From Tanypteryx hageni (Eukaryota; Arthropoda; Insecta; Odonata; Petaluridae), in NCBI GenBank assembly GCA_028673005.1, contig CM054115.1:189538548-189602547 (forward strand): a stretch of 64,000 bases of DNA, read 5' to 3'. The notes beneath the pieces were generated by a model. That model was given only the letters and a program-made list of their open reading frames with translations, made no database searches and was not told the DNA's origin. Both the position numbers and the translations under genes were made by a program. The stretch's first letter is position 1. Each line of letters begins with the position of its first letter. Of the stretch, positions 1 through 64,000 are shown piece by piece.

Positions 1-3000
1 GTAAAATGTAGCTCATATTTTAATATTTTAAATTAAAGTTACGGTGGTAAAATTTTAACGCTAAGACTTGATTTATACAAGTAGATATAATACCTAAAAT
101 TCTCTAGTTAACGCCCCAAGTAAACATCCGGCCCGCCGAGTACTCGCAACCAATGGTTCTCAAACTTTCAGTTGTCGCGGCCCCCTCGAATATCATGCAG
201 CCACCTTTAAATTGAATATAGTAAAAATATGAAACTTTATTGGAAATTTTATGTTTTTGTAACTAATAATAATTTTTATCACATCCTTTTTCCCCACAAA
301 CTAACGTTTGCAACTACGAATGAAAAAGATTGCCGATATCTAATAATACATCATATTGTATCGGTGATTCATTTTTTAATTTTTTGGGGGGAATAGGAAG
401 GATTTATATTTTAATAGAAGATAGTAGCCAAAGAAGTGTGACGAAATGGATTTTAAAGGAATGCAACGTTAACCTTTAATATGGTAGCCTACGTATGGTA
501 GAATAAAAGGTCAAAGGTACCCTGGCCTAATAACGGTTTCCCAATCTCTAAAAATCAGAGGCCTCGAAGCAGACATAGGACAATGGATTCTTTTTTCGAA
601 AATTAATGGAGTGTTTTTATTTTTTCCCCGTATGACTGGAGTCGGCAGCTTCCGAATAAAGTTATTACATTGAGTCGGAAAAGAAGTTTCATTGGTTTTT
701 CCTGGGCTACGATGCATTACGAGGGTCCTATTTGCTGAGCCAAGGTCAAAGAATACTTACTGTTTCATAAAACAAAACTTGGCAAAAGGAATTCCGCGCG
801 GCCAAAATCGTTCCCCTTAAGCCTCAAGTGCTGCCACATTAGGACTTGCTGCCTCCTAGCAGAAAAAGGAAGTCTTTCCAAAAGTATTCAATTGTACATA
901 ATAATGAGTGAAATTTTCCTTTCTATGTTCATCTTGAACAGTTTTGGGAGACGTTTTCCAATTTCGTGAAACCAATGTTATGAAGATTTGCAATTATGGA
1001 ATGGGATGTGTATACGTTCTTGATAGACTGCTATCAAGTTACCGGCCGCAACTTAGAAGCAAAAAATGGTGATGGAATCGATTTGCGAATGCATTGAATA
1101 TTGCCGTATTAGTGTCTTCATGGTTTCGGCAAAATCCGATTTTTTGGTATTTTTCACTTAACAGTCCAATGTTTCTATTTGGGAACGTCCATAAAAACTG
1201 ATTAATAATTTTGTTATGTAATTTTTATTTTGAAAGGGTCTTAAATAGGCCAAAAATACTAATCTAGTATATAAATAAACTTCAAAAAAGGGTCGGAAAT
1301 GAATTTGGTCAGTAAAGGATTAATGATGCTGTCTGAGTCTTCCATTAGTAGGCCTTTCTTAAAAACTCCATCTTAGAGAATAGTCCGAACAGTTAATAAT
1401 AATAATAATATAATTAATAATAATATAATAAATAATATCTAGTGAATATTGCTGCCCGCACTGCAGTATATTTTTGTAACTTGCGACAAATCGGAATGAA
1501 TACCTTTGATCAAAATAACTGCACATTAAGGCTTTATTTCATTCTTCATGATTTATGGTTTAGTGTGTTAGCTAATCTTGGGTAGGGTTCATGAAGTTTT
1601 ATAGCCGCGCGATTATTACAGGCATCTTCCCCTTTTGCGCTCTTCTCCAAATGACCTCCCAAAAGATAGACTAGAGATGTCTTCGTCTGCTGTTGGAAAT
1701 ATCTTTAGTCCGAAACAAGCACTTATTTCAAATTTTTATTCTTGTGAATTTTATAAAAATCACTCACGTATTGGTTCAGATAACATTATTCTATAGATTT
1801 TGATGTCATGAAATAGGAAGCATTTAGATCAACTTTAATACATTTGTTTTGTGGTTACGTCATTTCCACGAAGACTATCTGTAAATGAATCCTTAGAATG
1901 TTCTCCTGAAATAATAGTCCAATTAATTCTTCGAAAAGATCCAGAAATCTGACATGTGTAGCCATGTACCATTTCGAGATACGGGGTTGAATGTTTTAGG
2001 CTTAAAAATTTCAAATTCATAATGAAACACTAAGAATAACATGATGTTGATTTGTACTACAAAAAATAGAATTTATCATCGATCTATGGGTTCCATAATG
2101 CAAGGAATGCCCGTTTATGCAAAACATGCCTTATTGCAATGGTGGGTTTCATTTTTAGAAAGTTAATTTCTTTTCCGAAGATATACGACTTAGATTTTAC
2201 AACCCATAAGAAGTTATATCCTCTCGCCAGAGGATAGCTTGAAAATAATTCGTCGGCAATTCCCAACCTCCTCCCCCTCCCACCACAACCTCTCTCTTCC
2301 CCTCCCCCATCCACCACCTTCCAAGAAATTCTCGCGCGCCGCGAGGTTCTCGAATACATTTATCACACCCACTTCTCGAATTACAGCCCTCATGAACCAA
2401 GGAAGATAGTTTTAAGAGGTGGAATGAGAGAAGCAATGTTTAGAGTCGCCATTCTCTCTTTTTTATATTGCTCTCTCGGGAGACGGACTTCTGCTCGAAA
2501 AGTCTTTGCAATTCATGCATAAAACAGACTGTTGAGCATCCAGCACACCTTTCTAAAGATGCGCAGGTGCGAGTTGAGCGCCCCACCACCTCACACCACG
2601 ACAAGGAGCAATGCGCGATAAGAGAGAAGGGGAGCAACCACAATTATTTCGCACGCATATATTGAATGCTGTTTTCGAAACATCCCCTAGAAGCTATTAT
2701 GAACAAATTCTACAAATAATTTGACACGTGCGCCTATCTCGTCCTTTGTGCAGGACGTGGAGGATGAATTCTGTTGGTCTAGCTTTCGATCAGTAAAAAT
2801 AATAAAGAGAAAAGATTAGGAAATCTGAAGGAACACATAATCATACAGATGTCTTTTTTCATTCAGACTGTCTTCATATGATTGATGCACGACAAAATAA
2901 TACGCAAACATTAAAATATAAAATGAGAATGTAAAACTTCGTTCTCTGCTTAAAAATTTATATGCTCGAAGAAAAAAATTACTTAATGAAATGATTTACA

Positions 3001-3813
3001 TATTTAGGCTGCTATCACGGATAGCTATATTATATAAGTAAAATAGAATATTTGTCTCATAAAAAAGAGCTGTAATTTATTTTCAAACTATATCTCTCGC
3101 CTTGTATGCAAATAATTAAAATTTTACTTGTTTTCGTGCATTTTTAGATCTATTTATTTCAATCCTCCATCAATCATCATAAATAGCATGTTATGTGACA
3201 GTTTGCGAGAAAATTTTTAACTTAAAAATTCTTTCCAAATGATAAAGAATTGCGAAGAGTTCTTGTAGCAAGTTCTCAATAATTCACATAATCATTCAGG
3301 AATTCATTCGCCTCACAAATACCTCTTTGGATGCTGCTCGATTGTCATTTTTCTCTGCTGTTCAGTGCTCTAGCACAAGGATATTGAGAAATGAATTAAC
3401 TAAAAATTTCCTAATCTTTTCTGGCTCACAGAATTAGATTTAATTCTTTGGACCCACATTTTGGATGGCAATAAGGAGCCATTAAAATAAACCCGCTAGT
3501 TGGTTGGCCACCTCCGATTTAAAAGAATCTTGCGTAAAAATTGCGCGATGATTAATGACTCGGTGCATTTTTATCTAAAATTTGGAAATATGTTCCGCCA
3601 TTGATCTGCTGTTACCAGACAACATAGTCGGAAAGTTGCTACGTGTTTAACATTTAGGGCCGCGCAGGCACTGGAGTATAATTATAATGATTTAAAAAGG
3701 GATATTTTTAATGAAGTGAGCAAAAGCATACCTTAACATTTATTAACAGGAACTGAAATAAGTTTAATATCTCGTTTAGGAAGTTTTATATTATAATAAC
3801 CGTTTTAAGAATT
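1..3813. other. AT-rich non-coding span
   Basis: I see no supported gene here; the short open frames lack recognisable domains or splice context. Positions 152-168 (TGGTTCTCAAACTTTC) resemble one end of a hAT-type element, without a visible partner. An (AAT)-type microsatellite lies near 1396-1435. Around 2250-2350 and 2560-2640 there are more GC-rich stretches with no identifiable product. Confidence 0.6.
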
Positions 3814-4113
3814 ATTTCATATAAACTTAAATTGGATTTATATTGAACCACAGAGTATTAAAAAAATTAAAATAGCTACAAATATTCGAAGGAATTTAGT
3901 TAGAAATTTTACTAAATATTATCGTCCGCAAAAAGATTTCGAAAAATTTGTTTCATTCAAAATATTTCATATAAACTTAAATTGGATTTATACTGAACCA
4001 CAGAGTATTAAAAAAATTAAAATAGCTACAAATATTCGAAGGAATTTAGTTAGAAATCTTACTAAATATTATCGTCCGCAAAAAGATTTCGAAAAATTTG
4101 TTTCATTCAAAAT
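3814..4113. repeat. 150-bp tandem duplication, two copies
   Basis: Copy 1 (3814-3963) and copy 2 (3964-4113) are adjacent direct repeats with a period of exactly 150 bp, differing at only a few bases (for example T/C near 3842/3992 and 3930/4080). No coding content is recognised. The high identity suggests a recent local duplication. Confidence 0.9.
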
Positions 4114-4507
4114 ATTTTCTAGATTCCTGAAAGAAAGAAATGAGGATCATAAATTAAATGCTTCAAATTTTTACCGAGAACGATATTAATATCTCAAAAA
4201 TCCTATAAGTAATCATTTCCTGCTTCAAAAGTTCCCGATGAGCAGCTATTATATAAAAATTCCTCAAGTTTCGAATAAAACACATTTATCGAGATACCAT
4301 CCCTTAAGATCGATTTGAAATTTTTATCTTGATGAAATATTCAAGAGGGCAATTTCGTTGCAAATTAAAAATACTCCATAGGCTCTTGTATTGAAAATTT
4401 CATAGAAAGTTTTACGCTCTTACTTACTCTCCCAGAACGGCAAAATTTGATGATGGAGATAACCGCAGAACAGAAGAGTGGGAGTGGCGGTTGTATTAAT
4501 GCGTGCG

Positions 4508-4925
4508 TTCACTCCCTCCACCCTCTCCCTCCACCCTCTCTCTCCACTCCCCTCCCTCCACCCTCTCCCTCCACTCCCCTCCCTCCACCCTCTCCCTCCA
4601 CTCCCCTCCCTCCCACTCGGCCCCCTCCCTCCGCCCCTCTCTCCGCTCCCTCCGCCCCCTCGCTTCATCCCTCCCCCCACCCCTATCCCTCCACTCCTCT
4701 CCCTCCACCCTCTCCCTCCACTCCCCTCCCTCAACCCCCTCCCTCCGCCTCTTTCCCCGCTCCCTCCGCCCCTCTACTTCGCTTCACCCCTCTCCTCCAC
4801 CCCCCCCCCTCGCCCCCCCTCCCCCACCCCTCTCCCTTCACTCCCCTACCCCTCTCCCTCCACATCCCTGCCCCTCTCCCTCCACTCCCCTGCCCCTCTC
4901 CCTCCACTCCCCTCCCTCCGCAGGC
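4508..4925. repeat. Polypyrimidine minisatellite (CCCTCCACT-type)
   Basis: The + strand is almost pure C/T with irregular repeats of CCCTCCACTCC and CCCTCCACCCTCTC. Long proline/serine/leucine frames on the + strand and glycine/arginine/glutamate frames on the - strand are low-complexity artefacts, not genes. Such purine/pyrimidine asymmetry can form triplex DNA. Confidence 0.9.
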
Positions 4926-6737
4926 CTTTGCCCTATGCATTCCCCACTTCCCATTCTAACGAAAACATTCTCCACAGTTCCCATCTCCTCTTGTATTTGC
5001 GCCATTTATCCTAATTCCATGATCGACTAGCACCTCTCTCGTTCCCATTCCCGTCTCTCCCGACCAAAAGACATTCCCGCAGCCCTTCCCGCCCTGGCCG
5101 CTCTCCAGAATCCGCCCGCATTTTCGCCCTGCGGCCTCTGTCCTTTCTCTTTCCGATTGATCCCGAGAAACTCCCTTGCTAGCAAACTTTACTTATCCTC
5201 TTACCTCAAAACATCCATCAGGAAACGTGTCACCAAGGGCAACCACCCCTCATCTGGACACGGCGAATAACCTCCGAATGCGATGAGAAAAGCTACGCGA
5301 GGACCCCTAAGGCATTATGAAATATTGCTTTCGGTGCGAGAAAAAAAATTGCTACCGAAAGAAAAATATTCCCAGATCAAAATCCGCGTTGCTGTCGTTG
5401 CTGGGATGAGGATGACTAAAACAGATCGGTAAAAAGTGACCTCTAGTGCGTGCCTTCTTCCTCGTTTAAAAAAAATAATTAGAAGCTAGAAAATATATTT
5501 AAAAAGTTGGCAAAACGTCATCTTGTTTGACGTCACAGCGTGACACAGTTTCTGCAGAAGACGGAAGTCAGCCCAGGCGCAGGAGAAGCCGTACATGATG
5601 AAGTTTATGCTTAGGAGTGAAAAAATTATTAAAGCCTAAAATGTTCCATCCCGTTTGCATAATTATTTAATGAAAAATTCCCTCCTGCCAGGCTCGAAAT
5701 AGCGAATCGCTTGGAAGTAACGCCATGACTATCCATCTTTCTATTACGGAAAGTAGACTAAAAACACACGGATTTACCTATATGCATGGATTAAATATCA
5801 ATAGTTTATCACAATCATCGATAGAAATTTTTAATTCCTCGTCGACTAAATAGTATTATCGAATATAATCCTTATTTGGAATTTTGAAGAGTTCCATCAA
5901 TTGTTAATGTTAAATATGATATCATAACTTTAAAAAAATATTTCATTCATCGATGTAATAATCATTTTAACCATATTTTCGAGCAAATAATAACCCGCTA
6001 TATTATCATGCAATTATGTTTTCTGTATATTTGAATGAAGAAAAAAGCAGAACGAAAAACTACGCTTTTTGTTTAATAAATAAATACTTTTATTTATAAT
6101 AAAAATTGAAAATTTATTTTTTAAATATAAGAAATTCAATGTTTTTCATTGTCGTAGCACCATTGAAGCATTTTCCAAGGAGGTTAACTATTTAATTGAC
6201 TTATGAAATTGTTACAAAAGCTGTAAGCAATGTAAGTTATAAAAACTCGATGGAAATATTCACACCTAGTATTTAACTCCACCCCATGGTTAAATTATTT
6301 TATTTAGTCCGAGTATGGTCAAATAAACAACACAGTAATATACATAATTATTCTACGGTTTTATTGCCAAGTTTTTCATTTTCGGCGAAATTAGTGAAGA
6401 ATCACTGTTTTTCGCCAATTAGACTCAAGATGAATAGTGAAAGCGTCCCATTAACTTAAAACCCGACTAATAGAGATAACTAAATGCACGGATAGATAAA
6501 TTTAATTTTATTACAAACAAACACCTGTCGAGTTATTTAATTAAAAAAGCTGCGACTACTTACAAGTAGCTTTCTTAGGTAAAATAATAGGTTTATAGAA
6601 CAAAAATAATTCGCATAATTCGGAAGGGAGTAAAGGCGTTGGCAGATTGAAAAGAATTTTAACGAAATCTCTTTGTTTAGAATTGCTGCCTGACCATTAG
6701 TTTCATATTAACTACTACAGATTTAAACTGACAGACA
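4926..6737. other. Non-coding span, GC-richer at its left
   Basis: No gene recognised. 5040-5620 is GC-richer than its surroundings and contains a perfect CRE-like octamer TGACGTCA at 5528-5535, so it could hold a promoter, but no exon can be linked to it. The remainder is AT-rich. Confidence 0.4.
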
Positions 6738-6980
6738 TTTTCTATTCAAGAACAAGAACTTAAAAATTGTTGTCACGGATATCTCCAATAGACACAACAA
6801 GGTTATAAAAAACCAGATGCGCATTTCGGCAACAAAGCAGCCGTCTTCAGTGGTAATTCACCGAAAATAGATTCTACTTTGTAGCGGAAATGCGCCTTTC
6901 GTTTTTTATAAACTTGTTGTGGCTATTGGAGATACCGTTACAAAAATTTTCTAAGTGCTTATTCTTGAATATTTTCAGTC
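6738..6980 (-). mobile_element. Fold-back (PLE-like) element with hammerhead motif
   Basis: An imperfect inverted repeat: about 6738-6839 pairs with about 6874-6980, and the most similar parts are ATCTCCAATAG...ACAACAAG and its complement. A hammerhead motif lies near the centre on the - strand. There is no open reading frame. The palindromic layout matches the inverted pseudo-LTR arrangement of Penelope-like elements. A target-site duplication could not be fixed with confidence. Confidence 0.6.
6812..6854 (-). ncRNA. Hammerhead ribozyme motif
   Basis: Read on the - strand: ACCA stem I, CTGAAGA core, stem II GGCTGC/GTTGCC with a TTT loop (one U-U mismatch and one G-U pair), GAA, self-complementary stem III ATGCGCAT, cleavage base C, then TGGT closing stem I. 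This fits the hammerhead consensus CUGANGA...GAA-A...U-H. Activity is inferred from the motif only. Confidence 0.7.
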
Positions 6981-7692
6981 TTAGGCCTAGTTCCTTGATT
7001 CCCTGTTGAAGACATTTTCTAGTTTCCTACACAAAAACTTCATGCAATATTCTCTAACACCAACGTTGGTTAAATTTCCTTTTTTGTCCTTATTTTAAAT
7101 ATTTGTTCTATAAAAAGAAAATTAACATTTACAAAATAGTTTGAAACTCAAAACAACGCCAAATGGGCGAAACAGTAGTAGAGTGGGCGTATCTAGAAAA
7201 TAGGGAAGGGGGTTTAAAATTCATAATACAATTTTTAAAAAAGCTAATCATCAAGGATCGTCCATAAAGACTAAAAATTAAAAGTGAAAGGTGGAGAAAT
7301 ACGCGGTGCGAATCACCGCTATATACTGTTAGTTCTTTCGCCGATTTCATGGAAACGGCCAGGGTTTATGAAACTGTCCACTCAGCCCACACTGCGAAGA
7401 TGGGAACGTGCCTCTAGTATGTTCAGAAAACATTAACGCACGCATTATCCAAGAAGTAAAATGTAAATGCACATTAAAAATGACTAATTACTGACTGCTG
7501 GAAGAAATTTAGTGATGGAACGAAAATGAAATCAGAGTAAAAGAAGACAATTTTCGGTCATGGTGATGGTCCAAATCCTCTCCTCCTAGATACGCCACTG
7601 TAATAGAAGTATACGAGCGGAATTACCCGTTGAACATCAACGGGACTTTGTAGTGTGATTAAAATATAACTTCTGAGGTGTGTGTGTAAAAA

Positions 7693-7693
<1 letters not shown>
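6981..7693. other. Non-coding span
   Basis: No gene or recognised repeat is visible. Confidence 0.4.

Positions 7694-7746
<53 letters not shown>
7694..7746. repeat. (TA)n microsatellite
   Basis: An almost pure TA run of about 50 bp, about 100 bp upstream of the LINE 5' region. A similar TA run flanks another LINE copy at 28364-28422. Confidence 0.95.
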
Positions 7747-7753
<7 letters not shown>

Positions 7754-7839
7754 AAGAAACTATCATCAGTGCCTGGCAGTAGGCAGCAGTACTGTCAGTA
7801 TGGTATAGAGCCGAAAACAAATGATGTTGGTTGGGTCTA

Positions 7840-10800
7840 TATCCAATACAGCTGTAGGCGTGATCAGGACGATTTGAACGGCTACAGTACTGCGATGTGG
7901 AAAGCAAGAGGGAAGCTACCACATTACAATCCCTAGTAAAGATTATATGGTTGGACAATATGAGTTCTCTCGAGGTAAAACTATCCGGAGGTAAAATAGT
8001 CCCCCAATCGGATCTCCGGGAGGGGACTGCCTTGAGGAAAACATTTGTCGAAAGTAAATTACGAATAGGGACTTGGAACGTAAGAACTATGAGAAAGGCA
8101 GGAAAGCTAGAGAACTTGAAAGAAGAAATGAGAAGAAATAGAGTCGAAATTATAGGGCTAAGCGAAACTAGATGGGAGGGAGAAGGACAGTTCGACTCGG
8201 AAGAATTCACGGTAGTTTATTCTGGAGGAAATAGTGGGGAAAGGGGAGTAGCTCTGGTACTTAGGAAAGATATGATGAAAAGCGTGACAAAGATAATAGC
8301 AACGAACGATAGACTGATGGCAATAAAGCTAAAAGCAGTCCCAGTGGACATGCTGATAATCCAGGTATATATGCCAACGTCAGCTCATGACGATGAAGAA
8401 ATAGATGAGATCTATGAGCAAATTAATGAAATTTACGAAGAAGACGGAAGAGGAAAGGTAAACTGCATACTAATGGGAAATTGGAACAGCATAGTCGGAG
8501 AAGGACAGGAAGAAAATGTTGTCGTGCAATACGGACTTGGGAAGAGAAATCGAGGAGGGGAGAAACTCGTAGAATTCTGCGTCAATAATGACCTTGTAGT
8601 GACTAATACATGGTTCAAAAACCATAAACGAAGGTTATACACATGGAAAAGCCCAGGATATAGAATGAGATGCCAAATAAATTACATCCTTGTAAAACAA
8701 AGATTCAGGAACAGCATAAAGAACGCCAAGGCATTGCAAGGAGCAGACATTGAATCAGATCACAGCCTTCTAATACTTGACGAGAGTACAAAGCTCAAAC
8801 AAATAAGAAAAACGAGAAGAGAAAGACAGACCTAGGGCCTAAAAAAAAACTGAAAGAAAGGCAGGATGTAGTCAGCATGAAGTTGGAAGATAACCTAAGA
8901 AAGTTGGAAAACAAACCGAAGACCGTTGATATAGAATAAGATGAAATTAAAACCAGTATCAAGGATACCTTGGATAATGAGATTGGAAAACAAGAGAAGA
9001 AAATCAGAAAACCATGGATCAAGAAGGAAATGCTGGAGGAAATGGATGAGAGACGAAAATGGAAAAACGTTAACAGTGAAGAAGGTAGAGCCAACTATAG
9101 GCGTATAAACAATGAGTTGAGAAGGGTAACAGATAAAGCTAGAGAAAATTGGATAAAAGGAAAATGTGATGAAATAGAACAAATGGAGAAGTTAGGACGG
9201 TACGATATGATGTACGCTAGGGCACTGGAATTAGAAGATAAGAAGTCTAATGGAATTTGTGGTAAAGGAATTATGAATACGGATGGAAAGATAGTCTCAG
9301 AAACAAAGGATGTAGCACAGGTATAGGAAGAATACATTAAGGAATTATACAGCAAACAGGCAGGAGCGGCAAAAATAGAACTGGAAGATGAGGAAAACAT
9401 TGAAGAAGACAACTTAGGACCAAGTATTATGGAGAGCGAAGTAGAAAAGGCGATAGTGGAACTAAAGAAGGAGAAAGCCACGGGCAGCGATGGAATACCG
9501 GCTGAGATACTTAAAGTCATAGGATCAGAAGGACTAAAAGCGATCACGAAATTAATTAATAAGATTTACGACACGGGAGAGTGGCCTCAGGATTTCCTAG
9601 AAGTAACAATGATCCCTCTAAAGAAGAAGCCAAAGGCTATGCAGTGTAAAGATTACGGAACGATAAGCCTTCTGTCACACACATCGAAGATCATCACGAG
9701 GATTCTTAATAAGAGGCTGGAGAAAAAGGCGGAAGAAATACTAGGGGAAGATCAATTCGGTTTCAGAAAAGGACGAGGAACTAGAGATGCTATAGGAGTA
9801 GTTAGAATCATATCAGAAAGGGCAATAGAGTACAGTCAAGATATCTGCGCATGTTTCGTAGACTGCCAGAAGGCCTTTGATAGAGTAAATTGGGTAAAGT
9901 TGATAAAGATATAAAGGATATAGGTGTAGACTGGAAAGACACGAGACTGATTAGGAATCTATATGAGAATCAAGTTGTAAAGGTCAGGTTTGAGAATGTG
10001 GACACCTGCGGAATAAATATCGGTAGAGGAGTAAGACAAGGCTGCTCCCTATCGCCAACCCTATTCAATATATATGGAGAAAGTCTAATGCAAGAAGCTT
10101 TAGAAGGCACAGGGGATTTCAAAATTGGAGGAAGGATTATAAGAACAGTAAAATACGCAGATGATCAAGTACTTCTAGCAAGAAAGGAAGAGGAGCTACA
10201 AAAAATGATAAATAGACTAGTGATAACAGGTAGAAAATACGATATGGAAATAAATACAGAAAAATCCAAGGTCATTCGAATATCGGGTAAAGAAGAGAAT
10301 CTGAACATAAGTATTTGGGGAAAGCCATTAGAACAAGTTTCAGAATATAAATACCTTGGAAGTATCATAACACGAGAGGCAAAATGTACGGATGAGATCA
10401 AAACTAGAATAGGAAAAGCAAAAGCGGCTTTCAGGAGAAAGAAACAACTACTTACAGGGAATATAAGGGAAGATATCCGCAAGAAGTTGATAAAATGCTA
10501 CGTATGGAGTATAGCATTTTATGGGGCAGAAACATGGACGCTAAGGAAAAATGACATCAAATACTTGGAAAGCTTTGAAATGTGGACTTGGAGGAGAATG
10601 CTGAAGATAAAATGGACAGATAGGATGAAAAACGATGAAGTGCTACGAAGAATAGGAGAGAAGCGAATGATTATACAGACTATATATACAGAGGAAGGCT
10701 AACTGGGTTGGACATTACCTGAGGAGAGAGAGTATGATTAAAGACATGTTAGAAGGAAAACTAGACGGGAAAAGGGAAAGAGGTAGGAAAAGGTTTCAGC

Positions 10801-10952
10801 TGATAGACGATTTGAAAGGGAAAGAGAGTTATCAAGATATTAAGAGGACAGCGGAAAATAGGAGTATATGGAGAACCAGGTTTAACCAAGAATAATCACG
10901 TACCTGTCTACGGACAGACTACCTATGATGATGATATATATATATATATATA
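7840..10952 (+). mobile_element. RTE-like LINE, near full length, degraded
   Basis: A non-LTR retrotransposon with an AP-like endonuclease followed by a reverse transcriptase. Endonuclease motifs: IGTWNVRTM (about 8070), LSETRW (8160), VYMPT (8370), MGNWNSIVGEG (8476) and ESDHSLL (8754). RT motifs: ATGSDGIPAE (9478), QFGFRKGRGTRDA (9752), FVDCQKAFDRVNW (9858), RQGCSLSPTLFNIY (10036) and YADDQVLLA (10154). The C-terminal YGAETW-type domain is near 10520, with its tail around 10730-10895. The 3' end is a short ATGATG/(AT)n tail, as in RTE-type LINEs. Frames are broken by stops or shifts near 8833, 8938, 9324, 9900 and 10700, so it is dead. The catalytic GDWN aspartate of the endonuclease reads N. 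The 5' region shares CCCCAATCGGATCTCCGGG with the LINE copies at 28.4-32.9 kb. The RTE clade assignment is inferred from motifs. Confidence 0.88.
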
Positions 10953-11102
10953 TTGTAAATGTAATTGTTTGATTAATTAATAAATTTCTGACAATCATTT
11001 AAATTCTCCCAGAAAATGAAGCGCTTAAAATTTATTACATTCTGGCATCAATATACAACTGCATTTGCCACTCTTTGGCTCCGTTATTCTTCCTCTTCGT
11101 AC

Positions 11103-11286
11103 GTTTACTGAATAATAATATTCTTCAATTATTAACGCTGCAATCTATTAAGTTTGACATTGCGCGAAGCGAATAACACAATTCTTTCGTCTATTTGAAG
11201 ACTAAATAGACGCTAATTCAATCGGAGGCAGCAATGTGGGTCGCCTTGGCAACACCCGGAAAGAGTACGAAAAAGCGATAAAATTT
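11103..11286 (+). repeat. Direct repeat, copy 1 (partner 13557-13773)
   Basis: Runs from a GTTTACTGAATAATAATA start through a conserved core GGAGGCAGCAATGTGGGTCG to GATAAAATTT. The partner copy about 2.45 kb away has ~35 bp of extra sequence in its middle. Copy 1 is interrupted by a LINE fragment exactly where the match stops. Confidence 0.85.
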
Positions 11287-12309
11287 TCTAGATGTTGTGA
11301 TGGTACCACTGGAGAAAAAGAACAATGCAAAATGTTGTAAGGATTACAGAACTATTAGTTTAATTTCTCATACAGCTAAAGTTCTAACCAGAATAATAAC
11401 CAAAAGAATTGAATGTAAAATAGAAAAGGAGCTGCAAGATAATCAGTTTGGTTTCAGAAGAGGAAGGGGGACTAGAGATGCTATAGGATATATGAAAATG
11501 ATGATAGAAAGAGCGATAGAAGTCAATATAGGTATGTATTTTTGTTTTGTAGATTGGGAGAAAGCTTTTGACCGAGTGAAATGGGATAAAATGCTGGGTA
11601 TTTTAAACACAATAGGAATAGATTGGAAAGATAAAAGATTGCTTAAAAACCTTTACTTTGATCAAAAGATTAGAGTCAGGGTTGAAGGAGAAGAAACAGA
11701 AAGTACTTCAATAGGGAGGGGAGTGAGGCAGGGATGTCCTATTTTACCAGCGATATTTAATATTTATGCAGAAACAATAACAAAAGAAGCGTTGATGGAA
11801 GAGAAAGGATTTAAGATAGGAGGTGAAAGTATTACCACCATTAAATACGCAGATGATCAGGGCTTAATAGCAGAAGACGAGAAAGAGCTTCAGAGGATGA
11901 CAGACAGACTAGTGGAGGTTGGCCAACAATATGGAATGAAGATCAATGCTGAAAAAACGAAAGTCATGGTGGTTTCAAAGGAACATAAAGAATTAAATAT
12001 AATGGTAAATGGCCAAAATTGGAACAAGTAAGTAGTTTCAAATATCTTGGCAGTATTTTAGCGCAGGATGGAAGTAGTACACAGGACATCAGAAGTAGGA
12101 TTGCAATGGCAAAAGCAGCATTTAACGAGAAGAAGGAGCTTCTCGCAAGCAAGAAAATAAATTTAGAAACAAGGAAGAAATTAGCAAAATGTTACATATG
12201 GAGCATAGCTCTTTATGGTGCAGAGACGTGGAGGGTAAGGAGAAAGGAGGAAAAATATTTAGAAAGTTTTGAGATGTGGGTATGGAGGAGAATGATGAAA
12301 GTGAAAGTG
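11284..12309 (+). mobile_element. LINE fragment (RT domain only)
   Basis: An internal piece of the same LINE family as the - strand copy at 29957-32940, with very similar protein: FLDVVMVPLEKK, QFGFRRGRGTRDA, FVDWEKAFDRVKW, RQGCPILPAIFNIY and KYADDQGLIA (catalytic YADD). A stop or frameshift near 12030 splits the RT from the C-terminal ALYGAETWRVRRK region. It lacks the endonuclease and the true LINE 3' end, so it was trimmed on both sides, perhaps by deletion after insertion. The left edge lies inside the direct repeat ending at 11286. Confidence 0.88.
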
Positions 12310-13556
12310 AACTCATTTACTGCTCGGCAAATCTGACGCGATGCCTAGCCAGAAACTTCTTAGCTATTAGGTAAGTACTCGAATGCTTTTAAACACGTTT
12401 AATGACGTAAATACGTTTCATTTTGACTTATGAAAAAATGGAATAGGTTACTTGTGTTTCGTTTCGTAATACTTAGCATTACTTTGAGTTAAGAAAACAA
12501 TACATGTTTGTTGCGGAAATATTTGTCTATATTTTGAAATTAGACCATCTAACCGCGATTCGTAATTACCAGCAATATATGAGGAATCTACGATTAGTAG
12601 GAGGTTGTAGTTAACTGCTTTAACTGCCAAATATTACTTTTACTTCGTCATTTAGGGACTCTTTGACTTAGCCAAATTCTCCAAACGAAAAACCATTGCT
12701 CGGAAAGGGGATGCATCTTCGAATATAGCTTTTCAAAAAGCACTTTTAAAGTAAATATAAAAAAATCATAGCTCGAAAATGTAATATAATTCGGCATAGC
12801 TTCTAACATTCGATTCCTATCACGGTCTAATTTCAGATATGCACGGTGCAATAGATATAGATCATTATGGAAACCGAAGTAAATTCCTCGTGTCTCAAAA
12901 CTGTCAGAGTAACCCACGTATTTTTAGTGCTTTTTGTCATTGCTGAAAACCACTATTATCTTTGTGATGTCCGTCCGTACGCATATATCAGGGAAGAATA
13001 GACTGAACCGATATCAAGCGAATTTGGTGCATAGAATATTTAAATAAATACAGGACCAAAATGACATTTCGACAGGATTGACTGAGCAGGGGTGACACAA
13101 TTGCAAAGATTAACTTTTCGGTAATTATGAATTTGGAAGGAATTGACTGACCGATTTCAACGAAATTTTGTATGAAGGAGGTGTGCAACATAAAATAACA
13201 AAATCAAGATGTTTAGTATAGATTTAGGAATTAGGGCTGCTACAAATCAAATAAAAAATTCTTTTTACAAGTATTTGTGTTCAACTGTCCACATCAATTT
13301 TAACCATATTTAATATTTACTAGTTGTACTCGCAAAAACTTTTTCGAAGTCAGAAATCTGCATATTTAAAAGTAATAATAGCCAATTTCTCCTTATAAAC
13401 TTAGACAACTGATATTTTGAATGTCATGTTTGTTTTTATAATTTACATGTTCAATTTTAATTGTCTCTCTCATACGAAAAAGGTCACATTCCAGTATTGA
13501 AATAAAAAAAAGATTTTTTCTTTTGATCAATCGTTAAAAATGCCCAATCCACACGC
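12310..13556. other. Non-coding span
   Basis: AT-rich, no gene recognised. It is bracketed, together with the LINE fragment, by the direct repeats at 11103-11286 and 13557-13773. Confidence 0.4.
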
Positions 13557-13773
13557 AGTTTACTGAATAATAATAATCTTGAATTGTTAACGTTGCAATC
13601 TATTAAGTTTGAAATTACTACAACTATAATTTCGATGCTTCATAAACAGCGCGAAGTGGATAACGCAATTATTTTGGCTATTTGATGGCTTAATAGACGC
13701 TAATTCAATCGGAGGCAGCAATGTGGGTCGCCTTGGCAACACCCGGAAAGAGTACGAAAAAGTGATAAAATTT
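13557..13773 (+). repeat. Direct repeat, copy 2 (partner 11103-11286)
   Basis: Same sequence as copy 1, uninterrupted, with about 35 bp of extra sequence near 13615-13650 absent from copy 1. Confidence 0.85.
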
Positions 13774-14762
13774 CGAAAAGAAATGCGTGTTTCTGACAAA
13801 TTCTTTCGTGTAACATCTAAACATCAAAAGAATAAGATATTTTATAGTTTTAGCCGTCGAATAAAACAAAAATAGAGAAATTCGGTCCATATTTACATAT
13901 TTTAATATATGAAGGAAATAAACCTTGCACCATGAAAAATCGAAAATCCCGTGTAAACTTATGGGAAAATATAATTAATTGTCTCCCGGAGTCGAATCCA
14001 GGACTTTTGATGTTTGATTTTTCTAGAGACCACCTCATGGGGGTTTAACGATTGTGAAAGTTTCAGCTTTAATTCCATTGGGAAATGTCAAAAAATACCG
14101 GGACAGACAGACAGATAGACGGACACTTGAGAATTATTATATAAGGATACTTTTCCGTGCACAGCTTTACCCACTTAAATGGCAAAGAAGGCCTTTCAAA
14201 CAAGCATTTTCCTTCGAAATTTTCTAGTGGACATTCGCCACTCGGGCGGGACAAGTGGATAACCACTTGTCGGCGGTATTCGAATAAAATTTGGATATCT
14301 GCCCTAATTTGAAATCTTCACCTCCAGTTATAGAAAGAGTACCACGTTCGTGATAGTCATACATTGGTTTATTCGGCGAGTTGGAAGAGCATCAAGTAAC
14401 CTTAAAACGTCAATGTAAGCGACCTGTGTTTTAGAAAGACTTTCAGCCTTAATCCTACTGTAATTAATTAAAATTTTAATTGTCGCAATGCTAATTCATC
14501 TAGGTATCGTTTATTATGCCTTTGCAACCTCTTTCAAACGAATGTCGGCCAATTTCAAGTCTTTTTTGCTGGATACCTTTAAACAATTCCCGGTCCACCG
14601 TTTATTACAAAGAGAAATAATATATGATTAGAAAGGAATGCTGCTTGGTAGGGCAACAAATTATTATTCATCATAAGGTTGCAACAATTTTATTTAATGT
14701 AAATGTAATGTAATTTAATTTGGATTCTTTTGCTTATCTAAACACTTTTGTAGATATAGAGT
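13774..14762. other. Non-coding span with possible SINE relic
   Basis: No gene. On the - strand at about 13985-14040 there is a tRNA B-box-like string (GGATTCGACTCC), and 14100-14125 has a GACA-type microsatellite, so a degraded tRNA-derived SINE is possible but not demonstrated. Confidence 0.3.
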
Positions 14763-15152
14763 AAGAGATAGGGGGATGTGGGGAGGAAGATGCGGGGAGG
14801 AGGATGTGGGGAGGGGGATGTGGGGAGGGGGTGTGGGGAGGGGGATGCGGGGAGGGAGATAGGAAGGAAGGTACATACATAGAGAGAAAGAGAAGTATAG
14901 AACTAGAAAAGGACGGGAGGAAAGAGATAAAGGAGACAGAGAAATAGAGGGAGAGCTTGGATTGTGACAGGAGGGAATGGGAGAGGAGGAAGTGGGAGAA
15001 AAGAGAGGGAGAGAGAGGAGGGGAGGGAGAGAGAGAGGATGGGAGGGAGAGAGAGGAAGGGAGGGAAAGAAAGGGGGAGGGAGAGAAAGAGGGAGGGAGA
15101 CAGAAGGAGGGATACATAGGGAGGGAGAGAGGTACGCCGAGAGGGAGGGAAT
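14763..15152. repeat. Polypurine tract (GGGGA/GGGA repeats)
   Basis: The + strand is nearly all A/G, with GGGGAGGGGGATGTG repeats on the left and GGGAGGGAGAGAGA on the right. Open frames across it are low-complexity artefacts. Confidence 0.9.
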
Positions 15153-15410
15153 ATTAGTATTTATCCGTCATATAACGGCCAATACACTAGTTATTAAATA
15201 TTAACAATGAGTGGAGGCTACTGCGACGATATTATAAAGAAAGGAATCAAAAGGTTATGGCGTATGAGTTGATTCCTTTCTTCATGCTATTAAACATTGT
15301 TAAAAGAACGATATGCATTCGTTAAAGTGGCAGTTTTATCGGAAGAACTTTTCCTCTCATAAAAATTGCAATTACAATATTAACTGCATTTTAAAGATAC
15401 AATTAAAGAA

Positions 15411-15599
15411 TGTAAAATAAAGAGACATGTTGTAATTCCACATAAATTTATTTAAAACGGCCTAGGTTTCGTTGCAATGAAACAACCTGACGATGTTGCA
15501 TTGCAACGAAACCTAGGTCGTTTTAAATAAATTTGTGGAATTACGTCTCTTTATTTTACATTATGAAGAAATTCCACCAAGTGACGCCTGAAACCATTG
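15411..15599 (+). mobile_element. Mini fold-back PLE-like element, 12-bp TSD
   Basis: The inverted arms are about 15409-15480 and 15498-15561, followed by an asymmetric tail containing ATTCCACCAAGTGACGCCTG. The element is flanked by the direct repeat ACAATTAAAGAA at 15399-15410 and 15600-15611, a 12-bp target-site duplication. It has no coding capacity and is 189 bp long. Its tail resembles that of the element at 47974-48190, so both belong to one group. Confidence 0.8.
15484..15522 (+). ncRNA. Hammerhead ribozyme motif (best preserved)
   Basis: AAC (stem I), CTGACGA core, one extra T, perfect stem II GTTGC/GCAAC with an ATT loop, GAA, self-complementary stem III ACCTAGGT, cleavage base C, and GTT closing stem I. 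All conserved hammerhead positions are present. The very short stems I and III are typical of minimal PLE hammerheads, which are thought to work as dimers. Confidence 0.82.
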
Positions 15600-15611
15600 A
15601 CAATTAAAGAA

Positions 15612-16763
15612 GATAAAACTTCGCTTATAAATTAAACCTTTAATCACGTGTGTCTTATTGCATCAATTTACAACAGAAACTGTATTGCTCTAATGAAGGC
15701 AGTAACTTCATACAAGATGAAAATAAGTCAAACAAAATAATGAATTGTGAGTGGCCTAAAAATGTGTTTTCTATTTATGTGAGACGCTACATATACCCAT
15801 TCTTTGTGGCTAAACATATTGAAACTCACTCGGAACGCCTGCGATTTTGCAAAGGCAACCCGCTATGTGAATAAGATCTGAGAGCAGTATAATCTTAAGG
15901 AGACCAAATGTACAGATTATTTTGTTTATAATTTAATGAAATGCCAACGGGTTCGGCTCAAATACAACACAATAATCCGTAAGATTGTTTGAGAGTAATT
16001 GTGAGATAAAATTCGAACGAACAAATCAGACATGCAATTGATAGTCAAATTCACGCGTTGCGCTATAAAACCGCCGAGTAAACCAAAAGAGAATTTTCAG
16101 CTACGCATATTAGGATTCATCGATAGTGATTCACCGATCGATCAACAGTTTTATTGAGTTTCTTTGATTCCAGCGAACTCCAATATTCACTTTGGATTTT
16201 TCATTTTTTAACTAAATTATATTAGAATGCCTAAACAGAAACCATCGCACCAGCCTCTCAAAACTTAGTAATATTTTCGGTTAAGATAGGAAATTTAAAT
16301 TAAAAAACACTGGAACACGAGCGAAATAAATCAAGTAAACTCTTGTCTCTTGCATACTCCGAGCAACTCGTGAATCAAGTCAGCAGAATATCCCGGATTA
16401 AGAAACCTATGGAGAATAAAAGCTCCATACCGTGAAACTTACGGAGGTGGCAATTTTACGAGCAGTGCGCGGCGCCTCTGAACTTGGACATATTTTTCAT
16501 TCATTTCCCATTCCGTCGGTCACAACTCGAAGAAAAATGGCCGACGCCCACCGATCATTCGGACAAGATGAACGCGCATCCTGGATCGCAAACGATCTTC
16601 CGGTTATCAAGTAAAGGCCTCTTCACGCCCCAACTCCTGCACCCCCTGCCATAGTCCTCCCTCCTCCTCCTATCCCTACGCCCTCCATCTCATTCGCCGC
16701 GGCACAAACGCAGCTGAATTCTCGCTCCATTCACACCTATTTATCCTCATTTTTCCTTCTCTA
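15612..16763. other. Non-coding span
   Basis: No supported gene. An ATG in good context at 16537 (AAAAATGGCCGAC) opens a short frame that meets a GTAAAG donor-like string at about 16612. It could be a 5' exon but has no recognisable product. Confidence 0.3.
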
Positions 16764-17075
16764 TTCACACATGCTCACTCCATATCTCATTGATCCTTCC
16801 CCTCGCCTCCTCTGTCTCCCTTCTTTTATCTCTATCCCCCTTACCTCTATCTCTCCCCTCTCTCACTCTCTCTCTATCTCTCCCCTCCATCTCTCTTCAC
16901 CTCCCTCTTCCTCTCCCTTCTCCCCTCCCTCAATTTCTCTCCACCTCCTTGTCTATCCCCTCCCTCTTTCTCCCTCTCTCCCCCCCTCCCTCTCCCCCCT
17001 CCCTCCTTCTCTCCCCTTCATCTCCCTCCCCTCCTCCTTCGCCCCCCCTCTTCTCCTTCCCACTCATTCTCTTCT
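16764..17075. repeat. Polypyrimidine tract (CTCCCT-rich)
   Basis: The + strand is almost all C/T (CTCTCCC, CCTCCCTC) with no fixed unit. The serine/proline/leucine frames across it are artefacts. Confidence 0.88.
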
Positions 17076-18066
17076 GAATGGAATTCGAACATTTATGACT
17101 GCACGTGCTTTATCCGAAACTGCCTCTTCTTCCACATTTCATCTTCATTTTCTCGATCGAATTCCAAATTTGACGCGTCCCTCGCCGAGAATTTAAATTT
17201 CCACCGTCCTCTGCTCCCCCGCAAGTTATGAATGTGGGCAATGTAAAGCGATGCCGTTGCTTTTCAAAATTATCTTAGACAAATTATGAGATGAATGCTC
17301 ATTAAAAATTGAAACACTTTATCCCCTTATGATAGCGTTTCTCTTCGTGACAGTCACTCGTTATATCCGATAAAACATCTGCGCTGTCTCGAATTAAAAT
17401 TTCGACTTTTAATATACGCATGCTTCTATCGCGGTGCCCCCATTTTCACCATTTATGTAAATTTAAAAAAGGTGTAACCGAATAATAATAAAAGGCTACT
17501 TCAGTCCCTTTCTGACTCCCTCTATCACACTATAAAAATGCGAATAACTCAATAATGGACCGAGATTCATTTTTTTATATTTAACAGGAATAACAGATTC
17601 ACATATTGTAAGATGACGACCGAAAGAAATATCGAAAAAAGTCCTAGGCAGTAGTAGTCCAAGGTAGGCATTTCCATTTCCTATATGATAACACGTAAAA
17701 ATCGACTTTTTGACTTGCATGCTTGTATTCTTTCTGAGATCTAAATTAGAAAGAATTCACCTATGATCTTCGGATCTAGCCCATTTTAAAGAAAAAACTA
17801 TGAAGTTTTAATTCTGTTCATCTATTCCCGCCTACAGTTCGAAATTCCTCATGTTAAACGTTTAATTCACATATTTTGGGGAAATCTTGCCATTTTAACG
17901 AGATGTTGCCAATGCCAACCCATTACATTGTTAAACCTCGAAATCCTATTGTTATTTCATTCCTTATGGGTGAAAGCATGCTTTGAATGCTCTTACAATT
18001 AATACGAGAGAGGAGAGATTCTTTTTATAGCAACCAATGTAAACAACATTCGTTGCGTTATTTACG
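17076..18066. other. Non-coding span
   Basis: No gene or recognisable repeat seen. Confidence 0.4.
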
Positions 18067-18074
18067 AGGAGTTC

Positions 18075-19091
18075 CAGGGGCGCACCCAGGGGAGGGGCTG
18101 ACAGGCTTTAGCCCCCCCCCCCAAAAAATTTACATGTTCATGCTAGGGCTTTAGTATTAACCAGAAAGGCTGTACTATTTGTAAGTAAATCTGCTGGTTT
18201 TTCGTAAGATTTCTTATAATATTCTCGAGAAATTCTTCACAATGTCGATCATTAAGGAAATGTAGTCATCGGTAAATTTTCAGCCGTTTTCCTATGCAGC
18301 TTGCCGAAGTAAGACTTCTTTTCATTTTTTTTGCATCCATTTTTCTAACTTCATTATAGTTGTTCCCTACACCAACGATATAGTAAAAGAAGGCAACCCG
18401 CATTGAAAAAGTGGTCATTTCAGCCTTCTTTTGTCCTCCATGTGAAGGGTAAAGCCAAGTGACCCTGGATCCCTAATAGCTTCCAGATGGAGAGAACATA
18501 TGCGAACGACGCAAAGAGGAAATTCGAGGAAAGGTTTTTCTAAGAACGTTAAAGCACATTTTGAGAAAGGAACGCATTTTTGAGCGTCAGTTTCACATTG
18601 TCTCTCCTCAAAGCAACTGCATTAGTGAGTGTGTCTGTTTTGTGTATTCTGAGTGCAAGATAATTCGTTAGAAATCATAAAAGTTGACGATAAGTTACCT
18701 TTATAATAAAATCTCAAGTTACCGGTTATGCTCACCATATCCTCTTGCTTCCGGATAGTTTTCTTTTTTGAGGAGTGAAATCTTAATTTCGGAACGTTTG
18801 TTACCATAAGTTTCGAGTGTTTCATGTTATTATCCTTATTTTCCTGAAGTTTTTAACGGCGACGAATTTACAGCATTTGGTAAGTAATTATTTCACAAAA
18901 TGGAATGTTTCCTATTTTTATGTTACTAGTGAATAGAATCGCATTTCTTTTCTTTAATGAATACCCCCTATTTTCTATCCGAAAATCGCTACGTTTTTAT
19001 CTCAAATTAAAACGTATTAGATATGTTCGGTGGGATATATTTTGTTATGGTTGAGCCCCCCCCCCAAGAGAAATTCCTGGGTGCGCCCCTG
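18075..19091. mobile_element. hAT-type MITE with perfect 8-bp TSD
   Basis: The element has 16-bp perfect terminal inverted repeats CAGGGGCGCACCCAGG / CCTGGGTGCGCCCCTG and is flanked by identical 8-bp duplications AGGAGTTC at 18067-18074 and 19092-19099. The 8-bp duplication and CAGGGG-type terminus are hallmarks of hAT transposons. The 1,017-bp interior has no transposase, so it is non-autonomous. Poly-C and poly-C/A tracts lie just inside each end. Confidence 0.92.
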
Positions 19092-19099
19092 AGGAGTTC

Positions 19100-21688
19100 A
19101 TTTGAATGTAGAACATTGATCACTTGCATCTTAAAATTAGGTACTTAGAATCATCGTAGGAGTTCGAAAATGAAACAACGAACGCCTAAAAGAACGAGTT
19201 TGTTTTCTTGCCATCCATTGAAAGTCAAGACATATTTGAACATTTTTTATTTCACAAAAACTTTTCCCGTTGAATTTCTACGGGCATCTCCCTAGTATAC
19301 AGTATAATTCTCAAGGTATTACGCTACGAATTCCACTGTGTCACACATTCGTCATTACTTTGAAAATGGATGAGTTTAAAAACACACAATTTACTCCTTT
19401 TCTTTTCATCACCAATGCTTGGCATAAAAGTCAATTGGAAAATTCTTCATTTTATTTAACTGCATCTGCGAAGAATTTTCTAAACACCAAATTGTAAAAA
19501 TCTTCTTATACATTCAGAGCTGAACGACTCGATTTTATGTATTTCTCGAGGTGTTCAATTCCTTTGTAATACTACTATGGTTTTTTTTACCAGGTTAATT
19601 TTCTTAATTTTTGCGATGTTTGGTATTTTCCCAAAATTTACACAATCCATCCATTTTGCAGAGAACAAATTGAAAAAGGCAGCTAATTTTTCATTAGTTT
19701 GCACTAATGGATAATTTTCAGTGTTGTTTAAAATAATTAGATGGCACTAGTATTAAAATCTCCCTAAGTTCGCACGAATGTTGTTTTCTCAGTGACAAAA
19801 AGACGAAAGAAACAAAATAACTACCCAAGTCCTGTGTCACAGCTATATAACACGATAACTTGAATGAATTTTTAAGTTTTCATAATTTTGTAGAAGGAAG
19901 AAATGTTTCTCGAAAAGGATACTCCATAGGACGAAAAATATTTCCTATGACACGAAATAAATAAAAACAAAACGTTTGATAAAGCGTTTAAATATTTAAA
20001 GCGGCGCACTCAACGGGCATATGAATTAAAAAGGATATTTCCCTGATTTGTGTGTGACTGGAGAGGGAATAGACAAATCCGTATGCAACGTGTTAACGCT
20101 ACTCTATATTCCTCTACCTATCCTCATTACACTACTAAGGTCCTCAAATCACTGACATGACTCATTTTTTCTCCTCTATTTCTATTTATTGTTAATCGTG
20201 AACGTTTTATAATATTATCGTTACTTTAAAATTGTGATTTTTTTATAGCAATACTGACCTATATGTACACACAGATACATTCAAGAAAAGGCTATTCCTA
20301 GTCAATGTTTTGGTTTAAAATTTAAAAAAATGACAGGAGAGTATTATAAAACAAAATTATGTAAGATTAAGCAGTCTAGTTCGATCTAAAAAAAGGAATT
20401 GATTTGAAGGAGGACAAATGAGCTAGTATATCAAAAGAGCAATCAGTGGAAAAGCACTTATGAATTTCTTCGTGTTTTTAAAATTCATAGACGCGTATAA
20501 TTTTGTAGTAGCCATTTCCGCCGTACAGCATCAGAACTAATGGATTTCCAATGCCACTAATGAGATACCGTTATTTTATTCTAAACAATGGATCGTTACG
20601 GGTTTAACAAAAAGGTTATACAATGGCAAGGGGTTAGATGGAAGAGGAGACTGACATAGTCTCAATATCGCCCCAATAAAGGCGTTATTCAACTCAATTC
20701 TCTCCCTCTCTCCCCCTCCCCCCTTACTCCCCTCTCTCTTTCTCTCTCTCTCTCCCTATCTTCCTCCCTCTTGCACCACTTCTACTTTCTCATGTACTCT
20801 CCTACTATAATTTTCTCCTTCATTCTTCAATACACTCACTTCAACAATTCGCTTTCATTTTCTTATTTCCAAATCTTTTTAAAAATTCATTAGATATCAT
20901 TTTATATTAATTGTTTCGTTTCCTCCACTCATTCTAGCAGATATCCTTAATTTCTTAACCGACCGAGTATTCGTTATTTATTCAATAATTATATATTTAT
21001 TTTCTATTTGTTTATTCAGTTTATTTATTACACACTCAATTCCTTGCTTGATTTTATTTGATAATTTGTTTGACTTAGCTGATTAGTTTATAGTTAATAT
21101 GGGAAAAAACTTTTGTCTTTCTTTGAGTGCGAAAATTTCGTCCAGATTGATCAAGTTCGAACGACTCACTTTCCGACCAGGTGAAGAAAATACGTGGCTA
21201 AGGACCTTCGAGATTTACCAAATTAATTAAAATTTTAATTAGAATAAATGCATTCAAATGTCACTTAAAACTATACACTGCATGGTTTATAAAGTATTAC
21301 GTTTAATGCACCAATGTCAGTAGACATCGGACGATCTCGCCACGTGAAGTGTCTCTTTAAGCATTAACGTGTGACACAGATAAGCGTTAAACGAATCGCG
21401 AGGTCGTGTTTCCTCGCTTCGTTCTGCGTAGCTCGACACGCACCGCCACTGCCATCTGGCGCACCTCCCGTCAAACAAGCCGCCCACGCGGCTCCATGTT
21501 GGCGAACCGCAACAATCATCCCTTCAAACGCGGTCGGGAGGAAAAAAATAAACGATGGTGTATAAAATGTGGAGAATCCCATTTGTGATTTTACACAACA
21601 AATAATGAAAGGAGAGACCTTCAAGCGATTACTTTTGCTCCTAGCCGTATTGACATCTGCTGCCTCCCGCCGCTCCTCATTTCTCTTT
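19100..21688. other. Non-coding span with CT tract and CpG-rich patch
   Basis: No gene recognised. 20697-20775 is a CT-rich simple repeat. 21395-21545 is CpG-rich relative to its surroundings and might be a promoter or 5' exon, but no product is recognised in either strand's open frames. Confidence 0.4.
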
Positions 21689-21947
21689 TAAGAGTGAGAG
21701 AAGGAAAGGGAGAGAGAGGGGGAGAAGGAAAAGGAGAAAGAGGGAGGGAGGTGGATGGGGAGAGAGAGGGAGGTGGAGAAGGAAAGGAGAAAGGGAGGGA
21801 GAGAAGGAGGGAGGTGGATGGGAAGAGAGAGGGAGGGGGAGAAGGGAAAGGAGAAAGGGAGGGAGAGAAGGAGGGAGGTGGATGGGGAGAGAGAGGGAGG
21901 CGGAGAAAGAGGAGAGAGGGAGGGGGAGAAAGAGGAGAGAGTTTCGA
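21689..21947. repeat. Polypurine tract with ~45-90-bp repeats
   Basis: A GGAGAGAGAGGGAGG-rich + strand with several imperfect copies of AGGGAGGTGGATGGGGAGAG. The frames over it encode only Arg/Glu/Gly or Ser/Pro/Leu low complexity. Confidence 0.88.
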
Positions 21948-23009
21948 CTTCCGCGAGCGGAATGGAGACGAAATAGAAGAAACGGATTTCGAACGCTTCG
22001 AGAATCCCTCCCAGCGAAGCATTACGAGACTTTTCTAACTTTCTCCCATTCCCTGCGAGCCAAGCAAAAAAGCAACATTGGTCTAGAAAACACGTTCTAG
22101 TAGAGCCTCTCGTGGGCTACATAGAATCTGGCCCGACCCTTTAAATGCAAGCGAAAATTATATACTAGTTCAAATCGAAGAATTGCTATTTAATTTCAAG
22201 TCTTTCTATTTCGTATCACTTCGTATTCCACCATTACGAACATCTCCTTTGATTTAAGTCAATGCTCAGCTTTGACAAAAACCCTCAATCGACCTCAGGT
22301 AGGAACCATCCAGATCTGTTTTCGCAGCTTCGTGAGAACGAATCACTTCCTTTAGATAATTTAAGTACAGAAACTACATAAATCGAGGTTGTAATGCTAA
22401 ATTAAATATTTTTTATGGCAAAAATCAATAAAGGTATACGGAATTCTCCCAGATTACCTTCTAAAATTAAAGTCTTGTAGTGAGTATAAGCTGGTGGTTT
22501 TTACGATGAACGTGATACATAGGAGGAATTGATAAAACTTAATATCAAATGATCTTCTGGAAATCCCAATAAATATTTTCTTACTGATGATGAAATTCAT
22601 TAGTTTTCCAGAATAGTAGATGCATAGACTCGGGTTATCCTTGCTGAAACTGCGATCACTGACATGGGAGAAGTTTGACCGATTCAGAAATTCAGTATAG
22701 GAATTCTTACGTCTAATTAAAGACAAAAGCGAAACTCAATTTTTGCTCTGCGGCTTAAGACTAGATAATCCACTTTATGCTCTGTTTCAGATAAAATTAT
22801 GAATAGCTGCAGTATTTAGAAAATGCTGAAGAATGAAGACGCTAGAATTTGAAGATGACTCCACGACTATGTTCAATAATAGGTTATAAATGAAGCTCCA
22901 ATTATACCGAAGTCTCGTAGAATGCACATCTGCCATAAAATCTTCCACCTGGAGGTATTAAAAATGATTTTTTTTAAGAATTCAATGAAGTTATAAATAT
23001 GGAAATAAA
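21948..23009. other. Non-coding span
   Basis: AT-rich, no gene recognised. Confidence 0.4.
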
Positions 23010-23023
23010 TTATCTTTAGCCGT

Positions 23024-23418
23024 AACAGTAAGTAAGCAAAGCCTCCTTCACCGTAAACAGGAATAGAATACATTCGCACTGCAGGTTGCTGGTAAACACC
23101 GTCGTAGGACCTACATCAAAATGAAACACACAAACATACAACTCCGTCAAAAGGCACTCACCCAGTATACTCGAACCAAAACTTAAACTAGACACTGATG
23201 TTTCGACAGCTAAACTGTCTGTCATCTTCAGTAGTAGTGTGTGAGTGCCTTTCGACGGAGTTGCATGTTCCTGTGCGTGCGTGCGCGTGTGTTGTGTGTA
23301 GGTCTTGCGACGGTGTTTACCAGTACCCTGCAGCGTGAATGTATTCTCTTCCTGTTTACGGCGAAGGAACTTTTGCTTTTTTACTATGGTATTGCTTCAC
23401 CGTGTCTCACATCCCCCT
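23024..23418 (-). mobile_element. Fold-back PLE-like element, 14-bp TSD, no RT
   Basis: The imperfect inverted arms are about 23034-23166 and 23238-23378. They are bracketed by a 14-bp direct repeat TTATCTTTAGCCGT at 23010-23023 and 23419-23432. The TSD length equals that of the RT-bearing PLE 400 bp to the right, although the sequences differ. It is 395 bp with no coding capacity. A hammerhead motif lies at the centre on the - strand. Confidence 0.8.
23187..23235 (-). ncRNA. Hammerhead ribozyme motif
   Basis: On the - strand: ACTA (stem I), CTGAAGA core, extra T, stem II GACAG/CTGTC with a longer loop, GAA, stem III ACA-TCAG-TGT, cleavage base C, and TAGT closing stem I. All conserved core residues are present. 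Unlike the other motifs here, stem III has a true tetraloop. Confidence 0.72.
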
Positions 23419-23932
23419 TTATCTTTAGCCGTGAAATTTTGATGTTAGATATCCACCTTAAGTGTAGATTAGATTGAGAAATAGAGAAGATGACAATTGT
23501 TTGAAATGCCTGGCGCGCAATAACATCCCGTTCACCTTAGTTTATTTGTATCCTTTATTTTTTGTTCTATTTTTACTTTCTCATATACGTAGTATATTGA
23601 GAAAGTATTGTTATCGAGAAAAAATTCGACCTCGAGATTTTGATGGAAATACACGTTTTAGGTGTCCCTGAGTCCATAAAAGTTGATTTCGCCATGCCGT
23701 TTGTCCTTCTGTCTGTTTGCCGTTCTAGGGCCCAAACGCGTACATAAAATCGAATGATATCTCGTATTTATGCAATATATCATCTTTTGCAAACCCTTTT
23801 TTCATAAAAATGATATTGCACAAAAATAATGGGTAGTTTATTCTAGTAGTAATAGATAGTAGCTCAATAACTTTGGCCAAAACTAACTAAGGTGAAATAC
23901 TCCTTTAGCCAAAACAACTAGAGGGCTACAAA

Positions 23933-23973
23933 ACCCAATGCATTTCGCCCACAAGGTGAGCATCGTCAGGGGT
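23933..23973 (-). ncRNA. Hammerhead ribozyme in PLE left repeat
   Basis: On the - strand: ACCC, CTGACGA, extra T, stem II GCTCAC/GTGGGC with a CTT loop, GAA, self-complementary stem III ATGCAT, cleavage base T, GGGT. It mirrors exactly the copy at 25507-25547. Confidence 0.8.
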
Positions 23974-25506
23974 AAAACCTGTTCCAACAGTGACTGGGAG
24001 CCAACTACCAGGTTTGAAACGGAAAGTATTAAGAAGACGACCGAGAAAGAAGTGAAGCGCGGAAAGATTTTTCGGCGTGTGTTTCGTTTAAATCTATCAG
24101 TTTGTATAGGGTCTTGTTGAAATCTGTGTCCGTGTTCATAAGTGTATCGCGGTTTTTGTAAATGTGAAGGTTTTCTAACGAGTTTAGTGAGTTATTGGCT
24201 GAAGTTATCAATGTTAAATCGTTTACGTGTATACTATGACCTGTTTCAAAGATGTGGTTGGCAACGCTTGATTTTTCAAAACGATTATATTTATAGTGAG
24301 CCATGTGTTCCTTGAAGCGTGTTATTAGTTTCCTTCTTGTTTGTCCTATGTACTTTTTGTCACAGTGTGAGCATTGTATTTATAAATACCGGACTTGTTC
24401 AAAGATTCTGTTCTGTCTTTTGTACTGCCCAGTAAATTTTTCAAATTATAAGGATTTGTATATGTTATGGTATAATTCTTATGTTTAAAAATTTTGTTCA
24501 AGCTTCTGTTTAATGGTGGAAAATAAGGCAATTTTACATATTTGTCCTCTTTTTTGTTGTCTAATTTGAGGGAAGTGGCATTGGACAAGGTTTTATTAAA
24601 GTTATGTTTTCTCACTAATTTATTAATTAAATTATTATCGTATCCAAGTTTAGCGGTAATTTGTTTTATGTGTTTGAGTTCCTTTGCATATCTGATTTTA
24701 TTGAGGGGGATGTTACATAATCTGTGTGTTAAAAATTGAAACACAGCTATTTTTTGGTTCATAGGGTGAAAGGAGTTGTTAGGAATGAAGTTATCAGCAT
24801 GTGTAGGTTTTCTAAAAATGTCAAACTCAATGTGTTGTCTATTATTTATGATAAGCAAGTCCAAAAATGGCAAGGTGTTGTTTTCTTGAAGTTCATAAGA
24901 GAACTTAATTGAAGGATATATGTTGTTTAACTGATTAACAAATTCATCTACATTTTGTTTCTTTAAATCAAAGATTGTGAATATGTCATCCACGTACCTC
25001 AACCATATATCTGGAAAGTAATGAAATTTCTTTTGCAATCGTTTTCAAAAGAGGACATGAAAATGTTGGCTAGAAAAGGAGATAGGGGGTTTCCCATAGA
25101 AGTGCCTTGTGTTTGTTTGTTAATTTCATTTTTTAATAGAAAAACGTTCTGTGACATGCATAAATTAGTAAGTTGTAAATATTCGAGAACAATTTCATCT
25201 GAAAAATTTTGTTTTAGTAACAATGATTTTAAAATTTGGGATGTTTCTTACAGAGGTACACTTGGGAAGAGACTTTTAACGTCAAAGGAGACCAAAATCT
25301 CAGACTCTTTTAATATTATGTTAAAAACCGCGATACACTTATGAACACGGACACAGATTTCAACAAGACCCTATACAAACTGACAGATTTAAACGACACA
25401 CACGCCGAAAAATCTTTCCGCGCTTCACTTCTTTCTCGGTCGTCTTCTTAATACTTTCCGTTTCAAACCTGGCAGTTGGCTCCCAGTCACTGCTGGAACA
25501 GGTTTT

Positions 25507-25547
25507 ACCCCTGACGATGCTCACCTTGTGGGCGAAATGCATTGGGT
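25507..25547 (+). ncRNA. Hammerhead ribozyme in PLE right repeat
   Basis: An identical motif on the + strand in the opposite pseudo-LTR, so the element carries two divergently oriented copies. Stem I is ACCC/GGGT and the cleavage base is U. Confidence 0.8.
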
Positions 25548-26422
25548 TTTGTAGCCCTCTAGTTGTTTTGGCTAAAGGAGTATTTCACCTTTGTTATTCT
25601 AGTAGTAGTTTAGAAAACTTTGATTTACTCAAAAATGGCTCCATAGAATCTTTAAAGTCAATCCAATTGTCGAGTCTGATGTCACAAATAATACTGCGTA
25701 AGCCACATTTTTCATAAAATCACCATATGGCGTCGTGCTTTACAATATACGCTAAGCTACCTTACCTAAGCCTTATGACGTCACGCCTCCGCCGCGATCC
25801 ACTCAAAACCTTACTACAGCCTTACGGTTAAATTAAATCGAATGGTATCTCATATTTGTGGGTAATACCATTCATAAAAGACATTCTGAAGAGATGAACG
25901 ATATTGCGCAACAATTAAGGGTACTTTATTCTAAGATATTTGGAAACAAAATTCGATTTAGTGAAATATGGCTATAGGAATTTTGATAAAAATCCATCCA
26001 ATCGTACAACCTGATGTCACAAATAATACTAATTATGCCATATGTCCCAAAAAATTACTAAATATCGACCAGTGGCATTAAAATATATGCTAAGCTACGA
26101 TTAACTTTGATTTATAAGCCTTTTTGTTTTTTAAGCGTACACCGTCGACCAAACGTATATATGTACATGAGAAAGTTTGTGCAATGTATATTGCGCCGTT
26201 TATTTATTTTATTATTATTATTATTATTATTTTATTTATTTTAAAATCAATTTTTAATGATTTTCTAACATTTCATGGGTTGGGATAATGTATCTACATG
26301 GGTCTGGAGATGGTAATTATCAATCGAAACCGCCTCGATTTAGGATTCCCCTTATTTTATGCTTCTCCGTCGATACTTGACTCAGTCGGTGCATACGAGC
26401 TCACCCTGCTATTCCTTCACAG

Positions 26423-26712
26423 GAAGTGAAAAGGTGTTCAAGTCAGAGGCACCGGAGGAAGCAGGGAGGGGCGTTGGGGGTGGGGGGAGGGGCGTGGGGG
26501 GTGGGAGGAGTGGCGTGGGGGGAGGGGGGACTGGCAGGGGGAGGACCAGCCACAGGTCTCAGCCGGCCGACCTCAACAGATGCCGGCTCATGCGCCGCGC
26601 CAAGATCAAGTCCCTTCGGATATCAGTGGTCATCGTGGTGGCGTTCGTGGTGTGGTGGACTCCTTACTACACGATGATGATCATCTTCATCTTCCTCAAC
26701 CCTGATAAGCAC
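26423..26712 (+). CDS. AKHR: AKH/GnRH-type receptor exon (ICL3, TM6)
   Basis: A rhodopsin-family GPCR exon encoding intracellular loop 3, TM6 and extracellular loop 3. The acceptor is CTATTCCTTCACAG at 26409-26422 and the donor GTGAGT at 26713. Visible motifs: MRRAKIKSLRISVVIVVAF, then VVWWTPYYTMMIIFIF (TM6 with the WxPY-type motif of the GnRH/AKH/corazonin family) and NPDKH. The exon begins with two bases completing a codon and ends on a whole codon. Its N-terminal third encodes an unusual Gly/Arg/Val-rich run (26467-26552). Alternatively that G-rich DNA is intronic and an acceptor near 26560-26580 is used. AKH peptide receptors signal through G proteins to mobilise fat-body lipid and sugar. 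The ACP receptor is the main alternative. TM1-TM5 exons were not found upstream. Confidence 0.8.
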
Positions 26713-27749
26713 GTGAGTAATTGATCATGGACCGGAAGGGATTATACATAAGTGTCGGCCCGGGAGATTTTTAAATTTTTTCATACCGGTCCATGTGGCA
26801 TAAAATTCTACCACAACCAAAAAAATAGTTCAGTAACAAATATTAATTCAAAAAGAAAAAACGTCAATAACTAAATTTTGCTACCCATGGACTGTATAGT
26901 AAACTGTTTGTGAGCTATTATCTCTGACGTCACCGTATTGGAACAGAAGGAAATAGGATCCTCTACTAGTCATGGAACAGCTACGTGGGGCAGAATGTTC
27001 GAATTTGGATAAAAAAGAGCGGGAATAAGAAGTAGCCTTAACGAAAAGTCCCAATAGGATTTCCATAAAGGTGATTCCAAAATATTCTCAAATGAACAGC
27101 CATTAGAATATCCCTCATCTACATAATTAACATTTTCACGAAGTGCGAAACTCTGTCGGGAATTAAACGCTCCTGACTGTGAATTGTCCTTTGGGCGAAA
27201 TAACGTAAATCAAAGACAGCAAAAAACTCATCCTATCATTAAAGCAGTGGCGTAGCGAAGGGGGGAGCAGAGGGAGGCAGTGTCCCCCGGGCGCAGGACT
27301 GAAGGGGCGCAAACTCATGGACCGAAAATTAACGTTTCTGTTTATAAACAATAATAATGTTATAACATATGCCGAATTAAAATGCTTGGTTTTCCATCAC
27401 ATTACCCACATTACATCTGGAAAATTTTAGAGGGGGCCAAGGGAAGGGGGCGCATCTCTGTGACTTGCCCCTGGGCGAAGGAGAACCTAGCTACGTACGC
27501 CATTGCGTTAAAATAACGCTTCGTGGTACGTGAGACCACGAAGTTATTTATTTCTACTTCAAGATCATCGCTAAATGTGTTCTCCACATTTTGCGAGTAA
27601 ACTAAACGTCAACCGGTAAGAAAACTGTGTTCCATCATTAACAAAAACAGACATGTGAAATCTATGACATTTTAAAGTTTTGCTCTTTGATGTAAAATTC
27701 GAAAATAAAACGTATTGAATGAAATCTACAATAAAATTTTGTGTTTCAG
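26713..27749 (+). other. Receptor intron
   Basis: A GT-AG intron of 1,037 bp joining phase-0 ends: PDKH is followed by LSEDLQ. It contains a small hAT-type MITE (27245-27505) and no other recognised feature. Confidence 0.8.
27245..27505. mobile_element. Small hAT-type MITE
   Basis: The termini CAGTGGCGTAGC (left) and GTACGCCATTG (right) are inverted. Flanks CATTAAAG (27237-27244) and CGTTAAAA (27506-27513) match at 6 of 8 bases, consistent with an old 8-bp duplication. It is 261 bp, G-rich inside, with no coding capacity. Confidence 0.7.
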
Positions 27750-27883
27750 TTGAGTGAAGATCTTCAGTCTGGAATATTTTTCTTTGGAATGTCAAACAGT
27801 CTCGTGAACCCATTGATCTATGGGGCATTCCACCTGTGGAGGCCAGGAGGACGCAAGAGCAGTTACAGATCTACTGGATGCAA
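27750..27883 (+). CDS. AKHR: AKH/GnRH-type receptor exon (TM7)
   Basis: Exon between TTTGTGTTTCAG and GTAAGT, 134 nt = 44 codons plus two bases. It encodes LSEDLQSGIFFFGMSNSLVN followed by PLIYGAFHLW. This is TM7 with the NPLIY (NPxxY) activation motif and the start of helix 8. The last two bases AA join T of the next exon to make Asn, and the reading frame continues cleanly into the tail at 40136. The FFFGMSNS...NPLIYGAFHL signature is closest, from memory, to AKH receptors among the GnRH superfamily. Confidence 0.88.
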
Positions 27884-28271
27884 GTAAGTTTCATCTCAAA
27901 AACACATTACTGGATAACCTAGTGTGAACTAACCTTACAAAATTAATACAGAAAAAAAAACTTAAGAAATAATAAAATAACAAAATAGTTAGGTATGCAA
28001 GATTTTGTATTGTATATAATTTTTACAATTCATTGAGTTCAATTGTTGTTGCAGCATCATCATTTCGCTTCCCTTCGTTAAGTGAACCCAATTTTCACAG
28101 ACGAGTCGTAAGTAATTGCAAGATAAATCAATCTCTGAACTATGTCTGATTGTTTTCCCGTATGCGCCAGTCGGCAGAGGCATAAAAATAGGTTAAAAAT
28201 GCATTAAATCCGAGAAGCCTGGAAAAAATTTTAATCGGTCAATTTCAAAGTCCTTATTAACATAATAAGAT
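27884..28271 (+). other. Start of 12.25-kb receptor intron
   Basis: The intron runs 27884-40135. This first part shows no recognisable element. Confidence 0.5.
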
Positions 28272-28363
28272 TTCTCCTCCTCTTGCGCAGGATTCGTGCC
28301 CGATGGCTTTTCAAGCAGCAGGCGAGTAGCACCCAGCGTCTTAAACATTACAACACCGGACCT

Positions 28364-28366
<3 letters not shown>
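28272..28366 (-). repeat. tRNA-derived SINE head (candidate)
   Basis: On the - strand the sequence GTAATGTTTAAGACGCTGGG is followed about 45 bp later by GGGCACGAATCC, resembling Pol III A- and B-box spacing of a tRNA. It ends at a (TA)n run. It does not fold as an intact tRNA by eye. Confidence 0.4.

Positions 28367-28422
<56 letters not shown>
28364..28422. repeat. (TA)n microsatellite
   Basis: A pure TA run of about 58 bp, directly abutting the 5' end of the + strand LINE arm. Confidence 0.95.
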
Positions 28423-28426
<4 letters not shown>

Positions 28427-29956
28427 CCAATCGGATCTCCGGGTGGGGACTACCCTAGGGGATGCACAGAGGTAATGTAACATTAATAGGAAAGCAAGTG
28501 GTGAGAAATTAAGAATAGGCACATGGAATGTTAGGACTATGAATTCAGGGGGTAAACTAGAGAACTTAAAAAGGGAAATGAGAAGGAATAATGTAATTAT
28601 AGTAGGTCTTAGTGAAGTTCGGTGGGAAGGAGAAGGTGAGATAAATTCAGACGAATTTAAGATTATTTACTCGGGAGGAGAGAAAAAGGAAAGGGGAGTG
28701 GGGATTATAATGAGAAAAGAGATAGCTGAAAGAATTATCAAGGTAGTGACAGTTAATGATAGATTAATAGACATAAAACTTCAGATGGAGCCAGTGGAAA
28801 TGCTTATAATTCAAGTGTATATGCCAACAACTAATGCTGGCGACGACGAAGTAGATGAAATCTATGAACAGATTATGGAGGTATTGGAAGAGGAGGGAAA
28901 AGGAAGGATCACCACCATAGTAATGGGAGATTGGAACAGTGTAGTCGGAGAGGGACAGGAAGATAACATAGTGGGAAAATATGGACTAGGGAAGAGAAAT
29001 GAAAGAGGGGAAAAACTTGTGGAATTCTGCCATAGAAATAGATTGATTGTAACTAATACATAGTTTAAGCATCACCAGTGGAGACTTTACACATGGAGAA
29101 GCCCAGGAGACCAGAGACGATACCAGATAGATTACATACTAGTCAATGAAAGATTTAGAAATAGCATTAAAAATGTGAAAACACCACCAGAGGCAGATAT
29201 TGATTCCGACCACAACCTTTTGGTGGCAAATACACAATGTAGACTGAAGAGCATTATGAGAAACATAAGAGTTAACAAGAAATGGAACTTAGAGGAACTC
29301 CTTAAAAACAAGGAGGCTATCATGACTGAGCTGGAGGAAAGGTTGGGGGAGAGAGCTGAAGAAAATAGGAAGAATGTAGATGAGGAGTGGCGATACATCC
29401 ATAGCAACATTAAAGATGTAATGGAAAAGAAGGTAGGATAGATAACGGGTGAAAGAAACAATAAACCCTGGATCACAGCAGCCATGCTGCAAAAAATGGA
29501 AGAGCGGAGAAAGTGGAAGAACATAAACACTGAAGAAGGCCAAAGAAAGTACAAGGAGTTAAATAATGCCTTAAGAAGGGAAACAGATAAAGCCAGAGAA
29601 CAGTGGATAAATGAGAAATGCGAGGAGATTGTCGAATGTGAAAGAATTTGTAGAACAGACCTCATGTATAGCAAAGCAAGGGAACTATTCAAGAAAAAGG
29701 CAAGAAAGATAGGACGTAAAGGAATCATGAAAAAAGTGGTAAAATAGTATCGGAGACAGACAATGTAAAGAATGTCTGGAAAGAATACGTTGAGGTTCTG
29801 TATGACAAAGAAGGAAGGCCAAGAAATATTGAATTAAATGAAAAAGAGGATGTGGAAAAAGATCAGCTAGGACCAAGTATTCTCGAGTCTGAAGTTAAAA
29901 GAGCAATTGATGACATGAAAAGAAGGAAGGCTGTTGGGAGTGATGAATATACCCAT
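28423..29956 (+). mobile_element. LINE 5' segment, left arm of a large palindrome
   Basis: The 5' part of the LINE family: LRIGTWNVRTM-like start (28509), LSEVRWEGEG, MGDWNSVVGEG with intact aspartate, and DSDHNLL. A stop near 29062 interrupts the endonuclease, and further stops follow near 29441 and 29747. It ends abruptly at RKAVGSDEYTH. All of it reappears in inverted orientation at 31373-32902. Mirrored frame coordinates always sum to 61,329, so the arms have no net indels over about 1,530 bp, and the conceptual proteins are identical. Confidence 0.93.
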
Positions 29957-32940
29957 CATGCTTCTGTCCGAAGACAGGTTTTAACTGAATCGCTGCCTCC
30001 ATTTCTCTCTCTCCCTAGAAGCCTCTTTTATATCTCTATAAGTATTATATCCCTGCTTTATATTATCTAATATTCCTATTCTTTTTCTCCCTCTTCCTCT
30101 TCTTCCACTAATTTTTCCTTCTAAGATCGTCCTTTGTAAACACTGTCTTCTCGATATGTGCCCTATCCAATTTGCTTTTCTTTTCCTGATTGTTTTATTA
30201 GCATCCTTTCTTCTCCCACCATTTCTAATACTTCTTCATTTCTCTTCCTCTCTGTCCATTTCACTTTCATCATTCTCCTCCATACCCACATCTCAAAACT
30301 TTCTAAATATTTTTCCTCCTTTCTCCTTACCCTCCACGTCTCTGCACCATAAAGAGCTATGCTCCATATGTAGCATTTTGCTAATTTCTTCCTTGTTTCT
30401 AAATTTAATTTCTTGCTTGCGAGAAGCTCCTTCTTCTCGTTAAATGCTGCTTTTGCCATTGCAATCCTACTTCTGATGTCCTGTGTACTACTTCCATCCT
30501 GCGCTAAAATACTGCCAAGATATTTGAAACTACATACTTGTTCCAATTTTTGTCCATTTACCATTATATTTAATTCTTTATGTTCCTTTGAAACCACCAT
30601 GACTTTCGTTTTTTCAGCATTGATCTTCATTCCATATTGTTGGCCAACCTCCACTAGTCTGTCTGTCATCCTCTGAAGCTCTTTCTCGTCTTCTGCTATT
30701 AATCCTTGATCATCTGCGTATTTAATGGTGGTAATACTTTCACCTCCTATCTTAAATCCTTTCTCTTCCCTCAACGCTTCTTCTGTTATTGTTTCTGCAT
30801 AAATATTAAATATCGCTGGTAAAATAGGACATCCCTGCCTCACTCCCCTCCCTATTGAAGTACTTTCTGTTTCTTCTCCTTCAACCCTGACTCTAATCTT
30901 TTGATCAAAGTAAAGGTTTTTAAGCAATCTTTTATCTTTCCAATCTATTCCTATTGTGTTTAAAATACCCAGCATTTTATCCCATTTCACTCGGTCAAAA
31001 GCTTTCTCCCAATCTACAAAACAAAAATAAATACCTATATTGACGTCTAGCGCTCTTTCTATCATCATTTTCATATATCCTATAGCATCTCTAGTCCCCC
31101 TTCCTCTTCTGAAACCAAACTGATTATCTTGCAGCTCCTTTTCTATTTTACATTCAATTCTTTTGGTTATTATTCTGGTTAGAACTTTAGCTGTATGAGA
31201 AATTAAACTAATTGTTCTGTAATCCTTACAACATTTTGCATTGTTCTTTTTCTCCAGTGGTACCATAACAACATCTAAAAAATCTTCAGGCCATATGCCA
31301 GTATCATATACTTGGTTAAAAAATTTTGTGAGTTGCTTAACTGCTTTAGACCCCAAAACCTTAAGAACGTCCATGGGTATATTCATCACTCCCAACAGCC
31401 TTCCTTCTTTTCATGTCATCAATTGCTCTTTTAACTTCAGACTCGAGAATACTTGGTCCTAGCTGATCTTTTTCCACATCCTCTTTTTCATTTAATTCAA
31501 TATTTCTTGGCCTTCCTTCTTTGTCATACAGAACCTCAACGTATTCTTTCCAGACATTCTTTACATTGTCTGTCTCCGATACTATTTTACCACTTTTTTC
31601 ATGATTCCTTTACGTCCTATCTTTCTTGCCTTTTTCTTGAATAGTTCCCTTGCTTTGCTATACATGAGGTCTGTTCTACAAATTCTTTCACATTCGACAA
31701 TCTCCTCGCATTTCTCATTTATCCACTGTTCTCTGGCTTTATCTGTTTCCCTTCTTAAGGCATTATTTAACTCCTTGTACTTTCTTTGGCCTTCTTCAGT
31801 GTTTATGTTCTTCCACTTTCTCCGCTCTTCCATTTTTTGCAGCATGGCTGCTGTGATCCAGGGTTTATTGTTTCTTTCACCCGTTATCTATCCTACCTTC
31901 TTTTCCATTACATCTTTAATGTTGCTATGGATGTATCGCCACTCCTCATCTACATTCTTCCTATTTTCTTCAGCTCTCTCCCCCAACCTTTCCTCCAGCT
32001 CAGTCATGATAGCCTCCTTGTTTTTAAGGAGTTCCTCTAAGTTCCATTTCTTGTTAACTCTTATGTTTCTCATAATGCTCTTCAGTCTACATTGTGTATT
32101 TGCCACCAAAAGGTTGTGGTCGGAATCAATATCTGCCTCTGGTGGTGTTTTCACATTTTTAATGCTATTTCTAAATCTTTCATTGACTAGTATGTAATCT
32201 ATCTGGTATCGTCTCTGGTCTCCTGGGCTTCTCCATGTGTAAAGTCTCCACTGGTGATGCTTAAACTATGTATTAGTTACAATCAATCTATTTCTATGGC
32301 AGAATTCCACAAGTTTTTCCCCTCTTTCATTTCTCTTCCCTAGTCCATATTTTCCCACTATGTTATCTTCCTGTCCCTCTCCGACTACACTGTTCCAATC
32401 TCCCATTACTATGGTGGTGATCCTTCCTTTTCCCTCCTCTTCCAATACCTCCATAATCTGTTCATAGATTTCATCTACTTCGTCGTCGCCAGCATTAGTT
32501 GTTGGCATATACACTTGAATTATAAGCATTTCCACTGGCTCCATCTGAAGTTTTATGTCTATTAATCTATCATTAACTGTCACTACCTTGATAATTCTTT
32601 CAGCTATCTCTTTTCTCATTATAATCCCCACTCCCCTTTCCTTTTTCTCTCCTCCCGAGTAAATAATCTTAAATTCGTCTGAATTTATCTCACCTTCTCC
32701 TTCCCACCGAACTTCACTAAGACCTACTATAATTACATTATTCCTTCTCATTTCCCTTTTTAAGTTCTCTAGTTTACCCCCTGAATTCATAGTCCTAACA
32801 TTCCATGTGCCTATTCTTAATTTCTCACCACTTGCTTTCCTATTAATGTTACATTACCTCTGTGCATCCCCTAGGGTAGTCCCCACCCGGAGATCCGATT
32901 GGTGGACTATTTTACTCCAGAAAGATCCATAGAGGTATTT
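29957..32940 (-). mobile_element. LINE, near full length, right arm of palindrome
   Basis: A - strand copy of the same LINE. The endonuclease half (32902 to 31373) is the mirror of the left arm and shares its stops. The RT half is an open frame at 30163-31395 with QFGFRRGRGTRDA, FVDWEKAFDRVKW, RQGCPILPAIFNIY, catalytic KYADDQGLIA and C-terminal YGAETWRVRRK and WVWRRMMKVKW. The 5' leader continues to about 32940 (GTAAAATAGTCC, as in the LINE at 7.8 kb). The 3' end (ACCTGTCTTCGGACAG...CATGATG) lies at 29957, tail-to-tail with the truncated left arm. Broken frames in the endonuclease and around 31395 make it inactive. Confidence 0.92.
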
Positions 32941-34775
32941 GCAGCTTTTCAGCCCATCATGGGAAGTATAATGAGGTAGTTTCCCCTTGCTTTCCTCATC
33001 GCAGTTTCACAGAGTGATTACCCATCTGTAGCTGTTCAGAAATAGGGTGTGCTGCAGTTCCGCAGTGCCTATACACGAGCCGCCACTGGACAATACGTGA
33101 CCACAATAAATAACAGTGAATAATAATTAGTTAGGAACTTGGTGCGCGGCACCCCCTGCCATCCACCGTCAAGGTGTCTTGCAGGGTAATATGTAGATAG
33201 ATGACTATTAACTCATTAACCCGTCACTTCTTCGAACGTCTGAGCGGTAGGGATATGGATATAGACAGCCAATCAGGACACTGGAACTACTCCGCACCCC
33301 CCTACTCTATGGTACAGCCACCCAAACACACGATCACGGCCATACAAGCGTGAAGAAAAACTTAATCTCTTCCAAAGTTACGACAAAGAAATGGCGTGTG
33401 AGATACTTATGCTATTACAAAAGACGTCTGAACATAACTACGCATAAATTACCAATTTTCATTTGATAACCGAAGAAGCATGTGCTAAAAAATACCAAAA
33501 ATATAACCCTTTCTTTCTCAGCGGACATGTAATTGCAAGGGAGATTTTGATGCGACGTTGCCAGACTCCCCAGAACGTAAAAAGTATTGGGCAAACTTAT
33601 TAGGATGTTGGCCACTTCAGCAGTTAAGCGAGCCGCATTAAAAGATGCAAATGCTTCGGCCGCATTACCAGTGGTGGAAATAGGGGGTACTCGAGAGGAC
33701 AGCAACCCCCTAGTTCCGAAGATCGAAAAAAAAAATTCTATTTTTTTTTGGATCTTTGGACCTAGGGGGTCTCTAGGGTTCTATGATAAGGAAAGGAAAG
33801 GGGGCTGTCTGTGGTAGTGTGGTGAGGCCTACACAAGCCTGTGTTATAGTGCTTTTCATATGACTTAGCAATTGAAAGTTCGTTCGTACTCAGGACCGCT
33901 CGCATGCTTTTGGTTCTCAGTGGTGGAGGCAGCCTCTCTTCGCTAGTCGCTGTTGCCATATCTTCCACACGAACGCACGAGCTGAGCGCGCAAGGCTAAG
34001 GGAATGGTGAACCTTATAAAACTTTTTCATAATCGGGAAGTTATCTTTCTTCCTAAAATTTTTAAATTGATCAGCTATTCACTGCACTACCTCTCAGATA
34101 CCCATTGTGCGTAGGCCAGAGGGAATCAGCAGGTCGTAAAAATAAAAAAAACTTTGTAACCTCAGAGGAGTAAACACGTGGCAACAGTGGGGCATGATGC
34201 AATGTCTCAACAGGTGGCCCAGTAAAAATCAGTATTTGTGGTGTCCTCTGATTGGAAGAAAATTGGTGGCAACTTCGTTGCTAGGGGTAATGCAGACCGT
34301 CACGTTCTGAGGTCTGCCTCATTCATCCATTCTGTTAGCCACTCAGTAAGGTTTAATCCCTTAAGTGATACGAGGTTATCTTGTGTGTTCAATGCAGTTC
34401 CTGTTATATTTTGAATATATTGTTTATTTTACACCAAGGTGTTATTTTATCATCCCAGATAATACTACAATCACGCAAAATGTTAAGTAAATTAATAATT
34501 TCTTCTAAAGCGTTAAGAAGTCTTTACAGCTAAGAAATCTTTGTTCCTTCTCAGTAGTTCTTCTACTTAATACTTCTACTTGTGCAACCCATTCCTCTTC
34601 TCCCTCATACCATGGTCCCCTCTCAACTCGAGAATGCATGTCATCATCATTTTATAATTTGCAGCTATTGATTTTTAGGAGTGCCTGACAAAAACCAGTC
34701 TAAAGCCATTGACTTCTAAATCTGTAAAGCAGATATTCAAGAGAATGAGTTCTCTATTTGTTGAAATTCCACAAG
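32941..34775 (+). other. Intronic span without recognised gene
   Basis: No exon or clear element. CAGTGGTGGAAATAG at about 33671 resembles a hAT terminus without a visible partner. The short frames at 33415-33968 show no domains. Confidence 0.4.
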
Positions 34776-35790
34776 TGATATTCCAGATTGTTGCACCCAT
34801 GAAATGTTTTTAACAAAGAAACAAGACTATCCATGGATTATTGCAAATAATAAAAAATTAGGATGCACTGCGGGTAGCAAAGTCTCTTAATTGGGGCCCA
34901 AACAAACTCGTGGAATACATCTTTCTAAAGAATGGTGTAATTTTGAAATCTCAGTAAGTGGTACTAAAAGCACTCAATTAAAAGAATTAAGAAAAAAATT
35001 TCAAGCATAAAAATAGTCAAACTCACATTGCATGTGAACAAATTAAAAATGCTGCAAAAAAACAAATAATGGAAGTCTATAAATCATCGGTAATACAGGA
35101 AGAAAAAACATGCCGAGTATTTAGAACCGTTTATAATATTGTCCACAAAGGCAGACTTTTTACAGATATGGAACATGACATTGAACTGCAAGAAATCAAT
35201 GGAATTAATTTAGGTCTTGTTTTATATTCCCGAAAGTACTGCACAGATATTGCAAACCACATAGGAATGTGCAAGGCAGTAGTTCAAAATATTATGCAAA
35301 GAATTCTAAATTTTCTGATTGTTGTAATTTGCTTGAGAACCGGTTGCTGAATCATCAGATTCACCAGTTTCACTTTATTTTGATTTGGCACATTTACAAT
35401 GTGGTGCAAAATCAAACAAAATTTATGATGCGCATTTAGTCTGAAAAATTCAGTATTTTTGATGTAATATCTAAAAGAAAATTTAATTTCTTTTGCATCT
35501 GATGGTGCATCAGTTATGCTTGGACGAAATACTGGGGTTGCAAAATTGTTCCCATTTTTATAAAATTATGACAGATGCAGTTCAAACATTAAAAAAATGT
35601 TTATACCTCTTTGATACGTTTATTTTTAGAAAATCATGACAAATTTAGATGTTTGGGGGGGGGGGAGCTTCATAGAATTGATGTATTTTGCTGTGCCCCT
35701 AGTACTGCGCATCACGTTCCACATTGGAAATTGAGAGTGCAGAAGATTCTATAAGTGAAATAAATTATATTTTAGCATCATAACTTTACT
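34776..35790 (+). pseudogene. hAT transposase relic (KIAA1586/ZMYM-like)
   Basis: Pieces in shifting + strand frames resemble KIAA1586-like hAT transposases. They are CCTHEMFLTKKQDYPWI with KLGCTAC (zinc-finger-like N-terminus, about 34780-34875), KTCRVFRTVYNIVHKGRLF (about 35105) with DIELQEINGINLGLVLYSRK (about 35178), and FASDGASVMLGRNTGVAKLF (about 35495), which carries a catalytic-domain hallmark. Many stops and shifts, and no C-terminal dimerisation domain, show a dead copy. The likely right end of its element is the TTTGCCCACCCCTG terminus at 37863-37876, beyond two later insertions. Family assignment is from memory of motif patterns. Confidence 0.6.
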
Positions 35791-36096
35791 AGAAAAGGTT
35801 TTCCGGCTATAGTTTTAACCAAAAAATATGAAATTATCTGTATTGCTTCACGGTTCGCTTTCATAACAGCATCGCAGGCCACATAAAATTCTCTTGCAGG
35901 CAGTGGGGGATTAACATAAGGGCAAAAGGTGTAGTTGCTCTAGGGTCCCCAGGCATGAGTGACCCAAAGGCTCCATAACAAATTTTATGCTGTCCATTGA
36001 AACATATTTCTTACCTGCTTAATAATTAAGAATAAAACTGTGATTTAAATGTAACAGCCTGTTATTTTGGTGTATAACCATGCATCAATATTTTAA

Positions 36097-37718
36097 CCCT
36101 TTCACTCTGACGGCATTTGCCTTTTTTAATCCCAGAAAGCTCGCGCCTAATTTTTGAAAATTTCAAGTGTTTTTTAAATATTTTTTTGCGAGCCTAATTT
36201 TTGGTCTAGGATATCGAAATTTTTAATGGGTTTTGAAAACAAATTGCAGTTTAAAGCTAAAAAGTTTTATATGAGAAAAAGCAATATTTATTTTTATAAA
36301 AAAAAGTTTGAACAAAAAACGTTTTTATGGAAAAAAAATAATTTTCAAAATTATATAACTTCATAACCTCAACTTTTATCATAGATTTGCACATATATTA
36401 TGAAATATTGCATTGTGCACTCTAACATTTCCAAATTTGATTCAATATTCCCTTTTTATTCATGAGATATAAAACAATGTGAAAAAGTACATTTCACCAC
36501 GTCAGCATTTGTTTGGCCAAACACTCCCCATGTAAGCCTTTGATACATCTAATGCAAACAGTTTGGGATCTTTTTCTTCTATTCTTAGCGCTGCAAACAC
36601 AACAGTTAGTCTCTTTTCTTCATCAAGTTGTTGAACACACACTTTAGGTGTCTTTTCCCTCATTGAAAACCACTCATTACCTAAATGCTCAATTATATTT
36701 ACTACATATGTTAGCCTCGATTGCAGTTTCCCAGGTCCTTTGAAATTTTCTTTATATAGAATATAGCTATTCAAAACCATACTTGAAATTATATTGAACG
36801 CAACTTTTTTCCAATATTTTACACTTTCTTTCATCCATGTAAGTATACAGCATTATATCAGAGGTGTCAATCCCCCCCATAAATTTATTGTAACTGCAAA
36901 TTATTTCCAGTTTCAGTGTAATTTTTTCTTTCCCATTTATGGTAGACTTTATTTCCTTATCCAATGCAGTTGCTTTACTAGGGAGAAGCCATTATAGAAA
37001 TTTATATCAGCTCCAGGTAGCACAATTTATTACACCGATAAAAAGTCTCTGAAGCACTCAAAAAGTAATTACTGACAACAGAATACAGGTTCACCAAATA
37101 AAATGCACACGAGGAATACAACATGTCCTCTGGGTAACCATCTACACAACCAAGTGAAAGAAATAGTCTCAACCGCAAGGGGGAATGAAGGAAAATGCAT
37201 GAACAGAAAAAACTATGACAATGTGATAGTATATATATCAAATGAATATAGGATGAAAAATACTCTACAAATTGTTGCTCCATGTCATATTACCAGTGAG
37301 CGAGACTCAAGAGACCTCCGACAAAGTTGAGCCGTAGGTTACGTTACAAGAGAGTGAGATTGATAATCAAGAGAGAAAATAAAAGAAAAAAAATCCTCAG
37401 AAAATTTTGGTAAGCACTTCGTCTCATATGACGTATCAGCTTTTGGATTGTGATGAAAATGCAACAACAGGCACGCTTATGAAAGAATGGAGAAAGACAG
37501 CGTGCGTAATCAACTGCCATGAAGGATATTTTGGATGATGACGCACTGAGAATTAGCTGCGTCAGACGGATGGGGAAAAGACAATTACTTTTGTTTATGT
37601 AAAATACTAAAATCGTAAAGAGGAATACCATTTCAAAAGTAAATATAAACATGCATATCATCTTCAGTTTGGTGGTAATTATAACTCAAAGTGCGATCAA
37701 TAAAGATTTTAAACAGGG
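36097..37718 (-). mobile_element. piggyBac element, internally deleted
   Basis: Bounded by TTAA at 36093-36096 and 37719-37722, with terminal CCCT...AGGG, the piggyBac signature. Beyond these bases the two ends are not clearly repeated, so the right limit is less certain. The transposase remnant lies at 36502-36964. The rest (36965-37718) has no transposase similarity. Confidence 0.55.
36502..36964 (-). pseudogene. piggyBac transposase C-terminal fragment (PGBD4-like)
   Basis: Two overlapping - strand frames read YNKFMGGIDTSDIMLYTYMD then VKYWKKVAFNIISSMVLNSY and ILYKENFKGPGKLQSRLTYV. This is the end of the DDE_Tnp_1_7 domain, including the third catalytic Asp region (GGIDTSD). A frameshift lies near 36835. 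The N-terminal two thirds and the first two catalytic Asp residues are missing. Confidence 0.82.
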
Positions 37719-37876
37719 TTAAAGCTAGAGCCGATATATCGGCACCTTGAGCGTCTAAGGGATAATATATTGGAGGGGGCCCATGTGAGTGCATTGCCCC
37801 AGGGCCCCACCTGCTCTTAATCCATCCCTGCTCGCAGGCCTGATCTAGCCCATGGGTCGTAGTTTGCCCACCCCTG

Positions 37877-38994
37877 TATAAAACCACAAAATAGCACGAA
37901 CAAAACAAGCAATATAAAAATAATTTTATAAATAACTTGTATAGATAATACCTTCATATGCATTAACTTATTTTTATTTACATTAACTCAGATAACATGA
38001 TTTACATTGAACTTCGGTCAAGTTTGGAGTCTTTCTAGTTCTGCCACTTTGGTTACAGACGTTATCCCATATGACTTTACTGCTCTCTAGTTCCCATCAA
38101 GTGCAATCACTGCAATTTTTTTCATCAGAACCCCTGCTCTAGAATATTCCTTAATAAATAGGTGTATTACGTTATTTCATTCAGGTGTCATGTCTTTACA
38201 AGAATGTCTAAAGTAAAATAATGTAGTATGGATGTTATACTTCATAATGCTCTGTTATGAATGATTACATTGACTATTTCTATCAATACATAGTTTAAAA
38301 ATTGAAGTGATTCATGATTTACAATGTACATTTTGATTGGTTTTAGTACAAAACAAAAAAATGTTAATTAACAGTAAGCAAACGGGTATAGCCTTTGCAT
38401 TCCTATCAAAATTTGTTACTCATGTAAAAAACATTTAAATCTTGGACTTTTGACCTGAAAATGTCGACCTTTACGCATAATTCTAAATTATACTCAGTCA
38501 ATTATTGAAATGAAAGCCAATTTGACAACTCTGATTTTAAAATTGGAAATTTGCCTCTAATTATTTACTTATTGATTTAGTTGCACAGAAAAACTGCATG
38601 ATCCATATCATCTATTATCCTTAGAGGAAGCCTTACGAATGACCTCCATTAATTTTTCAACTTTGGAAAACAAATTTAAAGTGCAAAGTTTTGTAAATTG
38701 TCAAAATACTAATTCCAGTTTTTCAGATTCTTAAAAGTGTAAATTATAATTACTTTTCTTCACAAAATACTAAAATGTTAGGAGTAATATTAGGAAGTTA
38801 GGAGTAATATTATTGAACTCTGTGATAAAATTCATTACTATGTCAAACCACCATTATTCCAACCAAATTTCTCTTGACAAAATCTTCCATTATTATTTAC
38901 ACACATCAAATTGCTTTTTAATAAACAAGATTTCGAGATATGTTAATATTGGCCGGGAATATAAAAAAATTATTCATTGCCATAATGTACGAAG
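37877..38994 (+). other. Intronic span without recognised feature
   Basis: AT-rich intron sequence; no gene or repeat identified. Confidence 0.4.
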
Positions 38995-39545
38995 TTGGAC
39001 AATAAAGTAACCAGACTGATTCTGTAAAAAAAAATATTTTATCACCCAGCTTGAGTGGGTTTGGTCACCTCCTAACATCTCTTCACATCATCTCTGCCAT
39101 GCCTGAAAACCATTTTCTGAGTCCTTTCAGCATTGCTGCCACATTGCTCTGAATGGCTTCCATTAATTCAAAATGAGATCCTTGGAAGTTTTTCAGTTTT
39201 GGAAACATAAATCACATGGGGCAATATCAGGCAAGTACTGATATTTGTTATTTGACCAAAATTTGCCTGTGTGAGGTGCAATGACATGATGTATAATCTA
39301 CTTGTCTAGCAAAAGATTCAGTGCATTGCCATAAACGTTCCAAAACTTACCTTTTGGAATGTTTGGTTGACTGTTGCAGAGGAACAAATTCTTGAAAAAC
39401 TCCTCGCGGATCTCATTTTGAATCAATTTAAGACAGTCAGTGCATTGTGATGGCAGTAATGAAAGTCCTTTGGGATGCGAGTATAAATTCAGAAGGGGAC
39501 CACAACCACTAACAGAATCAGTCTGATTAATTTGTCAGACCTTGA
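38995..39545 (-). mobile_element. Mariner-like transposon relic
   Basis: On the - strand, frames with several shifts give LPDIAPCDLCF, FPKLKNFQGSHFELMEAIQS and NVAAMLKGLRK, the C-terminal part of a mariner transposase around the last catalytic Asp (PDxAPCD). The flanks carry inverted repeats of about 25-30 bp sharing CAGACTGATTCTGT (about 39010 and 39513). The element is only ~550 bp, so the N-terminus and most of the catalytic domain are deleted. Confidence 0.65.
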
Positions 39546-40135
39546 ATGCCATGTAAAATATGATTTGTTAAGAGATTTTATAAATAATTCCCAACTCCAC
39601 ATGAATGATTATTGCCTTCTATTAACCCACATCAAAATCTCTAAAAACAAGACAAATAAAAGGCAGATGTGAGCGTTTCCCATAATATTGAACCACTACT
39701 TTTAAAATAAATTTTCTCAACTACAGAAAAAGACAGGAGGAATATTGTATACTACTGAGAACTCGAACTCTGAAACTCTTAAATTGTGATGTTTTGTATA
39801 GTCAAGTGATTATTGTGTGTACCACCTGGGTTGAAGTCTGACAAATTGTAGATGTTCATAATAAGTCAAATCAAAGTCAAAACGTGAATGCACATTTGGG
39901 CAAATTCAGAAAATGAACCAAACATGTTGTCTCAAGAAAGTGTGCCTAACTGATAAATGTTAAAATGACAACATGTGCTACTCTTAAATACCAAAGTTTT
40001 CAAGAAATTGTCTCATGATTTTGCATAAATTTCAATCTTTGATGAAATATTAACAGATATTTATTATTTATATGTAGCAACAGATGATCAAAAGAACAGA
40101 CTAACTAAAGACATGTAAAGTTCTGTTAATTTCAG
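39546..40135 (+). other. End of the receptor intron
   Basis: No recognised element. The intron ends with TTCTGTTAATTTCAG, a pyrimidine-rich acceptor. Confidence 0.5.
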
Positions 40136-40523
40136 TAGAGATGGTTCTACACGAAGGAGCACAGCAACAAATGTGAGCATGCTGAATCGGTCAGCTTCGA
40201 GGAGTAAAGCAGCAGCACTTGCATTGGCATCCACTGCTAGCACAACTCCCAGGCAAAGGGAGGAAGAGACTTCACTGGTGTCATCACCAGATGGCACCCC
40301 AGTCATGCATACAAATTTTCATGGACGTCAACGGCAACACAGTCATCACATTAAAAATCCTCCAAATCAAGGACAAAACATTAAAGTAACTGCTCAAGAA
40401 AAGGGAGGAAAATTGCTGCTGCTGACTCCAAACAAAGGAAAAAATCTTCCTGGCAATGGAATCAATAAAAACAACGATGGTGCAAAACAAGCTAAAGAGA
40501 TAATATCTGGAAATTGCTCTTAG
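40136..40523 (+). CDS. AKHR: AKH/GnRH-type receptor last exon (C-terminal tail)
   Basis: The terminal exon completes the Asn codon split across the 12.25-kb intron and continues RDGSTRRSTATNVSMLNRSA, ending with TAG at 40521-40523. It encodes a hydrophilic cytoplasmic tail of about 129 residues, rich in Ser/Thr (candidate phosphorylation and arrestin sites) and then Asn/Lys/Gly, finishing IISGNCS. The NRDGSTRR start after helix 8 agrees with the receptor tail context. The frame has no interruption, so the gene looks functional in this part. Confidence 0.85.
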
Positions 40524-41205
40524 TCAATCATTTTCATTTCAGGGCAATTCAGGACTTACTATTTGAATGCTAACTTTATAGTTGTGTGAATGTGTGTTTG
40601 GATTCGGTGTGTTATCAAAGGAATTACTATGGGAAAAACATTGTATATAATTAAAGAGACAAACAATGTGTTAAAGGTGTCAAACTTATACCCTAAGAAA
40701 ATTGAACTTCTTGTTACATTAATTTACTGAGTGTTATTTTATTGCCCATTTATTATCATTATCATGTACATATGCATAACAGCATAAAAATATAAATAAA
40801 AATAAATGTTATGTAATTATATTTAAAATCCACAATTTGGTAGTGAGAACACTTTTTAAAATGTCCATTGTTAAAACTTGATATATTTTCCAAGACGTGA
40901 CTTAAGAAACATACAGCTGTCTTACATGGCCAAATCCTTTTTTGTGATGATCAATACCGGTAAGATTTGAATAAACTCTCTAAATTTTATATTTTAATGT
41001 AATATATGAACTCATATTTAATGAGTAATGAGTGTATACTGTGTATAATTTATTTAAACTCTGCTTTGATGCTTTGAGATAATCAAGAGCTATTTCTTTA
41101 AGTTACTCATTTCCAAGGTCTCACTTTCTGTAATATACATATTTTTTCTATTTATGGGTATTATATACCTGCCATGATTGTAAGTGATAATATTCAATTT
41201 TAAAT
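40524..41205 (+). other. Receptor 3' UTR and downstream spacer
   Basis: Two overlapping AATAAA signals (40795-40800 and 40801-40806) give a probable polyadenylation site about 300 bp after the stop. The rest is AT-rich spacer. Confidence 0.55.
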
Positions 41206-41910
41206 TACCGTATTTACCCAAATCCAAAACAAGGTTTTTTTCCAAATTTCAGCTTGCAAAAATCGTGGGGTCATCTTAAACTCAAGTATGAAGTCGTATA
41301 CTAGCAATACATCACGGTCAATTTATCATGTCAATTTAATGTGCATCAATTCAACACGAGTCAATGCATTACATAACAAACTCATTGCACATTAATGCAT
41401 CCTACGTTAATTCATCACTAGACAAATTCGTCGTGAGACAAATTGAAAGGTGTAACACCATGACTAGTGTTCAGCAGAAGGGGGGCAGGGAGCGATGAAC
41501 TGCCATGCAACAAATTTTTCATGCGGCGAACTGCAACGAATTGACACATAAGTTGTTGTAGAACCGTAGGAAGTATGGTTACATGTTTAATTGATGTTTT
41601 TTTAAACAAATGAAACAAAATAATAGTATCTATTAAATTTTTCATTTCAAACTTACAATCCGGATTTCAATTAATATAGTATTAAGTTTTAAAATACATT
41701 TTTAAAATTTTTTTCTCAAACAAAAATTTGTAAAAACCATTTCCATTGATGAACGAACTAGTATACCTATACTGAATGTGTGTTCGAAATATACACCAAA
41801 TACATTCAGTGAGAAATTAGGCCATAAAATCTTTTTTCTGCTTTGGTAGTCTGCTAAAAGGGGGAATAGTCTTAGATTCCGGGTCGTCTTGGATTCGGAT
41901 AAATACGGTA
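41206..41910. mobile_element. pogo/Tigger-like MITE
   Basis: The ends TACCGTATTTACCCAAATCC and the inverted partner GGATTCGGATAAATACGGTA form terminal repeats that begin with TA. The ACCGTATTTA-type terminus is known from pogo/Tigger-like Tc1-mariner MITEs. The ~700-bp interior has no transposase. Confidence 0.72.
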
Positions 41911-42906
41911 GTTCATGTGAATTATGCTTAATACATTCACTTCATTTTAATGTATTTCTAAAATTTCTACTTTCTGCCAACATGTAAATACTGTTTTACT
42001 TAAGTACAAATTTGTTGTAGAATTGCATACAAAAATGTTCAAGGGACAATTTTAGCTGTCATTAATTTTCCACTTAAAATTTTTAACTGTTTTGTTGTAA
42101 TGGTGTTATATGAAAATTAAGTAGAAATTTTCACATACCAATTGTTTAGTATTTAATGTACATATTTATGTGAATATAAAATGGTCAGGTTAGACCATAC
42201 AATTATTGTCGGTAATTTTTGTCTAAATTGATCTAATTGAATATTTTATAACCCCCAGCATCCTTATAACCTCTATATATCTATTATAAATAGCTGCTCC
42301 TTACATAGGATATAAGGTACTTCAAGAAGGGTTACAGAGCAGAACTTTGGCATGCCGATAGATTATTGGGTACAACCAACAGGAAAAAATCCAAAAATTT
42401 GTATTTTTAGGGTAGATTTTTAATCCAGTTGTTTGATTTCTAGCCTTATAAGAAAAGCATGGAAATCATTGCATGGCTTTATAAAATTCCATTTTTAAAT
42501 TAGTTCAAGTTAAGATCAGAACTCAGGAAATGAACAGATCTATAGCTGAAGGAACAAGGTTTATTATTTTTATAGAATGATGAGTTTTCCTAGAAAGTTT
42601 ACAGAGAGCCACATATGCTTCTGTGAACTCAAGTTCATGAGTTGACATTGCTAGAAAAGAAATTCAACAAACAAATTATTTCTTGCACCAGTAACTGTAT
42701 AAATATTGAAAAACTATCATAATAGAAGTAAATAAAAAATTTATTTCGTAATTTTTTTTAATTCCAAGTTTCATTAGGTCCAAAGAAGGATAACCACTCC
42801 TTTGGCAAGCCACAGCTGATACAAACAAAATAAAATCGGGGATGTTAAACTCAAATTATCCCAATATGTAGTATAGAATAATTTCAAGTATATTCATGTT
42901 AAAACA
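41911..42906. other. Intergenic span without recognised feature
   Basis: AT-rich; no gene or repeat identified. Confidence 0.4.
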
Positions 42907-43485
42907 AAATCGAATGATATCTCGTATTTATGCGACATATCATCATATATCTTTTGCAGACCCTTTTTTCATAAAAATGATATGGCACAAAAATAAAAGG
43001 TACTTTATTTTTGGCGATTTTTAGAAAAATTTGGTTTGCTCAAAAATGGCTCCAGAAAATTATATTAAAATCAATCTAATTGTAGAGCTTGATGTCACAA
43101 ATAATACCCTGTAAGCCATATATCTCTAAAAGTCACTATATGGTGTCCAGTGGCATTACAGTGTATGCTGAACTACCTTATATTGTCACGCCTCCACCGC
43201 GAACCATTCAAAATCTTATTACAGGCTTATGGTTAAACTAAATCAATGATCTTATATTTGGGAACAATATCATTCATAAAAGTGATTCTAAAAAGATGAA
43301 TGATATTGTGAAACAATTAAGGGTACTTAATTCTTGGATATTTTGAAACAAAAATTTACTCAAAAATGGCTTTAAGGATTTTGATTAAAATCCATCCAAT
43401 CATACAGCCAGATGTCACAAATAATACTAACTAAGCTATATGTCCCAAAAATTACTATATATCGTCCAGTGGCATTATTTCTGTA
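42907..43485 (+). repeat. ~337-bp satellite dimer, second locus
   Basis: Two tandem monomers (starts near 42907 and 43243) match those at 23746-26110 in order and spacing. They share AATCGAATGATATCTCGTAT, CTCAAAAATGGCTCCAG, GATGTCACAAATAATAC and CCAGTGGCATTA. The second monomer stops matching just after CCAGTGGCATTA near 43485. Confidence 0.82.
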
Positions 43486-44290
43486 CAAGACGCTCAGCGC
43501 ATGCGTCGGAGGGGAGGGGGAACTCAGGGATTCCCTAGTCTAAAATTCCACACTTCTCTGTTAAGGGTACTCCTCCGAGCTCCTTCGTTGGTTGTTCTTC
43601 CAGATATCCTCCAGAAGGCGCAGCGGGAGCACGGCTACAGTGACCCTTTGAGGGATTTTAGGGAACCACTAGGAGTAGAAGATTTAGCCGGTTGGTTGAA
43701 TACTAATACATTTGGCAACAGCAGTTGTTATCTGGGTTCGATGGAGGGAGGTGAAGATAAAGCCTGGTGAAGATGGCTTAAATGACACGAACAACATTTC
43801 ATCGCGTCCAGTCAAATCTCCCGACTGACGCGTGGAGTTCGTAATCTGTACTCCTGAACCTTTTTTTTCTCGCTCGCAACTTTCATAACCTTACTTCATG
43901 CGAAGAATGTTTATTCTGAAGGACTAAACCGACTGCTCAAGAACTTATGAAAAGTATTCAAGAGATGTACTATATACACTCATTTCCAAAAGTATTCCAA
44001 CAATTTGAGCAGCGTCGCTTTCGAGGCAGACTGAATTTTAACTTTCTATCTACTTGAATGTTATGTCAGGGAATATTATTGTAGAAAATACGACATTCTT
44101 GCATATCGACCAGAGTTTCAGAGATTATTCCACAACTTGGGCGATCGTTTGTATGTATTATTCCCCATTGTTGTTTCTTTCATCGAGATGATAGCGTAAG
44201 CAGGCCCATGAGATTGTTTTTTTGTCCAAGTGAGGGGTTGTTGGAGGAGGGCTGAAGTAAAACTCACTGCGTAATTAGTTCTCATAACTA
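43486..44290. other. Span without recognised gene
   Basis: An 89-codon frame at 43501-43770 has no identifiable domain. This may be the unrecognised 5' part of the hAT element that follows. Confidence 0.35.
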
Positions 44291-45490
44291 ATGAGTGGAC
44301 ATATTAATGGGTTGCAGAGTAAAGTTATCGAGGCCTATCCTTTAGCAATATTTACGCATTGCTACGCTCACGTTTTGAACTTAGTTCTGAAGCAAATCCT
44401 CTTGAATATCAAGGAATGTAGATTGTTTTTCCAAACTATCAGTGGATTGGCAGCATATTTTTCTAAATCATCGAAAAGAGTAAATGCTTTGCAAGATTTT
44501 GTTGCTAAAAAATTACCCTCCATCGCACCAACCAGATGGAATTTTACTTCCCGTTTATCAAACCCAGTAAAACGCCACAGAAGTCAACTTATTGCATTTT
44601 TTGAACACATTGTGGAGAATTCTGGGGATTGGGACGTGGATGCTGTAATCAAAGCTCGTGGTTTTCTGTATTTCTTGCAAGATTTTCAAAAAAAATTTTT
44701 GCTAGAAATTTTTTATGTTCTGTTTGGCTATATTGATGTTTTGAATAATATATTGCAAACATCATCCTATGACATATTGTACTGTTGTAAAAAAGTGCAT
44801 GATACTATGAAATAGCTTAGGAATGACAAGGAACATGGGTTTGATGATATTTGGGTTTCTGCAAAGGAAAAGCATACGGTTGAGTCGTCGAAGCCTAAAA
44901 GACGAAAAGGATCTATAGAAGAGGAGAAGAGCGCGTGCCTTCGATTATACCAGAGAATAGTCGACTGCATGTGCCTGGAGATGGAAGAAAGATACTCTTC
45001 ACTTTCGAAACTTGAGTTTTTTCAACTCCTTTGTAGCGAAAGATATGATCAGTATGCGAAAACTTTTCCTGATGGTATTCTAGAAAAATTAAAGGATTTC
45101 TACGGACCAGTTTTTGACTACGCTCGCCTAAAAAATGAACTAAAAGTGCTCTTTTCTTCTGATGAATTTGCGAGGAAACCAGTGCATCACCTATTAAAAT
45201 TCATGCAAGAAAATCAGCTTCAGGTTGCATTCAAGGAGATTTATAAATTAGCGGAACTTATCATGACGATTCCGAGTTCTACTGCTACAGTCGAGCGTTC
45301 TTTTTCGGCTATGAAGAGAATACATACGTGTTATATAGGAACACAAACACAGGAAAGGTTATGCGGCCTAAGTTCACTCGCCATTGAAAAGACATTGCTG
45401 GTGGAACTGAAGAAAAGACCTTCATTTTATGATGATGTGCTAACAAAATTCCTAAAGCAAAACAGGAGATTGGAACTGGTGTATAAATAA
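44291..45490 (+). pseudogene. hAT transposase, ZMYM1-like, 5'-truncated with one stop
   Basis: The frame opens at SGHINGLQSKVIEAYPLA with the hallmark THCYAHVLNLVLKQ (RNase H-like hAT domain, DUF4371 type), followed by APTRWNFTSRL. It ends with a hAT dimerisation domain, IPSSTATVERSFSAMKRIHT then LCGLSSLAIEK. Only one in-frame TAG (44813-44815, after HDTMK) interrupts about 400 codons; reading continues in the same frame to TAA at 45488. The N-terminal part with the zinc finger and first catalytic Asp is absent. A probable right terminus of the element is the CGACGCCACTG string ending at 45971. The single stop and lack of frameshifts suggest a fairly young copy. Confidence 0.85.
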
Positions 45491-45989
45491 GTAAGTAAAA
45501 TGAGTTTTTTAAGCCTTTCTTTGATTCAATCCGGAAAATAATATTTTCCCAAGTGATTACTTTTTCAGATTTCTGTGCGTATTATATGGTTGTACATATT
45601 TAAAAATCGTAACAAAACACAGATAATTCGTACCTCACTCTAGTATCTTCTCACAACGAAGCGTTAACCATTCTCACATAAACGGTGCGCATGATGCATA
45701 GCTCAAGTCTATTTGACGGGGAACCTTTGTGTTGTCCATAATTATGGATTGTATAGTTAAAATCATATCAGTTAGTAAATTAAAGTATTCAAAATTATTC
45801 TAAGATTAATTGCATTAGACCAATTAAGAAGAGCGCTCTCTTAAAACTTTCACACGTCGATAAAAATGCAATCGTACGTTCAAATTAACACGTGAATTTT
45901 GTAGCGCGGGTTGCATAACCCCCCTCCCCAATAAAAGCACACCCAACCTAAATGGGCACGCGACGCCACTGAACAGCACACTTATTTTT

Positions 45990-47734
45990 CCCAACTTGAA
46001 ATGGCACACTGGGGTCTCTCAGACCCCATGAAGATTCGGTGTCCTGTAAATTTACAGTTAGCCAATGAAGAACATACATTTAATTTATCTGACATTTGTA
46101 AACATATCAACAAGAATAAACACTTAAAACAGCGAAATTAACAATATTTTTTTAAATAAAAATAAAATCTTTTTTTGAGGCCAGGTTGATTTTTCAAATG
46201 TTTATTGATTTCACAAAATTATTGCACACAATAAAATTGACCAAAAGCTATAAAGCATACATTTTTTTAATTCTAAAGAAACACATCATTATCTGTAAAA
46301 ATACAGTGGAGTCTTGTTCATAAGAAGTAGGTTTGTCAGAGCTTCGAATTTGGTGAATTCACTGCCCACATTCCACACAAAGGATTGCTCTGTGATCATT
46401 ACACATGGGTTTCTTACACACATTACCAATTAATTTTGTTTTTCGGTCCTTTGTGCGATCATAGTAGAAACACCTAATTTTTTTATTCCAAGTAATTGGG
46501 GTTTCTTGGGGTGATGACGTTGCTCCTAAAAGCTCTTCGATCCTGACCTTCAACGATCTCCTCAAGGATGTTGACTGTAATCTAGCCTTCAAGTGGGGTT
46601 CAATCATGGAATACCCTAGTTCAAAAAGAAAATCTTTCCTTTTAATTGGTTTTTGCCAATTCTTTAAAGTATATAACACCATGGCATTAATTCCACACTG
46701 ATCCAGCATTCCAAAGAAGAACCTAAGGGGCCAAAGATTGGTTTTTCTGGCAGTTGTGTATGTGTGGCATAACTGATCAAAAGAATCAGACCCCTTACCC
46801 ACATAAGGAATTGCATTTACCATATAAAATGTCTTCGCATCATTCAGGCTCACGATCTTCATCCCATATTTATCTGGTTTCGAAGGTATATACATTCTGA
46901 AAGCACAGCATCCCCTGTAGTTCAAAACCTGCTCATCAATAGTCAAATATTCAAAAGGAGAATACAATTCCTGCCACTTAGCAATAAATATTAGCCAAAT
47001 CTCATGGATGGGAGCGAGCTTGTCATGCTGTTGCCGTTCTTGGCGAACTAATTTGGGGCCAGATAAGTGAGTAATAATGTTTTTTTTTCTTACCTCGACC
47101 TCTTTTTGAAGGGACATCTACACTCCATTTGTACTGGTTCTTTCCCCTCAACATAGCGGTCTTTTTCTTTTTCAAGGGTGGTTCAATTTCTACCTTTTCT
47201 TCCTCCACATCTTCTTCCGTGTCTGAGCAATCCTGATAGTTGTCAAAACCGGGCTCTTCACTCTCGATTTCACTATCTTCTCGACCAAATATCTCAGGGG
47301 TTTCCTTTTCTTCTTCATCCAACTCGAAGAGCGCTCTCCGAATCTCCTCAGGATCAGTATAACGGGGCTTGGTTTGGTTGACAATCGAAGTCATAATGCT
47401 AAAATAATATAGAGATGTATTTTCATGAAAAATACTGTCAAGGAAGCGATTAATTTATCTGAACTGACGAAAAGTGTTAAAAAATTTATTACTCACTGAC
47501 TGGATAATTGCACTCAATCCAGCACACTGGGGTCTCCCAGACCCCAAATGATATGCAGCTCCTCTCAGCACGGCAACCAGACTTCTACTGGCCTGGCTGA
47601 GGATCTCGATTTACAGAGAGATAGTTACATTTTATTTACATGAAGACACAGTGCAATCACAACAATGAAACTCAGAAATGAAACAAAGTTAAAGACCGGT
47701 GGAGTCTGAGAGACCCCAGTGTGCTGTTGCAGGG
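45990..47734 (-). mobile_element. piggyBac element with palindromic TIRs
   Basis: The right end is AGGG followed by TTAA (47735-47738). The left end starts CCCAACTT at 45990 after TTTT, a decayed TTAA. Both ends hold GCACACTGGGGTCTCTCAGA in inverted orientation (46004 and 47704-47724), and a third copy lies inside at 47521-47546. The motif GGGGTCT-CTC-AGACCCC is itself a hairpin. Internal repeats at unequal spacing from the two ends are usual for piggyBac. Confidence 0.85.
46359..47394 (-). pseudogene. piggyBac transposase (PGBD-like), deleted and frameshifted
   Basis: The start ATG is at 47394. The acidic N-terminal region (DEEEKETPEIFG) is followed by a basic KRGRGKKKKH stretch, where a frameshift in an A-run (about 47083-47090) moves to the second frame. 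This has HLSGPKLVRQERQQ, then DKLAPIHEIW, LTIDEQVLNYRGCCAFRMYI (first catalytic Asp), PSKPDKYGMK, and after VGKG directly SDSFDQLCHTYTTARKTNLW. The DNWFTS-type segment with the second Asp is therefore missing. A second deletion probably lies before DKLAPI. The C-terminal Cys-rich finger is kept (CFYYD, CKKPMC, CVECGQ). It cannot be catalytic. Confidence 0.88.
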
Positions 47735-47738
47735 TTAA

Positions 47739-47961
47739 TAGGAAATAGGGAGTTTAGGTTCTTGGATCTCATATTCTAAACATTTTTTTAGAATATTGTT
47801 TTGACCGGTATTTAAATACGTAAAATAATACCGTATTCACTAGCATAATCCCATAATTCTCAAATAGTATTTAAAATATTAAATAAAAATATTAATCGTA
47901 TTTTTTGCAATTTATTTATCCATCTCAGACCCAGAATAAGTATAACAAGTGGCATAAGCAA
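47739..47961. other. Short spacer
   Basis: AT-rich sequence between the piggyBac and the fold-back element; nothing recognised. Confidence 0.4.
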
Positions 47962-48021
47962 ATAAAATGCCTTCATTGAAAAAAGACGAACTTTGTATTT
48001 CCACAAAATTTTTAATTTAAA

Positions 48022-48059
48022 CACCACCGGTTTCACTACGATCATAGCATCATCAGGTG
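48022..48059 (-). ncRNA. Hammerhead motif with mutated cleavage base
   Basis: On the - strand: CAC, CTGATGA, stem II GCTA/TAGT, GAA, ACCGGT, then G, GTG. The core is kept but the cleavage position is G instead of A/C/U, which should abolish self-cleavage. The opposite arm has C there. Confidence 0.65.
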
Positions 48060-48061
48060 AT

Positions 48062-48099
48062 CACCTGATGATACTACAATCGCAGTGAAACCGGTCGTG
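48062..48099 (+). ncRNA. Hammerhead ribozyme motif
   Basis: CAC (stem I), CTGATGA, extra T, stem II ACTAC/GCAGT with one A-C mismatch and an AATC loop, GAA, self-complementary ACCGGT, cleavage base C, GTG. Confidence 0.75.
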
Positions 48100-48202
48100 T
48101 TTAAATTAAAATTTTGTGAAAATACAATACCAAGTTCGTCTTTTTTCAATATGAGTAAATTCCACCGAGTTGAGCCTGACCTCATTAATGATAAAATGCC
48201 TT

Positions 48203-48545
48203 TAGTTTAGCGAATTAAAAGGAACTTGATGATGTCATAAATTGGGGAAGCAGTCACCATGGCCCACCGACGCAGCATATACGTCCTATTTTATTTTTTG
48301 GAATTCCGTACTGATTTCACTTGTAGTACAAAATAATGACATTTTCCATATTATTTATGTATAATATATCTGCCATATAACAAAAAATTTCAACACAGGG
48401 AGATGGGATTGTCATGTTTTAGAGGTGGTCCCAAAAGTGTTCAAGGTGACTTATGCATCACGATACACAATAGCCTTAATTACTTAACATGCAATTTAAT
48501 TCTCAGAAGTGTAATTTAACATTCTTATTCATGCCAACCTGTTTT
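48203..48545. other. Span without recognised feature
   Basis: No gene or repeat identified. Confidence 0.4.
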
Positions 48546-48770
48546 CCAGAAATTCAAAGAGAATGCCATGTCACCACATGAAGCATGCTTTAAGACATGA
48601 GATTTTTCCAGAAATTCAAAGAGCCATGCTATGTCGCTACAAGGAGCATGCTTTAAACCATGAGATTTTTCCAGAAATTAAAAGACATGCAATGTCACCA
48701 CATGGAGCATGCTTTAAATCATGGGATTTTCCAGAAATTCAAAGAGCATGCACTGTCGCAGGATTGTCCT
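48546..48770. repeat. ~62-bp minisatellite, about 3.5 copies
   Basis: Units begin CCAGAAATTCAAAGA at 48546, 48608, 48671 and 48731 (periods 62, 63, 60) and share GGAGCATGCTTTAAA and CATGAGATTTTT. A 76-codon frame over it is a by-product of the repeat. Confidence 0.92.
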
Positions 48771-49290
48771 TCCTAGTGGGTAACTCCACGTAACTCTGAC
48801 CCCCACTCCGACTATCGTGGTCCAAAAACCTTCAGAAAAGCAAGAGAAAATGTGAGATAAAGTTTACAATGCAGCACAAAAAGAATTAACAACAACAGAC
48901 AGGCAAAGACCAAAAATTAATCCATATAATCCATTGTTTAATCACCAATTTAATCATTATCAGAGCCCAACCTAGTAATCAACATAGTATTCAAGAACCA
49001 ACACATTATTCAAAAAAGTACACACTTTCAATTAGTTCTTCTATAGTGGAAGAGATTATTCATCGTGTGGTGCTTCTCTGATCTGTAAACAAAATGTGCA
49101 AGTATGGCAATGAAAAAGTTCTGAACTTCATCAAAGATTAACGTGAACATCCCATTTTGCATTGTGTAGTTAATAAGTATTATAAAAACAAACTCATAAA
49201 AGCTGATACATATAAAAAATTATGCGAGAAGTACAACTCCTCAGAAAAGAGCAGTAAGTAACTTCTTGTTTAAAATCCTTCTATATATCA
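48771..49290. other. Span without recognised feature
   Basis: No gene or repeat identified. Confidence 0.4.
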
Positions 49291-50170
49291 TATCTGCCCG
49301 AATACAAGCCGATGTTTTTTGTCAAAATCTACCATGAAAAAATCACCCCCGGCTTAAATGAGAGTCCAAGAAAAAATTTGGGGTTAAGGTTACTTCTCGT
49401 AGTCACCCATACATCTCTCATTGCCATCACGTTCAATTGATAGTACTATATTTTTAGTAAAGTAATTATTTGACCTACAATGAGCATTAATAATTAAATA
49501 ATAAAGCTAGAACACTGAATTTAGCAGTACCCATGTTTTGTTGGTTGTTACCTATTCTTTCACTTCTAAATGCTATAGGATATTTTCTTTCATTTCTCAG
49601 GGCTATGCATATGTATCATTAAGAAGTTTGCAATTTGTATTATTTTTCATTATCCATTAAAAGAAGTTCCTATTAGTTTTACTTGGCTATTCTAGTTATT
49701 GCTACAGCCATTATAATGTTTGTATGCATGTTAAAACCTCATTCAAAGAATCTATTAAAATTGCATACATTGACTACACAGACGATTATGTAAAATGCGA
49801 TGACAGCTTTTGATGATCAACTGTTTGAATTTCGGTAAAACTTTACATGGAACATGTATAATTATAAAAATGCAATTTCTTAAGGCATTGTAAATGCTAA
49901 TTTCATTGAAAATAAACTTGGATGAAAAATTATGTTGGCGAGATTGCTATTGTATTATTTCACTTTTTATGAAAAGAAAGATAAATGAAATTATCGTCAC
50001 TGAATGTGGAACATTATTCAACAATGCAAAATTATTAATTGGAGTAATATTTCAAAATGTCAACAACTAAACCATTTCCTAGTCCTTTCTTCGATCTCGA
50101 AATCTACAAAATTTACTTTGTCAAAAAATTGCGGAAATATTTTGGGGGTTGGCTTCTATTCGGGCAGATA
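49291..50170. mobile_element. TIR MITE (TATCTGCCCGAATA ends)
   Basis: The left end TATCTGCCCGAATACAAGCC and right end GGCTTCTATTCGGGCAGATA are inverted repeats with one mismatch, starting with TA as in Tc1/mariner or pogo-like elements. The 880-bp interior has no transposase. Confidence 0.75.
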
Positions 50171-51130
50171 CAGTGAACAAATATTACCATTTTCTTTCAC
50201 ATGCGATTGTCGCACATTAATAAGCATGCAGCAGTAGCATGCTAATAAAAAACCACTTAAATGTACCTCAAGTTACAGTAAAAGTTGACACTAACAACCT
50301 TTATGTTAAATGACTCTAAAATAAAAATATCTACCTACCAACATCAACAATGAATCAAAGCCTTCATTGTTGACATAACTTAAGAGCAAAACATTGTAAG
50401 GCAAGCTTTTGAATAAAGGTAAGTAATATTGTCGATTATGTCCATCAAATCTTATTCAGTAGAGATGTTTTACTTAAAACAAATTGTTTTAACTCATCTC
50501 TGGCTACAGTTGAAGAAAAAATAAACTATGTTTTGTGGCTAGCCAAGCTGAAATCTGTTACAGCCAAGAGACACAAGTTTCAGACATTATAACGAATATC
50601 CACCTTCTCAACATGCAATAAGACTGGATTAAAAAATCTAATGTGGCCACCATATGACTTTCTCCATACCTGTTATATTTCTCAAGATTCCAAATAGGTA
50701 AAATAATAATAAATATTTTAAGGAACTGCGTGAAAAATTTAAAAATTTACCAAGAACAGAAATAGACTCATACCGTAGCCTTCTGATATTTGATATAGCC
50801 AGGAATCTCCAGCAATTAAGAAAATAAAAAGGAATGTTACTAAGACATAACTAAGCATCAATTGTTAACAATAGTCGCCGGTAGGTGGTGGCAGCTAAAA
50901 AATTAGTTTTTAAAATATCTCTTAAACAATGCATTATATGGAAAATGTTTCAAACTAAGGTTGTAGAAAATTAAATTTCCTACGACATTTATTCCAATAT
51001 TTTTTACATTAATCGAATATTAAAGCAAATATTTCGAAAAAATGGATAAGTGACAAGAGTCACCCACTTCTGGTTGACTGATCTTTACCAAAAACTAATC
51101 AGTTCTTGAAACTGTCATAAAATGGTTAAA
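50171..51130. other. Span without recognised feature
   Basis: AT-rich; no gene or repeat identified. Confidence 0.4.
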
Positions 51131-51145
51131 CAAAATGTGGCATTG

Positions 51146-51334
51146 CTTGTGGAGGTTTTCGGGTTTCGCTGCGTTGGCGGCATTTCTGGCTCTCGACGTT
51201 TCGCAGACATTGCAGTCTGCATCTGCATCTGATGATGCAGACTGCAATGTCTGCAAAACGTCGAGAGCCAGAAATGCCGCCAACGCAGCGAAAACCTCCA
51301 CCAGCATTCAGCAACGCTGCGAAAGCCTTCAACT
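51146..51334 (+). mobile_element. Mini fold-back PLE-like element, 15-bp TSD
   Basis: The arms (about 51151-51223 and 51232-51297) are highly similar inverted repeats, GC-richer than their surroundings (GCGTTGGCGGCATTTCTGGC and its complement), followed by a ~37-bp tail. The TSD CAAAATGTGGCATTG is at 51131-51145 and 51335-51349. It is 189 bp, the same length as the element at 15411-15599. The central hammerhead-like motif is degenerate. Confidence 0.8.
51226..51266 (+). ncRNA. Degenerate hammerhead-like motif
   Basis: CTGATGA, extra T, strong stem II GCAGAC/GTCTGC, then AAA instead of GAA, ACGT stem III and C. Stem I is not visible. The opposite arm keeps GAAACGTC but has lost CTGANGA. Neither should cleave. 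Confidence 0.5.
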
Positions 51335-51349
51335 CAAAATGTGGCATTG

Positions 51350-51577
51350 ACCTAATAAATAGTTTTTGAGTTAGAGCACCCAAAAAAAAACCACATACAT
51401 ACACACAGACATCATCAAGAAAATGGTCAAAACATGTTCAGGGAACCTCAAAACATATTTCTGTTGAAATCTCGAAATAGGTTTTTTCCATGAAAACCAT
51501 ACTTTCCCCTATACTACATATGGAGAAAGTAAAAATTCAAAGAGTTTCACGTGCATGATATACCCATTCACCCAAGC
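51350..51577. other. Short spacer
   Basis: Nothing recognised. Confidence 0.4.
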
Positions 51578-51729
51578 TTCTAGAGTAGGGATCAGCATCC
51601 TACTACCTGCAGACTGCATGTGGCCCACAAGCTATGATGAAAAAATGGTTGGTAAAATTTAGCATAGACAATGTCGCATTTCTCGGTAAAATTATGCTCT
51701 CAAAACCTTTTCTGGCTAGTGAATTATTT

Positions 51730-52935
51730 GGTACTTATGTATTAATGGGACTGCCTTAATGCAGTGCCATCAAGTGGCAAGATATGGATCTATGTGGCAC
51801 TGTAAGTGGCGAGAGATGGAATTGTGTAGGTAGCATATATTCCAACTTCATATCGCTTACATCCAAATTTCTACTCAAAAGAACAAACAGTATATGTGAC
51901 TGTTCAGGCACCCAATCTCTCTGACATGGAGAGGGTGACATTTGATTAGTCAGGGCACCAAAGGTGCCCAACACTAGTTCAATCTCCATTCAAAGAAAAA
52001 TGCAGACACCGTTATAAATCAAATTTTGATACTTTGTCATTAACTGGGCATGTGGATATAGCACCACATGAAAGTGGCGAGAAATGAAACTACTACCAGC
52101 AGCAGGAGAGCCATAAACGACGGGGAAGTGGCATGTATGGTAAGCAAAGGAAAATATAAGTATGAGGAACGTAGTTAACTGGGTACATAGACAAGTATTT
52201 ATTTAAAAACATAACAAATCACAAATGAATTTCCGGGGGACAAAAGGCAGCAATACCTTCAAGGATTCTATAAAAGACATCATGGCATCATCCTTGCCAA
52301 GGTGACGTCTCCACATTAACTCCACGTATCAATCCATACATTTCCTATTTGTTCTGCACTCCTTGTTCTCCACTTCACAGATCGCCAAATTCATTCCTAG
52401 TAAATGTGTTCTGCATGTGATTTGGAGGAACATAATGAAGAGGAACCTAGCCCGATGGAGAGTACAAATGTTAATGTGGAAGGAAAACCAAGCCAACCCC
52501 CAAACCAACCCAGAGGGCTTTGGTAAGTTTCAAATTTCTGCAACAATGTTAACATGGAAGGAAAACCATGCCAACCACCAAACCAACCGGGTAGGCTTTG
52601 GTAAATTTCAAATTTCCATAATAATGTTAATGTGGACGGAAAACCATGTCAACCACCAAACCAACTCAACCTGGGGGTCTTTCGTAATTTTAAAATTTCT
52701 GCAATATGTAATACGACTACATAGTACAATATATTGCTCCATAGTTTGATATTCCCATATTATGTAGATATGATGTTGTAGTTCCATTTCTCACCGCTTT
52801 CCCATCCTGGTTGGCACTAGCATCCACATGCCCAGTTAATGACAAAATACCCAAATTTTTATTACCTCCACATAATTCCATATCTCGCTGCTTGATGGAA
52901 CTGCGTTTTGGCAGTCCCATTAATACATAAGTACC
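51730..52935. mobile_element. Inner TIR element nested in the hAT, 8-bp TSD
   Basis: The termini GGTACTTATGTATTAATGGG and its complement are exact for about 26 bp and continue with mismatches for ~60 bp. The TSD AATTATTT is at 51722-51729 and 52936-52943. A second inverted pair around CATTAACTGGGCATGTGGAT (52038 and about 52822) extends the fold-back. The interior holds 78-bp tandem repeats and no transposase. An 8-bp TSD suggests hAT or P superfamily, but the terminus is not diagnostic. Confidence 0.82.
52468..52701 (+). repeat. 78-bp tandem repeat, three copies
   Basis: Units start at 52468, 52546 and 52624 (period 78 = 26 codons), each with GGAAAACCA..CCAACC.CCAAACCAAC. The + strand stays open across all copies, giving a 26-residue repeat (WKENHANHQTN, GFGKFQIS). 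No known protein is recognised. Confidence 0.88.
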
Positions 52936-53109
52936 AATTATTTATACTCAATTTCCACTAATATAATACCACAGAATCTCCAGGTAACTTCTGATGTAAA
53001 CGGTCATCCAGCCTGCCAAAACACTTCTGATTTCCAATGCGGCCCACCAAAGGCTTAACTATGAATGTGGCCTACCATGCAGAAAAGGTTTCCAACCCAT
53101 TCTAGAGAA

Positions 53110-55640
53110 ATCAACATTCCCATCTCAATAGTCCATAAGATTTTAAAGGTGAAGTTACATCATTACAGTGCTAGGCTGAAATACTGCAAGTAAATTGTCA
53201 CAAAAATCAGAGATTTGAACTTTTTGAATTACCTAATTAATATTTTCACCTCATGGAAGAGGAGGATCACTTGCATGGCTGCCCCAATCACATGAATTAA
53301 TATCCGTAGACTTTTTCCTATGGGTCTATGTCAAGAGTTCATTTACTCACTAAGCTAGAAGATTTGGTCCAGATAAACGCACCTATCAAAACTGTATTGC
53401 ATATGATGACAAGGCACAAGTTGATGTTTTTCCAGTCCATTCAAAAAAGAATTAAACTCTGCATTAAGGATAAATTTGAGTCTGAACTATCAAAAAATTT
53501 AGGAATAAAATATTTCAACATATGTACTACTTTGTTTTATTTTGAAAAATGACTAACAAGTAATTTATTGTGTATGCAGGGCGTCCCAAAAGTCCCTATC
53601 CCAGTAATGTTAAGATTGAGCAGCAAAAATTAAACAATGTTTTCTATTTAAAACAAACTCGGGTCACTCACCATCAGCCTGAAAAGACCTAGAATTTAAA
53701 AAACCACCAAATCGCAATTACTGTTCACTACACTCATTGTTAAAGAATGTACAGGAAGACCATATTGATGTTCCTGATTATTATAAATGCAGCGACTAAA
53801 TAACCCATAAATATAAAAAATCAATGTAACAAATACAAAAATAAATATAGCAGTAACTATAGCAAGAATAGCATGTTCTATTTTTGCTACCCAGTACTAA
53901 CACCTGAAGGTATAGAGAATTTTGGGAGATCCTGTACAATTACAGTAATGTGTTGCTAAGGAGTTTTCCTCTTAGCAACACCAGGGGGAGGGAACTCTTA
54001 TGGGGCGATTTGGTTCTCGTCAGATACATCAAGTTCGGGCAGGCGTTTCTTGAGCGCTGTCGTCCAGCCAATGAGTGAGCGCCAAGCCGAATTTGAAGTG
54101 ATCATGTTGAGAAGTTGTAACGGTTGAACTAGGTAACTGCGTAACGGCAACACATTGGTGTTCACTTGTTAGTTCGTTATACAAAAATGAAGAATTTGAA
54201 ATATTAAGCTTAATAATTGTATTGGTTAGTTGTTTCTAGTAATTTTCTGAGACATTTTTCATTACATTTTCTCTCTGATAAGAAATGTATAAAATTTGAT
54301 ACACTAATTGAAATTATAAAGGTAGTTCATTAGTTGTTTGATAGGAATGAATACTTCTGAACAAATTGATGCTCATCACTTATCATGAGATATTTCAAAA
54401 CTTCGTCTAATGACCATGAAAAAGCTGTGTAGTTAATAGTAAATACTTAAAGCTACACAGTCACTTCTAGTGGATGTCTGTGCCTACAACTAAATATAAA
54501 CAGCCTTTTATAGCTAGAATAATATGAGAAGCTTATTTAATATCAACATTTATATGTAACTTTTATATATACCTGAGTTGTGGATATTACTAGAAACATA
54601 ATTCACTGACGAGGCCGATATTTAATGAAGTACATAACAGGAGAATGGGTGTAATTTGCACGAAAATTACACAAATTGCACCGTTTATAAAATCTTATTA
54701 GTATTTTCACATAAAAACCATACATATATTTAAGTGAAAATAGTCCTAATTTTTTATAAAGAGAGAGCAATTTGTTTCATTTTTGTGCTAATGTCTCTCT
54801 TTACAACAGTGTTTTCAGAATTCCTCTATCATTTTTACCCACTAACGAGTTTCTTTTTAAAGTTGTAACCCAATTAAAACCATTGTAATTAACATAGAGC
54901 TTAGAAAATTATTGCATTGCCTCTACTCTATCTTAGTTCATCACCGTTTTAAATTTCAAAAGATTTTGTTCAGTAGTTATTCGTTTATGAATTATTATAT
55001 GACTACTTTCGCGAAAGTTGGCTGCATAGCTGGTTTTTACGGGTAGTTTCTGTGTTTAACTCACCGTAAAATTTTACATTTTCTTTCTAAAAATATTAAA
55101 AAATCAAACTTATTAAGCATAAAATAAGCTTTTCTATGGTATTTTTGTACATTCTTTCCAATAAACGTAGCGCAAATGATCGCGCGTCCAAGTTGAGATG
55201 CACGTCTTTTTGACACGGACAGTAGTTTCTTCAGCGTAATTCTTTACGAACATAAATTTACGATTCGCTATATAATCATGATCAATACATGACGAGCTTT
55301 GAAAGGAGGAATAAAGAACAAAATGTACAACAACAACTACTGTTTTCATCTTTTCAAGCATCTTCTCCAATCATGCTTTGAGCATTCAATGAAGTGTTAC
55401 TTGTTAGTTGACTCAATGGTTAACTTGTATTTCCTTCCTGCAGCAGCAAAACAAGATGAAGTTGGCACACAGCCTGGCCCGTCGTGGGCTGAGCCATTGA
55501 CGCCTGTGGTTTTCTCTCCACCTAGTAGGTGTCTTTGGTGTTTTAAAAACATCTTGTAAAAAATATTAACAATATTGCTTCTGACCATTTTTCTGTTATT
55601 CATTATTAATTATTTAATAGTTTTTGTTGTTAGTTGACTA
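53110..55640. other. Span without recognised gene
   Basis: At 53580 GGGCGTCCCAAAAGTCCC resembles a mariner-type terminus with no partner seen. A perfect 10-bp hairpin TGTTGCTAAG/CTTAGCAACA lies at 53951-53980. 53990-54170 is GC-richer. No exon is supported. Confidence 0.4.
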
Positions 55641-55656
55641 AATGGTTAACTTGTAT

Positions 55657-55842
55657 TTTCTTCTGCACTGTGACTCCCGTCTCACTATAAGACATATTCT
55701 GACTGAATGTATCCACTACCAAGGTATGCGGAATAGTCTTTTAATGCAAGGCCAGCTTAACGATGTTCTGGGCGATGACCCAGTTAAGATAGACGTGGTA
55801 TTCAAGTTCCTCAGGGAAGCTGAATTGCTTCCATACATTTAA
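55657..55842 (+). mobile_element. Jockey/CR1-like LINE 3' fragment
   Basis: A frame from about 55657 reads CDSRLTIRHILTECIHYQGM, the Cys/His motif found after the RT in Jockey-like and related LINEs, and ends VVFKFLREAELLPYI before TAA at 55840-55842. The RT is missing, so this is a 5'-truncated insertion. The first Cys of the motif is probably lost to mutation. Confidence 0.7.
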
Positions 55843-56387
55843 CTAATTTTTAATATTACATTTTTCTATACACATTAACTGTATACAATTTCAGCAATGT
55901 AATATACATATTTTATTCAGTTTTTATCTCTATTAGTAAGGAAATATATATAATAACTTTTATAGTATTACTAGTTTGAGTATGGTGTGAAATGACCTTG
56001 CTGTCAACACACCTTATAAAATCAACTCTACTACTACTTCTTTAAAAATTGTACCTATTTAAGTAAAATATAGCCAATGCATGTTTATGCGAATAATTCC
56101 AATATTACAATTACTTAATTCTTTAATTAAAAGGTCTACATTTTCCTATTTTGAACTTAATGTCTTGGATGTTTCTATGCATGAGCAACAGATTTTTGGA
56201 CTTTACATTAAATGATTTCACTCTTAACAAATTAGCACTTTGTTGATAATATTTTCAAAAGCCTAATTTCCTAACAATTGATATTTACAGTTGGGCAGCC
56301 CAAGTTCTGAAAATTTCATGTATGTTATTAAAAAAATTGCACAAGATACACAATTATATTAATAATCAATCAGCCATTTATTTTGGT
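55843..56387. other. Span without recognised feature
   Basis: AT-rich; may include the left end of the hAT element to the right, but no terminal repeat could be found. Confidence 0.4.
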
Positions 56388-58260
56388 TTAAAAAATTAAC
56401 ATATCAACATTTTTTGGTTTAATCCTTGAGCGTCTGTCGGATATAATTTGTCCAGTCTTGCTGAATACTCTTTCGGAAGGCACCGAAGTTGCTGGAATGC
56501 CCAAAAACGTTTTGGCACAATGTTGAAGTGGGTTGACTTCTAGTCCATTCACCTGAAAGAAAGAGGCCAATAATTATATCAAATTGTCTGCAGTAATGAT
56601 TACACCTACTAAAAGAAAACATATAAAACACATATCTTCCAAAATAGCAAGGGGTCTGAATCAGCACTCGTATTTGCCCTTTCCAGGTATTGCCGTATGA
56701 CAATGATGGCATCCACAGTCCCTGATCGACTTTTATCAGCTATTCGCTGCACCATGAAATTAAACAGAGGTAAAATTTCTCTTCTTGTTGTTGACCTCCA
56801 GAGGTTGCAGGTTGTAATTCACTTGCTTCTTCTGGAGGCCATCGTACATGGAGTGTCATTTAAGTTTGCAGTAGAGATACAGCAGCTTTGGCATTGTCAG
56901 CAGATCGGAAGGCTTCCTTTTTCAGTCTCGGGTGAAGAAGTGTTGCTATTCTAGGAATGGAGCGTTCTTCGTATGGGAATAATCTGGTAACAACACCATC
57001 AGTAAGGCATTGTAGTAATCTTTTTCCCTCTGATGTTTTCACATCCCTTCCTACTTCAACCAGATGGTTATAAATCCCAAATGTAATTGGTATTATAAGA
57101 GAATTTGTTACATTATCTCCTGAAATTTTGTTAGTAGCTTCATCAAAAGTACTTAGCAATTTTATTAAATCACTTAAAACCACAGTGTCTTCTAACGAAA
57201 GAGCCTGTGGAGCTTTCGGGATCCTTGATAGAGTGACTGTTAGAGCATCATTCACTTCTAACAACCTCTTCACCATGCTTAAGGCACTATTCCACCTTGT
57301 GGGAACTTCCTGAATCAGCTTAAGTTCTGGTTTATTCTGCTGCTTTTGTTCATTTCTCAATTGCTCTGTAGCAACATTACTACACTTAAAAAACCTTACC
57401 AACTCCTTACATTTTGAGAGCACATGCTGAAGGATTTCTTCTTTCAATGCATCTTGCACAACTAAATTTAAAGTATGAGCAAAGCATGGATGATGATGAA
57501 TTTTCAATATCTGGCATGCTTTAATCATTGATGGAGAATTGTCGGTAACAATGCACACAATTTTATTCTCCAGATTCCATTTTTGCATAATTTTGATAAT
57601 GGTATATGCAATATTTTGTGCCATGTGACTCCCCAACATCTGATCAGTGGATAGAACTGCACAACGAATTGCAAAAGCACTATCAATAAAATGACAAGTG
57701 ACAGTGATAAAGCTATCATTTGCTCGAGATGACCACAAATCGCATGTTAGACTTACAAAATCAACTCCCTCTAAAATTCCTAACAATTTCAATGTCCCTT
57801 CCTGGTAGTAATCTTTAAGGTGCTTATCCCTCAGGGTAGTTTTACTAGGGAGTTCATACCTTGGATCCAATGTTTTGACGAATGCTCTGAATCCTTGATC
57901 TTCTACTATGCTAAACGGTTGAAAATCTGTTGCCACCATCACCATTAGGGCTTTATCAGTCTCCTTTTTCCTTTGGCTGTCGCGTTCATAGCTAATCTGC
58001 CGCTTAAAATAGGGGCTTATTGACTTCTTACTACTAGAGCTTGCAACAGAGGAGCTCTCATCACCAGAATGTCCACCTGTATGTTGGCCGCCGGTTCCAG
58101 AAGTTTCAAATTCCGGATGAAACCTCTTCAGATGATCTAGTAGATTACTAGTATTTCCACTAGTCTTGTATTCTTTGCCACATTTGTCGCACTTCGCCAA
58201 TTTCTTATTTTGGTCTCTTGTGAAAAATCCCCAAACATTTGAAATTTTCCTTTTAGGCAT
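56388..58260 (-). pseudogene. hAT transposase with BED zinc finger (ZBED-like)
   Basis: The start ATG is at 58258-58260 and 466 codons stay open to 56860. The BED finger is CDKCGKEY with LLDHLKRFH (residues ~24-48). A Ser-rich linker and SPYFKR follow. The hAT catalytic domain has LTCDLWSS (first Asp), CIVTDNSPSM (second Asp), CFAHTLNLVVQD and VPTRWNSALS. After a stop at 56860-56862, further frames carry FNFMVQRIADKSRSGTVDAI and SDPLLFWK. The dimerisation domain lies at 56403-56570, FLGIPATSVPSERVFSKTGQ then ISDRRSRIKPKN. A stop, a shift, a possible small intron (acceptor CTTTCTTTCAG near 56553) and a final shift before the expected NQNKW end make it non-functional. It is the least decayed of the hAT copies here at its N-terminus. 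Confidence 0.9.
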
Positions 58261-58734
58261 TTCTAACGCAAATCAAAGCACAAAACAAGATACTACACAA
58301 GTAGACAACACTTATAACGCCACTATGTTCGATTAAGTTAGAGCAATGTTTGGTTGACACGTTTTACGGTTAAAATCAAGAGCACGAGGTGACGAGGTTG
58401 AATTCAAACTGACGCAAGGGATTCATGGGTAGCGTCAATGTCACCAACCTAATGAATGCTAATGAATAGAAATTAAGCTATCAGCATCAGTAACAACCAC
58501 CAATTTAATGATTGAAATTGGAAGTTTGTGATCTAGCAATATAATGAACCTTTATTACTAAAACAAAATATCATATTATGCTAAATCTTAGGTATATAAA
58601 GTCTTAATTTTCCAATATTATTTTTTCTCCTGAAAAATTAAACTATCGTAAACCATCGATAGTTTTAAAAAAACTATCGATTGTTTTCGATAGTCAAAAT
58701 TATCGATAGTACTATCGATAGTTCTCCACCACTA
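58261..58734 (-). mobile_element. 5' terminal region of the BED-finger hAT
   Basis: The sequence upstream of the transposase ends in TAGTGGTGGAG (read on the - strand from 58734), a hAT-type terminus. A cluster of ATCGATAG motifs lies just inside it. The opposite terminus was not found left of 56388. Confidence 0.6.
58643..58724. promoter_or_regulatory. Cluster of TATCGATA (DRE-like) motifs
   Basis: Two exact TATCGATA octamers (58701-58708 and 58713-58720) and at least three near matches sit in ~80 bp of the hAT subterminal region. Subterminal repeats are typical transposase-binding sites. TATCGATA is also the binding motif of insect DREF, itself a BED-finger protein that drives housekeeping promoters. 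Confidence 0.55.
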
Positions 58735-59030
58735 ATGGTCACAAATAGTGTGTTTTCCTGCCGCTAGGTCTGCTGTGTCTGTGTTGACCGTTTTGACATA
58801 TATTAAATCTGTTCCCTAATTTTTGTTATAGAGCGAACGAGCACTAATTGCTGAAGTGTCTATCTCTATTTCACTGGCCCATTACGGAAAACTAAAATTG
58901 TAAATGTTTTAACATATCTGTTCGATAGTAGTTTCTTTGCGCTCGATAGTAGCTTAGTAGTCACTTGTCATATGAAGAAGGCGAAACGAAATTTTGAATT
59001 ATAGTGGAATGGTGGAAGTCAGAATAACAC
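58735..59030 (+). promoter_or_regulatory. POLR1A: Probable POLR1A promoter and 5' UTR exon
   Basis: The last bases of this span, GAATAACAC before GTGAGT (59031), make a good splice donor. The acceptor TTTTTGTTCTAG ends at 59419, three bases before the start codon. A non-coding first exon ending at 59030 is therefore likely. The transcription start is not identifiable by eye. CGATAGTAG occurs twice (58923 and 58949). Confidence 0.45.
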
Positions 59031-59419
59031 GTGAGTTTGTATTTAAAAATATTTGCGGCATCTGTTTAAGTCATCTATAATTAGGTGATACTAACTATTC
59101 TTTCCTCTTTATATTTTTATTTATTAAAATTTCGAGCTGCTCTTAAACCGTTTATTATAAAATTATTCTACTTTATTTTTTATTGCAGTAGTAGTCTCCT
59201 CAAACATTTTGTTGCTTGAAATACGCAGTACATCTCGATTAACCTCTATAATACAGTCGAAAACGAGAATTTCATATTAATATTTTACCACGTCTACTTA
59301 ACTTTTTGCATTGTTTCGTCAAGATCATAAATTCGTTACATTTCAAACAAAACAAGTTGGAAAAAAAAAATATATATATATATATATATATTGTGTATAT
59401 CGCAATATTTTTGTTCTAG

Positions 59420-59600
59420 GAAATGACTAGCATTGGCAACTATTTCGAGAGTCTTGAACATTGTGTTCTGGAAGGAGTATCGTTTGGATTATACTCATCA
59501 AACGAAGTTAAGAAACTTAGTGTTTTGAAAGTAACAACTCCCTTGGCCTTCGACTCTTTAGGTCATCCTGTACCTGGAGGACTTTATGACAGAGCCTTAG
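59420..59600 (+). CDS. POLR1A: RNA polymerase I largest subunit, coding exon 1
   Basis: ATG at 59423-59425, three bases after the acceptor. It encodes [20 protein letters not shown], then the clamp start [20 protein letters not shown], with a donor GTAATT after RAL-G. POLR1A forms the catalytic centre of Pol I with POLR1B and transcribes ribosomal RNA in the nucleolus. The five exons here give about 272 residues, whereas the family usually has about 1,600-1,750, so the catalytic NADFDGD region lies beyond the window. Exon junctions keep frame throughout and no disabling change is seen, so the gene is probably intact. The BED-finger hAT ends about 690 bp upstream. Confidence 0.93.
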
Positions 59601-59695
59601 GTAATTATGGAATACCTTGTCAGAAAATTTCAACCATAATTTCTTTGCGTTTATGATTCGCCCTTGATTAATGAGCCGTTTTATTTATTTTTAAG

Positions 59696-59869
59696 GCCCT
59701 TCTTCGGAATCTGATAAATGTTCAACATGCGGAAATTCTATGGGTTTATGCCCTGGGCATATTGGACACATTGAACTACCCGTACCAGTTATTCATCCTC
59801 TTTTTCACAAAACAGTATTTACCTTGCTGAAATTATCTTGCAGAACGTGCAGTAATGTTATAATTCCTG
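59696..59869 (+). CDS. POLR1A: POLR1A coding exon 2 (zinc-binding clamp)
   Basis: 174 nt, phase 1 to 1. It carries CSTCGNSMGLCPGHIGH, the Cys/Cys/Cys/His zinc site of the largest-subunit clamp, then IELPVPVIHPLFHKTVF and CRTC. The intron before it is 95 bp. The donor GTTCGT is weak, but the alternative 8 bases downstream would run into a stop. Confidence 0.92.
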
Positions 59870-59942
59870 GTTCGTAAAATGTGATAGTAGTTGTATAATT
59901 ACATGTGCATTTTGAGTAACAAGTTTTATTTTATTATTGCAG

Positions 59943-60131
59943 AAAATTTTAAGCGCCTCTTACTGAATCAGTTAAAGCTTCTTGATTTGGGATTGATAGT
60001 TGAAGCTTATGAGGCTGAGAGTGCACTTTGTAATTTTCTGGCATCTGTTAACCAAACTAGAGATTTATGTAAAGCCAATGCAATTTTTGTTAGAGATCAA
60101 TTGGAAAATTATGTGGAGAAATCAATTAAAG
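59943..60131 (+). CDS. POLR1A: POLR1A coding exon 3
   Basis: 189 nt starting ENFKRLLLNQLKLLDLGLIV after TTTTATTATTGCAG and ending EKSIK with a G kept for the next Glu codon, donor GTTACT. This is part of the N-terminal clamp helices. Confidence 0.88.
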
Positions 60132-60218
60132 GTTACTGTTACATTTTGTACTTGGATTGTATCCCTCAGGTTGCTGTACTTAGTAATGTCAAATTAATAC
60201 TGATAATTATACTTTCAG

Positions 60219-60423
60219 AAAGCATGGTTGATAAAATAGGTACCTACACAGAAAATAGAAATGTTGAGCAGCTTCGAAATATATTCATGTCATCTGTGCT
60301 TAAACAAGTGCCAACTACAAAAAAATGTATTGCGTGTAAAGCACCATTGATTCCTGTGAAGAAATTGGGTGGTCAAATTGTAACTACTGTGAACCGAGTT
60401 GAAATTGCACCCAAACATTCAGA
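60219..60423 (+). CDS. POLR1A: POLR1A coding exon 4 (second CxxC)
   Basis: Begins ESMVDKIGTYTEN after ATACTTTCAG and contains KKCIACKAPLIPVKKLGGQI, the second zinc-binding CxxC of the clamp. It ends APKHS-GA at a GTAGGT donor. An unspliced read-through would stop two codons later. Confidence 0.88.
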
Positions 60424-61899
60424 GTAGGTGTTGTTGCTGTCAATTTATAATTATTAATTTTTTTGGTATATTTTAATATATGTACTCATTTGTTTGTTTA
60501 AAAAATATCTGATAAATGAACTCTGCTTATGACATTAATTAAAATAATTGGTCACCTATTAGGTGTATTAATGAGAGCAACTATTTTCACCATTAAACAG
60601 TTTTGCTACAACCTCATCTAAATAGAATATTTTCAAAGGTTCCATAGGAAATAAAATTAGTCCTCAGTTTGTAACAAAAAATTCAGTTTAAATCAAAATT
60701 CAATTGTTCAAGTCTGATAAGTTTTCTAGTTTCACTTCTGGCTCCATCTGCTTGCTCAAGGCGCTATAATCGACTCAAAAATTGGTTATTGTGGGTGTAA
60801 TTTTAAATTCATTCAATGGTAGGTTAGTTAAATTTCATTTTCAACTTTTACGAACAAAGAAAAGTTCTTTTGTGTGACAATACTAGGATTGGTTAATGAT
60901 CTAGATAAATCCTCTGCTTTTAAAAATAGCTGGATAGATTACGTAACTATTTTTTGTTTAACAGAACTATCATAGCCAATTGTTGAATAAGAGCTATAAA
61001 ATGCATTCCTCATTTAACATCGAATTTGTTTCAGATGGTTAGTATACTTAAAGATAAGCATGGACAGTATTTTCAATGTAATTGTGGACAATTTTCACCA
61101 TAAGATCTCAAAACTTCTTAAGTAGCAATAATTTAGTTCTAGAGCAGTAAGTAAATTAACTGTTTTGGAACAGTTGATCGGTTATTGTGGTGATCGTTTT
61201 TCCTCTAATAAATGGATAGTGAGGTTATAGTAACAAATGAATGCATCCAAATGTTTTTATCCCCAATATAAAAATATTAAACCTTGTTTCTAATTGTGTC
61301 TACTCCAAAATTGTTTATCTTTGAAAGGGTTCCAAGCCTATAAAAATGTTGGGAACCACTGCTCTTGAGCATGCAGATAAAACTAGTACTCACAAAAATA
61401 ATAATAATTCTTTGAGTTATACATAAGTATGAAATGTGACACTTTATGGAAGTTTAATTTGGATTAACTAATTTGTGCTGAAATTTTGAGTTGATGCTAG
61501 AAATATACGTACATTTAAATTTTATGCAGAAATTAAAACTGTATTTTAATATTTCAAGATTTTAAATTTACCTAACTAAATGTCTTATTAAATTTTACCT
61601 TTAAAACCACTTGTAAGTGATCAGATTGAAGTCATCATTACAGCAACCTGTAGTTCACCTTCACTAGCAATGATGCTACAATTAAGCTTTATTGGAAGTA
61701 CAACCAAGCAATAGACAAATAAAACCTTTTCCTATAATTAGATTGACGCAGTTCTCCCTTAAAAACTACTTTCCAATCTAAACTAGCAAAGCAAATGCTG
61801 GATTTTTCCTTTGATAATGTGTTCTAAAGCCTGATTTTGCTCACTTCTCATCAACAGATTCATTTTATGAAATCATTGTATTATAACATTTGTTTTCAG
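60424..61899 (+). other. POLR1A intron 4
   Basis: A 1,476-bp intron. GTTGGGAACCACTG at about 61348-61361 resembles a hAT terminus; no partner found. Otherwise AT-rich with nothing recognised. Confidence 0.6.
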
Positions 61900-61971
61900 G
61901 GATCAAAAACCACCTGTTACTCCAAAAACTAAGAAAGCTGGTGAATCTGTGATGATGCCTCAAAAGATCAG
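61900..61971 (+). CDS. POLR1A: POLR1A coding exon 5
   Basis: 72 nt after TTTGTTTTCAG, completing Glu and encoding DQKPPVTPKTKKAGESVMMP then QKI, donor GTTTGT. A Lys/Pro-rich linker is expected to vary at this point in the family. The exon keeps frame on both sides. The next exon was not found before the window ends. Confidence 0.75.
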
Positions 61972-62511
61972 GTTTGTCAATTTAATTTAAAAAGTATAGT
62001 CATAGTAAGCATTCTAGATATGAAAATTCTTTCTTGGATCTGTTAACAAGAATCATTCTAAAAATTTATCTTGAACTGTGTTTCATTCAGTCTAGTAGAT
62101 TACATAGATACAGCTGTCGTAGCCACAAGCCATAATGGGGGACTGTCAAATATCAGGAATTACCGAAAATTTTATGAAGATGTATTGTATGGCTATTTTT
62201 ATAGGCAAATATAAAGTTTTTTTTGTTAAATTTTTAACAGATATTTATTTTAAAAGGCAATTTAAAACAGACGAGTTAATGCCGAACCTGATCACATCCG
62301 ATTGGTAGCCGAAGTTTGCCAAGTGTTAAGTGACGTCAGTGCATGCCAAAAGCATGTTAGCCGATGCTCCATGCTAGAAGCCATTGTGTCGATATAGAAG
62401 TAGAAACTCGAAAGACATAATTCTGTTCTTTTCCTCTATAATCCGTCTTAGAGGAAATATTGGTAGAAGTACTGCACCTTCCTGCATTTATTTCACTTTG
62501 TATTTTGCAAA
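61972..62511 (+). other. Intron sequence with CRE-like site
   Basis: Mostly non-coding. A perfect TGACGTCA occurs at about 62332-62339, about 175 bp upstream of the ATG at 62512, which could mark an independent promoter. Confidence 0.35.
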
Positions 62512-62645
62512 ATGGCATCTGAAGGGTTTTGTGTAGCCAGATTTGATAATTTGCGCAATGTTGATTCGTACATGCTTTTACAGTACATTGGAAGTTGTAG
62601 GGAGCAATATTCAGATGTTGAAATGCATGGAGTGAAGGCGGATAG
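62512..62645 (+). CDS. Candidate first exon of an unassigned gene
   Basis: ATG in fair context (GCAAAATGG) starts 44 codons plus two bases before a GTTTGT donor: MASEGFCVARFDNLRNVDSY, then further residues ending VEMHGVKAD. The composition looks protein-like. The pattern (a short N-terminal helix region followed by a GVK motif) recalls the start of YqaJ/SWIM-domain proteins carried by insect mobile elements, but this is from memory and weak. It lies inside a POLR1A intron. A TIR element inserted 11 bp past the donor. Confidence 0.35.
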
Positions 62646-62656
62646 GTTTGTATTAC

Positions 62657-63747
62657 GGGCCATCCTTAAATGATGTCACGCTTAAGGGGGAGGGGGGGTG
62701 TCTGGGAATATGTGACATTTTGTGACAAGGGGGGGAGTATATGTAAAACAATGTGATGTCACAAATTAAGTAAAGATTTTTGCCAAGATCTTGTGATTTA
62801 TTTCCTTAATTTTCTTGAAGTGACATTTACTAACTTTTATTTATTCTCTGTTTTACTCATCTTTCCTGCCACTGGCCCTCTGGTGGAAACTTGTAAATAA
62901 CAGTTGAAAAATATAATGCAAAACTAAACCTCACAGAAAAACTCCAATAACTATTATATTAAGCTGTATACTTAATTATCAGCTTAAGTTGTTATTGTGT
63001 TGGTGTTCTAGTCCTCCTCTATGTTCTAGTCTCCTTGACTGTTATTGAGCTCGCGGCATGCCCCGACATTGACTACTCTGACCGACCTCCATCCCACCTA
63101 TATACCACCCCAAACGCAGTGAGCCAATCGCCGGCCGAGATGGCATAGGGAGGTAGGATGGTCTGGGAAGGACAATCGGCCAGATTGGTCGCTGTCGGAA
63201 CATACCGCCAGGTCACCTTACATGACGAATCCTTTATTAGTAGCATAAGCAAAGCAATATACATATCACATGAAAATAGTAATCCAGAGCCTTTCTGGAC
63301 TGCGGCTAATACAGCCATATTGTCAGTATATACATTAATGTTTGAATACATGGGAGCATTTTTACACATGGACACAGCGGCCATTACTGCCACTAGACCC
63401 TTGGCCCAATATATTGACATTTCATCGTTCAAGGGTAAAATTTGACACAATTGCAAGGGCCGGCACACCCATGCCACTTGCCATGGCATTGCGTCACAAT
63501 GGCAATCAAACACTGTAGACCAGTTTGCAAACAACCGATTCTTCTTGAATACGTCTTTCGTTTTTAGCAATTGAAGTCTGTTAACTCTAGTTATATACAA
63601 AAAATCTTCCTTTCTTAAGGGACTGTGTGACAACTTTGTGACATGGGAGGGGGGGGGGGGGGGTGAAGCTCTATGTGACACTTTGTGACGGAGGGGGGGG
63701 GGGTCAAAAATCCCAAAAATGCTGTGACATCATTTAAGGATGGCCCC
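62657..63747. mobile_element. TIR element with TTAC flanks
   Basis: The left end GGGCCATCCTTAAATGATGT and right end ACATCATTTAAGGATGGCCC are exact inverted repeats, each followed inward by G-rich runs and TGTGACA repeats. TTAC flanks both sides (62653-62656 and 63748-63751), suggesting a 4-bp TSD. No transposase is visible. The interior carries an antisense RNase H-like fragment. Confidence 0.8.
63073..63681 (-). pseudogene. RNase H-like retroelement fragment inside the TIR element
   Basis: An open frame of 202 codons; its first ~25 residues are TIR-derived. The middle and end read WSTVFDCHCDAMPW, INVYTDNMAVLAAVQKGSG and WRYVPTATNLADCPSQ. The TDN and VPxxxNxADxxS motifs are typical of the RNase H-like domain in DIRS/LTR-type retroelements. 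The usual Glu before the helix (lExxA) appears to be Trp (YWAKGLVAV). There is no RT or integrase next to it, so it looks like a captured fragment. Confidence 0.5.
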
Positions 63748-63751
63748 TTAC

Positions 63752-64000
63752 ATTTAATTGATAAAACAAGTTCAAGGTAGCGCTTTTAGTTTCAGTTATT
63801 GTAATAGTACTATTGTTTCGACTGAAACGCAGAAGTTATGTAAAAGATAGATTGACGTCTTAAAACAGCTTTCCCACATTAAATGAATAAAACAACTCTA
63901 GTTTTCGCTAATATTATAGAATATTTATTTATGTATTGTTTCCCTTGCTGTCCTAGTATCTAGTAAGTAAAATTTAGTTAGATAAGTATACAAAAGGTAA
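63752..64000. other. Right-edge span
   Basis: No POLR1A exon or repeat is recognised; presumably still within the POLR1A intron. Confidence 0.4.

What the first reader, a model, noticed from the sequence alone, without database searches (positions are those of the whole stretch)
6738..51349. A cluster of palindromic, RT-less elements carrying hammerhead-ribozyme motifs
Seen: five short fold-backs (about 6738-6980, 15411-15599, 23024-23418, 47974-48190, 51146-51334) plus one RT-bearing PLE. Four of the short ones have 12, 14, 12 and 15-bp target duplications, close to the PLE's 14 bp. Five of the six loci keep a recognisable hammerhead core (CUGANGA, extra base, stem II, GAA, short stem III, H, stem I), although sequences differ between loci; the sixth (51.2 kb) is degenerate. 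In most, stem III is self-complementary (ACCTAGGT, ATGCAT, ATGCGCAT, ACCGGT, ACGT). Known: Penelope-like elements carry minimal hammerheads, and retrozymes are small tandem-hammerhead elements. Inference: these palindromes are a non-autonomous, inverted (not tandem) counterpart mobilised by PLE RT plus GIY-YIG.
Basis: partly seen in the sequence, partly recalled or inferred. Interest (0 to 1): 0.9.

Follow-up and report, generated by a model that had tools for sequence, protein, structure and literature searches.

The report
Twin-primed Penelope hairpin insertions
The short hairpin-like repeats in this genome are small inserts of a known class of jumping gene (Penelope-like elements), apparently made when its enzyme copies the start of its own messenger RNA onto both cut DNA strands and joins the two copies, so each one records how this poorly understood jumping gene inserts itself.

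Summary
Observation confirmed and sharpened. All six loci, the RT-bearing PLE included, are single inserts with exact 12-15-bp target duplications and one 31-40-nt one-sided tail. A hammerhead descriptor hits four of the six (5 hits; 0.01 expected); Rfam models do not. Two palindrome families have 1,366 and 2,321 first-look candidates genome-wide, 40 scored each. They are not an inherited palindromic family: 72 sampled copies show 70 different centres, and left and right arms are not separate lineages. In 72 of 72, one arm ends 37-44 nt inside an ORF-like tail and the other at its ATG. In some inserts each arm holds sequence that the other lacks, which excludes self-copying. The same arm-plus-tail lies downstream of PLE RT/GIY-YIG frames, with a TATA box about 30 bp before the arm's usual inner end. 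Best reading: both nicked strands prime reverse transcription near the 5' end of PLE mRNA, at two adjacent internal sites, and the two run-off cDNAs are joined. No RNA data; the ribozyme's role is open.

The parts
6745..7009 (-). palindromic PLE insert (family e6738); 12-bp TSD at 6733-6744 and 7010-7021; tail 6970-7009; arms 81% complementary
6816..6850 (-). hammerhead core, stem I ACCA/TGGT, stem III ATGCGCAT, one extra base before stem II
15411..15599 (+). palindromic PLE insert (family f1); 12-bp TSD at 15399-15410 and 15600-15611; tail 15561-15599 reads MKKFHQVTPETI from ATG (by eye); 1,366 first-look candidates genome-wide, 40 scored
15487..15519 (+). hammerhead core, stem III ACCTAGGT
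23024..23418 (+). palindromic PLE insert (family e23024); 14-bp TSD at 23010-23023 and 23419-23432; tail 23386-23418; 67 nt between the arms hold a degenerate hammerhead that by orientation belongs to the left (no-tail) arm only
   Evidence: orientation read by eye
23852..25593 (-). RT/EN-bearing PLE copy (family p), 5'-truncated, with outer inverted arms of 274 nt (98%); 14-bp TSD at 23838-23851 and 25594-25607; tail 23852-23888 on the left end only
24346..25044 (-). frame with RT motif YVDD and the GIY of the endonuclease; the next frame (24202-24379) reads KKYIGQTRRK, GIY-YIG E 0.011, below Pfam's cut-off
23937..23969 (-). hammerhead core in the tail arm of the PLE
25511..25543 (+). hammerhead core in the no-tail arm of the PLE
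47974..48190 (+). palindromic PLE insert (family f2); 12-bp TSD at 47962-47973 and 48191-48202; tail 48151-48190; ATG frame reads MSKFHRVEPDLIND (by eye); 2,321 first-look candidates genome-wide, 40 scored
48065..48096 (+). hammerhead core, stem III ACCGGT
51146..51335 (+). palindromic PLE insert (family e51146); TSD of 14-15 bp at 51131/51132-51145 and 51335/51336-51349; tail 51305-51335; hammerhead degenerate (GAA lost in the right arm, kept in the left; by eye)

Best explanation
Each palindrome is a twin-primed PLE insertion. Shown: single insertion events (12-15-bp duplications in the window); one outer end 37-44 nt inside an ORF-like tail (site A), the other at its ATG (site B); arms that in most copies reach a fixed inner point; variable joins; inserts whose arms cannot be copies of each other; the same arm next to RT/GIY-YIG frames of PLEs in this genome. 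Inferred: the PLE protein, probably a dimer, cuts both strands about 12-15 bp apart. Each 3' end primes reverse transcription inside the PLE mRNA near its 5' end, one at A and one at B. Each cDNA runs off at the capped 5' end, which starts at the first bases of the hammerhead. The two cDNA 3' ends are joined by end joining. Monomeric mRNA so yields a short ORF-less palindrome; read-through or tandem RNA yields copies that hold RT and EN. Also inferred: the hammerhead acts only in read-through RNA, which has the stem I 5' strand that RNA starting at +1 lacks.
For: Six of six window inserts have a TSD and one tail, the other end having 0-3 unmatched bases. f1/f2: 44 of 60 loci (3 of them probable duplicates) share 8 nt or more at the two ends, against 84 of 1,740 mispaired controls. 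Site B at -3 to +6 of the ATG and site A at +37 to +44 in 72 of 72 (the reference ends at +44); no second tail above score 30 in 80 of 80. Inner ends: at least one arm within 1 nt of the same point in 56 of 72, both in 11; tail arm at that point in 26, no-tail arm in 28. Each arm has what the other lacks in L082 (no-tail arm of about 2.1 kb with RT and EN frames, tail arm about 40 nt, 12-bp TSD), L049 and window 23024-23418, the last two read by eye. Left arms are not a lineage: mean distances f1 LL .063, RR .055, LR .060; f2 .065.076.071 (29 and 28 copies). PLE partner: of 20 half-unit f1 loci fetched, 5 were followed upstream; RT or GIY-YIG frames seen in 5 of 5, tblastn hit in 4 of 5; endonuclease-end-like frames upstream of f2 in L110 and L111. 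TATAAA first T at -30 or -31 in 12 of 20 f1 loci, TAAAAA in 2 more (L087 was not placed by the script). Single-arm inserts L083, L088, L108 and L112 start at or within 3 nt of that point, by eye. In vitro, Anolis PAc cuts and extends both strands and starts internally at two sites that bound the tail (PMC11167929, main text read).
Against: At subfamily-diagnostic columns the two arms nearly always agree (f1 two columns F .91-.92, f2 seven columns F .72-.92), and within-copy arm distance (.053.052) is lower than in all 2,000 random pairings: single-template copying would also give this. L021 is the clearest mixed copy. The PAc study reports no difference in start site between strands, so a strict A/B pairing is not predicted by it. 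The queries held some tail, so B/B inserts would be missed; A/A would not. Among the 40 best half-unit places only 12 (f1) and 16 (f2) show an inverted match in the table, so palindromes are not the only product. No RNA 5'-end data. RNA folds are no better than shuffles (z -0.29 to -1.35).
Confidence: 0.8

Rival explanations
1. Self-priming: one cDNA (or one antisense RNA) folds back and copies itself, as proposed for Adineta vaga Penelope.
For: Proposed from palindromes at inverted junctions (PMC3846280, passages). Arms of a copy share subfamily variants.
Against: A self-copy cannot hold sequence absent from its template, but in L082, L049 and window 23024-23418 each arm does. In 72 of 72 the second arm stops at site B and lacks the tail. 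Tail arm and no-tail arm reach the inner point about equally often (26 and 28 of 72).
Confidence: 0.08
2. A non-autonomous family whose palindromic RNA is transcribed and retrotransposed as a unit.
For: High copy number, uniform length, TSDs.
Against: 70 different centres in 72 copies (later mutation inflates this, and 2 pairs of f2 copies share a short centre); left and right arms do not form lineages; most other variants occur in one arm only.
Confidence: 0.06
3. Fold-back or MITE-type DNA transposons that happen to hold hammerhead-like motifs.
For: Inverted arms and TSDs.
Against: One-sided tail, variable centres, arm shared with loci that carry RT/EN frames.
Confidence: 0.02
4. Two successive or nested single-arm insertions at one site.
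For: Single-arm inserts exist (L083, L088, L112).
Against: One TSD surrounds the whole insert in the window, and the A/B pairing holds in 72 of 72. I did not test centres for a TSD.
Confidence: 0.02

Closest known systems
Penelope-like elements (Penelope/Poseidon clade) with an inverted pLTR
   Same: RT plus GIY-YIG, pLTR, one tail of about 30-40 nt that continues the ORF start, short TSD, inverted pLTR shorter than the direct one (A. vaga Pen2a: 31-bp tail, inverted copy 37 bp shorter, 9-bp TSD; PMC3846280, passages)
   Different: Here the whole-unit copies sampled hold no ORF, only two pLTR cDNAs, in high copy; unequal arms point to two independent initiations
PAc, Anolis Poseidon, in vitro system
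   Same: Internal initiation at two adjacent sites in the start of the ORF, both strands cut and extended, hammerhead at the ORF start (PMC11167929, main text)
   Different: Genomic record rather than assay; a one-A-one-B pairing per insert, which the assay did not report
Metazoan non-LTR retrozymes
   Same: Small, RT-less, hammerhead-bearing, PLE suggested as helper (PMC7761336 and PMC7229834, passages)
   Different: Retrozymes are tandem repeats with canonical type I hammerheads and circular RNAs; these are inverted pairs with minimal hammerheads; L018 alone shows a partial tandem among the 60 first copies
LINE-1 twin priming
   Same: Two primings and an inversion inside one TSD (recalled; start of the abstract of PMC2837659 seen in the listing)
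   Different: Here both primings use the same RNA region near the 5' end, so the product is a palindrome

Membership tests
Penelope-like element (source of the inserts) | RT with YxDD and GIY-YIG endonuclease in one element | tested here: met
   By motif: YVDD and GIY/YIG in the window PLE and in frames upstream of f1. Library support is weak: Pfam GIY-YIG only E 0.011, below cut-off; no Pfam or NCBIfam match on the 232-aa frame
Penelope-like element (source of the inserts) | pLTR, one-sided tail, short TSD | tested here: met
Penelope-like element (source of the inserts) | minimal type I hammerhead in the pLTR | tested here: met
   by motif only; Rfam models silent; cleavage not testable here
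Penelope-like element (source of the inserts) | RT falls in the PLE clade of a tree | not tested
   protein database switched off; no tree built
Metazoan retrozyme | tandem head-to-tail hammerhead units | tested here: not met
   inverted pairs in the 60 whole-unit copies; L018 alone has a partial tandem
Metazoan retrozyme | circular RNA intermediate | not testable with these tools
   no RNA data
Inherited non-autonomous palindromic element | copies share centre and arm mismatches | tested here: not met
MITE / fold-back transposon | matching terminal inverted repeats at both ends | tested here: not met
   one end carries 31-44 nt that the other lacks

The most novel reading that the evidence does not exclude
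PLE integration is an obligately asymmetric two-primer reaction: in each insertion one DNA strand starts cDNA at site A and the other at site B of 5'-proximal PLE RNA, so an ORF-less palindrome is the default product of monomeric mRNA, while the hammerhead (complete only in read-through RNA) serves the rarer tandem route that carries the ORF.
Probability: 0.45. Interest if true: 0.78.

Novelty: new variant of a known kind. Interest (0 to 1): 0.62.

Why it matters
How PLEs insert, why they carry inverted pLTRs and tails, and why they keep a hammerhead are open questions. These inserts are a large natural record of the reaction: they place two start sites and a likely transcript 5' end, argue against self-priming, and make the two-strand model directly testable. 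They also warn annotators that short palindromes of this kind can be PLE products rather than MITEs or retrozymes.

Tried and rejected
Rfam RF00008 over the whole genome and all Rfam over the window or pieces: no hammerhead; the control genomes did not ring either, so that answer is uninformative. A hammerhead descriptor without an extra base gave no hit. RNA folding gave no support beyond shuffles. Region L081 was fetched on the wrong side of the L035 PLE because I took genome-search loci to be re-oriented; they are not. PDB, NCBIfam and Pfam searches of the PLE frames: no match, apart from the weak GIY-YIG. L044 and L022, relatives of two other window families, gave no TSD of 9 nt or more. 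The script stopped with an error at its last line, after the results had been printed. In one search the script failed to place L087. Rejected: self-priming, inherited palindrome, MITE, nested insertion (see rivals). Not reached: genome-wide searches with the other three families (one was asked, unanswered) and with the PLE protein; a count of B/B inserts; the organism's name. Literature: ten searches; in the titles and abstract starts listed I saw no account of ORF-less inverted-pLTR pairs as a class, which says nothing beyond those listings. Short non-autonomous Penelope elements are mentioned in butterflies (PMC6685494, passages), inverted pLTRs in a curation guide (PMC8969392, passages), small RNAs from Penelope inverted repeats in D. 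virilis (PMC3136932, passages); PMC12910113 passages added nothing.
Full report
WHAT IS THERE. The window lies in a 1.68-Gb genome (organism not named). Six loci carry an insert flanked by an exact 12-15-bp target duplication: five short palindromes and one PLE copy. In each, one outer end carries 31-40 nt that the other end lacks; the other end has 0-3 unmatched bases. That one-sided piece matches what is called the tail in the Penelope literature (PMC3846280, passages; PMC11167929, main text).

HAMMERHEADS. Stems differ in sequence between the families but stay complementary (by eye). Of the 60 f1/f2 copies, 24 keep a descriptor match, as expected for decaying inserts. Rfam models see none of them.

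COPIES. With whole palindromes as queries, f1 gave 1,366 and f2 2,321 first-look candidates, of which 40 each were scored; candidates are not confirmed copies. Of the 60 copies fetched at first, all 60 have one tail, and 44 share 8 nt or more between the two ends, against 84 of 1,740 mispaired controls. With 20 further copies, none of 80 has a second tail (score above 30). I dropped 8 rows as probable segmental duplicates, judged by near-identical sequence or closely spaced places, leaving 72 (38 f1, 34 f2).

NOT AN INHERITED PALINDROME. The 72 copies have 70 different centres (later mutation adds to this number, and two f2 pairs share a short centre). The two arms overlap in 20, meet flush in 13 and have extra bases in 39. 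Left arms are not nearer to left arms than to right arms: f1 LL .063, RR .055, LR .060, f2 .065.076.071. Arms of the same copy are somewhat closer.053 and .052, below all 2,000 random pairings. An allele table shows why: two f1 and seven f2 diagnostic columns agree between the arms of a copy (F .72 to .92), while most other minor variants occur in one arm only. So the palindrome forms at insertion, mostly from RNA of one subfamily; L021 has arms of two subfamilies at both f1 diagnostic columns.

TWO START SITES. In 72 of 72 the no-tail arm ends within -3 to +6 nt of the ATG that opens the tail, and the tail arm ends 37-44 nt past it, the reference itself stopping at 44. The tails of f1, f2 and the 23.0-kb element read MKKFHQVTPETI, MSKFHRVEPDLI and MVLLHRVSHPP from that ATG (by eye; f1 also), which fits a PLE ORF start, as reported for A. 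vaga, where pLTR and tail together hold the first 22 codons.

TWO INDEPENDENT cDNAs. In L082 (TSD AATGATTTGTGA) the no-tail arm is about 2.1 kb long and holds pLTR, endonuclease and RT frames, while the tail arm is little more than the tail. The window PLE is the reverse: long tail arm, 274-nt no-tail arm. In L049 and in window 23024-23418 the no-tail arm holds hammerhead sequence that the tail arm lacks (by eye; the window element is old, its arms 85% alike at best). Neither arm can be a copy of the other in these. Among f1/f2 the no-tail arm is longer by 7 nt or more in 9 of 72, the tail arm in 11 of 72, and they are within 2 nt in 27.

THE PARTNER AND THE 5' END. A query with half the unit found, among its 40 best places, 12 with an inverted match in the table for f1 and 16 for f2 (six of them probably one duplicated insert). 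Of 28 such places fetched (20 f1, 8 f2), 6 show an inverted arm within the stretch fetched (score above 50), and many run on upstream; a distant inverted arm would not be seen. I followed 5 of the 20 f1 loci further: RT or GIY-YIG frames of one PLE family lie upstream in 5 of 5, and tblastn with the window PLE hits 4 of 5; the fifth (L107) is judged by eye. For f2, L110 and L111 show a frame like the endonuclease's C-terminal end. TATAAA begins 30-31 nt before the base at which palindrome arms usually end in 12 of the 20 f1 loci (one near-identical pair among them, L089/L090), and TAAAAA in 2 more; TATA runs lie between -35 and -25 in 4 of 8 f2 loci. Single-arm inserts begin at or near that base too (L083 with a duplication of 11 nt or more, L088, L112, and L108 within 3 nt; by eye). 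I infer that this is the transcript start, and that each arm is a run-off cDNA from an internal start near the ORF's beginning to the cap.

MECHANISM AND LIMITS. The steps fit the PAc biochemistry: both strands cut and extended, internal starts at two sites that bound the tail, unprocessed RNA used (PMC11167929). New here are the one-A-one-B pairing in every palindrome sampled, the unequal arms, and the coincidence of inner ends with a TATA-spaced site. Not shown: whether one or two RNA molecules are used, any RNA end, any ribozyme cleavage, the joining enzyme. Upstream RNA can pair with the stem I 3' strand in a folded 115-nt stretch, which RNA starting at the inferred +1 cannot do, but the fold energies are ordinary.

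ASCERTAINMENT. All copies were best matches to queries from this window, so they are skewed to young and similar copies, and the queries held some tail: B/B inserts would be missed, A/A inserts would not. f1 and f2 are themselves related (69% over 120 columns), so they are not fully independent families.

Noticed in passing
28423-32906: Two 1,534-nt arms, 100% complementary, 1,416 nt apart, made of LINE-like endonuclease/RT frames: a very recent large inverted duplication of a LINE, or an assembly feature.
   Followed up: no
51722-52943: Inverted ends of 76 nt (86%) 1,070 nt apart with a second inner inverted pair, close to the 51.2-kb palindrome: possible non-autonomous DNA transposon.
   Followed up: no
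46359-47117: Frame with a DDE_Tnp_1_7 match, E 3e-17; piggyBac-type by recall.
   Followed up: no
44816-45490 and 56860-58272: hAT dimerisation domain, and a BED zinc-finger frame with a below-cut-off DUF659 match: two hAT-like transposon remnants.
   Followed up: no
L018 1501-1790: One f1 insert carries arm-tail followed directly by a second hammerhead-arm-tail in head-to-tail order, the only partial tandem seen among the 60 first copies.
   Followed up: partly
L016/L017/L061 and L035/L036/L037: Same insert repeated at about 88-kb (C9) and 16.8-kb (C3) spacing: probable segmental duplications that inflate copy counts.
   Followed up: partly
L001, L009, L014, L016, L029, L063, L065 arms: A short AC-rich stretch (ACAACAAG) of the f1 arm has recurrent small deletions that differ between the two arms of a copy: slippage during reverse transcription, or later loss.
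   Followed up: no
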